From an uncultured Muribaculaceae bacterium (GTDB lineage Bacteria; Bacteroidota; Bacteroidia; Bacteroidales; Muribaculaceae): a stretch of DNA of 64,000 nucleotides. The stretch lies in NCBI GenBank assembly GCA_905233915.1, contig CAJOFM010000001.1, forward strand, positions 333,492-397,491, read 5' to 3'. Below are positions 1 to 64,000 of this stretch, in pieces. Made by a program: the position numbers and the translations under genes. A model generated the notes under the pieces. The model saw only the letters and a program-made list of their open reading frames with translations, searched no databases and was not told the origin of the DNA. How positions within the stretch are numbered: position 1 is the stretch's first letter; each line of letters begins with the position of its first letter.

Positions 1-498
1 TTCCTGCTCTTCCTTGTTCTTGTCCGTTTCACCGTCAACAGCGGGTGACTTGCCGGCCTTCTTGAAGCTTGACGAACTGGGCGGCAGACACGACTGGTCG
101 TTGCATGCGCCATATTCCAGGTCGGCGTCGATATCATAGTTGGGCTTGGTGAACTTCACCTTCTGCACAAACTGCACATTGTTCTCAAAGTAACGCAACT
201 TAGCGCCGAACATCTCGTCAAACTGCGAGATTTCCTTGCCCACGGCCTTGAGTTTGCCCACAGGCTCCACGCCATCCTTCTTGTGGAAGGTGATAGCGGC
301 CTCGGTGGGACCCGCATCACCCAGGTTGGTCGAATACACATGCCAGCCCTTGTCGATCTTGCCAGTAAAGACAATCTCGCCCTCGCTGGAGCCGTTAGTA
401 GTCTTAAGTTGGGAAGTAAAAGTGACGGGATTAGCCATCTGGGCAACGGCCATCATGGCCACCGTCACCATCGTCAATACTATCGCAATTTTCTTCAT
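1..498 (-). CDS. DsbD-family thiol:disulfide interchange protein, N-terminal part (cut by window edge)
   Basis: The reading frame opens at the ATG complementary to 496-498 and runs off the left edge after 166 codons, so only the amino-terminal part is present. A Sec signal peptide (MKKIAIVLTMVTVAMMAVAQ) is followed by a domain with the DsbD alpha-type pattern, including GWHVYS near residue 52 and a later GACNDQSCLPP segment with two cysteines, as in the DsbD N-terminal domain that passes electrons to periplasmic partners. The transmembrane and C-terminal thioredoxin parts would lie outside the window. It is divergent from the TlpA-like gene at 641, a likely functional partner. Family assignment rests on the N-terminal domain only, so a stand-alone DsbD-alpha-like protein is possible. 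Confidence 0.8.
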   Translation of the reverse strand, partial: MKKIAIVLTMVTVAMMAVAQMANPVTFTSQLKTTNGSSEGEIVFTGKIDKGWHVYSTNLGDAGPTEAAITFHKKDGVEPVGKLKAVGKEISQFDEMFGAKLRYFENNVQFVQKVKFTKPNYDIDADLEYGACNDQSCLPPSSSSFKKAGKSPAVDGETDKNKEEQE

Positions 499-531
499 AT
501 CCTTTTAGGTTTTTTGCTCACATTTAATCGG

Positions 532-539
532 CAAAGTTA
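532..539 (-). promoter_or_regulatory. putative -7 element for the DsbD-like gene
   Basis: CAAAGTTA on the + strand reads TAACTTTG on the - strand, matching the Bacteroidota -7 consensus TAnnTTTG, about 34 nt before the start codon. No clear -33 TTTG is seen at the usual 19-21 nt spacing. Confidence 0.45.
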
Positions 540-592
540 GTGAAAAAAGTCATTGGTTTTTAAAACTTATAGTACTAATTGAAAAAAATAGC

Positions 593-600
593 TATATTTG
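593..600 (+). promoter_or_regulatory. putative -7 element for the TlpA-like gene
   Basis: TATATTTG matches TAnnTTTG and lies 41 nt before the ATG. An A-rich TTGAAAAAAA stretch lies just upstream at 579-588, too close for a standard -33 box. The element and the one at 532-539 form a compact divergent promoter region. Confidence 0.5.
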
Positions 601-640
601 CAAGATAAAATAGAAATGAAGTAAAACCAAATAGTATTAG

Positions 641-1753
641 ATGATGAGGAAATTGTTGTTTACCATGCTCGTGGGCATGATGGCGCTGGGCGCAATGGCT
701 CAGGACGGTAAATTCACGGTGAAGGGTACCTTTGATTTTGTCGGAGACACGGCATTCTTTGCCCTCCCTGACCTCGGTGGACAGACTCGTGCTGTCACCG
801 GCGAGATGCTTGAGGTGACGTTTGACCTCAAGGAAGCGAAATATATGACCATAGGACGCTGGTTTACAGGACGTTCGAATGAGGAAAAAGGTGACATCAA
901 TCTTCCTGCCATGCCGGGCGAGACGCTCGTTGTCACGATGGATGCCGACGGTAATTTGCAGCTGGGCGGCTCCCAGTTCTATGTGGATTATAACGAGGCA
1001 AGGAAGGTGATTGAACCCATTGACAAGGAAGGTGAAGAGTTCATGAAGACTCTCCAAGAAAAAATTGCAGCCGGCGTTTCTGAAGATGAATTGATGGATT
1101 ATTATCAGCAGAACGTTAATGTATTGCTGCAGAAGTTATCTGATGGCGTGATGGGCTATATTAAGGCGCATCCCGATCAGGATGCCTCTGCCGCGCTGAT
1201 TGCTCAATTGCCCGAAGACATCGAGTATCTCGAGCCAGCCGTTGCTCTGTTGACCGAGCGCGTCCGTAACGGTGTGGCCGCCAACCTGTACAGCGCTAAA
1301 CTCGATAAAGCCCAGCAAGAGGCTGCTAAGCATGGCCAAGTAGGAGCGCTTGCTCACGACTTCACGCTGATGGACATTAACGGCAAGCCGCTGGCGCTGA
1401 GCTCGCTGCGTGGCAAGTGGGTGGTTCTTGATTTTTGGGGCTCATGGTGCGTGTGGTGCATCAAGGGCATGCCCAAGATGAAGGAGTACTACGCCAAGTA
1501 TCAGGACAAACTCGAAATCCTGGGTGTGGACTGCAACGACACCGTCGAGAAGTGGAAAGCCGCTGTAGCCAAGCACGAAATACCCTGGCTGCACGTTTAT
1601 TGGGACAAGGAGAAGGGTGACAACCCGTTGGAGCTCTACCACGTGGATAGCTTCCCCACCAAGATCATCCTTGACCCCGAGGGCAAAGTGGCCAAGGTCG
1701 TTGTGGGCGAGTCTCCCGCCTTCTATGACTTCCTTGATAAGGTACTGAAATAA
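641..1753 (+). CDS. TlpA-like thioredoxin-fold disulfide oxidoreductase, secreted
   Basis: 370 aa exported thioredoxin-like protein. Residues 1-20 are a signal peptide ending AMA. Residues about 22-130 form a beta-rich N-terminal region like the DUF4369 domain common in Bacteroidota TlpA proteins, then a helical linker, then a thioredoxin/AlkC-TSA fold from about 230. The redox motif is Cys270-Val-Trp-Cys273 in WGSWCVWC. The cis-proline region is near DSFPTKI. Expected role: reduction or exchange of disulfides in envelope proteins, fed by a DsbD-type protein such as the divergent neighbour. trxB follows 40 nt downstream, so the three genes form a redox neighbourhood. The first two codons are both ATG (641 and 644), so either may be used. 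The natural substrate cannot be told. Confidence 0.88.
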   Translation: MMRKLLFTMLVGMMALGAMAQDGKFTVKGTFDFVGDTAFFALPDLGGQTRAVTGEMLEVTFDLKEAKYMTIGRWFTGRSNEEKGDINLPAMPGETLVVTMDADGNLQLGGSQFYVDYNEARKVIEPIDKEGEEFMKTLQEKIAAGVSEDELMDYYQQNVNVLLQKLSDGVMGYIKAHPDQDASAALIAQLPEDIEYLEPAVALLTERVRNGVAANLYSAKLDKAQQEAAKHGQVGALAHDFTLMDINGKPLALSSLRGKWVVLDFWGSWCVWCIKGMPKMKEYYAKYQDKLEILGVDCNDTVEKWKAAVAKHEIPWLHVYWDKEKGDNPLELYHVDSFPTKIILDPEGKVAKVVVGESPAFYDFLDKVLK

Positions 1754-1754
1754 C

Positions 1755-1793
1755 ACTAACCATTAACCATTAAACTTTAACCATTAAACTAAA
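1755..1793. repeat. heptamer-type intergenic repeat (CCATTAA family)
   Basis: Between the TlpA-like gene and trxB, the 40 nt spacer is almost wholly made of repeated AACCATTAA and AACTTTAACC units, ending directly at the trxB start codon. The same heptamer family recurs at 10316-10395 and 27905-27972. Confidence 0.7.
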
Positions 1794-2720
1794 ATGAACC
1801 ATACACAATGTTTAATTATCGGCTCCGGCCCTGCCGGTTACACAGCCGCGATATATCTGGTGCGTTCGGCCATCGACTGCTTGCTCATCGAGGGCTTGCA
1901 GGTGGGTGGCCAGTTGACCCAGACTACTACTATTGAGAATTTCCCGGGCTTCCCTGAGGGCATTGACGGTTTCCAGCTGATGGACAACATGCGTCAACAG
2001 GCCGTGAACCTGGGCGCCAAGATGAAATCGGGCCTTGTGGCTGGCATCGACATGAGCCAGCGTCCATTCGTGGTGACGCTCGACGGTGGTGAGCAACTAA
2101 CAGCCGACACCATCATCGTCGCCACGGGTGCCACAGCCAAATATCTGGGCCTGCCCGACGAGACGAAGTATGCGGGTCAGGGCGTATCGGCATGCGCCAC
2201 CTGCGACGGCTTCTTCTACCGCAAGAAGGTTGTTGCCGTTGTGGGCGGCGGCGACACCGCCTGTGAAGAGGCCGACTACTTGAGTCACCTCGCCAACAAG
2301 GTTTACCTCATCGTGCGCAAGGATTACCTGCGTGCCAGCGAGGCGATGCAGCAGCGCGTCAAGGAGAACGAGAAGATCGAGATCTTGTTCAACACCAACA
2401 CCGTGGGCCTCTTCGGCGACAACGGCGTTGAGGGCGCTCATCTGGTACGTTTCAAGGGCACAGAAAAGGAGGAATTGTTCGACATCGCTATCGACGGCTT
2501 CTTCCTTGCCATCGGTCACCGTCCCAACACCGATTTCCTGGGCGGCCAGATTGACCTTGACGAGCAAGGCTATATCAAATTGACGGGCCACAACACCGCC
2601 ACCAATGTTGAAGGCGTCTTTGCCGCCGGCGATGTTGCCGACCCGCACTACCGCCAGGCTATCGTCGCCGCCGCAGGAGGCTGCCGCGCCGCCATCGACG
2701 TGAAACAATACCTGTCTTAA
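1794..2720 (+). CDS. trxB: thioredoxin-disulfide reductase
   Basis: 308 aa, the usual size for low-molecular-weight bacterial TrxB. The FAD-binding GSGPAG motif is at residues 10-15, the redox pair is Cys134-Ala-Thr-Cys137 in ACATCDGFFY, the NADPH-binding GGGDTA is near 152-157, and the C-terminal FAD motif GVFAAGDVAD is near 278. The enzyme transfers electrons from NADPH to cytoplasmic thioredoxin, supplying ribonucleotide reductase, peroxiredoxins and, through DsbD-type proteins, the periplasm. The adjacent TlpA-like and DsbD-like genes fit that flow. The start codon follows the heptamer spacer directly. Confidence 0.97.
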   Translation: MNHTQCLIIGSGPAGYTAAIYLVRSAIDCLLIEGLQVGGQLTQTTTIENFPGFPEGIDGFQLMDNMRQQAVNLGAKMKSGLVAGIDMSQRPFVVTLDGGEQLTADTIIVATGATAKYLGLPDETKYAGQGVSACATCDGFFYRKKVVAVVGGGDTACEEADYLSHLANKVYLIVRKDYLRASEAMQQRVKENEKIEILFNTNTVGLFGDNGVEGAHLVRFKGTEKEELFDIAIDGFFLAIGHRPNTDFLGGQIDLDEQGYIKLTGHNTATNVEGVFAAGDVADPHYRQAIVAAAGGCRAAIDVKQYLS

Positions 2721-2731
2721 AAATTGACGAG

Positions 2732-3046
2732 ATGGATACCATAGAGATAATCATATTTGTGCCGATTGCCCTGATGCTGGTTGCCCTTGCCATCGTCATC
2801 TTGAAGGGCAGGGGTGATGTACTCATTGCGGGCTACAACACAGCCAGCAAAGAAAAACAGGAAAAGTACAATATCAAGCGATTGAGGATAGTCGTCGCAG
2901 CGATGATATTGTTTGTGCCGGCATTGGGTTTGGTGGCAGCCTGTTTAGACGACATGACTGGCATTACGATTGATATCCTGCCGGTGCTGCTGATAGTTGT
3001 TGTCGCCGGCATCATTCTCGCCAACACCTGGTGTAAGAAAAAATAG
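2732..3046 (+). CDS. DUF3784-type small membrane protein
   Basis: 104 aa protein starting 11 nt after trxB, so probably cotranscribed. Three hydrophobic segments (about 5-25, 48-70, 80-98) flank a soluble stretch with GYNTASKEKQEKYN, the hallmark of the DUF3784 family. The C terminus is basic (CKKK). The function of the family is unknown. The coding stretch ends just before a strong intrinsic terminator. Confidence 0.8.
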   Translation: MDTIEIIIFVPIALMLVALAIVILKGRGDVLIAGYNTASKEKQEKYNIKRLRIVVAAMILFVPALGLVAACLDDMTGITIDILPVLLIVVVAGIILANTWCKKK

Positions 3047-3068
3047 AAGGTCGAAAGAAGAGAAAGAA

Positions 3069-3103
3069 AAGGCAATCTGATATCGTAGGATTGCCTTTTT
3101 TTT
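3069..3103 (+). terminator. intrinsic terminator after trxB-DUF3784
   Basis: Stem GGCAATC (3071-3077) pairs with GATTGCC (3089-3095), preceded by A-rich and followed by an eight-T run. Confidence 0.85.
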
Positions 3104-3179
3104 GTGTCGGCAATGATGCCCACATGACCACCCTAATCAATTACCTAGTAAACAAGGCAATTGGAAAAAGCCTGATTAA

Positions 3180-3218
3180 AGAATTAAAACTGCCCGTAAA
3201 GCTGATGCTTTGCGGGCG
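3180..3218 (-). terminator. intrinsic terminator of the CapA-like gene
   Basis: An 11-bp stem (3192-3202 with 3207-3217, one G-T pair) with a four-base loop. On the - strand it is followed by GTTTTAATT. It lies about 30 nt beyond the stop of the - strand gene at 3249. Confidence 0.75.
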
Positions 3219-3248
3219 GTTTGTGTACTATTATGTCCTTTTTGTTTG

Positions 3249-4310
3249 CTACTGTTCTTGGGGGACTCCGATGTTATTGCTCATCACCAGGTCGTGGGTG
3301 CGTTGCATGAAGCAGGTGAACTCGCCGCGACTGTCGGGTCGCAGCAGGTCGGGCCGTGCCTCGGGGATGAGGACGTAGTTCTCGCCGCGTGAAACGGGTT
3401 TCTGGACAAAAAAGAGTTTATAACGGGGTTCGACAATAACGGCATGACCATTCTCCATCCTTAATGATACCTTGACCATGGCACCGCCACGGGTGTCGAT
3501 GTCGCTCTGGTTGCTGATGAAGTTGCCCATGCTATAGACGAGCAAGACGTTTTTGTCATATTCCTTGCTGTAACGCATCTCCATGGGCTCGACGACATGA
3601 GGGTGACCGCCGATGATGAGATCAACGCCCTGGGTGACAAGCCAGTCGGCCAGGGTGCGCTGAGTGGCAACGGGTTTCAGTTGGTACTCGATGCCCCAGT
3701 GCAGGTTCACACAGATGGCGTGTGCCCCACGTTCACGTGCCAACGCAATATCGTCGGCAATGAGTTGCTGGTCAATGAAATCCACAATGACGTCGCCCTG
3801 AATGGGGATGCCATTGGTGCCATAGGTGTAATCCAAAAAGGCTATTTTCATGCCCTTGACGTTGACAATGTAAGGAATGCGCTGATTACGATCCTGTTGG
3901 CTGGGATAAGTGCCGATGTGGGGAATACCCAGCGAGTCGAGCAACTGGCACGTGCGCACAAGTCCCTTGTCGCGGCGGTCCAGACAGTGGTTGTTGGCGG
4001 TTAGGAACAGGTCAAAGCCCGAGGTGAGCAGTTGCTGCGCATAGCTGTCAGGTGCACTGAAGCATGGATATCCGGTATAAGGCTTGCCACCCAACGGGCA
4101 TTCCAGATTGACTACGGCAAGGTCTGCCCAATTAATGTCATCCTCTACATACTGGAAGCACGGCGCATAGTCATAGGTGCCATCTGGCTGCTCTGCGGCG
4201 GTTATTTGTGGAGCATGTTGCATCGCGTCACCCACAAACATGAGGTTGACTGTGTGGTTGCTTTGCAACAACGACACGACCGACAGCATCAGTATGGAGA
4301 GCAAATTCAT
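3249..4310 (-). CDS. CapA-family (PGA_cap) putative metallophosphatase-like protein
   Basis: 353 aa with an N-terminal hydrophobic segment (about residues 1-17) that may be a signal peptide. The PGA_cap/CapA domain covers most of the rest, with ordered motifs FVGDAMQH (near 26), VNLECPL (near 67), TANNHCLDR (near 104), NLHWGIEY (near 203) and GGHPHV (near 234). These resemble metal-binding motifs of calcineurin-like phosphoesterases. Members take part in poly-gamma-glutamate capsule synthesis in Bacillus, but most Bacteroidota homologues stand alone and their substrate is unknown. No capsule gene is beside it here, so a capsule role is not supported. Convergent with the trxB operon. Confidence 0.85.
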   Translation of the reverse strand: MNLLSILMLSVVSLLQSNHTVNLMFVGDAMQHAPQITAAEQPDGTYDYAPCFQYVEDDINWADLAVVNLECPLGGKPYTGYPCFSAPDSYAQQLLTSGFDLFLTANNHCLDRRDKGLVRTCQLLDSLGIPHIGTYPSQQDRNQRIPYIVNVKGMKIAFLDYTYGTNGIPIQGDVIVDFIDQQLIADDIALARERGAHAICVNLHWGIEYQLKPVATQRTLADWLVTQGVDLIIGGHPHVVEPMEMRYSKEYDKNVLLVYSMGNFISNQSDIDTRGGAMVKVSLRMENGHAVIVEPRYKLFFVQKPVSRGENYVLIPEARPDLLRPDSRGEFTCFMQRTHDLVMSNNIGVPQEQ

Positions 4311-4343
4311 GTCAATTACTAGTTTTAGTCCCTAGTCCCGAGT

Positions 4344-4453
4344 TGGAGTTGTCTCTCTAAACTCTAAACCTCAATAGCTCGCACTGGAGTTGTCTCTCTA
4401 AACTCTAAACCTCAATAGCTCGCACTGGAGTTGTCTCTCTAAACTCTAAACTT
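4344..4453. repeat. 41-bp tandem repeat, about 2.7 copies
   Basis: Units begin at 4344, 4385 and 4426 and are near-identical with a strict 41-bp period. Each unit contains CTCTAAACTCTAAACCTC, itself built from a CTCTAAA heptamer. The array sits between the 5' end of the CapA-like gene and the 3' end of ffh. Confidence 0.9.
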
Positions 4454-4466
4454 TAAACTCTAAACT

Positions 4467-4500
4467 TCAAGTGAGCAAGCATGAGTGCTTGCTCACTTGA
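4467..4500 (-). terminator. perfect 14-bp hairpin downstream of ffh
   Basis: TCAAGTGAGCAAGC (4467-4480) pairs perfectly with 4487-4500, loop ATGAGT. It begins 4 nt after the ffh stop on the - strand and is followed by an AGTTTAGAG-rich, only moderately T-rich stretch, so it is probably the ffh terminator or a 3'-end stabilising hairpin. Confidence 0.7.
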
Positions 4501-4504
4501 ATAA

Positions 4505-5854
4505 TTACCTTCCGCGCTTAGCGGCCTTGGCTTGAGCCTTGGCGCTGCGCATCATCTGCATGGGGTTGGTCGATACCTGGTGCATCACCTTGCGCATCTG
4601 CAGGAACTGCTTCAGCAGGCGGTTCACCTCCTCGACGCTGGTGCCACTGCCCTTGGCAATGCGTTTGCGGCGGCTGGCGTCGATGATATCGGGATTGGAG
4701 CGCTCCTCGGGTGTCATCGAGCCGATGATGGCCTCTACACCCTTGAACGCGTCGTCAGGAATATCAATATCTTTGATGGCTTTGCCCACGCCAGGAATCA
4801 TCGATGCCAGGCTCTTGAGGTTACCCATCTTCTTGATTTGCTTGATCTGCTTGATGAAGTCGTCAAAATCAAACTTGTTCTGCTTGATTTTCTTCTCCAG
4901 CTTTTCGGCCTCGGCCTCGTCATATTGCTGCTGCATACGGTCCACAAACGACACGATGTCACCCATGCCCAGGATGCGGTCGGCCATACCCGAGGGACGG
5001 AAGGGGTCAAGGTCGGTCATCTTCTCGCCGATACCCACAAACTTGATGGGCTTATCAACGACGGCGCGGATCGACAGGGCGGCACCACCGCGGGTGTCAC
5101 CGTCGAGCTTGGTGAGCACAACGCCGTCAAAGTCGAGGCGCTCGTTGAACGCCTTGGCGGTGTTCACTGCATCCTGACCGGTCATCGAGTCAACGACGAA
5201 CAGGGTCTCGTTGGGGTGGATGGCATCCTTGATGGCCTTGATCTCAACCATCATGGCCTCGTCAACGGCGAGGCGACCGGCGGTATCGACAATCACCAGG
5301 TCGTAGCCGTTACTCTTGGCATGCTCGATGGCGTGTAAGGCAATAGCGACGGGGTCTTTGCTGTCGGGCTCGCTATAAACGGGCACTTCGATCTGCTCGG
5401 CGATGGTCTTCAACTGCTCAATAGCTGCGGGACGGTAAACGTCACAGGCCACGAGCAAGGGTTTGCGTTTTTCCTTGCCGCTCTTGAGGCGGTTGGCAAG
5501 CTTACCGGTAAAGGTCGTCTTACCGGAACCCTGCAGACCCGACATCAAGATGATAGCGGGATTACCCTCGATGCTGAATGTCGCTTCCTCGCCACCCATG
5601 AGGGTTGCCAGTTCATCATGCACAATCTTCACCATCAACTGGCTGGGATTGACAGCATTAATAACGTTCTGGCCCATGGCTTTGGCCTTAACGTCATCGA
5701 CAAACTTCTTGGCGACAGGATAGCTGACGTCGGCGTCAACGAGCGCACGGCGCACTTCCTTAAGGGTTGATGCTACATTGATTTCGGTAATGCGGCCTTG
5801 TCCTTTCAGGACCTTAAATGACCGTTCAAGTTTCTCAGATAAATTCTCAAACAT
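4505..5854 (-). CDS. ffh: signal recognition particle protein Ffh (SRP54)
   Basis: 449 aa GTPase that binds 4.5S RNA and delivers nascent membrane proteins to FtsY and SecYEG. N domain about 1-85. G domain with P-loop GLQGSGKTT near 110, DTAGRLAVDE near 190, and TKLDGDTRGGAAL near 248. The C-terminal methionine-rich M domain (about 325-449) includes GMGDI, the RRKRIAKGSG motif of the RNA-binding helix, and MRKVMHQVSTNPMQMM. Length is normal. It lies 18 nt downstream of panD on the same strand, so panC-panD-ffh may be one transcript. The adjacent hairpin at 4467 ends it. Confidence 0.97.
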   Translation of the reverse strand: MFENLSEKLERSFKVLKGQGRITEINVASTLKEVRRALVDADVSYPVAKKFVDDVKAKAMGQNVINAVNPSQLMVKIVHDELATLMGGEEATFSIEGNPAIILMSGLQGSGKTTFTGKLANRLKSGKEKRKPLLVACDVYRPAAIEQLKTIAEQIEVPVYSEPDSKDPVAIALHAIEHAKSNGYDLVIVDTAGRLAVDEAMMVEIKAIKDAIHPNETLFVVDSMTGQDAVNTAKAFNERLDFDGVVLTKLDGDTRGGAALSIRAVVDKPIKFVGIGEKMTDLDPFRPSGMADRILGMGDIVSFVDRMQQQYDEAEAEKLEKKIKQNKFDFDDFIKQIKQIKKMGNLKSLASMIPGVGKAIKDIDIPDDAFKGVEAIIGSMTPEERSNPDIIDASRRKRIAKGSGTSVEEVNRLLKQFLQMRKVMHQVSTNPMQMMRSAKAQAKAAKRGR

Positions 5855-5872
5855 TATTTTGGTGGTTTTTTA

Positions 5873-6232
5873 TTATTTCTTCTTGATGAGGCGGTTGGTG
5901 GCTGTGTCGGGGAACACGACCTTAGGCTTGAACTCGAGGCCTTCTTCGGGGGTGACGATAGCGTATGCCATAATGATGACGATATCACCCACCTCGACCT
6001 TGCGCGCTGCTGCACCATTCAGACAGATGGTGCCACTGCCGCGCTCACCTGCGATGGTGTAGGTGTCAAGTCGCTCACCGTTATTCACGTCAACAATATA
6101 CACGCGCTCGCCCTCGATGATGCCAGCTGCATCCATGAGGTCCTGGTCGATGGTGATGCTGCCAATGTAGTTGAGGTTGGCATCGGTGACCGTCACACGG
6201 TGTATCTTGGATTTCATGACCTGGATGTACAT
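5873..6232 (-). CDS. panD: aspartate 1-decarboxylase (pyruvoyl-dependent)
   Basis: 119 aa. Decarboxylates L-aspartate to beta-alanine for pantothenate synthesis. The proenzyme is self-cleaved at Gly-Ser in NYIGSITID (near residue 28-29) to create the pyruvoyl cofactor. Other family motifs are [12 protein letters not shown], and NGAAAR near 73, followed by [10 protein letters not shown]. An in-frame second ATG at 6217 would give a protein starting MKSKIHR. The longer start is kept because Bacteroidota PanD usually has a few residues before that motif. It lies between panC (33 nt upstream of the longer start, within the same operon) and ffh. Confidence 0.95.
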
Positions 6233-6265
6233 AGTCTATATGATTTTTTAGTTAATTACTAAAGC

Positions 6266-7114
6266 CTAAAGCCTCTTATAAGTGATATTATCAATCTCGC
6301 GCACGTCGCCGCAATACACGGTAATGCAGCCCACGATGTAATCGCTCTCATCCCAGTTGGTTACAGGCTGCAACGTGATGCCGTCACAGATCGAGAAATA
6401 CTCGGTATCCATCTCGGGCCAGGCGTTGATGGTGGCAACTACCCAGTCATGGGTTTGCTCCACAGTGTGGTCCTTGGCAAACTCAAGGCTACGCTGGAGC
6501 GTGGCATAAATTTGCGGGGCGACCTTGCGCACCTCAGGAGTAAGGCGCACGTTACGACTGCTCTTGGCTAGACCATCGTCTTCACGCACGCAGGGGCACT
6601 GCACGATATCGATATCAAATCCCAGCTGCTTGATCATCGCACGGATAACGGCAATCTGCTGGAAGTCTTTCTCTCCAAAGTAAGCACGGTCGGGCATCAC
6701 CCACGAGAACAGCTTGCTCACAATCTGGCACACGCCGTTGAAGTGACCGGGACGCATGGCGCCCTCCATCACCTGCTGGACGGGGCCGAGGTCAAACACG
6801 CGGGTATCGGGCTCGGGATAAATTTCCTCGACAGTGGGCATGAATGCCACATCAACACCACAGGCCTCGAGCATAGCGGCATCGCGCTCGGCGGTGCGGG
6901 GATAGGTGCGCAGGTCCTCCTTATTATTAAACTGCGTGGGGTTCAGGAAGCAGCTCACAACGACAGCGTCATTTTCCTTGCGGGCGCGGTCGACGAGCGA
7001 CTTGTGGCCCTCGTGCAGGGCACCCATGGTGGGCACCAGACCTACTGACTTACCTGCCTGACGAAAAGCCTTAACGGCTTCTTGCAACTCACTGACCTTG
7101 TTGATAATCTTCAT
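6266..7114 (-). CDS. panC: pantothenate synthetase (pantoate--beta-alanine ligase)
   Basis: 282 aa. ATP-dependent condensation of pantoate with beta-alanine. The nucleotidyltransferase signature is [11 protein letters not shown] near residues 30-40 (HxGH motif). FLNPTQF near 58 binds pantoate, GEKDFQQ is near 147, and the KMSKS-like loop is SSRNVRLT near 185. The ATG at 7112-7114 is chosen. A TTG two codons upstream is less likely. The substrate beta-alanine comes from panD just downstream. panB is not in the window. Confidence 0.96.
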
Positions 7115-7146
7115 TGTCAATTCAAAATTATTGATGTTTTAACGTG

Positions 7147-7178
7147 CAAAATTAATACGCAAAACCCACATGGGCAAA
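7147..7178 (-). promoter_or_regulatory. promoter of panC-panD-ffh
   Basis: On the - strand a TTTG (complement of 7175-7178) lies exactly 20 nt upstream of TAATTTTG (complement of 7147-7154), the full Bacteroidota promoter layout, about 33 nt before panC. Confidence 0.8.
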
Positions 7179-7257
7179 TCGCGTGCCAACTTTTTCCTTA
7201 TTAGGCCCCGCACCGCATTCATTTTTTGTTTTTTAAGGGTCGATTGAAAAAAAATTT

Positions 7258-7265
7258 TATCTTTG
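7258..7265 (+). promoter_or_regulatory. -7 element for the DUF6249/ECF sigma operon
   Basis: TATCTTTG matches TAnnTTTG. A TTGAAAAAAA stretch precedes it (from 7244), but no -33 box stands at the usual distance. It leaves a leader of about 100 nt before the ATG at 7371, in which I see no clear riboswitch or hairpin. Confidence 0.55.
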
Positions 7266-7370
7266 TGAAACTTTTTTGGTACTCTGGTGCATCTAATGCA
7301 TGAACGCGGCTCACAAATGGGTGCGCAAAACAGAAAACAACAATAACAAACGACTAAAAAAGATAAAAAG

Positions 7371-8291
7371 ATGAGAAAGACGATTTTATCATTAGTGATG
7401 ATGTTGACGGTGGCATTCGCAGCCACATCAGCCCCTGTCATCAAAGCCACGCCTGCCAAGAGCAAGGCCAATATTGAATTTAAAGGCGACTCGGTTATCG
7501 TGAGCGACGGCGGTGAGTCGGTTACCGTGAGTGGGCTGCCGATGCAGAAGGTGCGCGACAAAATCAATGAGGCACTCGATGACACTCTCACATCTGGTTC
7601 GGGTACCACGGTAGAAATCGGTGACCACCGAGGCGAACTTGCTCCTGAGGATATCAAGGAGATAAGTAATCAATGGGCCAGCGTGGTCAAGCAAATAACC
7701 ATCAGCGGCTCGTTCTGTTTGCTGGGTATTGTAGCCCTGGTGCTATTCTTCCGCTTCCTCAATCGCCGCAACAAGTACCGTGTCATCGAGAAGGCCATCG
7801 ATAACAACTACCCGCTCAATGAGCTCTCGCTGAATGACACGAGACGCAGTGCCATCTATGTTCAGCAGCCTGTTGTCACTGCCCCCCCCATGGTCAATAG
7901 TGCTCCTGCCCAGCAGCCTGGTCAGGTGCCCGTGGGAACGCCTCTGCAGGGCCAGACAGCCGACAATCCCATCGTGATGACCGACATGGTCAACTGGCGC
8001 GCCTTGATGCCTGCTGTCAAGTGGATTGGTTGGGGAACTCTGCTGGCGCTCTTCAGCGTGGCGATAGGTGAATTCGATAATCCGTTCTGGCCCATTGGTT
8101 TGGCTCTGATCGTGGTGGGCGTATGCAAGGGCTTTATCCTTTACAAGGAGCAGAAGGCGTTGCAAAAGGCTTGGAAGCGCGGCTATCAGATGCAGCCCCG
8201 TGAGCCAATGCGTAAAGGTATCCCCGTGCCTCCCCCCATGGACGAGGACTACAGGAACGATGACGACAACAATACCTATCAGCCCAATTAA
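7371..8291 (+). CDS. DUF6249-type membrane protein, first gene of ECF sigma operon
   Basis: 306 aa. Signal peptide 1-20. A small exported domain (about 21-100) carries GDSVIVSDGGESVTVSGLP. A transmembrane segment lies at about 112-132, followed by the basic NRRNKYRVIEKAIDNNYPL motif that marks DUF6249. A proline/glutamine-rich cytoplasmic linker (about 165-200) precedes two further membrane segments (about 222-262). The C terminus is charged and proline-rich. Family function is unknown, but in Bacteroidota it often sits beside an ECF sigma factor and a small membrane protein, as here (sigma gene 68 nt downstream). This suggests a signal-sensing or sigma-regulating role, which is inference. 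Confidence 0.75.
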   Translation: MRKTILSLVMMLTVAFAATSAPVIKATPAKSKANIEFKGDSVIVSDGGESVTVSGLPMQKVRDKINEALDDTLTSGSGTTVEIGDHRGELAPEDIKEISNQWASVVKQITISGSFCLLGIVALVLFFRFLNRRNKYRVIEKAIDNNYPLNELSLNDTRRSAIYVQQPVVTAPPMVNSAPAQQPGQVPVGTPLQGQTADNPIVMTDMVNWRALMPAVKWIGWGTLLALFSVAIGEFDNPFWPIGLALIVVGVCKGFILYKEQKALQKAWKRGYQMQPREPMRKGIPVPPPMDEDYRNDDDNNTYQPN

Positions 8292-8359
8292 TTTCAAGGG
8301 CCTTTAAAAAGAATCTTAGCGGCTTAGCTTGAAGCCAGTAGATGATAAATTAACGAACA

Positions 8360-8890
8360 ATGTTATCCAAGCTTGATGAAATAAGACTGCTGTCGCAATG
8401 CGCCCTGGCCGACAACCGGGACGCATTCGGCAGGCTCGTCGAGGCCTATCAGCCGCGCGTGCGTCGGTTCCTGCTGAACCTGACCATGGGCGACGAGATG
8501 CTCACCGACGACCTGGCGCAGGAGACCTTCATCAAGGCCTATGTGGGCATTCGCGGTTTCAAGGGGCTTTCGTCTTTCGGCACCTGGTTATACCGCATTG
8601 CCTACAATGAGTTTTACAATCATGCGCGACGCCATCAAGAGGAGCATGTCGAGGACATCACCCGATTGGGTGACGTGAGCACGGCGGGCACCGATGCCAT
8701 CGACGCCTCGATGACGGTGAAGGAGGCTTTGTCGCGACTCAACGATAACGAGCGAGTCGCTGTCACGCTCTACTACATCGAGGATCAGCCCATCAAGCAG
8801 GTGGCCAAGATTATGAATATGCCTGAAGGCTCTGCCAAGTCCCTCATCTATCGAGGAAAGGACAAGATGAAACAATTTATCGGCAATTAA
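8360..8890 (+). CDS. ECF-type RNA polymerase sigma factor
   Basis: 176 aa, sigma-70 family group 4. Region 2 spans about 20-90 with DDLAQETFIKAYVGIRGFKG, and FGTWLYRIAYNEFYNHARR in 2.4. A short linker leads to region 4 (about 120-173) with LNDNERVAVTLYYIEDQPIKQ and the helix-turn-helix MPEGSAKSLIYRGKDKMKQ. It would redirect RNA polymerase in response to an unknown envelope or stress signal. The next gene, 14 nt downstream, encodes a small membrane protein that could be its anti-sigma factor. Confidence 0.93.
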   Translation: MLSKLDEIRLLSQCALADNRDAFGRLVEAYQPRVRRFLLNLTMGDEMLTDDLAQETFIKAYVGIRGFKGLSSFGTWLYRIAYNEFYNHARRHQEEHVEDITRLGDVSTAGTDAIDASMTVKEALSRLNDNERVAVTLYYIEDQPIKQVAKIMNMPEGSAKSLIYRGKDKMKQFIGN

Positions 8891-8904
8891 AACGTTAAAA
8901 AGAT

Positions 8905-9222
8905 ATGAATACCAACGAAGAAGACAAGAAACTGGCGCAAATGCTCAAGCAGGGAGCGCATGACCCGGGGGAGAATCCCTGGTTTACCCGTCGTGTGCTC
9001 AACAAGCTGCCCGAGAAGCAACCGCGCGGCTCATGGGCCACCACAGTGCTCTATGCTGTCGCTCTTGTGGCATGTGTGCTGTGCTGGCTGATGATGTGGC
9101 GCGGACAGGATTGGGGCGCCGTCACCGTGAGAGATCTCCTCTACAACGTGATGATGGGCGTCGTGACTGTCACCCTCTTGTGGCAGACCATCGCCTCGTT
9201 CCTTCACGCAGCCGACGTATAG
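8905..9222 (+). CDS. small two-TM protein, putative anti-sigma partner
   Basis: 105 aa. A charged cytosolic N-terminal stretch (about 1-45) contains NPWFTRRVLNKLPEK, a pattern found at the start of many short membrane-anchored regulators encoded after ECF sigma genes in Bacteroidota. Two hydrophobic segments follow (about 46-66 and 78-98). The zinc-binding HxxxCxxC motif of ZAS anti-sigma factors is absent. The role is inferred from the position 14 nt after the sigma gene and from topology. A strong terminator follows. Confidence 0.65.
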   Translation: MNTNEEDKKLAQMLKQGAHDPGENPWFTRRVLNKLPEKQPRGSWATTVLYAVALVACVLCWLMMWRGQDWGAVTVRDLLYNVMMGVVTVTLLWQTIASFLHAADV

Positions 9223-9246
9223 CGGCAACACACTAAAACAAAAACA

Positions 9247-9284
9247 ACCCTAACAATTTGAGAAGTTGTTAGGGTCGTTTTGTT
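9247..9284 (+). terminator. intrinsic terminator of the ECF sigma operon
   Basis: ACCCTAACAA (9247-9256) pairs with TTGTTAGGGT (9266-9275), followed by CGTTTTGTTG. It also lies in front of the 3' end of the convergent lipoprotein gene at 9295. Confidence 0.8.
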
Positions 9285-9294
9285 GTCTTCTGGG

Positions 9295-10305
9295 TTATTT
9301 CAGCCCGAGCAGTTTCTTGCTGTTGGCGAGAATCTGCGGATCCTTGATTTTCTGTAATTCGTTTAAGGTCCACTCGGGATTAATCTCGCTCACGATTTTC
9401 TTCAGGCCAAGGGTCAATTGGGCATCAGGGTGGTTGAGACACCACTGCATCACGCCCTGAGTGTCACTATACAGGCGGTTCATCACCAGCACATGGAAAT
9501 CGCCCAGCAGTTGAGTTGGTTCGGTGATGTGACCTCTAGCCTCGTGGAGGAGCGCTTCCACACGGTCGCAGAAGGTCGTGTCGCTCAGCGGCGTCCATGA
9601 CAATACCTCAAGAGCTCGTTTGTCACGCCAGTAGTTGGTCAGCAAGGTGGTGTCGGAGCTATAGACAGTGCCGATTTTTCCGATACTGAAGAGACCGTCG
9701 TTGCCGATGGTGACGGGCAACTCATGGTGGATGAACCATAGCGTGGAGTCGGTGTCCACCCCGTCGCTTTGGACATTATAAGAAATCCAACGGCTCACCT
9801 GGATGGGTTTGCCCCACTTGTCGGGCATCACCATGCGCATCGAGTCGATGCCCACGTTGCGGGTGTGTTCATCGACATCGTCCCAATAAGACAGGTTTAT
9901 ACCACCGCACTCGCCCAGTCGCATGAAGTCTATCATGCCGTCTTTGCCGTAGGTGGCCAGCCAGCATGTGCGGGAATCACTGTAACTGGTCTGCCCAAAC
10001 AGCAGGCTGATGCCCTTGTCAGGGTAATCACGCTTACCCCACACGCGCACGATGCTTGAAACGGTGTCTATACCCATATACTTGTCTAACCCCAATGCTT
10101 GGCAAGTAGGTAAATCCAAGATGTAGTGTGGCAGATTCTTGCCGTCATCATTATAATTGATATCATTGGCAACATTGAGTGAATCATCACAGATGCCTGC
10201 ATTGCACAGGAAGTCGTGACCGTTTTTGATTTGGTTCCCGGGCTGCCACTTGCCCGTGCATGACGTGATGGCCAATGCCAACAAGATAATTACAAAATGT
10301 CTCAT
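9295..10305 (-). CDS. putative lipoprotein of unknown function
   Basis: 336 aa. Signal peptide with lipobox LAITSC, giving a lipidated Cys16. No known domain is recognised. The central segment has WLATYGKDGMIDFMRLGE and HHELPVTIGNDGLFSI, which resemble segments of the two lipoproteins at 12196 and 12891 (a ...Y.K.G...D...RE motif and a Y-T-[IV]-N-x-x-G-[HR]-F motif), so it may be a distant member of the same family. The C-terminal 100 residues look helical. The 5' junction is a heptamer array and no clear promoter is visible. Confidence 0.7.
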   Translation of the reverse strand: MRHFVIILLALAITSCTGKWQPGNQIKNGHDFLCNAGICDDSLNVANDINYNDDGKNLPHYILDLPTCQALGLDKYMGIDTVSSIVRVWGKRDYPDKGISLLFGQTSYSDSRTCWLATYGKDGMIDFMRLGECGGINLSYWDDVDEHTRNVGIDSMRMVMPDKWGKPIQVSRWISYNVQSDGVDTDSTLWFIHHELPVTIGNDGLFSIGKIGTVYSSDTTLLTNYWRDKRALEVLSWTPLSDTTFCDRVEALLHEARGHITEPTQLLGDFHVLVMNRLYSDTQGVMQWCLNHPDAQLTLGLKKIVSEINPEWTLNELQKIKDPQILANSKKLLGLK

Positions 10306-10315
10306 ATTTTTCTAA

Positions 10316-10395
10316 ACTCTTTAACCTCTAACCATTAACCATTAACCATTAACCATTAACCATTAACCATTAACCTCTAACCACTAAACCTCTAA
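10316..10395. repeat. CCATTAA heptamer array
   Basis: Seven-base units CCATTAA repeat about six times in perfect phase (roughly 10331-10373), flanked by variant AACCTCT and CCACTAA units. The array fills most of the 93 nt spacer between the lipoprotein start and the ettA stop. Confidence 0.92.
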
Positions 10396-10398
10396 CCA

Positions 10399-12093
10399 CT
10401 AAACCTCCAACTTGCGGTAGCGCACGCGGGTAGGCTCTTCCTTGCCCAGGCGTTTCAGTTTGTTTTCCTCATATTCGCTGTAGCTGCCCTCGAAGAAGAA
10501 CACATTTGAGTTGCCCTCAAAGGCGAGGATGTGGGTGCAGATGCGATCCAGGAACCAGCGGTCGTGGCTGATGACCACGGCACATCCCGCAAAGTCCTCA
10601 AGACCTTCCTCCAGGGCGCGCAGGGTGTTGACGTCGATATCGTTGGTGGGCTCATCGAGCAACAGGACGTTGCCTTCTTCTTTCAATGCCAATGCCAGTT
10701 GCAGACGGTTGCGTTCACCGCCCGAGAGCACGCCGCACTTCTTCTGCTGGTCCACGCCGCTGAAGTTGAAGCGTGACAGGTAAGCGCGGGCATTCACGTC
10801 GCGACCGCCCATGCGCAGCAGTTCCACACCGCCCGAGATGACCTCATAGACCGTCTTGTCGGGGTCGATGCTCGTGTGCTGCTGGTCCACATACACGGCC
10901 TTGACCGTTTCGCCCACCTCAAAGATGCCGCTATCGGGCTTTTCAAGTCCCATGATGAGTCGGAACAGCGTTGTTTTACCTGCACCGTTGGGGCCAATGA
11001 CACCCACGATGCCGTTAGGCGGCAGCATGAAGTTCAGGTCGTCAAACAACAGCTTGTCGCCAAATGCTTTGGCCACGTGTTGTGCCTCGATGACCTTGTT
11101 GCCCAGTCGGGGACCGTTGGGGATGAAGATTTCGAGCTTCTCCTCTTTCTCCTTGACGGTCTCGTTCAGCAGCTTATCGTAACTGTTCAAGCGCGCTTTT
11201 CCTTTGGCTTGGCGGGCTTTAGGTGCCATGCGCACCCATTCCAACTCGCGCTGCAGGGTCTTCTGGCGCTTGCTCTCGGTCTTTTCTTCCATGGCCAAGC
11301 GTTGGGTCTTCTGTTCCAGCCAGCTGCTGTAGTTGCCCTTCCAGGGAATGCCCTCGCCGCGGTCCAGCTCAAGAATCCAGCCAGCCACGTTGTCAAGGAA
11401 ATAACGGTCGTGGGTCACGGCGATGACCGTGCCCTCATATTGCTGCAGGTGCTGCTCCAGCCAGTCGATGGACTCGGCATCGAGGTGGTTGGTGGGCTCA
11501 TCGAGCAGGAGCACGTCGGGTTTCTGCAACAGCAGGCGGCACAGGGCCACGCGGCGACGCTCACCGCCACTCAAGTGCTCAGTCAGCTGGTCGCCCTCAG
11601 GGCAGCGCAGCGCGTCCATCGCACGCTCCAGACGGTTATCAAGGTTCCAAGCGTCGGTGGCATCGATGATATCCTGCAGTTCGGCCTGACGGGCAAACAG
11701 TTTGTCCATCTTCTCGGGATCCTCATAGTACTCGGGCATGCCGAACTTGAGGTTAATATCCTCAAACTCCTTGAGCGCGTCAACCACGTGCTGCACACCC
11801 TCTTGCACCACCTCCTTGACTGTCTTGGTCGGGTCAAGCTGCGGGTCCTGAGGCAGATAACCCACCGTGTAGCCTGGTGCAAACACCACCTGACCCTGGT
11901 ATTGTGTCTCCAGGCCGGCGATAATCTTCATCAGCGTCGATTTACCGGCACCGTTCAGACCGATGATGCCGATTTTGGCACCATAGTAGAACGATAGGTA
12001 GATGTTCTTGAGAATTTGTTTTTGGTTCTGCTGGATGGTTTTGCTCACGCCCACCATCGAGAAGATGATTTTCTTGTCGTCAACTGTTGCCAT
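10399..12093 (-). CDS. ettA: ABC-F protein EttA (energy-dependent translational throttle)
   Basis: 564 aa with two ABC ATPase domains and no membrane segments. Domain 1: Walker A GLNGAGKST near 48, signature LSGGERRRVALCRLLLQK, and DEPTNHLD. An ABC-F linker (about 240-310) is rich in Lys, Arg and Gln. Domain 2: Walker A GPNGAGKTT, signature LSGGERNRLQLALALK, and DEPTNDID. It ends with YRKLEV. Length and order match EttA, which binds the ribosomal E site and gates entry into elongation according to the ATP/ADP ratio. The ATG at 12091-12093 is chosen because a consensus promoter lies just upstream. A TTG three codons earlier is unlikely. Confidence 0.95.
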   Translation of the reverse strand: MATVDDKKIIFSMVGVSKTIQQNQKQILKNIYLSFYYGAKIGIIGLNGAGKSTLMKIIAGLETQYQGQVVFAPGYTVGYLPQDPQLDPTKTVKEVVQEGVQHVVDALKEFEDINLKFGMPEYYEDPEKMDKLFARQAELQDIIDATDAWNLDNRLERAMDALRCPEGDQLTEHLSGGERRRVALCRLLLQKPDVLLLDEPTNHLDAESIDWLEQHLQQYEGTVIAVTHDRYFLDNVAGWILELDRGEGIPWKGNYSSWLEQKTQRLAMEEKTESKRQKTLQRELEWVRMAPKARQAKGKARLNSYDKLLNETVKEKEEKLEIFIPNGPRLGNKVIEAQHVAKAFGDKLLFDDLNFMLPPNGIVGVIGPNGAGKTTLFRLIMGLEKPDSGIFEVGETVKAVYVDQQHTSIDPDKTVYEVISGGVELLRMGGRDVNARAYLSRFNFSGVDQQKKCGVLSGGERNRLQLALALKEEGNVLLLDEPTNDIDVNTLRALEEGLEDFAGCAVVISHDRWFLDRICTHILAFEGNSNVFFFEGSYSEYEENKLKRLGKEEPTRVRYRKLEV

Positions 12094-12119
12094 ATAAGTC
12101 AATGTTTAGTTATTTCTTG

Positions 12120-12150
12120 CAAAGATAGTCTCTTTTTTTCACTTGTGCAA
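12120..12150 (-). promoter_or_regulatory. promoter of ettA
   Basis: On the - strand TTG (complement of 12148-12150) then 20 nt then TATCTTTG (complement of 12120-12127). The predicted start of transcription is about 20 nt before the ettA ATG. Confidence 0.8.
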
Positions 12151-12195
12151 CAACACAAGACAAGTGATGTAATAGTCTGAGTCCGCAGTTCGTAG

Positions 12196-12891
12196 TTAGG
12201 GCCGTTGGCCGGGTGTTTGGTTGATTTGAAGGTCGCGGGACTTGTATTCGTCGATGACGGGGTCATCGATGACGGGGGAACGCAGGGTTTCTTGTTGCCC
12301 TGTGAAGATGAAGCGCCCGGTATTGGTGATAGTGTAGTGGTTGTCCCACTCTACGCGCCACGCTTCGGTAAGGGAGTGGTCCTTGAGGTACAGGCTGGTG
12401 AGCGTCATCACGCGGTGCAAGGTGAAACTGCCGTCATCATTAAAACTGATGCTGGCATCGGTTGTATAGAAGCGGTTGCCGCCCAAGCGCATCGGTTTCT
12501 GGTGTTCGCTGGTGTGGAATTCCCGCAAGTCAAGGGCATCAACGACTGCACCCTTGTTGTCTCGTGTCACAAGATAAACCTTGAAGTGGTTTGTATCTTC
12601 TCCCGTCGGGACTTTATAGGCTTCAAGCGTAAAGGTTTTTCCAATGGGGCGGATGCCGATGAGCTGGGTGCTGTCAGGCACCTCAAATGTGGTCAGCCGG
12701 TGGAGGACGTCGCACTGTTCCTGGGTAAGGATAGGAAAATCCGTTTCCTCTATTGTGTCGCGGCTCAAGAGACTTTGTCCGATTTGCAGGACATCAGGAA
12801 TCTCATTCACGGTTTTAGGGTAGGAATTATGATTGGCGCAACCTGTTATCATCAGACTGGCGATAAGAGCAATCATCGTTTTCATAATCAT
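12196..12891 (-). CDS. putative lipoprotein, paralogue of the next upstream gene
   Basis: 231 aa. Signal peptide with lipobox LMITGC (Cys about 18). The start codon overlaps the stop of the upstream gene in the form TAATG, indicating translational coupling. A second in-frame ATG at 12885 would give a cleaner start (MKTMIALIAS). The C-terminal half carries DALDLREFHTSEHQ, SFNDDGSFTLHRVMTL and HYTITNTGRFIFTGQ. These align in order with segments of the protein encoded at 12891-13937, so the pair is a tandem duplication with divergence. No function is recognised. Confidence 0.75.
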   Translation of the reverse strand: MIMKTMIALIASLMITGCANHNSYPKTVNEIPDVLQIGQSLLSRDTIEETDFPILTQEQCDVLHRLTTFEVPDSTQLIGIRPIGKTFTLEAYKVPTGEDTNHFKVYLVTRDNKGAVVDALDLREFHTSEHQKPMRLGGNRFYTTDASISFNDDGSFTLHRVMTLTSLYLKDHSLTEAWRVEWDNHYTITNTGRFIFTGQQETLRSPVIDDPVIDEYKSRDLQINQTPGQRP

Positions 12892-13937
12892 TACAGATGT
12901 TTTGTCAGGGGCTTGTCATCCCAGGAGTTAACGAGATTGGTAAGCCACTGGCGGTCATTGGCGTCATCCATTCGGCTAATCTCTTTCAGGAGAGCAGGAC
13001 GCTCCCGTACGGGCATTTTGAAATAGGGTAACAGGCGGTTGGCTACGTTGCGCTTTGCAGCCATCCAGCCGAGGAAACGCTGCGGGTTCATCCTGTATAG
13101 CTTCACCACGTCCCAAGGGAAGGGGTTGTACTCGTAGTCAGGGTCGTAGGTGCTGTTCACCAGTTCGGAATACTCATTCCAGGTGTCCATAATGCTGGGG
13201 TCGTACAATGAGCACACCAGCATGTCCCATGACTTGAAGTCGAGAGCGGCATATTGGTCCACCTTGCCCTGTTCGTTGGTGACGCGTTGACCCTGCAACA
13301 CAAAGTGGCCCTTGGAATTGACGGTGTAATCCTGTTCCCACGTTTGTTGCCATTGCGGCTTGTCCTTCAAGTCTTTGTCGAAGTCCATCACGCAACGGCC
13401 CATCGTGCGGTGTAAGGTCACGTGGTCCCCGGCTAGAGTGATATTTCCGTCGAGCGTGAACACGCTGTCGTTGTTGATGTCGGTCAAGTTGATGCGCCAC
13501 AACAGATGCAGCTCACGCGCATTGATGGCATCAAGCACATGGCCCTGCTTGTCATAGGTCATCAAGTCCACGCTATAGCCGGCACCATTGCAAGCATAGA
13601 AGGCTGCCAGCGTGACGCCGCTACCCATGTCGCGCACTCCAAGCAACAGCCAGTTGCTCATCTCGTTAGGAAATTCATGGCCGACGGGTAAAACCAGGGC
13701 TGCGTATTGATCAGTATTGAGGTGCTTGCCTTTAAGATCACTGGCGGTTTGATTGGGGTCGCCGCAATACACGTCGGGCAGGGTCAGGGTGTCGCCTAAC
13801 AGCAGTTTTTCGGTGACGTCGATGCCAAGGTTTTCGAGGAAGGAAAACTGTTCGTTATTCACTTTGTTGCCTCCGGAACAAGCCGTTGACAGCAGTATTA
13901 TGATAGCGAAAAGCCAAGAAAAGCTATTTGATTTCAT
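12891..13937 (-). CDS. putative lipoprotein of unknown function
   Basis: 348 aa. Signal peptide with lipobox LLSTAC (Cys20). The middle has DAINARELHLLWRINLTD, SVFTLDGNITLAGDHVTLHR and DYTVNSKGHFVLQGQ, matching its downstream paralogue. An extra C-terminal region (about 245-345) is rich in Trp, Asn, Asp and Arg and has no counterpart there. It has its own consensus promoter divergent from the DUF3822 operon. Unknown family; likely attached to a membrane by lipid. Confidence 0.75.
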   Translation of the reverse strand: MKSNSFSWLFAIIILLSTACSGGNKVNNEQFSFLENLGIDVTEKLLLGDTLTLPDVYCGDPNQTASDLKGKHLNTDQYAALVLPVGHEFPNEMSNWLLLGVRDMGSGVTLAAFYACNGAGYSVDLMTYDKQGHVLDAINARELHLLWRINLTDINNDSVFTLDGNITLAGDHVTLHRTMGRCVMDFDKDLKDKPQWQQTWEQDYTVNSKGHFVLQGQRVTNEQGKVDQYAALDFKSWDMLVCSLYDPSIMDTWNEYSELVNSTYDPDYEYNPFPWDVVKLYRMNPQRFLGWMAAKRNVANRLLPYFKMPVRERPALLKEISRMDDANDRQWLTNLVNSWDDKPLTKHL

Positions 13938-13977
13938 TTGAATGCGTTGGATGCGATTTATGGTTCAATGATAGATG

Positions 13978-14008
13978 CAAAGGTAGGGGATTTGGCGATA
14001 ACCGACAA
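13978..14008 (-). promoter_or_regulatory. promoter of the paired lipoprotein genes
   Basis: On the - strand TTG (complement of 14006-14008), 20 nt, TACCTTTG (complement of 13978-13985), about 41 nt before the ATG. It lies just beside the + strand promoter at 14024-14056. Confidence 0.8.
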
Positions 14009-14023
14009 GAGATGTGTGAATAA

Positions 14024-14056
14024 TTTGGGGTAATCGTGGAGATTTTTGTAATTTTG
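14024..14056 (+). promoter_or_regulatory. promoter of DUF3822-rsmD-fur-mtgA
   Basis: TTTG (14024-14027), 21 nt, TAATTTTG (14049-14056). The -7 element ends only 7 nt before the first ATG (14064), so the transcript would have almost no leader. Confidence 0.78.
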
Positions 14057-14063
14057 CACCTTG

Positions 14064-14873
14064 ATGGAAATGAAAAGCGATATCAACATCCAGCATCCCG
14101 AAGCCTGGGAACTGCTTGTCTCGATAAATGACAGGCAGGTGGACTATATCTTGTACACTCCTGCAGTGGCCAACTCATTGGTCATTGGTCATGTGGATAT
14201 AGCAGATGATTCATTGCAGGCACTTGAGGATGCCATCTATGAAACGCCCGAGTTGTTGAATGAGTACAAGCGGGTGAGGGTAGTGGTCCATTCCAGCCAC
14301 TTTGTGTTACTACCCCGTGAGACTGAGGATGACGATTGCGAGATGCTGGTGCGACAAGCCTTCCCCAATGATGATGGGGATGCGGCTGTGTGTGTCATGC
14401 CGGGCAATGAAGTGAAAATCGCCTACCTGATGCGTCGCGGCATGCAGGCATTCTTGGGCCGCACTTTCAATTATCCCACGGCTCTGCACCACCTGTTGCC
14501 GTTGTGCGAGCACTTCATGGAATTGGGGAAAGGTGATGATGCCTCTCGCATGTTCCTCAACCTGAATCCCGAGAGCATGGATGTCGCCATCTACAGCAAG
14601 GGCCAATTAACTTGTGCCAACAGCTATGCGTTTACTAACGTCGAGGATGCTGCCTACTACATTATGAACATGTGGCGCGCTTTTGACCTCGACCAGTTGA
14701 CCGACGAGCTGCAACTCATGGGTGACAACGATATGCAATCATCCATCATGCCGCTTTTGCGTGAATATGTGAAACATGTGATGCCTGTCGTCTATCCTGC
14801 TGCCGCGATGCAGTTGGGACGCAATGCGATGCAGGCTCCGCTTGAACTTATCTTGATGGCCCTATGCGAATAA
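14064..14873 (+). CDS. DUF3822 family protein
   Basis: 269 aa. Members of this family of unknown function are typically encoded directly before rsmD in Bacteroidota, as here, with a 10-nt overlap. It has an ASKHA-like character: two related halves with alternating strands and helices (for example VDYILYTPAV near 28, MDVAIYSKGQLTCANSYAF near 173), without a signal peptide or membrane segment. An ATG two codons later (14070) is an alternative start. Given the promoter at 14049-14056 the first ATG may be near-leaderless, so 14070 is a serious alternative. Confidence 0.85.
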   Translation: MEMKSDINIQHPEAWELLVSINDRQVDYILYTPAVANSLVIGHVDIADDSLQALEDAIYETPELLNEYKRVRVVVHSSHFVLLPRETEDDDCEMLVRQAFPNDDGDAAVCVMPGNEVKIAYLMRRGMQAFLGRTFNYPTALHHLLPLCEHFMELGKGDDASRMFLNLNPESMDVAIYSKGQLTCANSYAFTNVEDAAYYIMNMWRAFDLDQLTDELQLMGDNDMQSSIMPLLREYVKHVMPVVYPAAAMQLGRNAMQAPLELILMALCE

Positions 14874-15403
14874 TCAGTGGAAAATACGGCCGGCGCCGCT
14901 TTGATGTGCCCACCAACATCACTGCACGCCCCACGACCGACATGGCGCGCGAGAACCTGTTCAACGTGCTGGGCAACATCATTGACCTGGAGGACAAAAC
15001 GGTTCTTGATCTGTTCGCAGGAACAGGTGCAATGAGTTTTGAGTTTTTGTCCCGTGGCTGTGCCCATGTGACCGCTGTCGAGAAAGCGCGTGTGCAGGCC
15101 GAGTTCATCAAGCGTGTGCAGCAGCAGTTGGGTGATCCCAACTTGACGCTAGTGCGTGGCGATGTGTTCAAGTTTGTCAACACTTGCCGCCAGTCGTTTG
15201 ACATCATCTTTGCCGATCCTCCTTACGACTTGCCGCGTTTTGGCGAAATCCCCAAGCTGGTGCTCGATTCTCTGCTCGTGCATGACGGCACGTTGTTCAT
15301 CATGGAGCATCCGCGCGAGCATGATTTTTCGGCTTTGCCCCATTTCTCGCAGCAGCGTGTGTATGGCAAGGTCAACTTCTCGATTTTTGAAATCAAGCGA
15401 TGA
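14864..15403 (+). CDS. rsmD: 16S rRNA (guanine(966)-N2)-methyltransferase
   Basis: 179 aa. Rossmann-type SAM methyltransferase that modifies G966 of 16S rRNA in the 30S subunit. N terminus MRIISGKYGRRRFDVP, then RPTTDMARENLFN. The SAM-binding motif DLFAGTGAMSFEFLSRG is near 48. The catalytic motif IFADPPYDLP near 115 is the DPPY signature. Length is typical. It overlaps the previous gene by 10 nt and the next by 4 nt (ATGA), so the operon is translationally coupled. Confidence 0.95.
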   Translation: MRIISGKYGRRRFDVPTNITARPTTDMARENLFNVLGNIIDLEDKTVLDLFAGTGAMSFEFLSRGCAHVTAVEKARVQAEFIKRVQQQLGDPNLTLVRGDVFKFVNTCRQSFDIIFADPPYDLPRFGEIPKLVLDSLLVHDGTLFIMEHPREHDFSALPHFSQQRVYGKVNFSIFEIKR

Positions 15404-15843
15404 GAGACGAGAGTAAATATATCACCAGGCTCGAGCTGCACGAGGTCAAACCCACAGCGTTGCGCATCCTCTTGTTGCGCACGATGATGGCACATGACGA
15501 TGCCTTCTCGCTACAGAGTCTGGAAGACGAACTTGACACGGTGGACAAGTCAACCATCTACCGCACGATAACATTGTTTCTCACCCATCACCTCATTCAT
15601 GCCATCGATGACGGCACGGGCATGTTCAAGTATGCCGTGTGCAGCCCCGACTGCCACTGCGGTGAGGACGATGGCGCCATTGACCACATGCATGCCCATT
15701 TCAATTGTGAGAAGTGTGGCCGCACCTTCTGCCTGCAGACGACCCAGGTCCCGCTGGTTTCCTTGCCTGGCAACTTCCAGGTCCACAGTATCAATTATGT
15801 GCTTAAAGGCCTTTGCCCCGATTGTGTCAGTAACAACAAATAG
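15400..15843 (+). CDS. Fur-family metal-responsive transcriptional regulator
   Basis: 147 aa. Winged-helix DNA-binding half with KPTALRILLLRTMMAH, and DKSTIYRTITLFLTHHLIH. The C-terminal metal-binding half has HMHAHFNCEKCGRTFCL and GLCPDC, giving two CxxC pairs that would bind a structural zinc. An extra CSPDCHCGEDD segment precedes the histidine cluster. Which metal is sensed (zinc, iron or peroxide via iron) cannot be told; the missing canonical HHHDH hints against classic Fur and is compatible with a Zur- or PerR-like member. It starts in the ATGA overlap with rsmD. Confidence 0.88.
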   Translation: MRDESKYITRLELHEVKPTALRILLLRTMMAHDDAFSLQSLEDELDTVDKSTIYRTITLFLTHHLIHAIDDGTGMFKYAVCSPDCHCGEDDGAIDHMHAHFNCEKCGRTFCLQTTQVPLVSLPGNFQVHSINYVLKGLCPDCVSNNK

Positions 15844-15851
15844 CTGAAATC

Positions 15852-16544
15852 ATGAAGAATGTAACCTGCTGGCTGCGCAACATATTGATTTTCTTTTTCA
15901 CCTCGACCATTCTGGCTGTGGTGATTCTCAAGTACATCCCGGTCTATGTTACACCATTGATGCTCATTCGCAGTGTCGAGGCCATGATTGCGGGTGAGAC
16001 ACCCAGCATCAATCACCATTGGGTGCCCCTGGAAAAGATCAGCCACAACTTGCCTCAGGCGGTGATGGCCAGCGAGGATAACCTCTTTTTGAGGCACAAG
16101 GGGTTTGACCTGGAACAAATCCAGAAGGCTCAGATCGAGGCTCAAGAGGGCAAGCGCCAACGCGGAGCAAGCACCATCAGCCAGCAGACGGCGCGCAACG
16201 TTTTCCTGTGGCAAAAACGCTCATGGTTGCGCAAGGGTCTGGAAGCCTATTTCACTTTCTTGATAGAGGGCATCTGGGGCAAGGAACGCATCATGGAGGT
16301 CTATCTCAATTCCATCGAGATGGGTAAGGGTATCTATGGCGCTGATGCTGTTGCCCGCATCAATTTCAAGACTTCCCCCGACAAGCTAACCAAGGATCAG
16401 TGTGCCTATATCGCGGTTTCGTTGCCCAATCCGCTGGTGCGCGACAGCGCCCATCCCACTGCCAGGATGAAAAAGATGCACCGTACCATTCTCAAGCGGA
16501 TGAACCAAATCGACACCTTCCCCAAGGACTGCTGCGCCAAGTAA
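15852..16544 (+). CDS. mtgA: monofunctional biosynthetic peptidoglycan transglycosylase
   Basis: 230 aa. One N-terminal membrane anchor (about 8-33), then a glycosyltransferase family 51 domain. Catalytic glutamate in ASEDNLFLRHKGFD (near residue 75). Later motifs are RGASTISQQTARNVFLW, and the second conserved glutamate block GKERIMEVYLNSIEMG. The transpeptidase domain of class A PBPs is absent, so it only polymerises lipid II into glycan strands at the outer face of the inner membrane. It lies 8 nt after the Fur-family gene. The operon ends at a hairpin. Confidence 0.94.
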   Translation: MKNVTCWLRNILIFFFTSTILAVVILKYIPVYVTPLMLIRSVEAMIAGETPSINHHWVPLEKISHNLPQAVMASEDNLFLRHKGFDLEQIQKAQIEAQEGKRQRGASTISQQTARNVFLWQKRSWLRKGLEAYFTFLIEGIWGKERIMEVYLNSIEMGKGIYGADAVARINFKTSPDKLTKDQCAYIAVSLPNPLVRDSAHPTARMKKMHRTILKRMNQIDTFPKDCCAK

Positions 16545-16576
16545 ATCATTAGTTTTTTCATTTGGGTGTTGTTATA

Positions 16577-16628
16577 GTGGTACAAGCCTCGGGCTAGTAC
16601 GGCTTGCACAACTTGTACCCGCTTTTTA
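16577..16628. terminator. convergent-gene terminator
   Basis: GGTACAAG (16579-16586) pairs with CTTGTACC (16612-16619), followed by CGCTTTTTAC. A competing inner pairing CAAGCC with GGCTTG exists. It separates mtgA (+) from the LysO gene (-). Confidence 0.65.
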
Positions 16629-17228
16629 CAACGTGCAGAAAAACGTCACCAGGAAGGGGACTGAAAAATCGACGAGGAAACCGTGAAACAGCGAGAGGAT
16701 GACGAAGTCCTCGCCGCTTGTGCGGGTGATGATAGGCAAGGTGGTGTCCATGGTTGTTGCGCCGCCGCAGGAAATAGGGGAGAGGGGCCCGAAGTATCTA
16801 ACCAGTAATGGCGCTCCCAGCAGGGTAAAGATCTCGCGGATGATGTTGGCGAGCAGGGCGATTGTGCCCAGTTCCGGACCACGGTATTGCGTGATGAAAA
16901 TGCTCGACAACGAGTAGTATCCGAATCCCGAACCCACGGCAAGGCAGTCGGTGAGTGAACGGTGGGGGAGAGCGAGCGAAGCAATGGCGGTAGCTGCGAG
17001 TGTGCCCACGATGGTCATCAACGGCAACAGCATCAACCGCCTGTCAAGTTGGCGGAATGTATCGATGATGGTGGTGTTGTTGCCTACGGTGATTCCCACA
17101 CAGAACAACAGCGCACACAGGGTGAGATAACTCACGTTGCCATAGGCATTCAAATCAGGCAACCAGTGCATCAGGCCGCACATGATTCCCAGGATAAAGA
17201 AGCCAACGATGATGAGACTGCCTTTCAT
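16626..17228 (-). CDS. LysO-family lysine exporter, C-terminal subunit
   Basis: 200 aa integral membrane protein with about six hydrophobic segments. It corresponds to the larger conserved part of LysO (formerly YbjE/DUF340): MKGSLIIVGFFILGI at the start, LLFCVGITVGNN near 45, GSGFGYYSLSSIFITQ near 103, and the conserved CGGATTMDTTLPIITR near 161. LysO exports L-lysine and toxic analogues. The start ATG at 17226-17228 overlaps the stop of the gene for the N-terminal part (ATGA). Longer upstream starts are rejected because they would read through that gene. Confidence 0.85.
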   Translation of the reverse strand: MKGSLIIVGFFILGIMCGLMHWLPDLNAYGNVSYLTLCALLFCVGITVGNNTTIIDTFRQLDRRLMLLPLMTIVGTLAATAIASLALPHRSLTDCLAVGSGFGYYSLSSIFITQYRGPELGTIALLANIIREIFTLLGAPLLVRYFGPLSPISCGGATTMDTTLPIITRTSGEDFVILSLFHGFLVDFSVPFLVTFFCTL

Positions 17229-17506
17229 GGCTTGCCTCCTTTCTTCTTGCCGCTTACCCATCGCCACAATGCCCAAGAGAACGAAACAGTTCCCGCAATG
17301 CCTGTCATCGCAAGCCACAGGGCTTCAATACCCAAATCTTGGATACCGCTGATGACCTGTGGGTTTTCGCCCACCTCGACGCCGAGGAAAAACAGCAATA
17401 GCCAGATGAGCACCGTCACAGCGTGAGGCACCACACGGAGCCGTCTTTTTCTTAGCAGAAACCCGACAGCAATACCGCTGAACATGATGGCAACGACCTT
17501 CAACAT
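17225..17506 (-). CDS. LysO-family exporter, N-terminal small subunit
   Basis: 93 aa with three hydrophobic segments (about 1-18, 27-46, 60-82). It matches the N-terminal region of one-piece LysO proteins, including LLLFFLGVEVGENP. It is followed by the rest of the transporter as a separate gene with a 4-nt ATGA overlap. Clean stop and start codons at the junction suggest a true two-gene arrangement, with translational coupling, and not a frameshift error. The two products should assemble in the inner membrane. Confidence 0.82.
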   Translation of the reverse strand: MLKVVAIMFSGIAVGFLLRKRRLRVVPHAVTVLIWLLLFFLGVEVGENPQVISGIQDLGIEALWLAMTGIAGTVSFSWALWRWVSGKKKGGKP

Positions 17507-17569
17507 AATGTCGCAAAATTAGTTATTTGTTTTCATTCAGAACGACAGTTTTCAGGTTTTCACTTGTTT

Positions 17570-17601
17570 TTTGGTGGTTTAAGGGAAATGGTGTAACTTT
17601 G
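17570..17601 (+). promoter_or_regulatory. promoter of the DUF3828-like lipoprotein and M6 protease
   Basis: TTTG (17570-17573), 20 nt, TAACTTTG (17594-17601), 24 nt before the first ATG. It rules out starts further upstream. Confidence 0.85.
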
Positions 17602-17625
17602 CGGGAAAACAGAATAACAATACTG

Positions 17626-18222
17626 ATGATGAAAAAAACGTTTTTATTTTTGGCTATGGTGATGCTTGTCATGGCATCATGTAAGCCCAGTGCCAACCAA
17701 GAGACGGAGTCCACCAATGCGGATGTGGAGCAATCGCTCAAAGAATTATGTGAACGCGTTCAGGATATCTATGCGTCAGTTTATGAGGTCTATATTCTCG
17801 AGGACTCGTTGCGCAATCTGGATAAATTGGAAGGAAGCCCCGCCTGGGAAAACCGCAATCGTTTTAACAACGATTACTGCACCAAGGGGTTAAATGACCT
17901 GTTCCGTCAGGTCAATGAAATTGACAGTATTTATCACAACGGCGAGTTGGGCTTCTTTGAGGCCGATTATTGGTTGATGGCCCAGGACTGGGGCTCCGAC
18001 CTTAAAGTCAGTGACGTGAAAGTGCTGTCGATGACCGATCACGAGGCTCTGGTGGAGATTTTGATTCACAATCTTGGCAACAATAATCCTGTGCAGCTGA
18101 AGATGTTGAAAGAGGACGGATTGTGGAAGATTGACAGTTTTATTGATGCGGACAACAATATCGACTTGAAAAAGGAGATGGAACAATATGTGTCCGACGA
18201 AATCAAGAAAAACAAGAAATGA
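17626..18222 (+). CDS. DUF3828-like putative lipoprotein
   Basis: 198 aa from the first of two adjacent ATG codons (17626, 17629), chosen because the promoter ends at 17601. Signal peptide with lipobox LVMASC (Cys about 20). The body resembles DUF3828 proteins: a helical first part, then VSDVKVLSMTDHEALVEILI and LKMLKEDGLWKIDSFID, a small cystatin-like or NTF2-like fold. Function unknown. The stop codon overlaps the start of the M6 protease gene (ATGA), so the two are coupled. It may act with the protease as an inhibitor or chaperone, which is inference only. Confidence 0.78.
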   Translation: MMKKTFLFLAMVMLVMASCKPSANQETESTNADVEQSLKELCERVQDIYASVYEVYILEDSLRNLDKLEGSPAWENRNRFNNDYCTKGLNDLFRQVNEIDSIYHNGELGFFEADYWLMAQDWGSDLKVSDVKVLSMTDHEALVEILIHNLGNNNPVQLKMLKEDGLWKIDSFIDADNNIDLKKEMEQYVSDEIKKNKK

Positions 18223-19940
18223 CAAAGGTAAAGACTTTACTGACTCTAGTTGCTGCCATTGCCTGCTGGACCATGATGCAGGCCGCTCCAGCCAAGCCAG
18301 CTCCATTTACCCATGTCCAGAGCGACGGCTCTACCGTAACGCTGATGATGCGGGGCGGGGAGTTTAACCATTCGCTGATGACCATGGACGGGCTGACCGT
18401 TGACCGTGATACTGATGGCGACTACTATTACACGGCTGGCGGCGCTTTAAGCAACGTGAGGGCACATGACGCGTCCGACCGTGGCATCGAGGAACAGGCT
18501 TTTGTCATTGCCTATCGTGACCAGATGACGTTAGAGTCACGTTCCCGTCGCATGCCCCGTCGCGAGGAGAGCAACGACAACCCGCAGGTGCCCACCTTCG
18601 GGTCTCCGCGCATCCCTATTATCCTGGTCAATTATACCGATGTGAGATTTATTCACAGTGATCCTGTCGCAACTTTCAGGAACCAGTTCAACGAGAAGGA
18701 TTTCAGCTGTCTGCATTACTTCGAGTCTCAGTCACGCGGACGTTTCACGCCCCGGTTTGATATTCTGGGTCCTGTGGATTTGCCCCAAAACAGAGCCTAT
18801 TACGGCGCTAATATCAGGGTTTATGGTCAAGATTGTGATAAGCGATTGGGAACGATGATTTACGATGCCTGCACTCGCCTTTCAGGTGTGGATTTCTCCA
18901 ACTATGACAACAATGGCGATGGCTATGTTGACGTTGTGGTCGCACTCTATGCCGGTGTTGGTGAGTCACAGGCATGGCGCTATGTTCCGGAGTCGGTGTG
19001 GCCTTGCCAATGGGATATGCAGGAAGCCTATGACTGGGGCTGCAGTTCTACCGGCCCGTTTCAACTCAACGGGGTGACAATCAATAAGTTCGCGGTGTTT
19101 AATGAACTGGAGGGAAATAACAACTATAGCACCAACATCGATGGTGTGGGTACTTTCTGTCATGAGTTTGGCCATTGCTTGGGTTTGCCTGACTTTTATC
19201 CCACCGATGGTGGCGGTGCTTATGGCATGAGCAGTTGGGATGTTATGGACAGTGGCTGTTACGCCAACAACGGCGACACCCCTGTAGGATATACGTCCTA
19301 TGAACGTCACTTCATGGGTTGGATGGACCTCATCGAACCTGTTGAGAATACCCAATATTCATTGTCTCCTCTTAATAGTGATAACGGCGCAGCGGTTAAG
19401 GTAACCAATGATGCCAACCCCGACGAGTATTACCTGCTCGAATACCGCACCAAAACAGGTTGGGATTCTTATCTGCCGGCCGAGGGCATACTGATTCTCC
19501 ACGTGGACTATAATAAATTGGTTTGGGATGATAACACGCTAAACAACCTAGCCTCTCATCCGCGCATGTCAATCATTCCGGCTGATAATGAACTGAGGGG
19601 TTATAATAACAGTGGCGATACGTGGCCAAGAGGTTCCTTGGATTCTCTCACCAACAACTCGATTCCCGCTGCCAAGGTCTATACTGGTGGGTTTATGAAC
19701 AAGCCCATCACCAAGATGAGGGTGGATGAAGACAAGCGCATGGCCAGCTTCTGGTATATGAGGGTCCTGCGAGGCGATGTCAACGGCGATGGTGAGGTGA
19801 ATATTGCCGATGTCAATGCCCTCATCAACATTATTTTGACAGGAACTGGAACCGCCAATCCCTCTAGCGACGTGAATGGTGACGGTGAAACCAACATTGC
19901 CGATGTCAATGCGCTGATTGAACTGATATTAAACGGATAA
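18219..19940 (+). CDS. secreted M6-family metalloprotease with dockerin-like tail
   Basis: 573 aa. Signal peptide about 1-22 (cleavage near MQA-AP). A prodomain-like region (about 30-120) precedes the M6 (immune-inhibitor-A-like) catalytic domain. The zinc motif is HEFGHCLGLPD with His315, Glu316, His319 and Asp325, and a downstream SSWDVMDSG Met-turn supports a metzincin-type site. NNGDGYVD near 231-238 looks like a calcium loop. Two dockerin-like repeats end the protein: GDVNGDGEVNIADVNALI and DVNGDGETNIADVNALI, stopping two residues after the last helix. The gene overlaps the lipoprotein upstream and is followed 13 nt later by a C10 protease gene. Expected to degrade extracellular protein. 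Confidence 0.92.
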   Translation: MTKVKTLLTLVAAIACWTMMQAAPAKPAPFTHVQSDGSTVTLMMRGGEFNHSLMTMDGLTVDRDTDGDYYYTAGGALSNVRAHDASDRGIEEQAFVIAYRDQMTLESRSRRMPRREESNDNPQVPTFGSPRIPIILVNYTDVRFIHSDPVATFRNQFNEKDFSCLHYFESQSRGRFTPRFDILGPVDLPQNRAYYGANIRVYGQDCDKRLGTMIYDACTRLSGVDFSNYDNNGDGYVDVVVALYAGVGESQAWRYVPESVWPCQWDMQEAYDWGCSSTGPFQLNGVTINKFAVFNELEGNNNYSTNIDGVGTFCHEFGHCLGLPDFYPTDGGGAYGMSSWDVMDSGCYANNGDTPVGYTSYERHFMGWMDLIEPVENTQYSLSPLNSDNGAAVKVTNDANPDEYYLLEYRTKTGWDSYLPAEGILILHVDYNKLVWDDNTLNNLASHPRMSIIPADNELRGYNNSGDTWPRGSLDSLTNNSIPAAKVYTGGFMNKPITKMRVDEDKRMASFWYMRVLRGDVNGDGEVNIADVNALINIILTGTGTANPSSDVNGDGETNIADVNALIELILNG

Positions 19941-19953
19941 TAGTATAATTGTT

Positions 19954-22671
19954 ATGTCAAACAAAGTGAAGTATTTGATCTGGACGGCCTTGGCCTTGTT
20001 GCCGTTGACGATAACGGCAGCAAGTGTGAATACCGATGCCGCAAGAACCATTGCGCAGCAATTCGTTAATCACCAGTCCCATGGTAAGCTCAGAGCATCA
20101 CATGTGACGATGACGCTCTCACATGCCGAGTTGTCAACGTGGAATGCCACACTCGTGGATTACTACGTCTTCAATTCAACCGATGGCAACGCGTTTGTCA
20201 TCGTTTCGGGTGATGACCGTGCCGAGCAGGTTTTGGGCTATGGTGGCGGGACCATTGACATGAACGATATCCCTTGTGGCCTACAGTGGCTTCTGGACAC
20301 TTATAAAGAGCAGCTAGAGTATCTACATGCCCATCCGGCAGTAGTGGTGGAGACCACCAGCCAGACGTTGAAGTCATCGGGCGTGCAATACCTGCCGCTG
20401 CTATCCAGCGACTGGAGCCAAAGCGAACCGTACTACAATCAGTGCCCGCTCTATGAAGGGAAGCATTGCGTGACGGGCTGCATTGCCACAGCCATGGCCC
20501 AGGTGATGTACTTCTGGCGTTATCCCCAGTCGAGCCCCTCGGTGCGTGGATACAGGCTGCCGTGGATGCAACTGCCCGACCTGCCTCCCACCACGTTTGA
20601 GTGGGACGACATGCTTGACCGATACACCGGCCCCTATACCGAGGTCCAAGCCGAGGCTGTTGCCAAGCTGATGAGGTATTGTGGACAAGCCTGTTCCATG
20701 GACTATGGCGTGGACGGCAGCGGAGCATATGTCCACACCCAGCTCGCGGCTTTGAAGTTGATGAGCTACAACCCTAATGCCACGATGGTGGAGAAGAAGA
20801 ATTATAGTGTGGAGGACTGGAACAGCATGATGTTGAGAGAACTGGAATCAGGCTATCCTCTTCTGTATTCCGGTAGTGGACAGGCTGGCGGACATTCCTT
20901 CGTGCTTGACGGCTATGACGGCAATCAGGGCAAATATCACATCAACTGGGGTTGGGCCGCTAAGGGTAATGGCTATTTTGCGCTGGGCGCATTCAATGTT
21001 AGGGATTACACTTTCAACTCCCAGCAGCAGATGTTGCTTAGGGTTTATCCGTCTACAACACCCGAGATTGCCCAACGATATGACTTTGAGGTAAACGGCA
21101 TCTATTACAAGCTTGGTGACAATGGCGACGAAGCTGTGGTGACCTGCAAGGACACACAGTACAATAGCTATAGTGGCGATGTCAGCGTTCCCAAAAATGT
21201 CACCTGGAACGGCAAGACGATGACCGTTACAGCTGTGGGAAAGGATGCCTTCAGGGATTGTGACAACCTGTATTCGGTAACACTGCCTAGCAGCGTGAAA
21301 CTGATTGATGAAAGAGCTTTCAGGAGTGCATCGAGAATGACCAACGTGGTGATGCCCGATAAATTGGAGTCAATCGGGGCTCTGGCTTTCACCAATTGCA
21401 TTTCGCTTGAAAAGGTGTATCTGCCAAGCTCTTTGCGTGAGATAGGCTATAAAGCGTTTTTGAATTGCACGGGCTTGAATAGGGTAGATGTCGACAATGT
21501 GCAATCGTGGATAGATATCGCTCTTGAGGGTTACTATTCCAGTCCTTTGCTCTATGCGCACCGGCTCTTTGCAGGTGGGCAGGAAATCAAGCATCTGATC
21601 ATTCCGAACTCCACGGTGAGCCTTCCCGATTATAAGTTCGCCGGTTTTTCAGGAATGAATGCTGTCTCTTTCAACGAGGAACTCGTCTCGATAGGAGTAT
21701 CCACCTTTGAGGGTTGCTCATCGTTGTCAAGTCTTGATTTCCCTGAATCGTTGACGACGATAGGACAGGAGTCATTCAAGGGTTGCACAGGATTACAGGA
21801 TCTGGTTCTTACTGAGTCTATCCAACACATTGGCCAAGGAGCCTTCAAAGGCTGTAATAGCGTGAAATCGGTGGATTTCAAGGGGCCTGTGAATGTGATT
21901 GAGACGGATGCTTTTGATGGCTGTGAGAATCTGACCAGCGTCATGACCACCGATTTGGGTTCATGGTTTGATAATGGCTTCAAGAATGAAAAGTCCAATC
22001 CGTTGTCCATCGCTCATCGCTTATTTGTGAACGGCGAGGAGTTAACTGATCTGGCTATCCCCGATGACATCATTTCCATCGGAGATTATTTGTTCTACGG
22101 CTTCTCAGGAATGTCTTCCTTGACGATGGGGAACAATGTGGAAAAGATTGGCAAGAGCGCCTTTGCACAATGTAAGGGCCTGACACAGGTGACGATAGGC
22201 GAGGGAGTGACGGCCATTGGAGAAAAAGCCTTTTCCACTTGCTCCAACCTGCAGTCGATTGTTATCGGCTCCAATGTCCAGTCGATTGAAGATAAGGCAT
22301 TTATTGCATGTCTCAGTTTGACCGATGTGACCTGTCGGCCTTTGGTTCCGCCAGTTGCCGCCAACGTCATGTGGTTCTCCAACGCCACCTGCAGTAAAGC
22401 GGCTCTTAAGGTATCCCGAGACGTGGTCGCTGCATACAAAAAGGCAAATGAGTGGAACCGATTCTCGGAGATTGTCGGCATTGAGATTCATGAGGACTTG
22501 AAAGGTGACGTCAACATCGACGGCGAAATCAATATCGCTGACGTCAATGTGCTTGTGGATGTCATCTTTGCCGAAAGCAGAATCGAGGCCATTCATGATG
22601 TGAATGGAGATGGTGAGGTGAATATTGCCGATGTGAATGCCATCATCGACATGATATTGACCCCGAAGTGA
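19954..22671 (+). CDS. C10 (streptopain-type) cysteine protease with BspA-like LRRs and dockerin-like tail
   Basis: 905 aa. Signal peptide about 1-23. Spi-type inhibitory propeptide about 24-130 with NAFVIVSGDDRAEQVLGYG. The C10 domain (about 145-365) has catalytic Cys176 in VTGCIATAMAQVMYFW and His314 in GGHSFVLDGYDG, then NWGWAAKGNGYFAL. From about 380 to 830 there are repeated LRR_5 units with patterns such as IGKSAFAQCKGLTQVTIG and AFKGCNSVKSVDF. Two dockerin-like repeats close it (GDVNIDGEINIADVN, DVNGDGEVNIADVNAIIDMIL). The LRRs could bind host or dietary ligands and hold the protease near its substrate. It forms a tandem pair with the next gene. Confidence 0.93.
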   Translation: MSNKVKYLIWTALALLPLTITAASVNTDAARTIAQQFVNHQSHGKLRASHVTMTLSHAELSTWNATLVDYYVFNSTDGNAFVIVSGDDRAEQVLGYGGGTIDMNDIPCGLQWLLDTYKEQLEYLHAHPAVVVETTSQTLKSSGVQYLPLLSSDWSQSEPYYNQCPLYEGKHCVTGCIATAMAQVMYFWRYPQSSPSVRGYRLPWMQLPDLPPTTFEWDDMLDRYTGPYTEVQAEAVAKLMRYCGQACSMDYGVDGSGAYVHTQLAALKLMSYNPNATMVEKKNYSVEDWNSMMLRELESGYPLLYSGSGQAGGHSFVLDGYDGNQGKYHINWGWAAKGNGYFALGAFNVRDYTFNSQQQMLLRVYPSTTPEIAQRYDFEVNGIYYKLGDNGDEAVVTCKDTQYNSYSGDVSVPKNVTWNGKTMTVTAVGKDAFRDCDNLYSVTLPSSVKLIDERAFRSASRMTNVVMPDKLESIGALAFTNCISLEKVYLPSSLREIGYKAFLNCTGLNRVDVDNVQSWIDIALEGYYSSPLLYAHRLFAGGQEIKHLIIPNSTVSLPDYKFAGFSGMNAVSFNEELVSIGVSTFEGCSSLSSLDFPESLTTIGQESFKGCTGLQDLVLTESIQHIGQGAFKGCNSVKSVDFKGPVNVIETDAFDGCENLTSVMTTDLGSWFDNGFKNEKSNPLSIAHRLFVNGEELTDLAIPDDIISIGDYLFYGFSGMSSLTMGNNVEKIGKSAFAQCKGLTQVTIGEGVTAIGEKAFSTCSNLQSIVIGSNVQSIEDKAFIACLSLTDVTCRPLVPPVAANVMWFSNATCSKAALKVSRDVVAAYKKANEWNRFSEIVGIEIHEDLKGDVNIDGEINIADVNVLVDVIFAESRIEAIHDVNGDGEVNIADVNAIIDMILTPK

Positions 22672-22688
22672 TAACTTAGAGAGGTGAA

Positions 22689-25004
22689 TTGGCTTTGAAG
22701 AGAATAATATGGCTTGTGGGATTGTTGTCCCTGTGGACAATTAATGCGTTGTCAGCTCCTGTCAACCTGGAGAAGGCATTGGCCATGGCATCTCGTTTCA
22801 CCCAACCTGTCCATCGTGAAAAAGAGGCACGTCCTGCTGCCTCTTTTATTGTATCCCATATCGAGAGTTCTGCTGTTAATCCTGAGGCTGCCGATTATTA
22901 TGTCCTGAATGCAAGTGACGGTAGCGCCTTTGTCATCGTTGCTGGTGATGACCGGGCTGGGGATGTCTTGGCCTATGGCCAGGGAACCATCGACATGTCG
23001 CAGTTGCCTTGTAACTGCAGGTGGTGGCTTGACCAGTACCGCAGCCAGATGGAGTATTTGATTGCCCATCCGGCGATGCGCTTAGTACCTCCAGTCAGTT
23101 CCGATAATGAAACCGTAGTCGCCCCGTTGCTCGCCTGCCAGTGGAACCAGACAAGGCCCTACAACCTGCAGTGCCCGCTCGTTAATGGCGCGCGTTGCGT
23201 GACGGGCTGTGTTGCCACAGCAATGGCCCAGGTCATGTATTATTGGCGGTTTCCTGACGCATTACCGGCCTTGCCTGCCTACACGACTTCAACCCTCAAG
23301 ATTGCTGTTCCCGAGCTTCCGCCCGTCCAGCTCATGTGGCAAGACATGCTGGACACCTACCTGTATAACAGTTATACTGAGGCCCAGGGCGAGGCGGTTG
23401 CCACCCTGATGCGTTATTGTGGCCAATCTTGCAAGATGGATTACACCACGGGGCAGAGTGGCGCTTATTCCTGGAACATGACATCAGCCTTAAAAATGTT
23501 CGGCTACAACCCTTCCATGACCGATTTGATGCGTTATAATTATGGTGATTCGGTGTGGCGGGAGCTGATTTTGGAGGAATTGACTGCGGGCCGACCAATC
23601 CTATATCACGGCCATAATAACAAAGCAGACATAGGGCACGCCTTTGTCATCGATGGTTATGATGGCATCAAGTATCATGTGAATTGGGGGTGGGGTGGAC
23701 TGGCCGACGGCTATTTCGCCTTAAACTCGTTTGTCAGCGGATTGAATGACCGGCACGGCATGCTGTTCCAGTGTTTTCCAGTGGGTGTTGACGGGGTTCA
23801 GCCTGCCCATGACTTTGAGACTGGCGGTATCTACTACAAGATTACGGGCAGGGGCGTTAGGGTGACCTATCCTCCTGGATTGGAGAAATACAGTGGCAGT
23901 GTCACTATCCCCGCTTCAGTCGTTCACGACGGTGGGGAGTATCCGGTTATCGAGATAGGTCCTAGCGCTTTTGCCGATTGCCCGGATTTAACAAGTGTGA
24001 CCATAGGCACTGCTGTACAGTCTATTGATGATGAGGCCTTTGCCCGTTCATCCTCATTGCGGCGCGTGGAATTCCCTACGTCGGTCCAGCGTGTGCATCA
24101 TCAGGCTTTTGCCGATTGTTCGTCACTGGACACGGTTGATATCGAGGGGCTTGAGGCTTGGTGCAGGATTGATTTTCTGGATGATGAGGCCTGTCCGATG
24201 ACCAGTGCCCATCACCTGCGGCTCAACGGAGAGGAGATTACCCATCTGGTTATCCCCGACGGGTTGACGGCTGTTTCCGCCAACTTGTTCCGCAATTGTG
24301 GGTCTATTGTCTCAGTGCAGTTGCCGCCATCGGTGAGGTCAATTGGCAATTATGCGTTTAATAATTGCGGGTCGTTGAAAACCATTCAGATGGGCGATTC
24401 CCTCAGGGTCCTGGGTTACTCCTCAATGGCTGGATGTGTGGCACTCGAGAGTGTCACCCTGCCTGCTGAACTCATGCGCATCGACCGTTATGCCTTCAAG
24501 GGATGCCGATGGCTGATAGAAATCGTTATTCCTGACAAGGTGACATTTATTGGAGCCTATGCTTTCAAGGACTGTAAGCGCATTGAACGCCTTACACTGG
24601 GCGCCCGTGTCGATACCATCGGCAGCAGTGTCTTTGGCGGATGCCTTGCCCTTGACTCCATCACTTGTAGGGCGCCGCGGCCGCCCCTATTGTCTTCCCG
24701 TTCTTGTTTCCATTCCTCAATCTATGCCAACGCCACTTTATTGGTGCCGGCTCCTTCGCTTGAGGCTTACCGCTCGGCCGATTTTTGGCAGTTGTTTGTA
24801 TCCATTAATGGATATGACACTTCATGCGGTCCTGGCGACGTTAATGGTGACGGCGAGATGAATATCGCCGATGTCAATTCCCTCATCACTTTATTATTGA
24901 CAGGAAACACTGTTTCGACAACGGCGGCTGATGTGGATGGTGACGGTGAAATCACCATTGCCGACGTAAATGCCCTTATCGACATGATTCTGCGCGAGCA
25001 ATGA
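22689..25004 (+). CDS. C10 cysteine protease with LRRs and dockerin-like tail (tandem paralogue)
   Basis: 771 aa as given. Same order as its upstream neighbour: signal peptide about 1-22, Spi propeptide (FVIVAGDDRAGDVLAYG), C10 domain with Cys174 in VTGCVATAMAQVMYYW and His317 in IGHAFVIDGYDG, then NWGWGGLADGYFAL. A shorter LRR_5 tract (about 395-690) leads to two dockerin-like repeats (GDVNGDGEMNIADVNSLI, DVDGDGEITIADVNALIDMIL). No in-frame ATG lies before the signal peptide, so the start must be TTG: either 22689 or 22695, the latter giving a typical MKRIIW start. The gap to the upstream gene is 17 nt, so cotranscription is likely. Confidence 0.9.
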   Translation: MALKRIIWLVGLLSLWTINALSAPVNLEKALAMASRFTQPVHREKEARPAASFIVSHIESSAVNPEAADYYVLNASDGSAFVIVAGDDRAGDVLAYGQGTIDMSQLPCNCRWWLDQYRSQMEYLIAHPAMRLVPPVSSDNETVVAPLLACQWNQTRPYNLQCPLVNGARCVTGCVATAMAQVMYYWRFPDALPALPAYTTSTLKIAVPELPPVQLMWQDMLDTYLYNSYTEAQGEAVATLMRYCGQSCKMDYTTGQSGAYSWNMTSALKMFGYNPSMTDLMRYNYGDSVWRELILEELTAGRPILYHGHNNKADIGHAFVIDGYDGIKYHVNWGWGGLADGYFALNSFVSGLNDRHGMLFQCFPVGVDGVQPAHDFETGGIYYKITGRGVRVTYPPGLEKYSGSVTIPASVVHDGGEYPVIEIGPSAFADCPDLTSVTIGTAVQSIDDEAFARSSSLRRVEFPTSVQRVHHQAFADCSSLDTVDIEGLEAWCRIDFLDDEACPMTSAHHLRLNGEEITHLVIPDGLTAVSANLFRNCGSIVSVQLPPSVRSIGNYAFNNCGSLKTIQMGDSLRVLGYSSMAGCVALESVTLPAELMRIDRYAFKGCRWLIEIVIPDKVTFIGAYAFKDCKRIERLTLGARVDTIGSSVFGGCLALDSITCRAPRPPLLSSRSCFHSSIYANATLLVPAPSLEAYRSADFWQLFVSINGYDTSCGPGDVNGDGEMNIADVNSLITLLLTGNTVSTTAADVDGDGEITIADVNALIDMILREQ

Positions 25005-25023
25005 TGAATTAATGAATATCAAT

Positions 25024-25070
25024 AAACGACAAATGGCGCACTATCCAAGTGCGCCATTTGTCGTTTTATA
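25024..25070. terminator. strong bidirectional terminator
   Basis: A 19-bp perfect stem (25024-25042 with 25049-25067), loop ATCCAA, with A-rich and T-rich flanks. It serves both the C10 protease operon (+) and the convergent calycin-like gene (-). Confidence 0.9.
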
Positions 25071-25080
25071 TGGTCAGTGA

Positions 25081-25629
25081 TTAATTTGACAGGATGATGT
25101 CGATCAAGGTGCCGATGTCGGCAACAGTGACCTCGCCGTCATGGTTCACGTCACCTTCCAGTGCTTGGGGAGCGGGAGCTACGCCAAAGGCCGACACATT
25201 AATCTCTTGACCCATGCTGGCCAGGTTGATGTAGATATTGGCATCGGCGGCAGTCTCGGTGAATCGGGTCACGATCTCTACGGGCACAGGGCTCAACAGG
25301 GGACCAACCCAAGAACTGAACTGGGGATCGTCACCAGCGGTGATATCGATGTCACCAGTGTAGTGGATGGTAGTGTAGCCATGCTCAACGACACCTTCCA
25401 CGTTGGTGATGGTGATGTTGCCCACAGGCATGGGGAAGCCATCCATCCAAAGGACGAAGTTGTTCAGAAACATGCTATACGAGCCATTGTCGTTGGTGAC
25501 AAGTACAGGCACCTCTTCCTGCTCGGTGGGATCGCCGTTGATGACAACCTTGAGGTGGCAGGTATAGGTGGTGGCACTCAGTGCCATAGCGCAGCAAGCT
25601 GCAATTGCAAATGCAAATAACTTTTTCAT
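25081..25629 (-). CDS. small secreted calycin-like protein with a single dockerin-like repeat
   Basis: 182 aa from the ATG at 25627-25629 (an upstream TTG is less likely). Signal peptide about 1-18 (MKKLFAFAIAACCAMALS). Residues about 20-140 are a beta-rich domain resembling the calycin-like domain of Bacteroidales secreted proteins (TYTCHLKVVING start, VGNITITNVEG). A short linker leads to one dockerin-like repeat only, GDVNHDGEVTVADIGTLIDIIL, at the very end; relatives here have two. It lies 24 nt downstream of a larger calycin-like gene on the same strand, so probably an operon. Ligand unknown. Confidence 0.78.
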   Translation of the reverse strand: MKKLFAFAIAACCAMALSATTYTCHLKVVINGDPTEQEEVPVLVTNDNGSYSMFLNNFVLWMDGFPMPVGNITITNVEGVVEHGYTTIHYTGDIDITAGDDPQFSSWVGPLLSPVPVEIVTRFTETAADANIYINLASMGQEINVSAFGVAPAPQALEGDVNHDGEVTVADIGTLIDIILSN

Positions 25630-25653
25630 TTTCTTCAATTATTATCTGTTTGA

Positions 25654-27111
25654 TTAATTATTCAAGACAATACTGATAAGATTGGTAACGTCGGCCACAT
25701 TGATTGCTCCGTCATTGGTCAAATCACCTATCGAGAGGTCAAAAGGCAATCCTTCCAGGACGATATTGATCAATTCGGTAACGTCAGCCACGTTGACGGT
25801 TCCATCGCCATTGATGTCACCCCTCTTGGCAACAGGGGTGGTAGCGGTGATGATGTAGCAGGCGGCATTCTGCAGGTCGCCCGACACCACGCTGATGGTG
25901 ATGCGGTAGCTGCCGTCGGCATTCTGTTCCATCGACTTGGTCATGACGGCACTGGCACCCTCGAGGGTGGCGGTGAAGTCATTCAGATTGGGCTCTCCGG
26001 CGATTTCCATGCTGTAGGTGGTAACGGCAGGATTCCAGCCAGCGATGGTCTCGCCCTTGTAGCGCAGGTCGGTCATCGCACCCAGGTAAACCAGCTCCAT
26101 GTCGTCAACATAGACCATATCATCCTTGCTGCCTTGACCGGGGTTGGCGTTGGTCGAGAAGGTGACGAAAATGGCCTTGGTTTCAGCGTTGTTGCCAGCA
26201 TAGCTCTCGTAGTCCATCGGGAAAGTGAACTGGGTCCAGTCGCAAACAGCAATCTGGCCGCCCACAATGCTACCCGTAAGGTTGGTATAGGTCTTGTCAA
26301 CAGGCTCCTGGTAGTAGGTGCCGTCAAAGGTCTTCACGCTCACGTTAGCTTTGTTGTTGGCATTGGGAGTGCCTTGCTGGTATTTCATCCACACCTTGAA
26401 CTGGTCAGGCTTGGCATGCAGGGGCATGTAGAAGTCATTACCGTAGCTCTCGTCCATCGAGGCATTGTTGCTGGTACTGGTTGCACTGGTGGAGCCGGCA
26501 TTCAATCGTCCATTGGTCATGGTGCCGTTGGCAATGGTGTTGAAGGCGCTCTTGGCGGTCATCACGGCGCTATATTGTCCAGTGGTTCCTGAATGCACAT
26601 CGGTGCTTTGACCAAGCTGAGCGGGAGATGCAAATGCCCACATGCCGGTTGCGGTCTTGAAACCGTGCCAGCGGTCGGGTTCGCCATCGCTATTAGTCCA
26701 CGATTCCATGTCGCTGTTGGGCAGCTGGAAGTAGTTACCCACGGTATTGAACCACATGGTTGCCCCCTGGTCAGGCAGGGTCACGTTGGCGGCCATCATG
26801 CCGTTAACAGTGCGGGCAAACAGGATGGTGCGCATGTTGCCATATGAGGTGCCCACGTAGCGCTCGGCGCTGTAAACGGTGACGCCATCGGTGGTTGCTG
26901 CTGTCACATCGCTCATTGTCATGGTGCCGAAAAGAGGCACATTGAGCACGAGTGTGTAAAGGCCATTGTCGCCCTCGGTGACTGTGACTTCAACAGTCTG
27001 GGTTCGTGTCATTCCCATATATTTAACAACGATGGGGCCAGTAAAACTCTCGGCATGGAGGCCTACAACGGCTGCCAATGCCAAACAGGAAGTGATAATT
27101 GCTTTTTTCAT
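25654..27111 (-). CDS. secreted calycin-like/PCMD-type protein with dockerin-like tail
   Basis: 485 aa. Signal peptide about 1-20. An N-terminal calycin-like beta domain (about 22-130) is followed by a region beginning LPNSDMESWTNSDGEPDRWHGF that matches the putative carbohydrate metabolism domain (PCMD), with SKDDMVYVDDMELVY late in the domain. An Ig-like segment follows (YKGETIAGWNPAVTTYSM). Two dockerin-like repeats end it (GDINGDGTVNVADVTELI, GDLTNDGAINVADVTNLI). PCMD folds like a carbohydrate-binding jelly roll, so glycan binding is plausible but unproven. The neighbouring barrel protein and PCMD lipoprotein on the same strand suggest a joint surface function. Confidence 0.82.
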   Translation of the reverse strand: MKKAIITSCLALAAVVGLHAESFTGPIVVKYMGMTRTQTVEVTVTEGDNGLYTLVLNVPLFGTMTMSDVTAATTDGVTVYSAERYVGTSYGNMRTILFARTVNGMMAANVTLPDQGATMWFNTVGNYFQLPNSDMESWTNSDGEPDRWHGFKTATGMWAFASPAQLGQSTDVHSGTTGQYSAVMTAKSAFNTIANGTMTNGRLNAGSTSATSTSNNASMDESYGNDFYMPLHAKPDQFKVWMKYQQGTPNANNKANVSVKTFDGTYYQEPVDKTYTNLTGSIVGGQIAVCDWTQFTFPMDYESYAGNNAETKAIFVTFSTNANPGQGSKDDMVYVDDMELVYLGAMTDLRYKGETIAGWNPAVTTYSMEIAGEPNLNDFTATLEGASAVMTKSMEQNADGSYRITISVVSGDLQNAACYIITATTPVAKRGDINGDGTVNVADVTELINIVLEGLPFDLSIGDLTNDGAINVADVTNLISIVLNN

Positions 27112-27143
27112 TATTCTTAACTATGATGTTATTAAATGATTTT

Positions 27144-27887
27144 TTACTTGATGCGGTAGAGAATGCCTATGGTGCCGTAGATGGGACGCAGCGTCTGGAC
27201 AGAGTGAAAATCACTCTTGAAAAGGCCGCCCAAGCCGTAGGTCAACTCAGCGAAGGCTCCCCAGCGGCGATGGAATTGCCAATCGACACCTGCATCGATG
27301 CCCCACTGCATGTGGCGCATATTGGCGTCGAAGTCAAAGTCGCCCCTGTCGCCTGGCTCGGTGCCCATCTCAATTTTGGGACCGACAGGCGTGCCTTCAC
27401 GCAGGTAACCGTCATAGGCCCAACCCCAGAACTTGCGGTTCATGAGCCAGCCCATGAACATGCCGCCACGCAACGTCAGCTTTTGATTGATGTTGTAGGC
27501 TGCCTGGATGGGTAGGGTGAGGCGGCGCTGGGTTGTCTTGATGCGCACGTTGCCGTTAAAAATGCCCTTCAACGACTCCTCGCCACGCACTACCTCGATG
27601 TCATAGTTCTTGACTCGGCTGTCTACGTCCATGCTGCCAAGCTCAAAGCGCAGTCCTGAGTGTATCGACCAATGCTTGTCAATCGGGTAGGAAGCTTCGG
27701 CGGCAACCGTGAAGTTAAGGCCTGGATAGTAACCATTGATGCCACGTATCTCGTTTCCCATGTGGGTGGGTAGGGTACCGCCCAGGGCATAACCCAAACG
27801 GGCGTCGAAGCGCAAACTGTCAAGCACGGTCGAGTGACCGCTTAACGCCGTTAAAACCGTTACCGCTATGATCCAGAAATATCTCAT
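27144..27887 (-). CDS. outer membrane beta-barrel protein (PorT/OmpX-like)
   Basis: 247 aa from the ATG at 27885-27887, which begins a normal signal peptide (MRYFWIIAVTVLTALSGHS); a longer frame upstream would not. The mature part is a series of amphipathic strands with aromatic ends, including FDARLGYALGG, LNFTVAAEASYPI, HSGLRFELGSM, LTLPIQAAYNI, GWGIDAG-type turns and a final TIGILYRIK strand, consistent with an eight-strand barrel of the outer-membrane-protein beta-barrel domain. Probably inserted by the Bam machinery. Its precise role is unknown. Confidence 0.78.
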   Translation of the reverse strand: MRYFWIIAVTVLTALSGHSTVLDSLRFDARLGYALGGTLPTHMGNEIRGINGYYPGLNFTVAAEASYPIDKHWSIHSGLRFELGSMDVDSRVKNYDIEVVRGEESLKGIFNGNVRIKTTQRRLTLPIQAAYNINQKLTLRGGMFMGWLMNRKFWGWAYDGYLREGTPVGPKIEMGTEPGDRGDFDFDANMRHMQWGIDAGVDWQFHRRWGAFAELTYGLGGLFKSDFHSVQTLRPIYGTIGILYRIK

Positions 27888-27904
27888 TGATTCAATCGTC
27901 CAAT

Positions 27905-27972
27905 TTTTAACTCTAACCATTAACCTCTAACCATTAACCTCTAACCATTAACCATTAACCACTAACCTCTAA
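27905..27972. repeat. heptamer array of CCATTAA and CCTCTAA units
   Basis: Alternating seven-base units AACCATT and AACCTCT fill the spacer between the barrel gene and the PCMD lipoprotein gene. It is the same family as the array at 10316-10395. Confidence 0.88.
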
Positions 27973-27978
27973 CCTATA

Positions 27979-29136
27979 TTACTCTTCCCTCGTGCAGATA
28001 AGTCGCACCTTATCAACACACAGGCGACTACCGATGGCTCCAATAAAGCTGCCACCGGCACCACTCGACGAGAACACGATGGCGAGGTTATAGCCCCTGT
28101 TGGCCAGCAGCTGCTCGTCTATTTCCTCTCGGTACTCAAATTTTACATCCCACGGTGTCCATGTCGTGGTAGGGGCAACGTAACCCATGTTGGCGACGGC
28201 CACAATCAGGTCGCTCGACAGCACGTTGTCGCCATAAAGCACCGTCTCGTTGCCTGCCGCATCATGGTTGCGGTAGAACACGGCATAGACGTTGGCCGAG
28301 TCCACCCTGCCGGCTATCGGGTTACCAAAGAAATCCTGTACAGTAGGACCTGGCTCATAGGTGTAGTAGCCCGTGAAGCGGTCGGGGCGGTCGGTGAACG
28401 GGATGCCGAATCGTGTGGCATGCAGGTGGTCGCTCATCGCAATCTTCAAGTCAAATGTGCCCAGATACATGTTGCCGGCGGCAAGACGCTTGTTGGCCAT
28501 GTGGCCAAAGGGGCCGGTGTCACGCGTCGTGAGGCACACGGCCGCTCCGTCATAACCGGCCAGCAGCGGGGTGGTGGGGTAGTCCTCGGCCATGGCAGTG
28601 CTCATCGAGATGCGGAATCCGTCGTTGGCTGTCGCCCAGTCGTTACCCAGCGTACCGTCGGGCAGCGTGTTGTGCCACATGTAGAATCGTCCGGTGGACG
28701 GTTCCAGTTCGAAGTGCTCAAAGTCATACCGCAGTGTGTCATTCACCGTCACCAGTGTGGGAACTACGTTGACCCGGTAGTGGCGTTGCCAACGGCCGTC
28801 CTGGGAGGTTACGGTATAGGATACTGGACCCTGGCTGAAGTCGTGGGTGCTGCCGCTGGCGGGGGATATCGTTGCTCCTGACGATAGGGTGAAGACGGGT
28901 GACAAAGCACTCACGTCGGCATCGCCGCGCACGGCAAACGTAATAACGCTGTCGGTCGAGAACACCACCTGCAGCGAATCGGTCACCTGGAAGAAGAAAT
29001 TCTCAGGCTGGGCCACGTGGAGTATAGCAGTTTCAATATCGGCCTCGCAACCGTCGGGCTCGTCGCCGAAACACGATGTGCACAACAAAGCGTTTAACAA
29101 AGAGAAGACTCCTATTATATAATAAGACTTGAACAT
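27979..29136 (-). CDS. PCMD-domain putative lipoprotein
   Basis: 385 aa from the ATG at 29134-29136, the only start that gives a lipoprotein signal peptide with lipobox LLCTSC (Cys about 21). An Ig-like or cadherin-like segment (about 40-125) has the EAD-IETAILHV and SPASGSTHDFSQGPVSYTVT patterns. The PCMD-like domain (about 135-383) begins around DTLRYDFEHFELEP and ends with GGSFIGAIGSRLCVDKVRLI, as in Bacteroidales PCMD proteins. Likely surface-exposed and glycan-related, by family only. Its transcription start is probably the element at 29163-29170. Confidence 0.8.
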   Translation of the reverse strand: MFKSYYIIGVFSLLNALLCTSCFGDEPDGCEADIETAILHVAQPENFFFQVTDSLQVVFSTDSVITFAVRGDADVSALSPVFTLSSGATISPASGSTHDFSQGPVSYTVTSQDGRWQRHYRVNVVPTLVTVNDTLRYDFEHFELEPSTGRFYMWHNTLPDGTLGNDWATANDGFRISMSTAMAEDYPTTPLLAGYDGAAVCLTTRDTGPFGHMANKRLAAGNMYLGTFDLKIAMSDHLHATRFGIPFTDRPDRFTGYYTYEPGPTVQDFFGNPIAGRVDSANVYAVFYRNHDAAGNETVLYGDNVLSSDLIVAVANMGYVAPTTTWTPWDVKFEYREEIDEQLLANRGYNLAIVFSSSGAGGSFIGAIGSRLCVDKVRLICTREE

Positions 29137-29162
29137 TTTAATTACAATTGCTATCGAACCTG

Positions 29163-29170
29163 CAAAATTA
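29163..29170 (-). promoter_or_regulatory. putative -7 element for the PCMD lipoprotein gene
   Basis: CAAAATTA on + reads TAATTTTG on -, 26 nt before the chosen ATG. No clear -33 partner. It supports the shorter start. Confidence 0.5.
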
Positions 29171-29227
29171 GATAAATTCTCGCAATACTCCCTGCATTTG
29201 CCTAGTTTTTTTGTAATTCCATAAAAA

Positions 29228-29258
29228 AAGAAGAGACGCAATCGCAATTGCGTCTCTT
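29228..29258 (-). terminator. intrinsic terminator of the 614-aa secreted protein gene
   Basis: AAGAGACGCAAT (29231-29242) pairs with ATTGCGTCTCTT (29247-29258), followed on the - strand by CTTTTTTTAT. Confidence 0.85.
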
Positions 29259-29307
29259 CCTGTTTCAATAGCTAATAGCCAAATGCTAATAGCTAATTGC
29301 TAGTTGT

Positions 29308-31152
29308 TTACTTCACAACCTTAACAGCGCTGGTGGTGCCGTCGGTGTAGGTGGTAACCTTGATGGTCATGCCCTGGGGCTGTGCCATCTCCTGACCAGC
29401 TACGTTGAAGTAGCGTACGTTAGCAACAGTCTTGCCAGCTACCAGCTCGTTAACGTTGGTGTCAATGTCATACAACCAAGCGATGTTCGAAGCGTTCTTC
29501 ACACCGTCGACGGTGTAGTAAACCTGGATACCGATGTTCTCGGTGAACAGGGGCTCGAAGCCTTCCTCGTTGGTGCGATAGAAGTAGCAGTAGTAGTTGT
29601 TGAAGTCAACTGCGCTGCTGTACAGGCTGAAGGGAACCTCGGTGATGTCATTGGCCAAGTCGAAGCTGTAGTCCTCAGCGGGGAAGGTGAACATCTCAGC
29701 ACCGTTACCATTGTCAACAAAGATACTGTAGCTCAGGAACTCACGGTCAATGGGGTTGCCATCAACGTCAGTGGTGGGCAAGGTGAAGTAGAAGCGGCTG
29801 AAACCACTCTCGTCACCGCAGTCATACCACTCGTCAGCGGTGGGATCAGCAGGAACAGCGGGAACCAGGTTGAGGATTACGCCTAAGGGCAGAACCTCAC
29901 CATTCTCGTCAACGTTGCTGAACTCAGTGCAGTTGATGTATTCCTCATCACTCCACTTACCTACCATACCTACAGAGTTGTAGTTCTCGGGGAATTCAGC
30001 ATAAGCATTACCCTCGGAACCCAGCAGATAGATAGAATTGCCGTCCAGGAGGAAGTTGATCTCGGTGGTGCGCTCGTCAAGACCGTAGTTGATGTAGTAA
30101 GCGGGATTGCCTTCCTCGTCTTCACCATCCTGGTAAACCTCGGTGAAGCCCCACATCAGCTGGATGCCATACTCATAGCTGCTGTTCCAGCTCAGATACT
30201 GGCCAGTGGGAATGGTGATGAGACCAGTCTCAGCATCATAGGTACCCTTTACCCAAGTGTTGTAGCTGTCATACCACCACAGGGGATTCTGAATGTAAGC
30301 ATCGCCGTTGGGAGCAATAGCAACAGTGAACTTGCCGTCGGTTGCGCTTGCACCCCAGCCCCAGCTCTGGTAAACAGCACCGCTGTTACGGCTGAAGAGG
30401 AAGGTCTGGCAATCCTCGGGGATGTCGTAGATGACGGTGGGCTCAACGATGGGCTCGGCCTCGGTGAGAACGGTGTTCCACTCCAGGAAGCCGGTCCATG
30501 AGTCGTCATCGCTCCAGTAAGCGGTCAGACCATAGCCCATGTAGTCCTCTTCAACACTACCGTCACCGTCAGCGGGACCCTCAGTGCCCAGCAGGGTAAG
30601 GGTTTCGCCGTTGATCTCGTAAACAGCCTCGGTGACATCGGGATCGGTAACGAGTGCAAAGTAACCATCGGCATTGATAGTTACATTGCCCCAAGCCAGG
30701 AGAATCTCAGCATCATAGTCAGCTACATAAGCTACTGACTGGCCCAGAGGCACAACAATGTACATGCCGTCCTCGATGGTGCCTTCTACCCAGCTGTCAG
30801 TGCCGAAGTAGGTGTTGGCACCGCACAGGATGTTCTTAATCCAAACCTGGTTGTTGTCACCATAGACAACCTCAACCCTGCTCTTTGCGGGCTGGGCACC
30901 TACAGTAAGGTAACCGCCGCTCACGTAGTCATAACGACCAGCGCGCTCATAGGTCTTAACTTCGCCCTCGGGCTGCTCGGTAACCACCCTCAAGGTGGTA
31001 GCCTGCTGCTTCATGGCCTTGGGATTCACCTTGGTCATCTCGGTGTTGATGGCCTTGTTGCTCTTCATGACATGGGTAGTCTTGAAGTTTACGCCTGCAG
31101 ATGCACCAAGTGCTACTACGGCAGCAACCAAAAGTACTGATAATTTCTTCAT
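29308..31152 (-). CDS. large secreted protein with internal duplication and sorting-like C terminus
   Basis: 614 aa from the ATG at 31150-31152. Signal peptide about 1-20. Two related beta-rich units are visible: about 98-192 (VWIKNIL, SWVEGTIEDGMYIVVPLGQ, EILLAWG, GETLTLLGTEG) and about 276-381 (AYIQNPL, TWVKGTYDAETGLITIPTGQ, IQLMWG, GNSIYLLGSEG). A third beta domain (about 420-570) follows. The last 37 residues (NVRYFNVAGQEMAQPQG to the end) resemble the Bacteroidota type IX-type C-terminal sorting domain pattern found in this group. The protein is unusually acidic and aromatic. No known function. Codon use is strongly biased, suggesting high expression. Confidence 0.75.
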   Translation of the reverse strand: MKKLSVLLVAAVVALGASAGVNFKTTHVMKSNKAINTEMTKVNPKAMKQQATTLRVVTEQPEGEVKTYERAGRYDYVSGGYLTVGAQPAKSRVEVVYGDNNQVWIKNILCGANTYFGTDSWVEGTIEDGMYIVVPLGQSVAYVADYDAEILLAWGNVTINADGYFALVTDPDVTEAVYEINGETLTLLGTEGPADGDGSVEEDYMGYGLTAYWSDDDSWTGFLEWNTVLTEAEPIVEPTVIYDIPEDCQTFLFSRNSGAVYQSWGWGASATDGKFTVAIAPNGDAYIQNPLWWYDSYNTWVKGTYDAETGLITIPTGQYLSWNSSYEYGIQLMWGFTEVYQDGEDEEGNPAYYINYGLDERTTEINFLLDGNSIYLLGSEGNAYAEFPENYNSVGMVGKWSDEEYINCTEFSNVDENGEVLPLGVILNLVPAVPADPTADEWYDCGDESGFSRFYFTLPTTDVDGNPIDREFLSYSIFVDNGNGAEMFTFPAEDYSFDLANDITEVPFSLYSSAVDFNNYYCYFYRTNEEGFEPLFTENIGIQVYYTVDGVKNASNIAWLYDIDTNVNELVAGKTVANVRYFNVAGQEMAQPQGMTIKVTTYTDGTTSAVKVVK

Positions 31153-31285
31153 AGATAACAAAGATTAGTTAATAAAAAAATATGAATTAATACGTTGGTT
31201 AATAGTTCGTTGTTGATTCAAAACATGATTTGGCATTCGGTCGTGAGTCGCTCAAAACCGGAGCACGACCCTTTTTTACATGACG

Positions 31286-31293
31286 CAAAGTTA
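31286..31293 (-). promoter_or_regulatory. putative -7 element for the 614-aa secreted protein
   Basis: CAAAGTTA on + reads TAACTTTG on -. It implies a leader of about 130 nt before the ATG at 31152, containing an imperfect hairpin at 31239-31270. Confidence 0.5.
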
Positions 31294-31362
31294 CTCTTTT
31301 TTTTAATAATGGAAAATTTTTTTTGATTTTTTTTCTCATTATATTTAAAAACTATTAATGCG

Positions 31363-31393
31363 TTGGGACTTTAGAGGAAAAGTAGTACCTTTG
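31363..31393 (+). promoter_or_regulatory. promoter of glyS
   Basis: TTG (31363-31365), 20 nt, TACCTTTG (31386-31393), 32 nt before the ATG at 31425. It excludes the TTG at 31398 as start. Confidence 0.82.
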
Positions 31394-31424
31394 CGGCTTG
31401 AAAAAACAACTAGATAATTATACA

Positions 31425-32969
31425 ATGGCAAAACAGGAAGACGTTTTCAAGAAAATCGTGTCACATGCCAAGGAGTATGGCTTTGTGTTCCCTTCGAGTG
31501 AGATTTATGACGGACTGGGTGCGGTCTATGATTATGCCCAGAATGGCGTTGAGTTGAAGAACAATATCAAGCGTTACTGGTGGGAGGCGATGACCCTGCT
31601 GCACGAGAACATCGTGGGCATCGACAGCGCCATCTTCATGCACCCCACCATCTGGAAGGCTTCAGGACACGTTGACGCGTTCAACGACCCCTTGATTGAT
31701 AACCGCGACAGCAAGAAGCGCTATCGCGCCGACGTGCTCATCGAGGACGAGATCGCCAAGATTGAGGAAAAGATGAACAAGGAGGTGGAGAAGGCTGCCA
31801 AGCGATTTGGCGACAAGTTCGACGAGGCGATGTTCCGCCAGACCAACCCGCGTGTGCTCGAGAACCAGAAGAAGCGTGACGAGCTGCATGCCCGTTACGA
31901 GAAGGCAATGAACGACAACGACCTGGCTGAGTTGAAGCAGATCATCGTGGACTATGAGATTGTGGATCCCGTGAGCGGTACCCGCAACTGGACCGACGTG
32001 CGCCAGTTCAACCTCATGTTCAAGACCCAAATGGGTAGTAGCGCCGATGCGACAATGGACGTCTATCTGCGTCCCGAAACCGCTCAGGGTATCTTTGTCA
32101 ACTTCCTGAATGTGCAGAAGACCGGCCGCATGCGCATCCCCTTTGGCATCGCTCAGATCGGTAAGGCCTTCCGCAACGAGATTGTGGCTCGCCAGTTCAT
32201 TTTCCGCATGCGTGAGTTCGAACAGATGGAGATGCAATTCTTTGTGCGTCCCGGTGAGGAACTCAAGTGGTTTGACTACTGGCGTGAGCAGCGCCTGCGC
32301 TGGCACAAGGTCCTCGGCTTGGGCGACCAGAAGTACCGCTTCCATGACCACGAGAAACTGGCACACTATGCCAACGCTGCCACCGACATCGAGTTCCAGA
32401 TGCCGTTCGGCTTCAAGGAGGTGGAGGGTATCCACAGCCGCACCGACTTTGACTTGAGCCAGCATGCCAAGTTCTCGGGCAAGAAAATCCAGTATTTCGA
32501 TGCCGAGTTGAACGAGAGTTACACCCCCTACGTCATCGAGACGTCGATAGGTGTGGACCGCATGTTCCTCTCGGTGATGTGTTCCAGCTATGAAGAGCAG
32601 CAGCTCGAGGGCGGCGATACCCGCGTGGTGCTCCACCTGCCCAAGGCATTGGCTCCCATCAAGTGCGCAATCCTGCCGCTCGTCCGCAAGGACGGCATGC
32701 CTGAGAAGGCTCACGAGATTATGGACATGTTGAAGTTTGACTTCACTTGCCATTACGAGGATAAGGACACCGTGGGCAAGCGCTACCGCCGCCAGGATGC
32801 CATCGGCACCCCCTATTGCATCACTGTTGATGGCCAGACGCTGGAGGATAACACCGTCACCCTGCGTGACCGTGACACCATGCAGCAGGAACGCGTCGCT
32901 ATTGCCGACCTGCCCGCTATCCTCGCCCGCGAGTGCAGCCTGAACAACGTCCTGCGCAAGCTCATGTAA
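31425..32969 (+). CDS. glyS: glycine--tRNA ligase (alpha2 type)
   Basis: 514 aa class II synthetase that charges tRNA-Gly. Features: FPSSEIYDGLGAVYDYAQNG near 20, motif 1 region near NIKRYWWEAM, motif 2 RPETAQGIFVNF near 214 and RNEIVARQFIFRMREFEQME near 250, and motif 3 ETSIGVDRMFLSVM near 380. The C-terminal anticodon-binding domain (about 410-514) has RRQDAIGTPYCITVDG. This is the eukaryote/archaeal-like homodimeric form, not the alpha2beta2 enzyme. The ATG at 31425 is chosen from the promoter position. Confidence 0.96.
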   Translation: MAKQEDVFKKIVSHAKEYGFVFPSSEIYDGLGAVYDYAQNGVELKNNIKRYWWEAMTLLHENIVGIDSAIFMHPTIWKASGHVDAFNDPLIDNRDSKKRYRADVLIEDEIAKIEEKMNKEVEKAAKRFGDKFDEAMFRQTNPRVLENQKKRDELHARYEKAMNDNDLAELKQIIVDYEIVDPVSGTRNWTDVRQFNLMFKTQMGSSADATMDVYLRPETAQGIFVNFLNVQKTGRMRIPFGIAQIGKAFRNEIVARQFIFRMREFEQMEMQFFVRPGEELKWFDYWREQRLRWHKVLGLGDQKYRFHDHEKLAHYANAATDIEFQMPFGFKEVEGIHSRTDFDLSQHAKFSGKKIQYFDAELNESYTPYVIETSIGVDRMFLSVMCSSYEEQQLEGGDTRVVLHLPKALAPIKCAILPLVRKDGMPEKAHEIMDMLKFDFTCHYEDKDTVGKRYRRQDAIGTPYCITVDGQTLEDNTVTLRDRDTMQQERVAIADLPAILARECSLNNVLRKLM

Positions 32970-32981
32970 TTTATAAGGGTT

Positions 32982-33016
32982 TTTAGGCTTTAGGCCTTAA
33001 CACCCTAAAGCCTAAA
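32982..33016 (+). repeat. inverted repeat of CCTAAAG-type heptamers
   Basis: TTTAGGCTTTAGG (32982-32994) pairs perfectly with 33004-33016, loop CCTTAACAC. It lacks a T-tract. A further CCTAAAG/CCTGAAA tail continues to about 33035. It sits between glyS and the PPIase gene. Confidence 0.7.
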
Positions 33017-33041
33017 GCCTGAAACCAAACGCCTAAATAAT

Positions 33042-33575
33042 ATGAAGAAGTTTTTCTATACGATCATCTTGGCTGTGTTGGCCATCACGATGCTAGACTC
33101 ATGCCTGGGCAAGGGCTATGAGGAAGAATACAAGGATTGGCGTGAGAGTAACGAAGCGTGGTACAAAAACCAGGTCGCATCGGGGCAATACACCATGCTC
33201 ACTGCTCCTTGGGACCCCTCGGCTCAGACGCTTATCCGCTGGCACAACGACACGATGATGACCAAGAATAACCTCAAGCCGCTGATCACCTCTACTGTGG
33301 ACGTGAAGTACCGCTTGAGCCTGTATGACGGCACGCGTGTGGACTCGTCCTATAATTCGACCTCTCCTGCCGACAGCATCTATCGCACACAACCCAATGA
33401 ATGTGTCGAGGGCTGGATGTTAGCCTTAACACGCATGCATGTGGGTGACAGCTGCACGGTCATCGTGCCTTATCCGCAAGGTTATGGCTCCAGCAAGATG
33501 AGCGATGTGCTGGTGCCCTACAGCGTCCTCGTGTTCGACATGAAGCTGGTGGACATCCCCAAGTACAAGCAGTAA
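33042..33575 (+). CDS. FKBP-type peptidyl-prolyl isomerase, lipoprotein
   Basis: 177 aa. Signal peptide with lipobox TMLDSC (Cys about 21). The C-terminal FKBP domain (about 85-175) shows VDVKYRLSLYDGTRVDSSYN, ECVEGWMLALTRMHVGDSCTV and PYPQGYGSS, then PYSVLVFDMKLVDI. It would speed prolyl isomerisation of exported proteins at a membrane. The N-terminal portion replaces the dimerisation region of FkpA. It lies downstream of glyS, separated by a hairpin-forming repeat, and is followed by a strong terminator. Confidence 0.9.
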   Translation: MKKFFYTIILAVLAITMLDSCLGKGYEEEYKDWRESNEAWYKNQVASGQYTMLTAPWDPSAQTLIRWHNDTMMTKNNLKPLITSTVDVKYRLSLYDGTRVDSSYNSTSPADSIYRTQPNECVEGWMLALTRMHVGDSCTVIVPYPQGYGSSKMSDVLVPYSVLVFDMKLVDIPKYKQ

Positions 33576-33601
33576 ACAACACGCTTTTACGGGTTATATA
33601 A

Positions 33602-33645
33602 AACAATCCCCCGAGGCCGATGCCCCTGGGGATTGTTGTTTTAAG
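33602..33645. terminator. terminator between PPIase and asnS
   Basis: AACAATCCCC (33602-33611) pairs with GGGGATTGTT (33628-33637), followed by GTTTTAAG. It lies between convergent genes. Confidence 0.85.
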
Positions 33646-33664
33646 ATATCGCCTTGTGTCTGGA

Positions 33665-35056
33665 TTAGAACTCGGCGTTGTTAGGCGTGCGCGGGAACGG
33701 AATGACGTCACGGATGTTGGCCATGCCGGTCACGAACAGGATGAGGCGCTCAAAGCCCAGGCCGAAGCCGCTGTGAGGTACGGTGCCGAAACGGCGGGTG
33801 TCGAGATACCACCACATGTCCTTCATGGGGATGCCGCGGCGCTCGATTTCGCTCATCAGCTTGTCGTAGTCGGCCTCGCGTTCGCTGCCACCGATGATTT
33901 CGCCAATCATGGGGAACAGCACGTCCATGGCGCGCACGGTCTTGCCGTCCTCGTTCTGCTTCATGTAGAAGGCCTTAATCTCACGCGGGTAGTCGGTGAG
34001 GATGACGGGGCGCTTGAAGTGCTCCTCAACAAGGTAACGCTCGTGTTCGCTCTGCAGGTCCACACCCCACTCAACGGGGAATTCAAATTTCTTCTTGGCC
34101 TGCTTCAGAATCTCGATGCCCTCGGTGTAGGTGAGGCGCACGAACGGCTCTTTCAATACGCTGTGCAGACGGTCGATCAGCGTGTTGTCATACATCTTGT
34201 TCAGGAACTCGATGTCCTCCTGGCAATGCTCCAGCGCGTAGTTGACGCAGAACTTGATGAACTCCTCGGCCAGGTCCATGTTATCGGTGATGTCATAGAA
34301 GGCCATCTCGGGCTCAATCATCCAGAACTCTGCCAAGTGGCGGGGAGTGTTGCTGTTCTCGGCGCGGAAGGTGGGACCAAACGTGTAGATGGCACCCAGG
34401 GCGGTGGCGCCCAGCTCACCCTCGAGCTGACCCGATACGGTCAGACTCGTGGATTTGCCGAAAAAGTCCTTCGAGTAGTCGGTCTTGCCGTCCTCGGTCT
34501 TGGGCAGGTCGCCCAGGTCGAGGGTGGTCACCTGGAACATGTCGCCGGCACCCTCGCAGTCGCTGGCGGTGATAAGCGGCGTGTGCAGATAGAAGAATCC
34601 TTTCTCGTTAAAGAACTTGTGGATGGCAAATGCCAAGTGGTGACGAATGCGGAACACAGCGCCAAAGGTGTTGGTGCGCATGCGCAGGTGAGCCTTGGTG
34701 CGCAGGAACTCCAGCGTGTGGCCTTTCTTCTGCATGGGATAGTCGTCGGCACATGTGCCATAAATCTCGATGCTCTGAGCCTGGACTTCGACGCTCTGGC
34801 CCTTGCCCTGTGACTGGACGAGCAGTCCCTCGACGTGCAGGCTGGCGCCTGTGGTGATGGGACGCAACTCCTCCTCGCTGAATTTCTCCAGATCAACAAC
34901 GATTTGCAGGTTGTTGATGGTGGAGCCGTCGTTCAAAGCGACAAACTGCACAAACTTGTTTCCACGTCGGCTGCGTACCCAGCCCTTGACACACACCTGT
35001 TGACCCACCAGTGCGGGATCAAAGATATCGACGATTTTTGTACGTTTCAATGACAT
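33665..35056 (-). CDS. asnS: asparagine--tRNA ligase
   Basis: 463 aa class IIb synthetase. The N-terminal OB-fold (about 15-110) binds the anticodon: [19 protein letters not shown]. The catalytic domain has [10 protein letters not shown] near 204, motif 2 [22 protein letters not shown] near 230, and motif 3 [15 protein letters not shown] near 435. The Asn form is supported by the typical [17 protein letters not shown] segment. Length and order are normal. It is convergent with the PPIase gene. The upstream spacer holds an inverted repeat at 35087-35172. Confidence 0.96.
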
Positions 35057-35086
35057 TATTCAGTTGTTTTTTGTACTGAAAAAAAA

Positions 35087-35172
35087 CACGCTAAGTCGCT
35101 AAAGCAAATATTAACCCTAAAACTTAAGAGAGATGAAACTCAAGAAATCTCTATGAATAGCGTCTTAGCGTG
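35087..35172. repeat. imperfect inverted repeat with CGCTAAG units
   Basis: CACGCTAAGTCGCTA (35087-35101) is the inverse complement of 35158-35172 with one mismatch. Inside, AGAGAT and ATCTCT form a smaller pair. It fills the gap between rluB-like and asnS genes, so on the - strand it could fold as a terminator or processing hairpin. A related direct copy, CACGCTAAGACGCTAAGG, is at 62801. Confidence 0.7.
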
Positions 35173-35191
35173 AATTTGTTTTCGGTGTTTA

Positions 35192-36688
35192 TTATTCAAA
35201 TGAGTTTTGCTTCAAGAAGTTCACCTCTTCCTGGGTCAGGTAACGCCAGCGACCACGGGGCAGGTTCTTCTTGGTGAGACCGGCAAAGTAAACGCGGTCG
35301 AGTTTCACTACGTGGTAACCCAGTGTCTCAAAGATGCGGCGAACGATGCGGTTGCGGCCCGAGTGGATCTCAATACCAGCCTGCTTGCGGTCGGTGGGAG
35401 AAACGTAGCTCACGGCGTCGGCGTGGATGGGGCCGTCATCGAGCTCAACGCCGTCGGCGATGTGCTGCATGTCCTCCTCGCTGATGGGCTTATCGGTCCA
35501 TACCTGGTAGATTTTCTTCTTCACATACTGCGGGTGTGCGAGCTTGGCGGCTAGGTCGCCGTCGTTGGTGAGCAGGAGCACACCGGTAGTGTTGCGGTCC
35601 AGACGTCCCACGGGATAGATGCGCTCTTCACAGGCGCCCTTCACGAGGTCCATGACGGTCTTGCGGCCGTTGGGGTCATCGCTGGTGGTCACACAGTCCT
35701 TGGGCTTATTAAGCAGGATGTAGCACTTCTTCTCGGTGGTCACCACCTTGTCGTTATATTCCACGATATCCTTGGGGGTGATCTTCATGCCAAGCTCGGT
35801 AACGACATTGCCGTTGACCTTGACAAGGCCTTTCTGGATATATTCGTCAGCCACACGGCGCGAGCAGATGCCGGCGTTGGCCATGAACTTGTTCAAGCGA
35901 ACCTCCATGTTGGGGTCGATAGCGGGCTCCTCATAGATGACGCGCTGGGGCTTAGGGGTAAAGCGCATCTGGGGCTTGGGGCCTTGGCGCTTGGGACGTT
36001 GCTGCTGATAGCCGCCGGGACGCTGCTGATAGCCACCAGGACGCTGCTGATAGCCGCCCTGACGCTGCTGGTAGCCGCCCTGACGCTGCTGATAGCCGCC
36101 CTGACGCTGCTGATAGCCACCCTGACGGGGTTGGTAGCCACCCTGGCGGGGCTGATAGCCACCCTGGCGGGGCTGATAACCACCCTGGCGGGGCTGATAA
36201 CCACCCTGACGGGGCTGGTAACCACCCTGACGGGGCTGATAACCACCCTGACGGGGCTGGTAGCCACCCTGACGGGGCTGATAGCCGCCCTGCTGTTCGG
36301 GATTCATTGCGCCCTCGGCATTGGGATCTTGCTCTCCATTGGCCTGAGGTTGCTGGTAGCGCTGCTGGTAACCACCTTGACGCTGCTGGTAACCGCCCTG
36401 ACGTTGATACTGATAGCCGCCCTGGCGCTGGTAACCACCTTGACGCTGGTAACCGCCCTGACGCTGCTGATAGCCTTGACGGGGTTGATAGCCTCCCTGA
36501 TGGGGCTGATAACCTTCCTGTAGATTGTAACCCTCGGAGTTATTTGTGTCTTCACCTCCCTGGTTGGGCTCGTGGGCGCTGTATTCTACTTTCTCATAGC
36601 GTCCATTCTCCATGTTCTCATCAAGATTGCCATTGGCATTGCTCTCTCCGATTCTGGGCCTCTTGGGTTTTTTCAAATTCTCGTCCAT
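35192..36688 (-). CDS. 23S rRNA pseudouridine synthase (RluB/RsuA family) with long GGYQPRQ-repeat N-terminal domain
   Basis: 498 aa. The C-terminal half is a normal RluB/RsuA enzyme: S4 RNA-binding domain (about 262-320) with NKFMANAGICSRRVADEYI, then the synthase domain with catalytic Asp in YPVGRLDRNTTGVLLLTNDG (near 362) and GRNRIVRRIFETLGYHV. The first 250 residues are low-complexity: an acidic/polar start, an imperfect GGYQRQ block, an acidic break (PQANGEQDPNAEGAMNPEQQ), then 13 heptads GGYQPRQ (8), GGYQQRQ (3) and GGYQQRP (2). It is rich in Gly, Tyr, Gln and Arg, a disordered RNA-binding-like composition. Family members elsewhere are about 240-300 aa, so the tail doubles the size. Confidence 0.93.
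   Translation of the reverse strand: MDENLKKPKRPRIGESNANGNLDENMENGRYEKVEYSAHEPNQGGEDTNNSEGYNLQEGYQPHQGGYQPRQGYQQRQGGYQRQGGYQRQGGYQYQRQGGYQQRQGGYQQRYQQPQANGEQDPNAEGAMNPEQQGGYQPRQGGYQPRQGGYQPRQGGYQPRQGGYQPRQGGYQPRQGGYQPRQGGYQPRQGGYQQRQGGYQQRQGGYQQRQGGYQQRPGGYQQRPGGYQQQRPKRQGPKPQMRFTPKPQRVIYEEPAIDPNMEVRLNKFMANAGICSRRVADEYIQKGLVKVNGNVVTELGMKITPKDIVEYNDKVVTTEKKCYILLNKPKDCVTTSDDPNGRKTVMDLVKGACEERIYPVGRLDRNTTGVLLLTNDGDLAAKLAHPQYVKKKIYQVWTDKPISEEDMQHIADGVELDDGPIHADAVSYVSPTDRKQAGIEIHSGRNRIVRRIFETLGYHVVKLDRVYFAGLTKKNLPRGRWRYLTQEEVNFLKQNSFE
35998..36292. repeat. 21-bp coding tandem repeat in the pseudouridine synthase gene
   Basis: About 14 copies of a 21-bp unit encoding GGY-Q-[PQ]-R-[QP] in perfect phase. 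Synonymous and non-synonymous variants (GGCTGATA, GGCTGGTA) are mixed. A more irregular set lies at 36350-36510. It is likely to change in copy number by slippage without breaking the frame. Confidence 0.95.
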
Positions 36689-36810
36689 CGTGTCAAATTG
36701 TTTTTGTGTTGAACTGTTGATTTTTCGCCTTTATTTCATTAATGATTAGTTGCCTCGCGGCCGTTCATCAAATCAGTAATACTGAAATAATTGATTCTTA
36801 ATTCTTTATG

Positions 36811-36888
36811 TGGTGGGCAGTGAGGGATTCGAACCCCCGACCCTCTGCTTGTAAGGCAGATGCTCTGAACCAACTGCGCTAACTGCCC
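36811..36888 (-). tRNA. tRNA-Val (anticodon UAC)
   Basis: On the - strand GGGCAGT begins the acceptor stem, pairing with ACTGCCC before the discriminator A and an encoded CCA (36811-36813). The anticodon arm is TCTGC-CTTACAA-GCAGA, giving anticodon TAC. The T-loop TTCGAAT is present. Length 78 with CCA. A consensus promoter is just upstream. Confidence 0.96.
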
Positions 36889-36922
36889 ATGCTGATAGAA
36901 GCATGATTTTCTAAAAGTGCCG

Positions 36923-36954
36923 CAAAATTACGCTAAACTTTCCTATTTCCCAAA
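36923..36954 (-). promoter_or_regulatory. promoter of tRNA-Val
   Basis: On the - strand TTTG (complement of 36951-36954), 20 nt, TAATTTTG (complement of 36923-36930), about 34 nt before the tRNA. It may also drive the rluB-like gene downstream. Confidence 0.82.
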
Positions 36955-36973
36955 CTTTTAGAAAAAATTATTG

Positions 36974-37010
36974 TTAAAACAAAACCTGGAGCGCCAATCG
37001 GTGCTCCAGG
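36974..37010 (-). terminator. intrinsic terminator of mdh
   Basis: CCTGGAGCGCC (36985-36995) pairs with 37000-37010 (one G-T pair), loop AATC. On the - strand it is followed by TTTTGTTTTAAC. Confidence 0.88.
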
Positions 37011-37041
37011 CCTGATGTCACTTGATAACCAACCTCGGTAA

Positions 37042-38031
37042 TTACAGGTTGGGATTGATCTTGTTCCACTCGCTGATGGGGGGCACGATGCCCAGCTCTA
37101 CCAGCTCGTCGCGCATCTTGCACAGGTGCTCGTAGCTGGCGTCAAGCTTAGCGTTCTCCGAGGGCAGGCCCTGGGGTACCTTGAAGGAAGCACCATTCTC
37201 GTCGAGGGTGGTGTCCATTGCCATCATGATGTGGTTGTACTTGTCGTTGCAAACGTAGGTGCCAACGGGGAAGCGGAACTTCTCGCCACCCATTGCAGCA
37301 CGAATCATCTCTACCGACAGGTAAGCGGGGCTCTGGAACGAGCTGCGGCCACGCAGCTTGATGATCTGTGCGCCACCCTTGGTGACGTCGGTCTTCATCT
37401 GCTCCCATTCCTCGGCGGGGAATTCGGGGGTGCCGACAATGTCGGTCAACTTGCGGCCATCAATCTCAACATGGCTGCCGAATACGGCCATCTGCTCACC
37501 ATGGCCGCCATAGGTAGCGCAACCGGTGATTTCGCTCTGCATCACGCCGAACTTCTTGGCCAGGGCGCTCTGCAAGCGGGTGGTGTCGAGGGCTGCGAGG
37601 GTGGTTACCTGGCAGGGCTTCAAGCCGCTGTACAGCAAGGTAACCAGACCCGTCAGGTCGGCGGGGTTGAAGATGATGACGACATGCTTCACGTCGGGGC
37701 AGTAGGTCTTGATGTCCTTGCCCAGACCCTCGGCGATCTCGCAGTTGCCCTTGAGCAGGTCCTCGCGGGTCATACCGTCCTTGCGGGGTGCGCCACCGCT
37801 CGAGATGATGTATTTAGCATCGGTAAAGGCTTCTTTGACATCGGTGGTAGCGACGATATTCACATCGCCGAAACCGCTCTGGCGCATTTCCTCGGCCACG
37901 CCCTCGGGCGAGAACACGTCATAGAGGCAGATGTTTGTTGTCAAGCCCATCATCAGGGCCGTCTGTACCATGTTTGAACCGATCATGCCAGCAGCGCCGA
38001 CGATGACCAATTTGTCATTTGTTAATGCCAT
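37042..38031 (-). CDS. mdh: malate dehydrogenase
   Basis: 329 aa NAD-dependent enzyme, interconverting malate and oxaloacetate; in fermenting Bacteroidales it works in the reductive branch to fumarate and succinate. Rossmann motif VGAAGMIGSN near 12, substrate-binding Arg in GGAPRKDGMTREDL near 82-90, NPAD near 122, and catalytic His in CATYGGHGEQM near 175. The sequence is of the Bacteroidota malate/lactate dehydrogenase type. It has its own consensus promoter and terminator and so is monocistronic. Confidence 0.94.
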   Translation of the reverse strand: MALTNDKLVIVGAAGMIGSNMVQTALMMGLTTNICLYDVFSPEGVAEEMRQSGFGDVNIVATTDVKEAFTDAKYIISSGGAPRKDGMTREDLLKGNCEIAEGLGKDIKTYCPDVKHVVIIFNPADLTGLVTLLYSGLKPCQVTTLAALDTTRLQSALAKKFGVMQSEITGCATYGGHGEQMAVFGSHVEIDGRKLTDIVGTPEFPAEEWEQMKTDVTKGGAQIIKLRGRSSFQSPAYLSVEMIRAAMGGEKFRFPVGTYVCNDKYNHIMMAMDTTLDENGASFKVPQGLPSENAKLDASYEHLCKMRDELVELGIVPPISEWNKINPNL

Positions 38032-38084
38032 AATGTTATGTTTTTAAAATGTTGTGTTAACACTAAGTTGAAATTTTACCAGTG

Positions 38085-38115
38085 CAAAGGTACTCTTTTT
38101 TACACATTGCTACAA
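38085..38115 (-). promoter_or_regulatory. promoter of mdh
   Basis: On the - strand TTG (complement of 38113-38115), 20 nt, TACCTTTG (complement of 38085-38092), about 54 nt before the ATG. Confidence 0.82.
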
Positions 38116-38177
38116 GCAAAATGCAACATATAATGATTAAATATTGTGAAATTAGCCGCTGCCCGTGACAAAATGAC

Positions 38178-38185
38178 TACCTTTG
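38178..38185 (+). promoter_or_regulatory. putative -7 element of recR
   Basis: TACCTTTG, 22 nt before the recR ATG. No TTG at the usual spacing upstream. Divergent from the mdh promoter. Confidence 0.55.
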
Positions 38186-38207
38186 CCTTCATAATCACGA
38201 TAAAGTA

Positions 38208-38837
38208 ATGGAACAGGAATTTGCTTCACGGTTGTTGGAAACGGCGGTCACCGAGTTCGCTAAGTTGCCGGGAATTGGGCGCAAGACAGCGCTTCGCCTC
38301 GTGCTGCATCTGCTCAAGCAGGACGAGCAGGAGGCGGTCAACTTTGGCGAGGCAATCATCAAGCTGCGTCGCGAAATCCGTTACTGTAAGGTGTGCCATA
38401 ACATCAGCGAGACCGAGGTGTGCCCCATTTGCGGCAACCCGTCGCGTGACGCCTCAACAATCTGTGTGGTGGAGAACGTCAAGGACGTGATGAGCATCGA
38501 GAACACCCACCAGCACCACGGCCTCTACCATGTGCTGGGCGGACTCATCTCGCCCATGGATGGTATCGGGCCCGCTGATATCGAGGTGGATAGCCTCGAA
38601 GAACGTGTAAAAGCTGGCGGCATCAAGGAAGTCATTTTGGCTCTGAGTGCGACGATGGAAGGCGATACAACCAACTTCTACATTTTCCGCCGCTTGGCAC
38701 CATATCCCGATGTGAAAATCACCATTTTGGCACGAGGCGTCAGCGTCGGTAACGAGATTGAGTACACTGATGAGCTGACCTTGGGCCGCAGCATCATGAA
38801 CCGCACCCTCTTCAGCGACACCTTTCACAAGGAGTAA
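38208..38837 (+). CDS. recR: recombination mediator RecR
   Basis: 209 aa. Acts with RecO and RecF to load RecA on single-stranded gaps. The N-terminal helix-hairpin-helix [20 protein letters not shown] is at residues about 14-33. The zinc finger [16 protein letters not shown] is at 58-73. The Toprim domain has [15 protein letters not shown] and the [11 protein letters not shown] segment, and [18 protein letters not shown] near the end. Size is normal. It is followed by a small unassigned gene. Confidence 0.95.
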
Positions 38838-38940
38838 TACGCGTTTTTTTACCGCACTAACGCCTTCAATTCGTGAAATAAGGGATAATAATGAGTGCGG
38901 ATGCCAAATTAGTAAAATTTGTGTAATTCGTAGTTTTAAT

Positions 38941-39078
38941 ATGGCTGACAACGATTTTGCATACCGCCAGGAGGACGCCGAGAAACGCCGTCGTCGCCGC
39001 GAGCAGGAACGGCAGCGCCGCCTGCGCCATGCCCGCGAGGAATACATCAAAAAGAAAAACCAGAAAGAAGACCTCTGA
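38941..39078 (+). CDS. small basic helical protein (45 aa)
   Basis: A 45-codon frame starting ATG-GCT, encoding MADNDFAYRQEDAEKRRRRR and then an Arg/Glu/Lys-rich helix ending KKKNQKEDL. It would be a single charged amphipathic helix. The frame fills the space between recR and an intrinsic terminator that starts 20 nt after its stop, which supports its being a real gene. A loose promoter-like TAAAATTTG is at 38913-38921 (one base too long). Function unknown; not a recognised ribosomal protein. Confidence 0.55.
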   Translation: MADNDFAYRQEDAEKRRRRREQERQRRLRHAREEYIKKKNQKEDL

Positions 39079-39097
39079 AGAGTTCTAAGGGAATAAG

Positions 39098-39140
39098 AAA
39101 TCGACTCAAGTATCTAATACTGAGTCGATTTCTGTATTTT
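39098..39140. terminator. terminator after the 45-aa gene
   Basis: AAATCGACTCA (39098-39108) pairs with TGAGTCGATTT (39121-39131), followed by CTGTATTTT. It lies between convergent genes. Confidence 0.85.
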
Positions 39141-39150
39141 GGTCGATATT

Positions 39151-40092
39151 CTATTGGTTGTTTTTATTGTCTGACATGTTGTCGGCGAGGGCGAGGACTT
39201 GGTTGGTGAAGTCGTCGGGTGGGAGGGTACTGGAAAGCCAGTGGATTGGGGTGCCACGCTTTTCCATGCCGCGGAACCAGGTCATCTGGCGTTTGGCGAA
39301 CTGGTGGATGGCGATTTCCAACTGGCGGAACATTTCTTCCTTACTTAATTGGCCGATGACGTGCTGGGTGACGAATTTGTATTCCAGGCCGTAGTAAATC
39401 AGGTCCTCGGGATCAATGCCCTCGTCGATGAGACGGCGCACTTCATCAATCATTCCCTCGTCAAGACGGGCGCGCAGGCGGCGGCTGATGCGTTCGCGTC
39501 GTGTGTCGCGGTCCACCTCCACACCGATAACCAGCGCATTCTCCATGGGGTGGGGCTCTGTTAAGGCTTTGAGCTCGGGATGCGCCTCGTAGTAGCGGCA
39601 AATCTCGATGGCGCGTGTGGCGCGTGCCACTGTATCGATATCGCTGTTGTTGCGCAGGGTCTTCATCGTCTTGAGCAGGGCGGTAAGTTCTTCTAGCGAC
39701 TTGCCCGCCAACTCAGTCCGCAACTCCTCGTTGCGGGGAACGGGCGGCAGTTTGATGCCCTTGACCACCGTCTCGACATACATGCCTGTGCCGCCACACA
39801 TGATGACGGGTTTTCCCCTGCGACGGATGTCGTCATAGACCCGCTCAAAGTCCTCAAGGAATTCATACAAGCTATAGCGGTAGCCTGCAGGACGGATGTC
39901 GATGAGGTGATAAGGCACACCGTCATACTCGGCCAGGTCCTTGCCCGTGCCGATGTCCATGCCGAGGTATATCTGTCGCGAGTCGGCGCTGATGATTTCA
40001 CCGCCAATCGTCTTCGCCAGATGCACCGCACGCGCCGTCTTGCCCGTCGCCGTCGGCCCCGTCACCACAAAAAACACATCTTTATAGTCCAT
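39151..40092 (-). CDS. miaA: tRNA dimethylallyltransferase
   Basis: 313 aa. Transfers a dimethylallyl group to A37 of tRNAs reading UNN codons. P-loop GPTATGKTARAVHLAK near 13. Then SADSRQIYLGMDIGTGKDL, and GGTGMYVETVVKG near 101. A later GVEVDRDTRRERISRR and the FAKRQMTWFRGM motif near 270 are typical of MiaA. Length is normal. The gene lies downstream of the DPP-IV-type peptidase gene on the same strand, separated by a repeat of CTAGATAATCTAG-like units (40094-40140). Confidence 0.93.
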   Translation of the reverse strand: MDYKDVFFVVTGPTATGKTARAVHLAKTIGGEIISADSRQIYLGMDIGTGKDLAEYDGVPYHLIDIRPAGYRYSLYEFLEDFERVYDDIRRRGKPVIMCGGTGMYVETVVKGIKLPPVPRNEELRTELAGKSLEELTALLKTMKTLRNNSDIDTVARATRAIEICRYYEAHPELKALTEPHPMENALVIGVEVDRDTRRERISRRLRARLDEGMIDEVRRLIDEGIDPEDLIYYGLEYKFVTQHVIGQLSKEEMFRQLEIAIHQFAKRQMTWFRGMEKRGTPIHWLSSTLPPDDFTNQVLALADNMSDNKNNQ

Positions 40093-40093
40093 T

Positions 40094-40140
40094 TCTCTAA
40101 CTAGAGGATCTAGATAATCTAGTAAATCTAGAAATTTGGA
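40094..40140. repeat. short CTAGA-type intergenic repeat
   Basis: ATCTAGATA, ATCTAGTAA and ATCTAGAAA follow each other as 9-bp variants between miaA and the peptidase gene. This may be another form of the degenerate intergenic arrays. Confidence 0.6.
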
Positions 40141-40143
40141 ATC

Positions 40144-42312
40144 TTACTTCAGGTACTGGTCGTAGAACTCGAGGGCGCGCTTGTAGACCACGTAGCGGGC
40201 CGAGCAGTCGCGGATGCTGTGGTTCATGTTGGGGAACACCATCATGTCGCATGTGCGGTTCATGTCCACCAGTTTGGATACATACTGCATCGAGTTGACA
40301 ATGTGCACGTTATCATCAGCACTGCCGAACATGATGAGCACGCGGCCGTTAAGGTTTTCGGCGCGGTTCAGCGGGAAGTTGCTGTAACCTTCGGGGTTTT
40401 CTTGGGGCGTGCGCATGTAGCGCTCGGTATAAATGCTGTCATAGAAACGCCAAGTGGTAACCGGGGCGATGCTCACGCCGCAAGCGTAGTTGCTGCCCGG
40501 TTCACTCATCGCCATCAGCGTTTGGAAACCGCCATAGCTCCAGCCCATAATACCAATGTGGTCAGCGTCCACCCAGGGTTGCTCGGCCATGTACTTGGCG
40601 GCGGCAACAGCATCCTCGGTTTCGTATTTACCCAGGTTCAGGTAAGTAATGGACTCAAAGTCCTTGCCGCGGAAACCGGTGCCTCGGCTATCTACCTCGA
40701 CAACGATATAGCCCTCGCTGGCAAAATACTGTTCCCATCCCATGCGCCACTTGTTGAGCACTTCCTGCGAGCCGGGACCGTTATAGTGCTCCATGATGAC
40801 CGGATACTTCTTGTTTTGGTCGAAGTTTGTTGGCTTAATCATGTATCCATTAAGGATATATCCGTCGTGTTCCATTGTAAAGAACTCTTTCTTGGGGACA
40901 TCGACAGCTGTATAGCGGCGGGCATACGCCTCGTTGAGCTGCAAATCGCGCACACGCTTGCCTTTTCGGTCGTAAATTCGGTACTGATCAGGAGTGTTAG
41001 CATCGCTGTAACGGCCTACATAATAGCTAAAGTCTCCATTGAAGATTGCAGACGCAGTTCCTTGACCATCAATGGTTGACGGAGCAAGACGTTTTACTTT
41101 CCCTTTTGTGTCAACATACTCGATGACGCGGTTAAGCGGGCCGCAAGAAGCCTGGTAGTAAAAACGCTTGGTCATCTTGTCGTAGCCGTAGAACTGTGAG
41201 ATGATGCGCTCATTGTCGTTGGTTAGTTGGCGAATCAAGTTTCCGTCCAGATCATACTGGTAAAGCTGCATGTAGCCAGAACGTTCGCTTGGGATAACGA
41301 AAAACTTGTCTTCATACTGCACTTGCTGGGAGGTTTCGGCGTCCACCCAGGTGTTGGAAGTTTCGTGATAAACTTGTTTGGCGTCGCCGGTCATGGGATT
41401 GACGGCGTAGATGCGCAGGTCGTTCTGGTGGCGGTTCAAGCGCTGCACCATCAGGCGTTGCGGATCGGGGCTAAAGGTGATGTGGCACACGTAATCCTCC
41501 TCGTCGAGCGGCACGTTGAGCTTCTTGAATGTGCCGTCCACCACGTCATAGCAATGTACGGTCACGATAGAGTTCTTTTCTCCGGCAACGGGATACTTAA
41601 AGTCGTAGCGGCCAGGGTATAAGGCATACTCATCCTTGGGGTTGCAGGTGCCCTGGTAGATAACCATCGATGCCATCTTGACCTGGCTCTCGTCCCAGCG
41701 CAGGAAGGCCAGCGAGCGGCTGTCGCTCGACCAGTTGAGCGTGTTGAGCATGCCCAGCTCTTCCTGATAAACCCAGTCGGGGACGCCGTAGATGATTTTG
41801 TTCCTCTCGCCGTCTTGGGTTACCTGCACGGTAGTGCCGTCAATGAGGTTGCGCACATACACGTTGTTGCCCTTGACGTAGGCCACGCGCTTGCCGTCGG
41901 GCGATAAGGTAGCGATTTCCTCACCGCCGCCGTCACTAAGCGACTTCATGGTTTTATTCTTGAGGTCATAGACGTAGTAATCAGCGCTAAAGCTATAGCG
42001 GTATATCTCCTGCGAGTTGTTCCACAACAGCACATAGGCGCCGTCTGCTGTTACCTCAAAATCGTCCCAACCCGTCACCAGCTCGTTGCTCGTGTCGAGA
42101 AGCACGCTTTCATCACCCTTGGCATAGCCGATGCGCATGATTGCATTGCCGTCGTCACTCAGGCGGTAAAAGTAGCGTCCGTCGTTCTTGGCGGGCTGCA
42201 TGGCGCCAATACCACGTGGGGAGTTTCCACGCAATACACATTCCTCAAGTGTTAATGCATCGGCGCTAATTGCAATCGTTAATGTTATGAGTGTTAATAA
42301 TATCTTTTTCAT
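40144..42312 (-). CDS. dipeptidyl-peptidase IV-type serine peptidase (S9B)
   Basis: 722 aa from the ATG at 42310-42312, which begins a signal peptide (MKKILLTLITLTIAISADA). The N-terminal beta-propeller (about 40-460) precedes an alpha/beta hydrolase domain. The catalytic Ser is in GWSYGGFQTLMAM, Asp in MFGSADDNVHIVNSMQ and His in PNMNHSIRD. The substrate-anchoring double-Glu region may be QEELGMLNTLNW. Such enzymes cleave X-Pro or X-Ala dipeptides from peptides in the periplasm or at the surface, and several secreted endoproteases in this window could supply the peptides. The short AT-rich upstream spacer has no clear promoter. Confidence 0.92.
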   Translation of the reverse strand: MKKILLTLITLTIAISADALTLEECVLRGNSPRGIGAMQPAKNDGRYFYRLSDDGNAIMRIGYAKGDESVLLDTSNELVTGWDDFEVTADGAYVLLWNNSQEIYRYSFSADYYVYDLKNKTMKSLSDGGGEEIATLSPDGKRVAYVKGNNVYVRNLIDGTTVQVTQDGERNKIIYGVPDWVYQEELGMLNTLNWSSDSRSLAFLRWDESQVKMASMVIYQGTCNPKDEYALYPGRYDFKYPVAGEKNSIVTVHCYDVVDGTFKKLNVPLDEEDYVCHITFSPDPQRLMVQRLNRHQNDLRIYAVNPMTGDAKQVYHETSNTWVDAETSQQVQYEDKFFVIPSERSGYMQLYQYDLDGNLIRQLTNDNERIISQFYGYDKMTKRFYYQASCGPLNRVIEYVDTKGKVKRLAPSTIDGQGTASAIFNGDFSYYVGRYSDANTPDQYRIYDRKGKRVRDLQLNEAYARRYTAVDVPKKEFFTMEHDGYILNGYMIKPTNFDQNKKYPVIMEHYNGPGSQEVLNKWRMGWEQYFASEGYIVVEVDSRGTGFRGKDFESITYLNLGKYETEDAVAAAKYMAEQPWVDADHIGIMGWSYGGFQTLMAMSEPGSNYACGVSIAPVTTWRFYDSIYTERYMRTPQENPEGYSNFPLNRAENLNGRVLIMFGSADDNVHIVNSMQYVSKLVDMNRTCDMMVFPNMNHSIRDCSARYVVYKRALEFYDQYLK

Positions 42313-42353
42313 ATTATTAAATATCAAGATTTAAATATATTCTTTAAATAAAA

Positions 42354-42806
42354 TTATAAACCAAGTTCCAAAATTTGGTTAGCGCTGTCCTTGGTGTTCA
42401 CTTTCTCGATGATGTGCTTGACGATGCCTTGCTCATCAATGATGAAGGTGGTGCGCACCGTGCCCATGTAGGTGCGGCCTGCCATCTTCTTCTCGCGCCA
42501 CACGCCGAAGGCCTGGTTCAGCTGTGTGTCCTCGTCGACGATGAGCGGGAAGGGTAGGCTGTACTTCTCGGCGAACTTCTGGTGGCTCTTGGCGCTGTCC
42601 TTGCTTACACCCAGCAGCGCAAAGCCGGCACGCTTCAACGCGCCATAGCCAGTGGCCAAGCTGCAGGCTTCGGCAGTACATCCGGGAGTGTTGTCTTTAG
42701 GATAAAAGTAAATGATGAGTTTCTTGCCTGCAAAGTCGCTGGCTTTCACTTCGTTGCCATTGTGGTCAACGCCCAGGTTCTCGGGAATTCTGTCTCCAAT
42801 TTTCAT
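42354..42806 (-). CDS. bcp: thioredoxin-dependent thiol peroxidase (Bcp/PrxQ)
   Basis: 150 aa peroxiredoxin reducing hydrogen peroxide and organic peroxides, recycled by thioredoxin. N terminus MKIGDRIPENLGVD. The active site PKDNTPGCTAEACSLATG gives the peroxidatic Cys near 45 and a resolving Cys five residues later. LLGVSKDSAKSHQKFAEKY and FIIDEQGIVKHII follow family positions. It lies before the S9B peptidase on the same strand and has its own -7 element. It connects functionally with trxB at 1794. Confidence 0.95.
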   Translation of the reverse strand: MKIGDRIPENLGVDHNGNEVKASDFAGKKLIIYFYPKDNTPGCTAEACSLATGYGALKRAGFALLGVSKDSAKSHQKFAEKYSLPFPLIVDEDTQLNQAFGVWREKKMAGRTYMGTVRTTFIIDEQGIVKHIIEKVNTKDSANQILELGL

Positions 42807-42838
42807 ATCAGATGAGGTTTTAAGTTTGTTTTATCCCA

Positions 42839-42846
42839 CAAATTTA
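42839..42846 (-). promoter_or_regulatory. putative -7 element of bcp
   Basis: CAAATTTA on + reads TAAATTTG on -, 33 nt before the ATG. No -33 box at 19-21 nt. Confidence 0.5.
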
Positions 42847-42938
42847 CTACTTTTTCATCAATTGTCACATGATGAGCACCCTTTTTAGCCGCCGTGCGTT
42901 AAATTTTGCGAAATAATTCCACGATTTAGGCTGTGTTG

Positions 42939-42969
42939 TTGTACATCTTAAAAAAAAGAAGTAATTTTG
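42939..42969 (+). promoter_or_regulatory. promoter of bamD
   Basis: TTG (42939-42941), 20 nt, TAATTTTG (42962-42969), 19 nt before the ATG at 42988. Confidence 0.8.
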
Positions 42970-42987
42970 CGGGCTAATTGCGCAAGA

Positions 42988-43806
42988 ATGACTTTTCCAA
43001 TGATCAAGAGATTGACAACAATATTGGTTCTGGCCTGTGTGCTGATGGGCTGCGGCGAGTACAACAAGGTGATGAAGAGCAGTGACTTGGAGTACAAGTA
43101 TGCTTATGCCAAGAAAGCGTTTGAGAACAAGCGTTATGCTCAGGCATATACCATCTTAGCTGAACTTGTTCCTATTTTCCGTGGTACTCCCAAGGCCGAG
43201 GAGTCTCTCTATCTGCTCGGTCTGAGTTATTACGAGAACAAGGATTACATCAGCGCCGGCTCTTATTTCAAGCAGTATTATCAGCGTTATCCTCGTGGAG
43301 AATATGCCGAGTTGGCCCGATTCTATGCCGGCTATGGTTTCTATCTTGATTCTCCTGATGCACAGCTGGATCAGACCGAGACTATCCGTGCCATGGAAGA
43401 GTTACAGGCATTCCTGGACTATTTCCCCAAGAGTGACAAGGCTTCGATTGCCCAAAATGCGGTCTTTGAGTTGCAGGATAAGCTTGTGCTTAAGGAATTG
43501 CAGAATGCGACACTCTACTACAATCTGGGAAACTACATGGGCAACAACTATGAGAGTGCAGTGATTACTGCCCAAAACGCCATTAAGTCCTATCCTTACA
43601 GCAAATATAAGGAAGATCTCGAGATGCTGGTGCTCAGGGCCCGGTTTAAAGAAGCCAGTGAGAGCGTCGAGGAAAAGAAACTGGATCGCTTCCGCACAGT
43701 CATTGACGAGTATTACTCATTCATCAACGACTATCCCGAGAGCAAGATGCGCAAGGAAGCCGACAACATCCTGAAGATTGCCAATAAGTATGTTAATGGC
43801 AAATAA
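42988..43806 (+). CDS. bamD: outer membrane assembly lipoprotein BamD
   Basis: 272 aa from the ATG at 42988 (an ATG at 43000 starting MIKRLTTIL is also possible). An earlier TTG start is excluded because it lies inside the promoter. Lipobox VLMGC, with Cys about 21. The rest is helical TPR-type: DLEYKYAYAKKAFENKRYAQA, YLLGLSYYENKDYISAGSYF and RYPRGEYAELARFYAGYG, typical of BamD, the essential partner of BamA in inserting barrel proteins. The omega-like subunit gene follows 43 nt later, a conserved Bacteroidota arrangement. Confidence 0.92.
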   Translation: MTFPMIKRLTTILVLACVLMGCGEYNKVMKSSDLEYKYAYAKKAFENKRYAQAYTILAELVPIFRGTPKAEESLYLLGLSYYENKDYISAGSYFKQYYQRYPRGEYAELARFYAGYGFYLDSPDAQLDQTETIRAMEELQAFLDYFPKSDKASIAQNAVFELQDKLVLKELQNATLYYNLGNYMGNNYESAVITAQNAIKSYPYSKYKEDLEMLVLRARFKEASESVEEKKLDRFRTVIDEYYSFINDYPESKMRKEADNILKIANKYVNGK

Positions 43807-43849
43807 TTATAGCTTATTACAACACATTATATAATATCTCAAGTTAGAC

Positions 43850-44182
43850 ATGGATTACAAGAAAACAAATGCGCCACTCACTACTACAGTGAACGACATT
43901 ATCAAGATGGCAGAACCCACGGGTAACATCTATGAGACCGTTTGCATCATCAGCAAGCGTGCCAACCAGATTGCTGCCGAGATGAAGTCCGACCTCGAGA
44001 AGAAACTCCAGGAGTTTGCCACACTCAACGACAATCTGGAGGAAATCAGCGAGAATCGTGAGCAGATTGAGATCTCAAAGTATTATGAGAAATTGCCCAA
44101 GCCCACCTTGATTGCTACTCAAGAATACTTGGAAGACAAGCTTGCCTACCGCAACTTGGCAAAGGAAAAAGAAGAATTCTAA
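43850..44182 (+). CDS. RNA polymerase omega-like subunit (Rpb6/RpoZ family)
   Basis: 110 aa. Resembles the Bacteroidota form of omega: APLTTTVNDIIKMAEPTGNIYETVCIISKRANQIAAEMK carries the conserved ISKRANQI helix that clamps the beta-prime subunit. The C-terminal half is extended and charged. Located after bamD, as is common in this phylum. The strong terminator at 44188 ends the transcript. Confidence 0.85.
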   Translation: MDYKKTNAPLTTTVNDIIKMAEPTGNIYETVCIISKRANQIAAEMKSDLEKKLQEFATLNDNLEEISENREQIEISKYYEKLPKPTLIATQEYLEDKLAYRNLAKEKEEF

Positions 44183-44187
44183 CTGAT

Positions 44188-44224
44188 ACGTTAACGGCGC
44201 CACACGGCGCCGTTAACGTTTTTA
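44188..44224. terminator. strong terminator after the omega-like gene
   Basis: Perfect 14-bp stem ACGTTAACGGCGCC (44188-44201) with 44206-44219, loop ACAC, then TTTTTAT. Confidence 0.92.
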
Positions 44225-44229
44225 TCGCG

Positions 44230-44937
44230 CTATTCCAGTCTGGCGGCTGCAAGGGTGAATAGAGAGACGGTCGTGTTTGGGATGGATTTGAGGAGAGAGG
44301 CGCAGGCCGTGAGAGTGGCACCCGTGGTGATGACGTCATCAACCAGTAGTATGTGTTTGCCAGCCAGCAGGCTGGTATCTTTTTTCAGGGAATAGTTGCC
44401 TTGGATGTTCTGCCAGCGTTCCATGGCACCCTTGTGGGTCTGGGTGGAGTGGGGGCGTATGGCCTTCAATGCTTCAACATAGGGGATGCCAAGGGCATCG
44501 GCAATGCCACGAGCGAGGTATTCGCTCTGGTTGTAGCCGCGCTGGGCTAGTTTACTGCGGTGTAATGGCACCGCGGTAACCATATTGATGCCGTCAAAGA
44601 AAAGGCTGGGTGCCATATCGTGTACTGCTCGTGCCGTGAGCCAACGTCCCATAGCAGGAACTCCATGATACTTGATATCGTGCAAGATGGACGAGTAGGG
44701 AGCCCCTTTTTCATAGAAAAAATAGGCAGTGGCGCGTTCGATAGGAACCTTTCCGGCAAAATGCTGCTCCATGGTGTTGAAATCCACTTCCTCGTAATGG
44801 GTACGCGGCAGTTTGTAGAGGCATTCGCGGCACAGCCATTGTTCGTCATGACCGAGCGCGTGGTGGCAGACCGGACACACTCTGGGCATGGCTACGTCGG
44901 CAGCAGCCTTCAACCAATGTTTAATCGTCTTCAGCAT
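44230..44937 (-). CDS. ComF-family phosphoribosyltransferase-like protein
   Basis: 235 aa. An N-terminal zinc-ribbon-like CPVCHHALGHDEQWLCREC (near 21-39) is followed by a type I PRTase fold with ILLVDDVITTGATLTACA near 203. ComF proteins bind a helicase in natural transformation of Bacillus, while GntX-type members of other bacteria have less clear roles. Overlaps the downstream end of recX by 17 nt, so it is probably cotranscribed from the promoter upstream of the patatin gene. Confidence 0.88.
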   Translation of the reverse strand: MLKTIKHWLKAAADVAMPRVCPVCHHALGHDEQWLCRECLYKLPRTHYEEVDFNTMEQHFAGKVPIERATAYFFYEKGAPYSSILHDIKYHGVPAMGRWLTARAVHDMAPSLFFDGINMVTAVPLHRSKLAQRGYNQSEYLARGIADALGIPYVEALKAIRPHSTQTHKGAMERWQNIQGNYSLKKDTSLLAGKHILLVDDVITTGATLTACASLLKSIPNTTVSLFTLAAARLE

Positions 44938-45406
44938 CCACTCTGGTTACAAGTTTGACACATTCGCTGGCAACATTTGTCTCAAAACCACGCGAGACGG
45001 CAAACCGCATCATTGCGGTCCATGCGGCACGAGGCTCACGCTCCTTAACCGTACGCCATTTGGATTGAAGCAACTCAGTGAGCCGTTCCCGATATTGCGT
45101 TTCGTCAATGGCTGTCATGGCCTCGTCGATAACATCGCCCGGGATGCCTTTCTGTTTCAGTTGGTAAGCGATTTTAATTCTGCCCCAGCCGTTGAAGGCA
45201 AACCGGTCTTTGACAAATGCCTTGGCAAACCGGGCCTCATCTAAGAAGCCCTGCTGGGTAAGCTGTAGAAGTATATGGCTAACGTCTTCACCGACTAATC
45301 CCCATTTCATCAGTTTCTCACGTATGTCGCCAGGAGCCTGCTCGCTGCGGGCACACAGGGCGGCAGCACGATTCATAGCCTGTGATGGGGTGAGCGGTTT
45401 ATTCAT
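44921..45406 (-). CDS. recX: regulatory protein RecX
   Basis: 161 aa from the ATG at 45404-45406. RecX binds RecA filaments and limits their extension. The protein has three-helix RecX repeats: AMNRAAALCARSEQAPGDI, LLQLTQQGFLDEARFAKAF and FNGWGRIKIAYQLKQKGI, typical of the family. A longer upstream frame would lie inside the patatin gene and is rejected. It overlaps the patatin gene by 8 nt and comF by 17 nt. Confidence 0.9.
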   Translation of the reverse strand: MNKPLTPSQAMNRAAALCARSEQAPGDIREKLMKWGLVGEDVSHILLQLTQQGFLDEARFAKAFVKDRFAFNGWGRIKIAYQLKQKGIPGDVIDEAMTAIDETQYRERLTELLQSKWRTVKEREPRAAWTAMMRFAVSRGFETNVASECVKLVTRVDAEDD

Positions 45407-46274
45407 GGGTCTCGTTTTTGTGGGCAAGGAATTGCTTGAGTTCTTCAAGGCGTTCCAGGGCTTCTTCACGGCCTTGCTGATAGACGCGATTCATCTCCTT
45501 GGGGTCATGGGTGGTGCGGCTCACGTTGAGAGCCTTCTTGGGCCTGAATACAAACGCGTTACCTTGACGTTCCTGCTCTCGCACCACCTGCAGTTGCTGG
45601 TTGTAGTGAGCAGGGCGGTGGCGTAATGCCTCAATAACTTTTGGCCACTTGCAAAGGAATGGTTTCATCAGCCACATGCCGTGTTCTGCTGTTTTGCGGA
45701 ATCCCTCTTCACGGGTAAGAACAACCACGTTGCGTTGATATCCCTTGTTCATCATGAACTCCAATGGAATGGAGTCGGCAAGCCCGCCGTCCAGCAACAT
45801 GCGGCCTCCTACCTCAACAGGTTGCGCGACTATTGGCATCGATGCCGAAGCGCGTATCCATTCAAAGAAGTCGTCATTGACATGGTCCAAGCGCTGGTAA
45901 ACGCCTTCACCCGTCTTGACGTCGAAGCATACCGCATAACACTCCATCGGAGAGTCCTCAAAGGTGTAGAAATCAAAAACGTCATAGTGTGTGGGCACTA
46001 GCTTGTAAGCAAAGTAGGCATTATAGTAGTTGCCAGTCTTTAACAGCGACTTTATGCCGCTATAGCGATGATCATGGGCGAAGCGCACATTATATCGTAA
46101 CGCGCGGCCAATTTGCCGGGATTTGTAATTGCAGCCCAGGGCAATACCCGCCGACACGCCCACCATGCCGTCAAGATAGATGTGGTTCTCCATAAGTACA
46201 TCAAGGATGCCGCAAGTGTATAAGCCACGCATGCCGCCACCCTCTAGTACTATGCCAGTTTTTTCAGTTACCAT
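45399..46274 (-). CDS. patatin-like phospholipase
   Basis: 291 aa cytosolic-type patatin. Oxyanion loop EGGGMRGLYTCGIL near 11, nucleophile Ser in GVSAGIALG near 40, and the dyad aspartate in MLLDGGLADSIP near 159. No signal peptide. Matches bacterial YjjU/RssA-like patatins, which hydrolyse acyl lipids, possibly in lipid turnover. First gene of the patatin-recX-comF group on the - strand, divergent from holA. Confidence 0.9.
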   Translation of the reverse strand: MVTEKTGIVLEGGGMRGLYTCGILDVLMENHIYLDGMVGVSAGIALGCNYKSRQIGRALRYNVRFAHDHRYSGIKSLLKTGNYYNAYFAYKLVPTHYDVFDFYTFEDSPMECYAVCFDVKTGEGVYQRLDHVNDDFFEWIRASASMPIVAQPVEVGGRMLLDGGLADSIPLEFMMNKGYQRNVVVLTREEGFRKTAEHGMWLMKPFLCKWPKVIEALRHRPAHYNQQLQVVREQERQGNAFVFRPKKALNVSRTTHDPKEMNRVYQQGREEALERLEELKQFLAHKNETHE

Positions 46275-46301
46275 TTTCGAAATAAGTGGTTGTTTTCTGT
46301 C

Positions 46302-46309
46302 GCAAAGTT
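46302..46309 (-). promoter_or_regulatory. putative -7 element of patatin-recX-comF
   Basis: CAAAGTTA on + reads TAACTTTG on -, 28 nt before the ATG. A TTTG lies 16 nt further upstream (complement of 46326-46329), shorter than usual. Confidence 0.55.
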
Positions 46310-46353
46310 AATAAAAAAACACCGACAAATGCCATCATTGGTAACTAATTTAC

Positions 46354-46361
46354 TATCTTTG
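46354..46361 (+). promoter_or_regulatory. putative -7 element of holA
   Basis: TATCTTTG, 24 nt before the holA ATG. The nearest upstream TTG is only 13 nt away, so the -33 box is unclear. Confidence 0.55.
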
Positions 46362-46385
46362 CACCGATAATCAACTAAGCTTGTC

Positions 46386-47432
46386 ATGGCAGTAAAACGA
46401 GAAACGGTTACTTTTACCGCGCTGAGCAAGGAAATCAAGAGTGGTAAATTCAGGAACATCTACGTCCTGCAGGGCGAGGAGCCTTACTACATAGACCGTT
46501 TGCAGCAACTCGTCATCGACAATGCGCTAACCGAGGATCAAAGAGATTTCAACCTTTCAGTTTTCTATGGCAACACCGCTAACGTGCGTGAAGTAATCAG
46601 TGTCTGTCGCCAGTATCCTGCTTTTTCTCAGTACAAAGTAGTGGTTGTGCGTGAGGCACAACTCATACCCAAACAACAGGGCCACAAGAATGACCTTGAC
46701 TTGTTTGCTTCCTATGCCGAGAAGCCGCTACCCTCAACCATATTGGTTATTTGTCACAAAGAGACGACTCTCAAGAGCAAGCCATTCATCGACTTGCTGA
46801 AGTCGAGTAAGGAAAACGTGATTTTTGACTCAAACAAGGTGCGCGAGGGACGCGACTTGAGTGCATTGATTGTGAATTATGCCAATTCCTTGGAGTGTAA
46901 TATTGATAGTAAGGCGACCAGCATGCTGGCCGATCACATTGGTACCGATATAGCGCGCTTGTTCAGCGAATTGGATAAGCTAGCAATGCTTGCCGACGAT
47001 GGCAACATCACTCCGTTGCTTATTGAGCAAAATATTGGCATCAGCAAAGATTTCAACAATTTTGAGTTGGAAGAAGCCCTGGCTAACCGCAATGCGGCTA
47101 AGGCTTTCCGCATTGTGGACTATTTTGAGCGCAATCCTAAGAATAATCCGTTGGTGGTGAGTGTGTCGATGTTGTTTTCGTTCTTTTCCAATGTGTTACT
47201 TACGGCGACGGCACAAGACAAGTCCCCCGAGGGCATTATGGCTGTAGTGGGAACACGCAGCCAGTGGCGTGCGCGCAAGTTCCTGGATGCTACCCGCATG
47301 TATAACACCCGTTCGTTAGTGAATATTATTGGCTATCTGCGTGAGTGTGACGCCCGCAGCAAGGGAATTGGCTCACGCCAAAATCAGTATGACCTGCTCA
47401 AAGAGTTGATTTATAAAATTTTACATGCCTAG
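46386..47432 (+). CDS. holA: DNA polymerase III subunit delta
   Basis: 348 aa. Clamp-loader subunit that opens the beta sliding clamp. N terminus with FRNIYVLQGEEPYYIDRLQQ is the usual start of the delta AAA-like domain. RQYPAFSQYKVVVVREAQLI follows. The three-helix C-terminal collar region includes ISKDFNNFELEEALANRNAA and EGIMAVVGTRSQWRARKFLD. No functional Walker A, as expected for delta. Monocistronic or ahead of the GH53 gene, with a 63 nt spacer. Confidence 0.92.
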   Translation: MAVKRETVTFTALSKEIKSGKFRNIYVLQGEEPYYIDRLQQLVIDNALTEDQRDFNLSVFYGNTANVREVISVCRQYPAFSQYKVVVVREAQLIPKQQGHKNDLDLFASYAEKPLPSTILVICHKETTLKSKPFIDLLKSSKENVIFDSNKVREGRDLSALIVNYANSLECNIDSKATSMLADHIGTDIARLFSELDKLAMLADDGNITPLLIEQNIGISKDFNNFELEEALANRNAAKAFRIVDYFERNPKNNPLVVSVSMLFSFFSNVLLTATAQDKSPEGIMAVVGTRSQWRARKFLDATRMYNTRSLVNIIGYLRECDARSKGIGSRQNQYDLLKELIYKILHA

Positions 47433-47495
47433 TCTTTTTGCTTGATTTGGTGCTGGGCGTTGGCAAAATAATATATTTAAGTTAGCGATATAATA

Positions 47496-49157
47496 ATGAA
47501 AAATTGTTTTTTGTTGCTTGCATGCGCAATGATGACGTGTTTTGCTGTTAGCGCGTCAGTGCGATATGCTGGCGGTGATATCTCACTGCTTACAAAATAT
47601 GAAGAGCACGGCGCCAGATATTATGATGAGAATGGTGCGAGGATTACCAACATGCTTGATTACCTCAAGACTATGGGTTTCAATGCGATGCGTGTTCGCT
47701 TATTTGTTGACCCTTCCAAGGCGAGTGCTGTTCATCAAGGCGAAGGCGTTTGCCAGGATTTGCCCTATGTGATGGCTCTTGGACAGCGCATCAAGGCTGC
47801 AGGATTCAAGTTACTGCTGGATATCCACTATAGTGACACCTGGACCGACCCTGGGCAACATTCCACGCCCTCGTCTTGGACCGTAACCAGTGCTCTTGCA
47901 GACAGTGTATATAGCTATACCAAACGAGTACTCAATGCAATGATCGCAGCTGGAGCCACGCCCGACTTCATTCAAGTGGGCAATGAGGTTACTTATGGCA
48001 TGATGTGGCCGACTGGTCACTGTTATCCTAATGGCAATAATTATGGATCGGGAACATTCGCCACCTTTGCTAACTATCTCACCCATGGCATTCAAGCATG
48101 TCGTGAGGTGTGTCCTGCGGCCCAAATAGTTATCCATACCGAGATGGGCCGTGCGAGCAATGTCACGTCATTTTATAATACACTCAAGAACTACACTGAT
48201 GACTATGACATCATCGGGTTAAGTTACTATCCATACTGGCACGGTGATTTGAATGTTCTCGATCAGTTGCTTACGTCACTCGAATCATCTTTCCCAACCA
48301 AGATGATTCAGATTGTCGAAACTGGATACCCTCATGCCTATTATCCTACGGGTGCAAGCTACGATCTGCAGTCTGTTTGGCCAGCTACCGAAGCCGGCCA
48401 GAAAGCCTTCACAGCTGATCTTGTTGAGCTGCTGAATGGTCATGCAAGAGTGAATGGACTCTATTGGTGGTTCCCTGAGGCCAATGAGTATGGCATCAAC
48501 TATACCAATAGTGTTACTACTGATTGGTACAATTGTGGTTGGTGGGACAATGCGACGGGACAAGAGATGGATGCTCTGTTCGAGGCCTTGTCTTTCTTGG
48601 ATGGAAATGAAGAGGCCCCCGACCTGTATATCGTTGGTGGAGAAGGCACATGGAGCCTGACTGAACCGATGAGCAGGATGACAAATCTTGGAAACGGAAT
48701 CTATGTGGACACTGTAACCATCAGCACTCCGATTTATTTTGTCTTTGCCGATGGAGGTCCCGACATATGGAATAACGATTGGACTGCATTTAACGGCAAT
48801 TATAGATACGGCCCAACATCCACAACAACTATTATGACAGGTACATCTTACACAACCGCCAAGCGCAATAACAATGCTTCATATTATTTCACAGGCGATG
48901 GTAGCGATTATCTTTTCACGTTTGATCTGAACAACCTCAGTTTCAAGCTTGAGGTCGTTGAGGTGACACCGCCAGTAGAGTTGGGTGATGTTAATGAAGA
49001 TGGCTTTATCAATGTCAATGATGTGACAACGCTGATTGCCTATATTTTGGGCAAACCTGTTGAAGTATTTAATGCGAATAACGCCGATATCGATGGCGAT
49101 TCTAAATTCAACGTTAATGATGTCACAAGGCTTATTGCGATGATTCTCACGCACTGA
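47496..49157 (+). CDS. GH53 arabinogalactan endo-beta-1,4-galactanase with dockerin-like tail
   Basis: 553 aa. Signal peptide about 1-20. A GH53 (beta/alpha)8 domain (about 22-375) with acid/base Glu164 in QVGNEVTYG and nucleophile Glu275 in IVETGYPHAY. Further family patterns are GGDISLLTKYEEHGARYYDE, FNAMRVRLFVDP and DIHYSDTWTDPG. It cuts beta-1,4-galactan of type I arabinogalactan in pectin. A beta-rich module (about 385-490, LYIVGGEGTWSLTEPM) resembles a SusE/F-like or starch-binding domain. Two dockerin-like repeats end the protein (GDVNEDGFINVNDVTTLI, DIDGDSKFNVNDVTRLI). No SusC/SusD pair is nearby, so this is not a typical PUL. Confidence 0.92.
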   Translation: MKNCFLLLACAMMTCFAVSASVRYAGGDISLLTKYEEHGARYYDENGARITNMLDYLKTMGFNAMRVRLFVDPSKASAVHQGEGVCQDLPYVMALGQRIKAAGFKLLLDIHYSDTWTDPGQHSTPSSWTVTSALADSVYSYTKRVLNAMIAAGATPDFIQVGNEVTYGMMWPTGHCYPNGNNYGSGTFATFANYLTHGIQACREVCPAAQIVIHTEMGRASNVTSFYNTLKNYTDDYDIIGLSYYPYWHGDLNVLDQLLTSLESSFPTKMIQIVETGYPHAYYPTGASYDLQSVWPATEAGQKAFTADLVELLNGHARVNGLYWWFPEANEYGINYTNSVTTDWYNCGWWDNATGQEMDALFEALSFLDGNEEAPDLYIVGGEGTWSLTEPMSRMTNLGNGIYVDTVTISTPIYFVFADGGPDIWNNDWTAFNGNYRYGPTSTTTIMTGTSYTTAKRNNNASYYFTGDGSDYLFTFDLNNLSFKLEVVEVTPPVELGDVNEDGFINVNDVTTLIAYILGKPVEVFNANNADIDGDSKFNVNDVTRLIAMILTH

Positions 49158-49187
49158 TGGCCATTAAGGTATATGTTTTGGTAATGA

Positions 49188-49221
49188 TTGCGTGGTTATT
49201 CAGTTTTTCTTGTTAATTTTG
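49188..49221 (+). promoter_or_regulatory. promoter of the first subtilisin-like gene
   Basis: TTG (49188-49190), 23 nt, TAATTTTG (49214-49221), 29 nt before the ATG at 49251. It argues against the longer upstream start. Confidence 0.68.
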
Positions 49222-49250
49222 CACTCAAAATAATAAAACGATCAATAATA

Positions 49251-51542
49251 ATGAAAAGAACGATAATGTCATTTGTTGCCCTGCTGACATTGCTTGCAGG
49301 CGCAACACAACTCTATGATTTGTTGCCAGCTGATGTGCATCGCTTTCTTGAAGAACGCGAGGTTGTTAAGCGTTTGGATAGCAAAAAACTTCAGGGTTAC
49401 AAGCCCATCTATGTATCCCCTCAGCGCATCAATGGCATCGAGATGATAGATGCGTTCATTGATTTCAATGACCCCAGCGCTTTGGACCAGGCCCGTGCTT
49501 TAGGTGTCCAGGTTTATGCCGTATTTGATGATTTTGCCACTGCCAAGATACCTCTTGACCTTCTTGAAAAGACTGCAGCTATTCCAGGCGTGGTTGATAT
49601 TGAGATCAGCAGATGGTTGGAAATGTGTACCGACAGTACTCTGCAAGTTACAAGGGCAGGGCAAGTGCTTAACGGCGAGGAGAATGGCCTCCGACAGGGT
49701 TATGATGGCACTGGAGTGATTGTCGGAATGATTGATGCGGGCTTTGATTATCAACACTATGCGTTCCGTAATGCAAAGGATACGAGCCAAACACGCATTG
49801 TCAGGGTCTATGACTTGATTGATTCTACAGCTCATCCCGTGTATGTTAACCACAGCACCTATCCTGGTAGAGTTTTCATGGGGGAGGAAATTGATACCCT
49901 CATCACCGATGGAATTGGTACTCATGGAACCCATACGACCAGTATCGCTGCTGGCTTGCACGTTAATGGCTATGGTGGTATGGCCCCTGGTGCCGATATT
50001 GTGTTGTGTGTGTGCCGCAACATGGAGATGTTGGTTAACGAAACTGATGTGGTCAACTGCATCAAGTACATTTATGCCTATGCTGACAGTGTTGGTAAGC
50101 CCTGCGTTATAAATCTGAGCATTAGCACTCTGAATGGCCCCCATGATGGAAAGGACAAAATTTCCAAAGCGGTGGCACAGAATACGGGCCCCGGACGAAT
50201 CTATGTCACCTCTGCTGGCAATACCGGTAATAGAAGGCAGTACTGCAGCGGACCCGCTACTCTTGATAAACCCTTCAGTTTCTTACTGGGTTTTGATGCT
50301 CCTGGAGTTGATGATGATAATTCTTATTATTATCAGACAACCAACAATGATCTTTGGGTGAGGGGTATCAATCAAAGGCCTATAGTTACTTTCCATGTCT
50401 ACGACAAATTAGATAAGCTCATCATGTGGGAATCTGATGTGATAACGTTGCATGGAAAAGCCGACTGGACGGAATTCAGTGAATACTTTGAGCCGGATAC
50501 TTCAGTTAGCACAGATGGCTACATGTATGCATTGATTTCACAGAATGTGTTGACTGGCAAGTTTGAAGTCACAATAAACGCTTTTAATCTGAAAAGCAAG
50601 TCATGTGCTGTTGATTCCTTAGGTAAGATATCAAGTCGTTATCAATTAGGTGTGTCGATTTATCCGCCCAAGAAGGCTTATCCCAAGCAAACAGATAGTT
50701 GCTATGTAGATATGTGGATATGTAAAGGTGAGCCAGTCATTCCACCTGATACCATTTTCTTTAATGAAGTAACCTCGGCTGGCGATACGATTGTAACCGC
50801 AGTTGATAATTACTACTCGACTCCCAATAGTGATGCAACTATCTGCAACTATGCTGTGAATGATTCGATTATATCAGCTGGAGCATATAATGCTCGGGAC
50901 TCTTATTTTTCTTTTGCAAAGGATAGTGTTGTTTATTTTAGAGCTACAGTTGGTGCGCCATCTTATTTCACGGCATATCAGGCTCCAGGTTGTGGCCCCA
51001 CTGGCAAAGCCTTGCCAACCGTTTTAGCGCCAGGCTATATGGTGACGGCGGCAGTGAACCGCTATGCTCCTAATTTTGGAGATACTGACCCTGGCTTGGT
51101 CATGAAACTTGATGATGGTAGTCTTTGGGGGGTAATGAGCGGAACATCTATGGCTGCGCCCACAGTGGCTGGTATCATTGCCCAATGGCTTCAGGCAAAC
51201 CCGAATCTGACGGTTGGTGACATTAAAGATATCATCGCCAATACTGCCATTAAGGATGAATTTATGGACGATAAATATTTGGGGCCTCGTATGGGTCCCA
51301 ATGGCAAGATCGATGCCATGGCTGGTATCCAATATATCCTGTCGAAGATGCCAGTCGAGATTCTGTTCGGTGATGTGGATGGTGATGGATGGGTCAATGT
51401 CAGCGATGTTACAACACTGATTCATTATATTTTAGGTCTCGATACGCCTGAGATTATTCTTGATGCATCCGATCTGAATCAAGATGGTTTCATTAATGTA
51501 AGTGACGTCACGACATTAATACCTTTGATTCTCTATAATTAA
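49251..51542 (+). CDS. secreted S8 subtilisin-like protease with dockerin-like tail
   Basis: 763 aa. Signal peptide about 1-19. A Bacteroidales-type prodomain (about 20-125) ends in VVDIEISRWLEMCTDST. The S8 domain has Asp162 (VGMIDAGFDYQH), His225 (GTHGTHTTSIAAG) and Ser633 (SGTSMAAPTVAG), with a large insertion between His and Ser that probably forms an extra beta domain (about 340-560). Two dockerin-like repeats end the protein (GDVDGDGWVNVSDVTTLI, DLNQDGFINVSDVTTLI). The next gene is a tandem paralogue. Expected to digest extracellular protein. Confidence 0.92.
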   Translation: MKRTIMSFVALLTLLAGATQLYDLLPADVHRFLEEREVVKRLDSKKLQGYKPIYVSPQRINGIEMIDAFIDFNDPSALDQARALGVQVYAVFDDFATAKIPLDLLEKTAAIPGVVDIEISRWLEMCTDSTLQVTRAGQVLNGEENGLRQGYDGTGVIVGMIDAGFDYQHYAFRNAKDTSQTRIVRVYDLIDSTAHPVYVNHSTYPGRVFMGEEIDTLITDGIGTHGTHTTSIAAGLHVNGYGGMAPGADIVLCVCRNMEMLVNETDVVNCIKYIYAYADSVGKPCVINLSISTLNGPHDGKDKISKAVAQNTGPGRIYVTSAGNTGNRRQYCSGPATLDKPFSFLLGFDAPGVDDDNSYYYQTTNNDLWVRGINQRPIVTFHVYDKLDKLIMWESDVITLHGKADWTEFSEYFEPDTSVSTDGYMYALISQNVLTGKFEVTINAFNLKSKSCAVDSLGKISSRYQLGVSIYPPKKAYPKQTDSCYVDMWICKGEPVIPPDTIFFNEVTSAGDTIVTAVDNYYSTPNSDATICNYAVNDSIISAGAYNARDSYFSFAKDSVVYFRATVGAPSYFTAYQAPGCGPTGKALPTVLAPGYMVTAAVNRYAPNFGDTDPGLVMKLDDGSLWGVMSGTSMAAPTVAGIIAQWLQANPNLTVGDIKDIIANTAIKDEFMDDKYLGPRMGPNGKIDAMAGIQYILSKMPVEILFGDVDGDGWVNVSDVTTLIHYILGLDTPEIILDASDLNQDGFINVSDVTTLIPLILYN

Positions 51543-51568
51543 TGAATTATATCATCGGTTTTCAATAA

Positions 51569-53821
51569 ATGAATAAGGCTATGGGAAAGAGAATCTTCAT
51601 TATTCTGATGACGGTGATTGTGTCGTCATTGGCTGCTAGCGCTCAACGCCTGCTACCTGTTTCAGTACAACAGTTCATGCAAGAACGTGATGAGAGACAT
51701 CGATTAGCAGCTTATGGCGTCGATGCAACTGACGCTTTTCGTTTTGTGCCCTCCCACGATGTGGACGGTCGTGAAGTTGTGGATGCCTTTGTGGTAATTG
51801 ATAATGAATCGGTGTTACCTCTTCTGAAAGAAATGGGTGTGATTGTCAATTGTTTATTTGATGGTTTTGTCACAGCCCAAGTGCCGGTAGATCGATTGGA
51901 AACAGTATCACGTTTGAGAGGCGTGAAAGATGTAGAAATCAGTAGGCGTCTTGAACTGTGTACCGACTCTACCATGGCTGTCACTCATGTCAATCAGGTG
52001 ATTAATGGCATCAACAACAATCTGCCTGCCAACTATGATGGCTCTGGTGTGATTATTGGCATTATTGATGTTGGCTTTGACTATCAGCATCGTGCTTTTA
52101 GGATGAATGATGACGCATCAAAGACGCGCATCAGCAGGGTCTACAGTACAACGCTCAAAACAGGCCATCCTGCACGGAATAATAATTATGTGACCATGCC
52201 GGGCTCTGTTTTTATTGGGGATGAGGTGTATAGATTGACTACCGATAATAGCAGCTCATCCCATGGCACTCATACAGCAAGTATTGCGGCAGGAGCCCAT
52301 GTTAATGGCTATGGTGGTATGGCACCTGGCGCTGAGATCGTCTTGTGTGCGGTGAGTGTATTGGATGGCAGCATGTCGGCAGTAGAGGTTACCAATTGTT
52401 TGAGGTACATCGACGCCTATGCCGATAGCGTGGGTCGCCCTTGCGTAATCAGCATGAGCGTGAGCACACCCAATGGCCCTCGTGATGGTCTGGATTTGTT
52501 TTCAAAAGCCATTAAGCAGACGATGGGACCAGGCCGCATCTTTGTCATCTCATCGGGTAATGATGGTGGTCGCATCGCTTATGCCCACAAGTTGGCATCG
52601 CCTTCCAACCCCTTGCGAGTTCTGTTCAAATCCAAGACTTCCAATGATGCTGATTCCTCTTACTTTTATTCGGGATTGGTTGCCGACATATGGATGAGGG
52701 AAGCATCCTATACTCATTACTATAAATTCCATGTCTTTGACCAGTGGTCGCATAAAATAGTATGGGAGTCAGCTCGTTTGCAATCCAAAAACAGGATTAC
52801 TATCGACCAGCTGAGTGATTATTTTGAGCTAGATTTGTCTCGCGACACGATTGGCTTTATAGAGGGCTTTACGGCATCCTCTTATGGAAAATACCATTTG
52901 GAAGTAACGATTCGCAACCTGCGTAACAAGGAGTATGCTTTGCATAACGGCATTAAATATGGCCGATATGCTTTGGGCTTGAGTATTTATCCACGCAAAC
53001 AAGCTTCTGTTGAAATCGATGCATGGGCTTGTAATTCTAGCTCAGGGTTGGCGTCTATAAAGGATGCTGTGACTACGATAAGCGGTGAACGCATTGAGAA
53101 TTTCTATGCTACTCCTAGTGACTCATGTTGCATTGGCACTTATGCCGTAGGAGATTCCACAATATCAGTTGGCGCTTTCGCTGCCCGTAACAGTTACTAT
53201 TCCATGTTGTCGGGAACGATAGTTACCGATAATTCTTACACTGTGGGTGATATTGCCTCTTTCTCAAGTTATCAGGCCGCTAACACTGGACCGACTCAGA
53301 GAGCCCTTCCAACGGTTTGCGCACCTGGCATCTTGGTAGTAGCAGCAGGAAGTCAGTACTCTTATTTCGCAAGAGGTAGCACTTATACTGTCATGCAGTC
53401 CGATGGTAGTTATTGGGGTGCCATGAGCGGCACTTCTATGGCCGCGCCCACTGTAGCAGGTATTATCGCCTTGTGGTTGCAGGCTAATCCCAGGCTGACA
53501 GTAGGTGATGTGAATGACATTATAGCGCAAACGGCTATCAAGGATTCTTTCACGTTGGGAGAACATCACAGCCAATTCGGTGCCAATGGCAAGATTGATG
53601 CTTACGCTGGAATGCAGCTTGTTCTCAAGCGTCTTAATTTCAAGAGAGGCGACATGAACGGCGATGGCATTGTCAATATATTAGACTTGACGTTGCTGAT
53701 AAATTACGTTTTGGGCGATTCCGTACCGGGCATAACTACTTCGCTAGCCGATCTAAACGGGGATTCCAATGTAAACGTTGCCGATGTAGTTGTCCTTATT
53801 GACCTGATATTGAATAATTGA
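51569..53821 (+). CDS. secreted S8 subtilisin-like protease with dockerin-like tail (tandem paralogue)
   Basis: 750 aa. Signal peptide from MNKAMGKRIF or from the second Met (51581). Same order as its upstream neighbour: prodomain to about 128 (DVEISRRLELCTDST), Asp167 (IGIIDVGFDYQH), His232 (SSHGTHTASIAAG), the large insertion, and Ser623 (SGTSMAAPTVAG). Two dockerin-like repeats end it (GDMNGDGIVNILDLTLLI, DLNGDSNVNVADVVVLI), and the protein stops three residues later. It lies 26 nt after the first S8 gene, so the pair is probably one transcript, ended by the perfect hairpin at 53844. Confidence 0.92.
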   Translation: MNKAMGKRIFIILMTVIVSSLAASAQRLLPVSVQQFMQERDERHRLAAYGVDATDAFRFVPSHDVDGREVVDAFVVIDNESVLPLLKEMGVIVNCLFDGFVTAQVPVDRLETVSRLRGVKDVEISRRLELCTDSTMAVTHVNQVINGINNNLPANYDGSGVIIGIIDVGFDYQHRAFRMNDDASKTRISRVYSTTLKTGHPARNNNYVTMPGSVFIGDEVYRLTTDNSSSSHGTHTASIAAGAHVNGYGGMAPGAEIVLCAVSVLDGSMSAVEVTNCLRYIDAYADSVGRPCVISMSVSTPNGPRDGLDLFSKAIKQTMGPGRIFVISSGNDGGRIAYAHKLASPSNPLRVLFKSKTSNDADSSYFYSGLVADIWMREASYTHYYKFHVFDQWSHKIVWESARLQSKNRITIDQLSDYFELDLSRDTIGFIEGFTASSYGKYHLEVTIRNLRNKEYALHNGIKYGRYALGLSIYPRKQASVEIDAWACNSSSGLASIKDAVTTISGERIENFYATPSDSCCIGTYAVGDSTISVGAFAARNSYYSMLSGTIVTDNSYTVGDIASFSSYQAANTGPTQRALPTVCAPGILVVAAGSQYSYFARGSTYTVMQSDGSYWGAMSGTSMAAPTVAGIIALWLQANPRLTVGDVNDIIAQTAIKDSFTLGEHHSQFGANGKIDAYAGMQLVLKRLNFKRGDMNGDGIVNILDLTLLINYVLGDSVPGITTSLADLNGDSNVNVADVVVLIDLILNN

Positions 53822-53843
53822 ACCAATAGAATTGGTTACCAGT

Positions 53844-53895
53844 TATAAAACGGTAGCCGGGCAATCAAGAGCGATTGCCCGGCTACCGTTTTATA
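53844..53895. terminator. very strong bidirectional terminator
   Basis: A perfect 23-bp stem (53844-53866 with 53873-53895), loop AAGAGC, with A/T ends on both sides. It separates the S8 operon (+) from gpmI (-). Confidence 0.93.
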
Positions 53896-53913
53896 TAGAA
53901 TGATAAATTTCAA

Positions 53914-55437
53914 CTATTTGGTCACATCAATGAGACCATGACCTGTCATCTCCTTGGGCTGGGGCAGGTCCATGATTTGCAGGATGCTGGGAGCCACATC
54001 GGCCAGTCGACCGGTATTGATGATGAGTTCAGGATTCTCGGTGACATAGATGATGGGGACGGGATTCAGCGAATGGGCTGTGTTGGGCGTTCCGTCGCTA
54101 TTAATGGCATGGTCGGCATTGCCATGGTCAGCGATGATGATAACCTCATATCCAGTGGCACGGGCAGCCTCGACGGTGTCATGCACACAGCGGTCAACCG
54201 CCTTAACGGCATTAGTGATGGCATTATACACACCCGTGTGTCCTACCATATCGCCATTGGCATAGTTCACAACGATGAAATCATATTTGTCCTCGCGGAT
54301 GGCGGCAACAAGTTTGTCACGTACTTCAAATGCACTCATCTCGGGCTTCAGGTCATAGGTGGCTACATCGGGAGAAGGAACCAAGATACGGTCCTCGTTC
54401 TCGAAAGGCTGTTCACGACCACCGCTGAAGAAGAAGGTCACATGGGCATATTTCTCGGTTTCGGCAATGTGCAGCTGGCGTTTGCCCAGACCTGACAGGT
54501 ATTCCGACAAGGTGTTGTCGATGTTCTCTTTGGGGTAGAGAATGTGCATGTCCTTGAAGGTCGGGTCATACGGGGTCATGCAGTAGTATTGAAGGCCCTT
54601 GATGACTGTCATGCCGTCATTGGGCTTGTCCTCTTGGGTCAGAGCAATGGTAATTTGCTTGGCGCGGTCGTTGCGGAAGTTGAAGAAGATCAACACGTCA
54701 CCCTCTTGGATGCGACCGTCAACTGTTGAGTTGACGATGGGTTTGATGAACTCGTCGGTCACGCCTTCGTCATACGATTCCTGAATGGCACGAACCATGT
54801 CATCGCTCTTCTTGCCGATGCCTTGGGTCAGCATGTCATAGGCAACTTTGATGCGGTCCCAGTTGTTATTGCGGTCCATGGCATAGTAGCGACCGATAAC
54901 GGTGGCCACAACGCCAGCGCTCTGCTTGCAGTGTTCCACCACCTGACCAACGAATCCCTTGCCGCTCTCGGGGTCGGTGTCACGGCCGTCCATGAAACAA
55001 TGAACAAACACCTTCTCCAAGCCGTACTCCTTGGCAATGTCGCACAGGGCCATCAAGTGTTGCTGTGAGCTGTGGACTCCACCTGTGCTGGTCAGTCCCA
55101 TGATGTGCAATGACTTGCCGTTTTCCTTAGCATAGGTGTATGCGTTAATAATTTCGGGATTCTTCATGATGGAGCCGTCCTCAATGCTCTTGTTGATTTT
55201 TACCAAGTCTTGATAAACGACACGGCCACCACCGATGTTAAGGTGGCCCACCTCACTGTTGCCCATCTGTCCGTCGGGCAAACCCACGTCCTCACCACAG
55301 GCTTTGAGCGTGCTGTGCGGATAGGCTGCTTTCAAGAAATCCAGATAAGGGGTCGGGGTACTGTATATCGCGTTGCTATGGCCATTGGGGCCCTCGCCCC
55401 AGCCGTCTAAAATCATCAATAATGCTTTCTTTGCCAT
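53914..55437 (-). CDS. gpmI: 2,3-bisphosphoglycerate-independent phosphoglycerate mutase
   Basis: 507 aa two-domain metalloenzyme that interconverts 3- and 2-phosphoglycerate. [20 protein letters not shown] at the start has the first metal Asp, and the phosphorylated Ser is in [17 protein letters not shown] (near 62). Later metal ligands are in [14 protein letters not shown] and [12 protein letters not shown]. Typical length for the alkaline-phosphatase-fold iPGM. Single gene with a -7 element at 55471. Confidence 0.96.
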
Positions 55438-55470
55438 GACTGAATTTTGTTTATAATGTGATTAGGGGTG

Positions 55471-55478
55471 CAAAGTTA
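55471..55478 (-). promoter_or_regulatory. putative -7 element of gpmI
   Basis: CAAAGTTA on + reads TAACTTTG on -, 33 nt before the gpmI ATG. No -33 box at the usual distance. Confidence 0.5.
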
Positions 55479-55560
55479 GCATTTTTTTCTTGATTGATGG
55501 CATTTAATGATGCTGCTTAAAGGTTTTTTATGGTTTATGTGATGTTCATGTGCTATTATA

Positions 55561-55596
55561 AAAAGAAGGCACTCCATTTTGAAGCGCCTTCTTTTG
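55561..55596 (-). terminator. terminator of the third C10 protease gene
   Basis: AAAAGAAGGC (55561-55570) pairs with GCCTTCTTTT (55586-55595). On the - strand it is followed by TTATAAT and lies 15 nt after the stop. Confidence 0.85.
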
Positions 55597-55610
55597 TATG
55601 TGTAGATGAA

Positions 55611-57017
55611 TTAATTATTCAGGATCATTGCGATGAGTGCGGTGACATCTGAAACATTAATGTTTTCATCGCCATTGATGTTAGCTATACTTGCATCTAA
55701 GGAGTCAACCTCTGAATTGAGAATAGCGCTGATCAGATCGGTAACGTCACTAACATTTACAAAACCGTCGCCATTGATATCGCCGAGCTTCTTTTCGGGC
55801 TCATCACCGCCAGGAATCACGTAACCCTCATAGGGGAAGCAATTGATAATCATCTCATTACCGCTGTTGCTGCTCTGGCTGAAATCCCACACCTCATCGT
55901 CACCATAAGGATGGAAAGACATGGCGTCGATTTCATACCAGCCGTCGAACTTGCCATTGAAACCCCAGTTCATGTGGAACTTGCCATCGGCATCAACACC
56001 ATCAAGTACCCAAGCGTGACCTTCCCACATGTCATGGTAGGGGATGGGATGACCGGCTTCAAGCTCGGTGCGTATCAGTTCACACCATTCCTCAATGGTA
56101 TATTTGTTAGAATTATCGTTGTAGTATGATGGGTCTTTACCAATCAACTGCAAGTTCTCATTGTAACCAAAGGTTTTAAAAGCAGTTCGTTGATCATAAG
56201 AATAACTACCTGTGCTTGTGCCGCTGTTTCCATAGCGAGACTTGCATGCTTGTCCGCAGTAGCGGCTCAACTTAGCAACTTCATTGGCCTGCTCATCGGT
56301 ATAATCAGCAATAATAGGGTTACCAGTCTCGGGATCGTAGTAGCGGTATGCGTCAACAATCAGGTCATAGTCAAATGTGGTGGCGGGCAGACTGGAGTAC
56401 CACTGGTAGCCAGTTCCCTGATAGCCGGAGAGTTCAGGTACTTCGTTTGGGTATTTCCAGTAGTTCACGATTTGTGCCATAGCAAGAGGGGCACAACCCA
56501 CCGAAGTGCGTTGCCCAGAGGCATTCGTCGGACACTGGCGATTCCAGGGCTCACCTTGTCCCCATCTTGTCTTCAGCAACGGCTCTACAGGGGTCGATAG
56601 TTTGGTTGCCTTGACTGGAACGGTTTTGCCTTTGTAGGCCTGTGCGGTTTCAATCTGGCCTTTGAGCATGTTCAGGTAGCCCTTCATGTTTTCGGGCATG
56701 GCATTCATGTCGATGCTGCCTTCGGTGCCGTAGGCCAGCACTTCCTTAGCACGGTCGTCACCAGCGATGACAACCCAACCGCCACCGTCAATGTTGAAGA
56801 TATAGTAAGCGTTGTCTTTTACACTGGACTTCTCGGTGTGAACCAGCTTGATGTTTGACGTCGAGCTGTTCATGAATTTTGTAGCCCTGTTCTGCTGGAG
56901 AAACTTGCCGGCAGCAGCACGGGCTGCATTAGCATCAACACTATTGGCATACACGCTCGATGATGCCATAGCAAATGCTGTCAAAACAAATAAATACGTC
57001 AGTTTTTTAATTCTCAT
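55611..57017 (-). CDS. C10 cysteine protease with dockerin-like tail, no LRR
   Basis: 468 aa from the ATG at 57015-57017 (MRIKKLTYLF), set by the promoter at 57081-57110; the open frame continues upstream but past the promoter. Signal peptide about 1-24. Spi propeptide (about 25-140, WVVIAGDDRAKEVLAYG). C10 domain with Cys175 in TSVGCAPLAMAQI and His334 in EGHAWVLDG, followed by MNWGFNGKFDGW. Two dockerin-like repeats end it (GDINGDGFVNVSDVTDLI, INGDENINVSDVTALI). It lacks the LRR region of the other two C10 proteins, so it is closer to a plain streptopain. Probably monocistronic. Confidence 0.93.
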   Translation of the reverse strand: MRIKKLTYLFVLTAFAMASSSVYANSVDANAARAAAGKFLQQNRATKFMNSSTSNIKLVHTEKSSVKDNAYYIFNIDGGGWVVIAGDDRAKEVLAYGTEGSIDMNAMPENMKGYLNMLKGQIETAQAYKGKTVPVKATKLSTPVEPLLKTRWGQGEPWNRQCPTNASGQRTSVGCAPLAMAQIVNYWKYPNEVPELSGYQGTGYQWYSSLPATTFDYDLIVDAYRYYDPETGNPIIADYTDEQANEVAKLSRYCGQACKSRYGNSGTSTGSYSYDQRTAFKTFGYNENLQLIGKDPSYYNDNSNKYTIEEWCELIRTELEAGHPIPYHDMWEGHAWVLDGVDADGKFHMNWGFNGKFDGWYEIDAMSFHPYGDDEVWDFSQSSNSGNEMIINCFPYEGYVIPGGDEPEKKLGDINGDGFVNVSDVTDLISAILNSEVDSLDASIANINGDENINVSDVTALIAMILNN

Positions 57018-57080
57018 AATCTCTAAAATTAAGAATGGTTTATGTTGAAACGAATTTGTGTTAAGTATAGATTGCATGCG

Positions 57081-57110
57081 CAAAGATAAAAGTAAATTTT
57101 GAATAATCAA
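57081..57110 (-). promoter_or_regulatory. promoter of the third C10 protease gene
   Basis: On the - strand TTG (complement of 57108-57110), 19 nt, TATCTTTG (complement of 57081-57088), 64 nt before the ATG at 57017. Confidence 0.8.
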
Positions 57111-57198
57111 GAAAAAATGTATAAAAAACGGAGAAGATTGGTAAAGGCAATAGGGCGATATTGGATTGATGGTGCGATTGTGCGTCATTGATGGCACT

Positions 57199-57239
57199 AA
57201 AAAAACACTGGCTCTTGACCAATGTTGGTCGCGAGCCAG
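57199..57239 (-). terminator. terminator of rpsP
   Basis: CTGGCTC-TT-GACCA (57208-57221) pairs with 57226-57239 except for a 2-nt internal loop. On the - strand a run of seven T follows. Confidence 0.88.
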
Positions 57240-57271
57240 CGTTGTTTGGTTGTAAAAAGAACTTGGTCTTT

Positions 57272-57853
57272 TTATGCCTCGGGAGCAGCCTCCTCAGCGG
57301 CAGGTGCCTCTTCAGCTGCGGGAGCCTCAGCGGCAGCAGCCTCCTGAGCAGCCTTGGCAGCCTCAGCCTCGGCAGCGGCCTTAGCGGCAGCGATCTCGGC
57401 TTTCTTCTTGGCTACGGCCTCGGCCTTGGCCTCGTTCTTCTTGGCCTCCTCAGCGATGGCCTTCTTGTCGGCAGCCTTCTTGTCGTCGCGCTCCTTGTTG
57501 CGGATAGCGTCGAGCTTAGCCTGCTTCTCGGCCTTCCAGGCCTCAAAACGCTTCTGAGCCTCTTCCTCGGTGAAAGCGCCCTTCTTGACGCCACCCTGGA
57601 GGTGCTTCATCAGCATCACGCCCTCGCGGGAGAGAATGTTGCGTACGGTGTCGGTAGGAATTGCACCTACGTTTACCCAATAGAGTGCACGTTCGAAATT
57701 CAAACTGATGGTAGCAGGATTAGTGTTGGGGTTATAAGAACCAATCCTCTCAATAAATCTACCATCTCGTGGTGCCCTGCTATCGGCAATAACAATGGGA
57801 TAGAACGCATAGTCCTTGTGACCGTGGCGTTGCAATCTGATCTTTGTTGCCAT
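57272..57853 (-). CDS. rpsP: 30S ribosomal protein S16 with long Ala/Glu/Lys tail
   Basis: 193 aa. The first 85 residues are normal S16: [36 protein letters not shown] and [19 protein letters not shown]. The C-terminal extension (about 86-193) is nearly all Ala, Glu, Lys with some Asp and Arg. It begins as a highly charged coiled-coil-like helix ([18 protein letters not shown]) and ends in Pro/Ala/Glu repeats. Bacteroidota S16 is often longer than the about 80-aa E. coli form; here the tail exceeds the core. Followed by its own terminator. Confidence 0.95.
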
Positions 57854-57892
57854 AATAAAACAGTTTAAATTTTTAAAATTAGTTGTTTATTC

Positions 57893-57926
57893 ACACAAAA
57901 AGTGACCTTGTTGAAGGGTCACTTTT
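57893..57926 (-). terminator. terminator of tRNA-Gln
   Basis: AAAAGTGACC (57898-57907) pairs with GGTCACTTTT (57917-57926). On the - strand it is followed by TGTGTGAATAA, within 6 nt of the tRNA 3' end. Confidence 0.75.
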
Positions 57927-57931
57927 CTTTG

Positions 57932-58002
57932 TTGTCCTGGAAGGATTCGAACCCTCGCAAGCGGAACCAGAATCCGATGTGCTACCATTACACCACAGGA
58001 CA
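57932..58002 (-). tRNA. tRNA-Gln (anticodon CUG)
   Basis: On the - strand acceptor TGTCCTG pairs with CAGGACA. D-arm contains GTAATGGTAGCAC. The anticodon loop TTCTGGT sits on stem CGGA/TCCG, giving anticodon CTG. T-arm with GGTTCGAATCC. 71 nt without CCA; the next bases are CAA, so CCA must be added after transcription. One 27-43 mismatch (T-C) is seen. A consensus promoter lies 19 nt upstream. Confidence 0.93.
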
Positions 58003-58020
58003 ATTCCTCATTTGCGACTG

Positions 58021-58050
58021 CAAAGGTAATACTATTTTCGTTACTGGCAA
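58021..58050 (-). promoter_or_regulatory. promoter of tRNA-Gln
   Basis: On the - strand TTG (complement of 58048-58050), 19 nt, TACCTTTG (complement of 58021-58028). Confidence 0.8.
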
Positions 58051-58079
58051 GAAAAAAAGTGATTTTTTTCAACTTTTTT

Positions 58080-59195
58080 TCATTTTTCACTGCTTTGGGC
58101 GCTGGTCAGGTGGGTCGGAGTGACGGTAATGACAGCATATTCTGAGTCGGTGCCGATGCGGAACTTACCGCCCCAGATGCCCATTCCTGAACTCACATAG
58201 TAGTCGGTTTTGCCGCGCTGGTATTGCCCGTAGTCACACTCATACATCTTTCGCGTTACCCAGTTCAATGGCCACACTTGGCCACGGTGGGTGTGACCGC
58301 TCAGCTGCAGGTCCACTCCGTTCTGTTCTGCTTCCTCGAGATGATAGGGCTGATGGTCGAGCAGGATCGTGTAGCTGTGCTTGTCAACTCCTTGCATGAG
58401 CTGCTTAATGCTCTTGCGATTGCGGTTACTGCGGTCATCACGCCCCACAATGGTCACTCCGTCCACCGTCATGATGCCGTCACGCAGGATCTTGATACCT
58501 GTATCGTCAAGCAGGTTCAGGGCCTTGCTCAGTCCTGTGATGTACTCGTGGTTGCCCAGGCAGGCTATGGTGGGGGCGTTGAGCCGACTCAACTCCTCGG
58601 CTGTGCCTTGGGCCTTTAATGGGCGCACGTTCCCGTCAATCATGTCGCCGGCAATGAGAATCAAGTCGGCATTCTCAGCATTAATAAGGTTGACCCAACG
58701 GCCAACTTCGGCACGGCGGTTGTGGAAGCCCGCATGCAGGTCGCTCAGCATCACAATCTTCAGTGGATGCTCAAGCTGCTTGTCGGTCGTGAGGTTGATT
58801 TCCTGTCGTTGCTTGTTGTGATAATGGATGTTCCCGGCGATGAAGGTGGTGAGCATCACTCCCGTCAATACCACTGTGGTGATGGCATTGTCCTTGAGCC
58901 ACGATGCCGGGACCAGATGCACCAGCCTGCCGATGTCAAGCACGAGGAATGCCATCAGCAGGTAGAACATGATGATCAGCCACGAGTTGCCGATTTCATA
59001 CATCGCTGTCGCCATCCCCAGTGGCACTTGGTCGCTCTTGAACTGCAGCACCATGCAGGCCAGTGCCGCCAGCATGAGCAGCAAGATGATTACTTTAACA
59101 GGTATGGAGAATGTCAACACGCGCCACACATGCCAAGACACATATCCTTGCATCACCAGCATGATTGACAGTGCAACAATAAAAAACTTCGCCAT
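58080..59195 (-). CDS. membrane-anchored metallophosphoesterase (YkuE-like)
   Basis: 371 aa from the ATG at 59193-59195; the longer frame runs into the promoter. Four hydrophobic segments in the first 130 residues, then a calcineurin-like domain: MLSDLHAGFHNR near 160, IAGDMIDGNV near 196, CLGNHEYITG near 225, and LLDHQPYH and SGHTHRGQVWP near 285-310. This metal-binding order is typical of YaeI/YkuE phosphodiesterases with the active site on one membrane face. The substrate is unknown. Confidence 0.9.
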   Translation of the reverse strand: MAKFFIVALSIMLVMQGYVSWHVWRVLTFSIPVKVIILLLMLAALACMVLQFKSDQVPLGMATAMYEIGNSWLIIMFYLLMAFLVLDIGRLVHLVPASWLKDNAITTVVLTGVMLTTFIAGNIHYHNKQRQEINLTTDKQLEHPLKIVMLSDLHAGFHNRRAEVGRWVNLINAENADLILIAGDMIDGNVRPLKAQGTAEELSRLNAPTIACLGNHEYITGLSKALNLLDDTGIKILRDGIMTVDGVTIVGRDDRSNRNRKSIKQLMQGVDKHSYTILLDHQPYHLEEAEQNGVDLQLSGHTHRGQVWPLNWVTRKMYECDYGQYQRGKTDYYVSSGMGIWGGKFRIGTDSEYAVITVTPTHLTSAQSSEK

Positions 59196-59212
59196 ATTGA
59201 GATGATTTTGTG

Positions 59213-59220
59213 CAAAAGTA
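59213..59220 (-). promoter_or_regulatory. putative -7 element of the metallophosphoesterase gene
   Basis: CAAAAGTA on + reads TACTTTTG on -, 18 nt before the ATG at 59195. It fixes the start. No obvious -33 box. Confidence 0.55.
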
Positions 59221-59264
59221 GTAAAATAATTGGTCTTGATGGTCGCTATGCGGGCATAATTACT

Positions 59265-59272
59265 TAATTTTG
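59265..59272 (+). promoter_or_regulatory. putative -7 element of the DEAD-box helicase gene
   Basis: TAATTTTG, 24 nt before the ATG. The nearest TTG upstream is 26 nt away, so the spacing is not ideal. Confidence 0.55.
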
Positions 59273-59296
59273 TAGCTAAATTCACATTATCTAGCG

Positions 59297-60619
59297 ATGA
59301 AGGAGATGGAGATATTGCGGGTGGTGAAGGAGCGCATGGGCATTGAGGAGCTTAATGACATGCAGCGGCAGGCACTTGACGCTTGGAAGTCGGGTGGGGG
59401 TGACCTTGTGCTGTATTCTCCCACCGGGACGGGCAAGACGTTGGCGTTTGCGCTGTGCTTGCTGCAGGCGCTTAAGCCTCCCATGCAACAGCTGCAGGCT
59501 GTGGTGATGTCTCCATCGCGTGAACTGGTGATGCAGACGGCTGAGTTATTGCGTGTGTTGGCCACTGGCTATAAGGTGACTCCTTGCTATGGGGGACATG
59601 CGGTGGCCGATGAGAAGGCATCGCTTGCCGTCACTCCCGACATCATTGTTTCCACTCCCGGCCGCTTGCTGGATCACCACAAGCGGGGACATATCGACTT
59701 GAGCGGTACTCGCATGCTGGTGCTTGACGAGATGGACAAATCGCTGGAGTTGGGCTTTGAGGACGAGATGCGGCGCCTCTTGAAACAGATGCCGCGCATC
59801 AACCGCCGCATCCTGGCATCGGCCACCGTGCTTGACGTGGTGCCCGATTATGTCAGACTCCACAACCCTTTCACCCTGAATGTGCTGGAAAAGACTGAAC
59901 TCCCCCAAGAACGCATCACGGTCCGTCATGTCAAAGCTGACAGCAAGGACAAACTGGACACCCTGCGGCGATTGCTCCTGACTCTCAATGGCGGCAAGTC
60001 TATCGTGTTTGCCAACTATCGCGAGAGTGTGGAGCGTATTCATCAGTACTTGGTTAAGAACCGTATTGATGCCGGCATCTATCATGGCGCCATGGAGCAA
60101 CAAGACCGTGAGTGTGTGGTTTCCATGCTTAACAACGGCAGTGTGAGCCTTCTTGTCGCCACCGACCTTGCAGCCCGCGGTTTGGATATCGACACGGTGG
60201 AGCACATCGTGCATTATCACATCCCCGTGAGTGAACAGACCTACATCCACCGCAACGGCCGCACCGCACGAGTCGATGCCATCGGTAACGCTTATGTCAT
60301 CACAGCGCCTGACGAGGTTCTGCCCGAGTGGGTGGTCGTTGATGAACCGATGGAACTGAGTCCTGCCAAACAGATGCCTCGTGCCCCGATGACAACGCTC
60401 TATTTCCAGGCGGGCAAGAAAGAGAAACTGTCCCGCGGCGACATCATGGGTTTTATCGCGAGCAATGGCGGCATTGATCCCAAGAGCATCGGCCGCATCG
60501 ATGTGCGAGACCATTATGCCCTGGCTGCCATACCGCACAAGGATGCCCAAACCGTGCTGGGCCACTTGCCGCAGGCCAAAATCAAGGGCAAAAAGGTGAG
60601 AATATCGATTCTTAGATAA
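59297..60619 (+). CDS. DEAD-box RNA helicase, DbpA-like
   Basis: 440 aa. Motif Q/I region with YSPTGTGKTLAFALCLLQAL near 34, Ia SPSRELVMQT, Ib TPGRLLDHHKRGH, motif II DEMD (not DEAD) in LVLDEMDKSLELGFEDEM, and III SAT in ILASATVLD. Helicase C has VFANYRESVERIHQYL, ATDLAARGLDIDTVEHIV and motif VI YIHRNGRTARVD (usual HRxGRTGR). The C-terminal part (about 365-440) resembles the DbpA RNA-binding domain, suggesting a role in 50S ribosome assembly. The substrate is not provable here. Divergent from the phosphoesterase gene. Confidence 0.9.
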   Translation: MKEMEILRVVKERMGIEELNDMQRQALDAWKSGGGDLVLYSPTGTGKTLAFALCLLQALKPPMQQLQAVVMSPSRELVMQTAELLRVLATGYKVTPCYGGHAVADEKASLAVTPDIIVSTPGRLLDHHKRGHIDLSGTRMLVLDEMDKSLELGFEDEMRRLLKQMPRINRRILASATVLDVVPDYVRLHNPFTLNVLEKTELPQERITVRHVKADSKDKLDTLRRLLLTLNGGKSIVFANYRESVERIHQYLVKNRIDAGIYHGAMEQQDRECVVSMLNNGSVSLLVATDLAARGLDIDTVEHIVHYHIPVSEQTYIHRNGRTARVDAIGNAYVITAPDEVLPEWVVVDEPMELSPAKQMPRAPMTTLYFQAGKKEKLSRGDIMGFIASNGGIDPKSIGRIDVRDHYALAAIPHKDAQTVLGHLPQAKIKGKKVRISILR

Positions 60620-60688
60620 TATTCTTTAGTTTATTACGTTTACTATTAATAGTATATACCTTAAACTTTATCAAGCTATAGCAACACT

Positions 60689-62698
60689 ATGAAACCTAAA
60701 AAAAGAAAACGTGACCTCTATTTCCTGAAACTGCTATCCCGCAGCTTCCCGAACGTGGCAACCGCCAGCACCGAGATTATCAATCTTGAGGCTATCCTGA
60801 ACCTGCCCAAGGGCACCGAGCACTTCCTGGCCGACCTGCACGGAGAGTATCTTGCTTTCCAGCATGTGCTGCGCAATGCTAGTGGAACCATCAAGCGCAA
60901 GGTGGGTGAGATTTTCAGTGACTCCCTGAGCACCCGTGAGCAGAAGGACCTGTGTACGCTCATCTATTATCCTGCCGAGAAACTTGAGCTGGTCAAGGAC
61001 GAGATTACCGACCCGGTTGAGCTCAATGACTGGTACTTCATCACCATCAACCGTCTGGTGAGGGTGTGCCGCAACGTGTCATCCAAGTACAGCCGTTCTA
61101 AGGTCCACAAGGCCCTGCCTGAGGACTTCTCCTATATCATCCAGGAGCTGTTGCACGAGCACAGCAGCGATCCCAACAAGCAGGCCTATGTTGATGTGAT
61201 TATCCGCACCATTATTTCGACGCATCGCGTTGATGACTTCATCATAGCCATGTGTAACCTCATCCAGCAGTTGACCATCGACATGCTGCACATCCTGGGT
61301 GACGTGTATGACCGTGGTCCCAGCCCCGACAAAATCATGGACATCCTGTGCGGATTCCACAACTTTGACATCCAGTGGGGTAACCACGACATCCTGTGGA
61401 TGGGCGCTGCTGCCGGTAACGATTGCAGCATCGCCAACGTGTTGCGCATCGCATTGCGCTACGGCAACCACGGCGTGCTCGAGGACGGTTACGGCATCAA
61501 CCTGCTGCCGCTGGCCACCTTTGCCATGGATACTTATGCCGACGACCCCTGCGAGCGCTTCTTGCCCAAGGACGGCAGTGCCAAGGATCCTGAGCGTGCC
61601 CGCACGGCCCAGCTCGTGGCCCAGATGCACAAGGCCATCAGCATCATTCAGTTCAAGCTCGAGGCTGCCGCCATCAAGCGTCGTCCCGACTTTGACATGA
61701 AGGACCGCCTGTTGATGGACAAGATGGACCTCAAGAAAGGCATTATCAAGATCAAGGGCAAGGAATATGAGTTGCTGGACACCAACTTCCCGACCGTAGA
61801 TCCCAAGCATCCTTATAAGTTGACGGCCGAGGAGGAATCCATCGTCAACAAGCTGCACCAGTCGTTCACCGAGAGCGAGAAGTTGCGCAAGCACATGAAG
61901 TGCATGTTCCGCAATGGTTGCCTCTACACCATTGCCAACGGGAACCTGCTATATCATGCTTCGATACCCCTGAACGAGGACGGCACCCTCAAGGACGTGC
62001 TCATCAACGGCGAGAAGTTCCACGGCAAGGCCCTGCTGAAGCGCGCCGGCACCTTGATCCGTAATGCCTACTTCGGCTGCGAGGATCCCGAGGAGCGCGC
62101 ATTTGCCCTCGACTACTTGTGGTACCTGTGGTGCGGCAAGGACTCGCCCGCGTTTGACAAGAGCAAGATGGCGACCTTTGAGCGCTACTTCATTGCTGAC
62201 AAGGACACGCACAAGGAGGTGAAGGGTGCCTACTACACCATGCGGGATAATCCCGAGGTCGTTGACCGCATCCTTGATGAGTTTGAAGTGAAGGGCGAGC
62301 ACCGCCACATCATCAACGGCCATGTGCCCGTTAAGACCATCAAGGGCGAGAATCCCATCAAGGCCGGCGGCAAGCTCATGGTGATTGACGGCGGATTCTC
62401 CAAGGCTTATCAGCCCGAGACCGGTATTGCAGGCTACACGCTCGTTTATCACTCCCGCGGATTTGAGCTCGTTCAGCACGAACCCTTCTCATCGATTGAC
62501 GAAGCCGTGCGTTTGGGCCAGGATATTAAGTCAAGGCGCAGTATTGTAGAGTTGACCAACCACCGCATGCACGTCAAGGACACAGACATAGGTGTCGAGC
62601 TGCAGTCTCAGATTGAAGACTTGAAGGAACTGCTCGACGCTTACCGCTCGGGCGACCTGAAGGAACGTAACCTGCGGCCAATTACAAATAAACGATGA
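60689..62698 (+). CDS. fbp: fructose-1,6-bisphosphatase, class III
   Basis: 669 aa. Class III enzyme, as in Firmicutes and Bacteroidota, with a calcineurin-like metal core: FLADLHGEYLAFQHVLRNA near 46, LGDVYDRGPSPDKIMD near 205, and QWGNHDILWMGAAAGND near 232. The C-terminal part has NGHVPVKTIKGENPIKAGGK near 552 and DGGFSKAYQPETGI. It catalyses the committed step of gluconeogenesis. The ATG at 60689 gives the family-typical beginning. A 17-bp hairpin follows the stop. Confidence 0.95.
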   Translation: MKPKKRKRDLYFLKLLSRSFPNVATASTEIINLEAILNLPKGTEHFLADLHGEYLAFQHVLRNASGTIKRKVGEIFSDSLSTREQKDLCTLIYYPAEKLELVKDEITDPVELNDWYFITINRLVRVCRNVSSKYSRSKVHKALPEDFSYIIQELLHEHSSDPNKQAYVDVIIRTIISTHRVDDFIIAMCNLIQQLTIDMLHILGDVYDRGPSPDKIMDILCGFHNFDIQWGNHDILWMGAAAGNDCSIANVLRIALRYGNHGVLEDGYGINLLPLATFAMDTYADDPCERFLPKDGSAKDPERARTAQLVAQMHKAISIIQFKLEAAAIKRRPDFDMKDRLLMDKMDLKKGIIKIKGKEYELLDTNFPTVDPKHPYKLTAEEESIVNKLHQSFTESEKLRKHMKCMFRNGCLYTIANGNLLYHASIPLNEDGTLKDVLINGEKFHGKALLKRAGTLIRNAYFGCEDPEERAFALDYLWYLWCGKDSPAFDKSKMATFERYFIADKDTHKEVKGAYYTMRDNPEVVDRILDEFEVKGEHRHIINGHVPVKTIKGENPIKAGGKLMVIDGGFSKAYQPETGIAGYTLVYHSRGFELVQHEPFSSIDEAVRLGQDIKSRRSIVELTNHRMHVKDTDIGVELQSQIEDLKELLDAYRSGDLKERNLRPITNKR

Positions 62699-62702
62699 TT
62701 TA

Positions 62703-62740
62703 TTCAAGTCCCTGAAGTGATAGCACTTCAGGGACTTGAA
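62703..62740 (+). terminator. hairpin terminator after fbp
   Basis: A perfect 17-bp stem (62703-62719 with 62724-62740), loop ATAG, then GTTTAGAGTTTAGAG, a heptamer-like stretch with a limited T-tract. Confidence 0.75.
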
Positions 62741-62800
62741 GTTTAGAGTTTAGAGGGGTATACGCACAGTAGGGCCTCGCCTTGGCGTGGCCGCTTGCCT

Positions 62801-62825
62801 CACGCTAAGACGCTAAGGCGCAAAG
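62801..62825. repeat. CGCTAAG-unit repeat copy
   Basis: CACGCTAAGACGCTAAGGCG followed by CAAAG lies between fbp and the permease gene. It is nearly the same as the left arm of the inverted repeat at 35087 (CACGCTAAGTCGCTAAAGC). The 130 nt around it also has a small CCTCGCCTTGGCGTGG hairpin. Otherwise nothing is seen there. Confidence 0.65.
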
Positions 62826-62874
62826 TTTTTATTTGTGCCTATTGTTTTCTTTATGTTGCGTCGTCGTGTGGGGG

Positions 62875-64000
62875 TTACTCGAAGCGCATGGTGGCTGTGG
62901 GCTTGATGGTCGAGATGATGTGGCTGGCGCCCAGCAGGGTGAGATAAGATACCACGATGATGCCCACATTAAGCAAGATTAAGGCGGGGATGCTCAGCGA
63001 GATAGGAACGTAGGGCATGTAGTAGGCCGACGGGTCGAGCCGCACGATGTGACCATACTTTTGCAACAAAGCCAGCCCAATGCCGATGATGTTGCCGATG
63101 ATGAGCGCCTTGAGGATGAGTTTGCCCGTCAGGTAGATGAAAATGCGGCGGATGGAGCCGTTGGTGGCGCCCATGGCCTTGAAGTTGCCGATGACACGGA
63201 TGCGTTCCAACACAATCATGAGCATAGCAGAGATGAGCGTGAAGGCCGCGACAATCATCATCAGCGTCAGGATGATGATGACGTTCATGTCGAGCATCTC
63301 CAGCCAGGCGAAAAACGGCAGGTTGTTCTGGTGGGTAGTGGTGACGAAAAACAAACTTTTGCTCTCGCGCTTCACAGTGTTTTCGGCGAGCAAGGCATAT
63401 AGTTTGTAACCGTCGGACTCCAGGCCGTCGGTGTTCTTCATGTTGATGGCAACTTGGGTGCCCGTGTCGCCGTTCCAGCCGTTCACGCCCTGCACGATGC
63501 CGATGCCACCCACGATATAAGCGTTGTCAAAGGCTTCCAAGTCGGTCTCGAACACACCGCTGATGGTAAGGTTCCTCACCTTGATGCTGTTATCGATGAA
63601 ATAGGTGAGCACTTTGTCGCCGGCATGCAGTTGCAGACGGTTGGCGACTGTCTTGGAAATGATAATCTGATTGCTTGACGCCGTGTCGCTCACCACAGGG
63701 ATGTCACCCTCGATGAGCTTGCTCTTCAGGTAGCGGAAATCATAGCCCTCGTCAACACCATGCATGATGATGCCCATGAAGTCCTCGTCGGTCTTGAGAA
63801 TGGCGCTCTTGTCGGCGATGAGGCTCATGCTCTCAATCAGTGGAGCGAAATCGCTGTTGTCTGCAATCGCTTCACGCACCTCGCGCCCATTGACGGTGAC
63901 ATAGTTCTCATCGATGCCCAGGGCGGCGTTGGTTACGCGCAGATGGGCATCCAAATGCATGATTTTGCCCGATATCTCGCCCTTGAATCCCATGACGATG
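62875..64000 (-). CDS. FtsX-family ABC transporter permease (LolC/E-like), N-terminally cut by window edge
   Basis: The stop is at 62875 and the frame runs out of the right edge, so at least 375 C-terminal residues are seen and the N-terminal part with the first membrane helix is missing. An extracytoplasmic MacB_PCD-like domain is followed by an FtsX domain with three hydrophobic segments and ERIRVIGNFKAMGATNGSIRRIF, the cytoplasmic coupling helix. It ends SHIISTIKPTATMRFE, typical of LolC/LolE-like permeases in Bacteroidota. Probably works with a separate ATPase in lipoprotein release or envelope export. The ATPase is not in view. Confidence 0.88.
   Translation of the reverse strand, partial: IVMGFKGEISGKIMHLDAHLRVTNAALGIDENYVTVNGREVREAIADNSDFAPLIESMSLIADKSAILKTDEDFMGIIMHGVDEGYDFRYLKSKLIEGDIPVVSDTASSNQIIISKTVANRLQLHAGDKVLTYFIDNSIKVRNLTISGVFETDLEAFDNAYIVGGIGIVQGVNGWNGDTGTQVAINMKNTDGLESDGYKLYALLAENTVKRESKSLFFVTTTHQNNLPFFAWLEMLDMNVIIILTLMMIVAAFTLISAMLMIVLERIRVIGNFKAMGATNGSIRRIFIYLTGKLILKALIIGNIIGIGLALLQKYGHIVRLDPSAYYMPYVPISLSIPALILLNVGIIVVSYLTLLGASHIISTIKPTATMRFE

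Follow-up and report, generated by a model that had tools for sequence, protein, structure and literature searches.

Why do nine secreted proteins encoded in one stretch of a Bacteroidales genome end in the same dockerin-like module, and what could this module bind? The question arises from a window of 64,000 nucleotides (the whole stretch of DNA that was analysed) of an uncultured Muribaculaceae bacterium, a gut Bacteroidales organism related to rumen species. The known partners of Dockerin_1 domains are cohesins. The original prediction had reported none in sight, and we indeed found no cohesin-like matches within the window; candidates sit elsewhere in the genome.

Dockerin tails in the window

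All nine predicted ORFs were present, and the pattern that they share lies far beyond chance. The forward strand encodes an M6 metalloprotease (18219..19940, dockerin tail 19773-19928; Pfam M6 55.1 bits, Dockerin_1 41.7 bits), a C10 protease with an I69 propeptide, C10 and LRR_5 (19954..22671, tail 22501-22659), another C10 protease with LRR_5 (22689..25004, tail 24831-24992), a GH53 galactanase (47496..49157, tail 48981-49148) and two S8 subtilases (49188..51542, with the true start probably near 49251, tail 51369-51527; and 51569..53821, tail 53648-53809). On the reverse strand lie a small calycin-like protein (25081..25638), a PCMD or weak calycin-like protein (25654..27111, tail 25669-25821) and a further C10 protease (55611..57197, tail 55620-55787). 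The Pfam Dockerin_1 model scored over its cut-off in 8 of the 9 proteins (E 3e-5 to 2e-11), which identifies their tails as type I dockerins (PF00404). The remaining one, the calycin-like protein of 185 aa (Calycin_like 56.7 bits), holds a single dockerin repeat, that is half a dockerin, at 25081-25155 (14.8 bits, under the cut-off).

A Sec-type N-terminal signal was recognised by eye in each of the nine, as had been claimed, and the dockerin match stops 0-4 residues short of the stop codon. The description of these proteins as unrelated holds in part: they fall into about five fold classes, but include three C10 paralogs and two adjacent S8 paralogs.

The window also contains a secreted protein without a dockerin (29308..31161, reverse strand), which ends in this genome's second C-terminal tag, a CTDa-type, T9SS CTD-like tail at 29311-29457. 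The CTDa search matched this tail, one of the seven sequences in A4, with E 6.7e-27. For A4 against T9SS-type tails, the value was 94%.

Dockerins across the genome

A profile search of the genome for tailed proteins and cohesins yielded 140 dockerin ORFs (21 of which end at the 3′ limit of the fetched stretch), as well as divergent cohesin candidates. As in cellulosomes, dockerins are carried by many secreted enzymes. The module lies at most 12 aa from the stop codon in 106 ORFs, at 13-40 aa in 7 and elsewhere in 27; a count by eye divides the latter into 16 that carry the module in roughly the first 58 residues and 11 in which it is internal. The strictly C-terminal position foreseen for the tail, true of the window, therefore fails as a general rule.

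Among the families listed (the best 25 for each half of the dockerin ORFs), we counted 20 C10, at least 6 M6, at least 4 S8, 25 LRR_5 and 10 CotH proteins, with few glycoside hydrolases (for example 4 alpha-amylases and 1 GH53). Plant cell wall hydrolases, the chief cargo of a cellulosome, do not dominate here. Crude regex typing of the 106 C-terminal dockerin ORFs gave 91 SPI-like signals, 8 lipoprotein flags (some false by eye) and no signal from the chosen start in 5 ORFs; the other 2 had an open 5′ end. In the C10 proteases, the dockerin lies no more than 40 aa from the stop in 13 of the best 17 of 26 candidates.

Candidate cohesins and their sorting tails

These results favour a modular tag that docks or displays secreted proteases and glycanases, and they widen its range to 140 ORFs; its partner, which the original prediction had left unnamed, now has a strong candidate in divergent cohesins. 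The genome likely encodes cohesins that are too diverged for standard searches. Pfam PF00963 gave a single sub-threshold match (17.2 bits against a cut-off of 24.1), which by itself would have favoured the absence of cohesins; this reading was dropped. The set is small: seven cohesin-family modules in five proteins, two at most per protein. A cohesin fold was predicted by a single AlphaFold run, from which no docking was read. The nearest solved cohesins by sequence are those of Clostridium perfringens NagJ (2jh2, 2ozn), with matches that are weak and stand beside chance matches. Several proteins hold a cohesin and a dockerin together, for example as Coh-Doc-Coh or SP-Coh-Doc.

The genome encodes a T9SS (PorU twice, and SprA), and 3 of the 5 cohesin proteins end in probable T9SS-type tails. 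Since the CTDa and CTDb models were built partly from tails that were later scored, the test was repeated with an independent tail model. This model, made from T9SS-type tails of C10 proteases of other genera, matched cohesin carriers of this genome with E 6e-6 to 7e-4 (best E among 120 controls, 0.05), and the carrier L130 failed (E 0.47). TIGR04183 itself found no match in these carriers; cohesin carriers of other families passed TIGR04183/PF18962.

Cohesins and dockerins might instead pair in the periplasm or as soluble assemblies, in pairs or chains, as glycosidases of C. perfringens do, and not on the surface. The closeness to NagJ and the proteins bearing both modules would fit such an arrangement, as would the SP-Coh-Doc protein, in which no sorting tail was found, and most of the cargo, which resembles it in this respect. 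The T9SS-type tails on carriers, their Pfam/NCBIfam support in other families and the presence of a T9SS argue against it, and we regard this arrangement as improbable.

Dockerins and CTD-type tails as separate tags

Nearly none of the dockerin proteins also carries a T9SS CTD. Only 2 of 29 CTDa-type matches lie inside dockerin ORFs, both of them cohesin-bearing; for TIGR04183, it was 2 of 14 matches, both under the cut-off. In the last 110 residues of the 106 C-terminal dockerin ORFs, no match to the tail model fell below E 0.05. Dockerin-tailed proteins thus lack the C-terminal sorting domain of T9SS cargo.

This near-exclusion could mean that the dockerin itself acts in place of the CTD as a signal for secretion or sorting, read by PorV/PorU or another machine, with cohesins being incidental. 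Homologous C10 proteases do bear a dockerin or a CTD-type tail at the identical C-terminal place, and most of the 106 ORFs have a signal-like N-terminus with no recognised outer-membrane export signal. Nevertheless, the module is a Dockerin_1 domain, and cohesins are present and co-occur with it; two endonuclease paralogs bear a dockerin plus a sub-threshold CTD; and in the 16 ORFs with a dockerin near the N-terminus a C-terminal signal could not act. It seems unlikely that the dockerin serves in this way.

Helices and calcium loops of the dockerins

The helix-face residues of the dockerins are genome-specific, alike within and diverging between genomes, and they vary far more than the calcium loops do; the contact positions compared are those of clostridial dockerins. 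Recent duplication of tails could also produce likeness within one genome. In the Coh-Doc-Coh proteins the internal dockerin forms a sequence class of its own, which would agree with its having another partner.

A calcium-gated folding or stability cap without a partner, also proposed originally, would suit a tail that ends many different folds and whose EF-like loops are canonical, with D/N conserved at the calcium positions (frequencies cover the 49 of 105 C-terminal dockerins with both loops caught by regex), but is very improbable given the genome-specific helix faces, two C10 proteases that keep DVTxLIxYVLN-type helices with most of the loop motif lost, the half dockerin in the window and C10 homologs outside the genus that have no dockerin.

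Occurrence in related genomes

In other congeners, a dockerin occupies the position of the CTD in 8 of the 10 C10 protease ORFs read (at most 40 aa from the stop). In G001, an 85% complete genome from a different genus of the family, there are 31 dockerin matches, and the three C10 proteases end in CTD-like tails; the A2 cohesin was not found in it, which speaks against docking. Across the order, 14 genomes had at least 10 dockerin matches, and just 7 of them had the A2 cohesin, in searches that scored part of the candidates per genome (at most 14 and at most 21). Proteins that bear a cohesin as well as a dockerin account for part of this co-occurrence, and genomes that are related do not count as independent. 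Among the dockerin matches listed for the seven A2-negative genomes, those of five nearly always begin at profile positions 8-11, the one listed for G169 begins at position 2, and none is listed for G224; the cohesin-positive G331 also has matches starting at 8-11. Cohesins per protein number six in the congener G060 and up to 10 in other families. One A2-positive protein from another Bacteroidales family exceeds the PF00963 cut-off (58.8 bits).

A proposed surface complex

The very large dockerin set, the small cohesin set with T9SS-type tails on three of five carriers, and the T9SS in the genome lead us to consider it probable that the tail serves to dock proteins onto divergent cohesins of the same bacterium in a surface protein-degrading complex. 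Sorting-tailed cohesin proteins would reach the cell surface, and dockerin-tailed proteases, LRR and CotH-type proteins, nucleases and a few glycosidases would dock on them through calcium-dependent binding. The outcome would be a cellulosome-like, T9SS-anchored complex aimed largely at protein. Cargo without a sorting tail might cross the outer membrane by co-export on the cohesin protein, which is a guess. More tentatively, one may imagine a Gram-negative “proteolysome”, in which about a hundred proteases and adhesin-like proteins, with dockerins in place of sorting tails, are exported by piggyback on the T9SS and held at the surface by a few sorting-tailed cohesin carriers, a single signal on the carrier serving many clients, with a lineage-specific cohesin-dockerin code; we find this fuller scheme possible yet doubtful.

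Candidate cohesins, their carriers and a detecting profile can now be named for Bacteroidetes dockerins, so the role of partnerless rumen dockerins becomes a matter for a binding experiment. If the docking reading is true, surface proteolysis in gut Bacteroidales is also organised by cohesin-dockerin assembly, with an anchor unlike that of Gram-positive fibre degraders. It would bear on protein breakdown in the rumen and offer new cohesin-dockerin pairs.

Comparison with known systems

Gram-positive cellulosomes are anchored by SLH domains or sortase. Like the cellulosomes and amylosomes known from Firmicutes (Ruminococcus flavefaciens, Acetivibrio, R. bromii), the system described here places dockerins on a large number of secreted proteins and has cohesin modules with the same predicted fold; its relatives have scaffoldin-like proteins with cohesins in tandem, and the dockerin borne on a scaffold falls in a class of its own. 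It differs in belonging to Gram-negative Bacteroidales with T9SS-type tails as putative anchors, in cargo rich in C10/M6/S8 proteases, LRR and CotH proteins with few glycoside hydrolases, and in cohesins that fall under the Pfam cut-off and number at most two per protein.

C. perfringens NagJ (GH84C) combines cohesin and dockerin in one protein, and single glycosidases pair there. It is the best true sequence match (2jh2, 2ozn) and shares this architecture, in contrast to the 140 dockerin ORFs here and the multi-cohesin, sorting-tailed carriers of relatives. With T9SS-anchored Bacteroidota proteases (type A CTD), the common features are the protease families, Sec-type signals and a T9SS in the genome; here, however, the C10 dockerin sits where the CTD would be. 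No description of cohesins with T9SS tails in Bacteroidota was recognised among the open-licence papers that literature searches listed.

The reported rumen Bacteroidetes dockerins without a known partner come from the same habitat (PMC7260996; PMC7480376, ERAC consortium; PMC6071333, camel). In PMC7260996, about 24% of dockerin proteins in a bovine gene catalogue have a CAZyme domain and proteases make up 4% (apparently of the remainder), and recognizable cohesins are absent from its Bacteroidetes MAGs, perhaps being too distant to recognise. The available text of PMC6071333 mentions cohesins for certain Bacteroidetes and describes no such system. The Limousia mucinolysome (PMC12997984) follows a similar cellulosome-like logic on a substrate other than plant fibre; its cargo is mucin-degrading and T9SS is not mentioned in the sections available, whereas proteases and LRR proteins prevail here.

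Dockerin-tailed proteins in the window and the genome

The original prediction of nine ORFs ending in dockerin-like tails was borne out: Pfam places Dockerin_1 above the cut-off in eight of the nine, the other being a 185-aa calycin-like protein with a single repeat (14.8 bits). The cargo domains assigned by Pfam are M6, C10 (three), Calycin_like, PCMD, GH53 and S8 (two). The same window holds an ORF (29308–31161) with a second type of C-terminal tag and no dockerin, as well as what by eye is a pseudouridine-synthase-like protein whose N-terminal part carries a long array of QGGYQPR repeats (35192–36688, minus strand).

The source genome yielded at least 147 PF00404 matches at E ≤ 1 (150 of 210 candidates scored), in 140 distinct ORFs. 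At most 12 aa separate the dockerin from the stop in 106 of these ORFs and 13–40 aa in 7, and in 27 it lies elsewhere, as read from targeted stretches beyond whose 3′ ends 21 of the 140 extend. About 16 ORFs carry the dockerin near the N-terminus, shortly past the signal peptide, with other domains downstream; several appear by eye to continue into FGE-sulfatase-like or CotH-like bodies.

Cargo was typed with Pfam (E ≤ 1e-5) in two sets of 79 and 61 ORFs, with the top 25 families listed for each. Among the families listed, proteases and LRR proteins are the top classes and glycoside hydrolases are few. We counted LRR_5 in 14 and 11 ORFs of the respective sets, C10 in 10 and 10, CotH in 5 and 5, FGE-sulfatase in 4 and 1, M6 in 2 and 4, endonuclease I and alpha-amylase in 3 and 1 each, S8 in 4 of the first set, and GH53 and a Porphyromonas-type peptidyl-arginine deiminase in one ORF each.

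Tail swap on C10 proteases

Homologs of one C10 protease of the window are present in 104 of 119 family genomes. Full C-termini were read at high-scoring loci, and in the source genome (17 of 26 candidates) tail types were assigned by position and ORF length matching. There, Pfam recognises a dockerin at 14 of 17 loci, placed no more than 12 aa before the stop in 10, up to 40 aa before it in 3 and internally in 1; two further loci have a loop-poor dockerin remnant and one the CTDa tail, a T9SS CTD-like tag. The remnants belong to two adjoining proteases (G000:C7:127544-130303), which retain DVTxLIxYVLN-type helices and have mostly lost the calcium-loop motif. Tails in other congeners are dockerins in 8 of 10 cases and CTD-like in 2. 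Outside the genus, a C-terminal dockerin occurs in 0 of 25 loci against those 8 of 10 (p 2e-6); one of the 25 has an internal dockerin, and 17 match the T9SS sorting-domain model TIGR04183 at E ≤ 0.1.

Sorting tails of cohesin carriers

The source genome encodes T9SS machinery (two PorU and SprA) and has 29 CTDa matches and 14 TIGR04183 matches, 7 of them above the cut-off. The two PorU sortase genes lie in close proximity (G000:C4:97158-105424).

Its cohesin carriers gave no match to TIGR04183 itself. With a model built from the 25 outside-genus C10 tails (Z set to 100), the three carriers of the source genome matched: C15 (E 6e-6), C9 (1e-5) and C17 (7e-4). Eight of nine carriers or carrier fragments tested at loci L128–L136 also matched, with L130 (0.47) as the miss. 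Among 120 controls, made up of 106 C-termini with a dockerin tail and 14 reversed tails, the strongest match was at 0.05. In profile comparison, A4, a tail family from seven CTDa-type sequences, scored 94% against the outside-genus C10 tails and 2% against a cohesin profile.

Two endonuclease I paralogs (G000:C1:559063, C3:123910) combine a dockerin with a sub-threshold T9SS tail; a neighbour of the former (C1:561439) stops 10 aa past its dockerin.

Genome-specific dockerin sequences

We compared 105 dockerins of the source genome with 40 from five congeners, the best-scoring among those listed, excluding four that adjoin cohesins and one C10 entry read before. Identity over the contact set is 0.59–0.83 within congeners, 0.52 within the source genome and 0.27–0.60 between genomes; over the calcium loop it is 0.58–0.83 within against 0.54–0.75 between. 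A permutation test on 52 sequences gave 0.68 within and 0.38 between, a difference reached in 0 of 2000 permutations. Recent duplication of tails could also produce such within-genome likeness. Dockerins sandwiched between two cohesins (n = 16, one duplicate removed) form a class: their mutual identity is 0.46, that of 30 sampled C-terminal dockerins 0.49, and that across the groups 0.32.

Docking proposal and distribution of the modules

Computation shows which modules are present, the families they belong to, how they are distributed, and the tail swap. In the proposed working, cohesins of the source genome would bind its own dockerins, carriers with T9SS-type tails would be located at the cell surface, and dockerin cargo would dock onto them. 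The favoured reading for cargo that lacks a sorting tail, itself a tentative and rather doubtful one, is export together with the carrier.

Each of the seven genomes sampled from the genus has at least 48 dockerin matches (49 scored each), against 0–7 per genome elsewhere in the family, with the exception of G001 (31), a member of another genus. Across the 119 family genomes, 34 are cohesin-positive, 33 dockerin-positive and 24 both (p 2e-10); outside the genus, dockerins occur in 17 of the 27 genomes with a cohesin and in 9 of the remaining 85 (p 2e-7). Among 295 order genomes the corresponding figures are 22 of 23 and 59 of 272 (p 8e-13). In all these comparisons the co-occurrence is partly due to single proteins with both modules, and the p values come from related, non-independent genomes and the scored fraction of candidates in each.

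Three observations count against this proposal: the search of G001 with A2, the divergent cohesin profile, gave no match; 7 of 14 dockerin-rich order genomes likewise have no A2 cohesin; and carriers of the source genome bear at most two cohesins each. In five dockerin-rich genomes without A2 cohesins (G211, G212, G233, G236 and G312), listed matches nearly always start at profile position 8–11, and their tails are possibly another EF-hand-like tail. G001 also has three C10 proteases with CTD-like tails.

Comparison with cellulosomes

Dockerins of rumen Bacteroidetes are already known; PMC7260996 calls their role unclear, and offers as alternatives that they lie outside any bona fide cellulosome or that their cohesins are too distant to recognise. 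PMC9177762 reports cohesins solely in Firmicutes_A bins and PMC6071333 mentions a cohesin domain for certain Bacteroidetes. Our literature search recognised no published description of cohesins with T9SS tails. The present system differs from a cellulosome in its cargo, which does not place it among them, and its scaffold structure is only partial in the source genome; in its proposed mechanism, it probably works like one.
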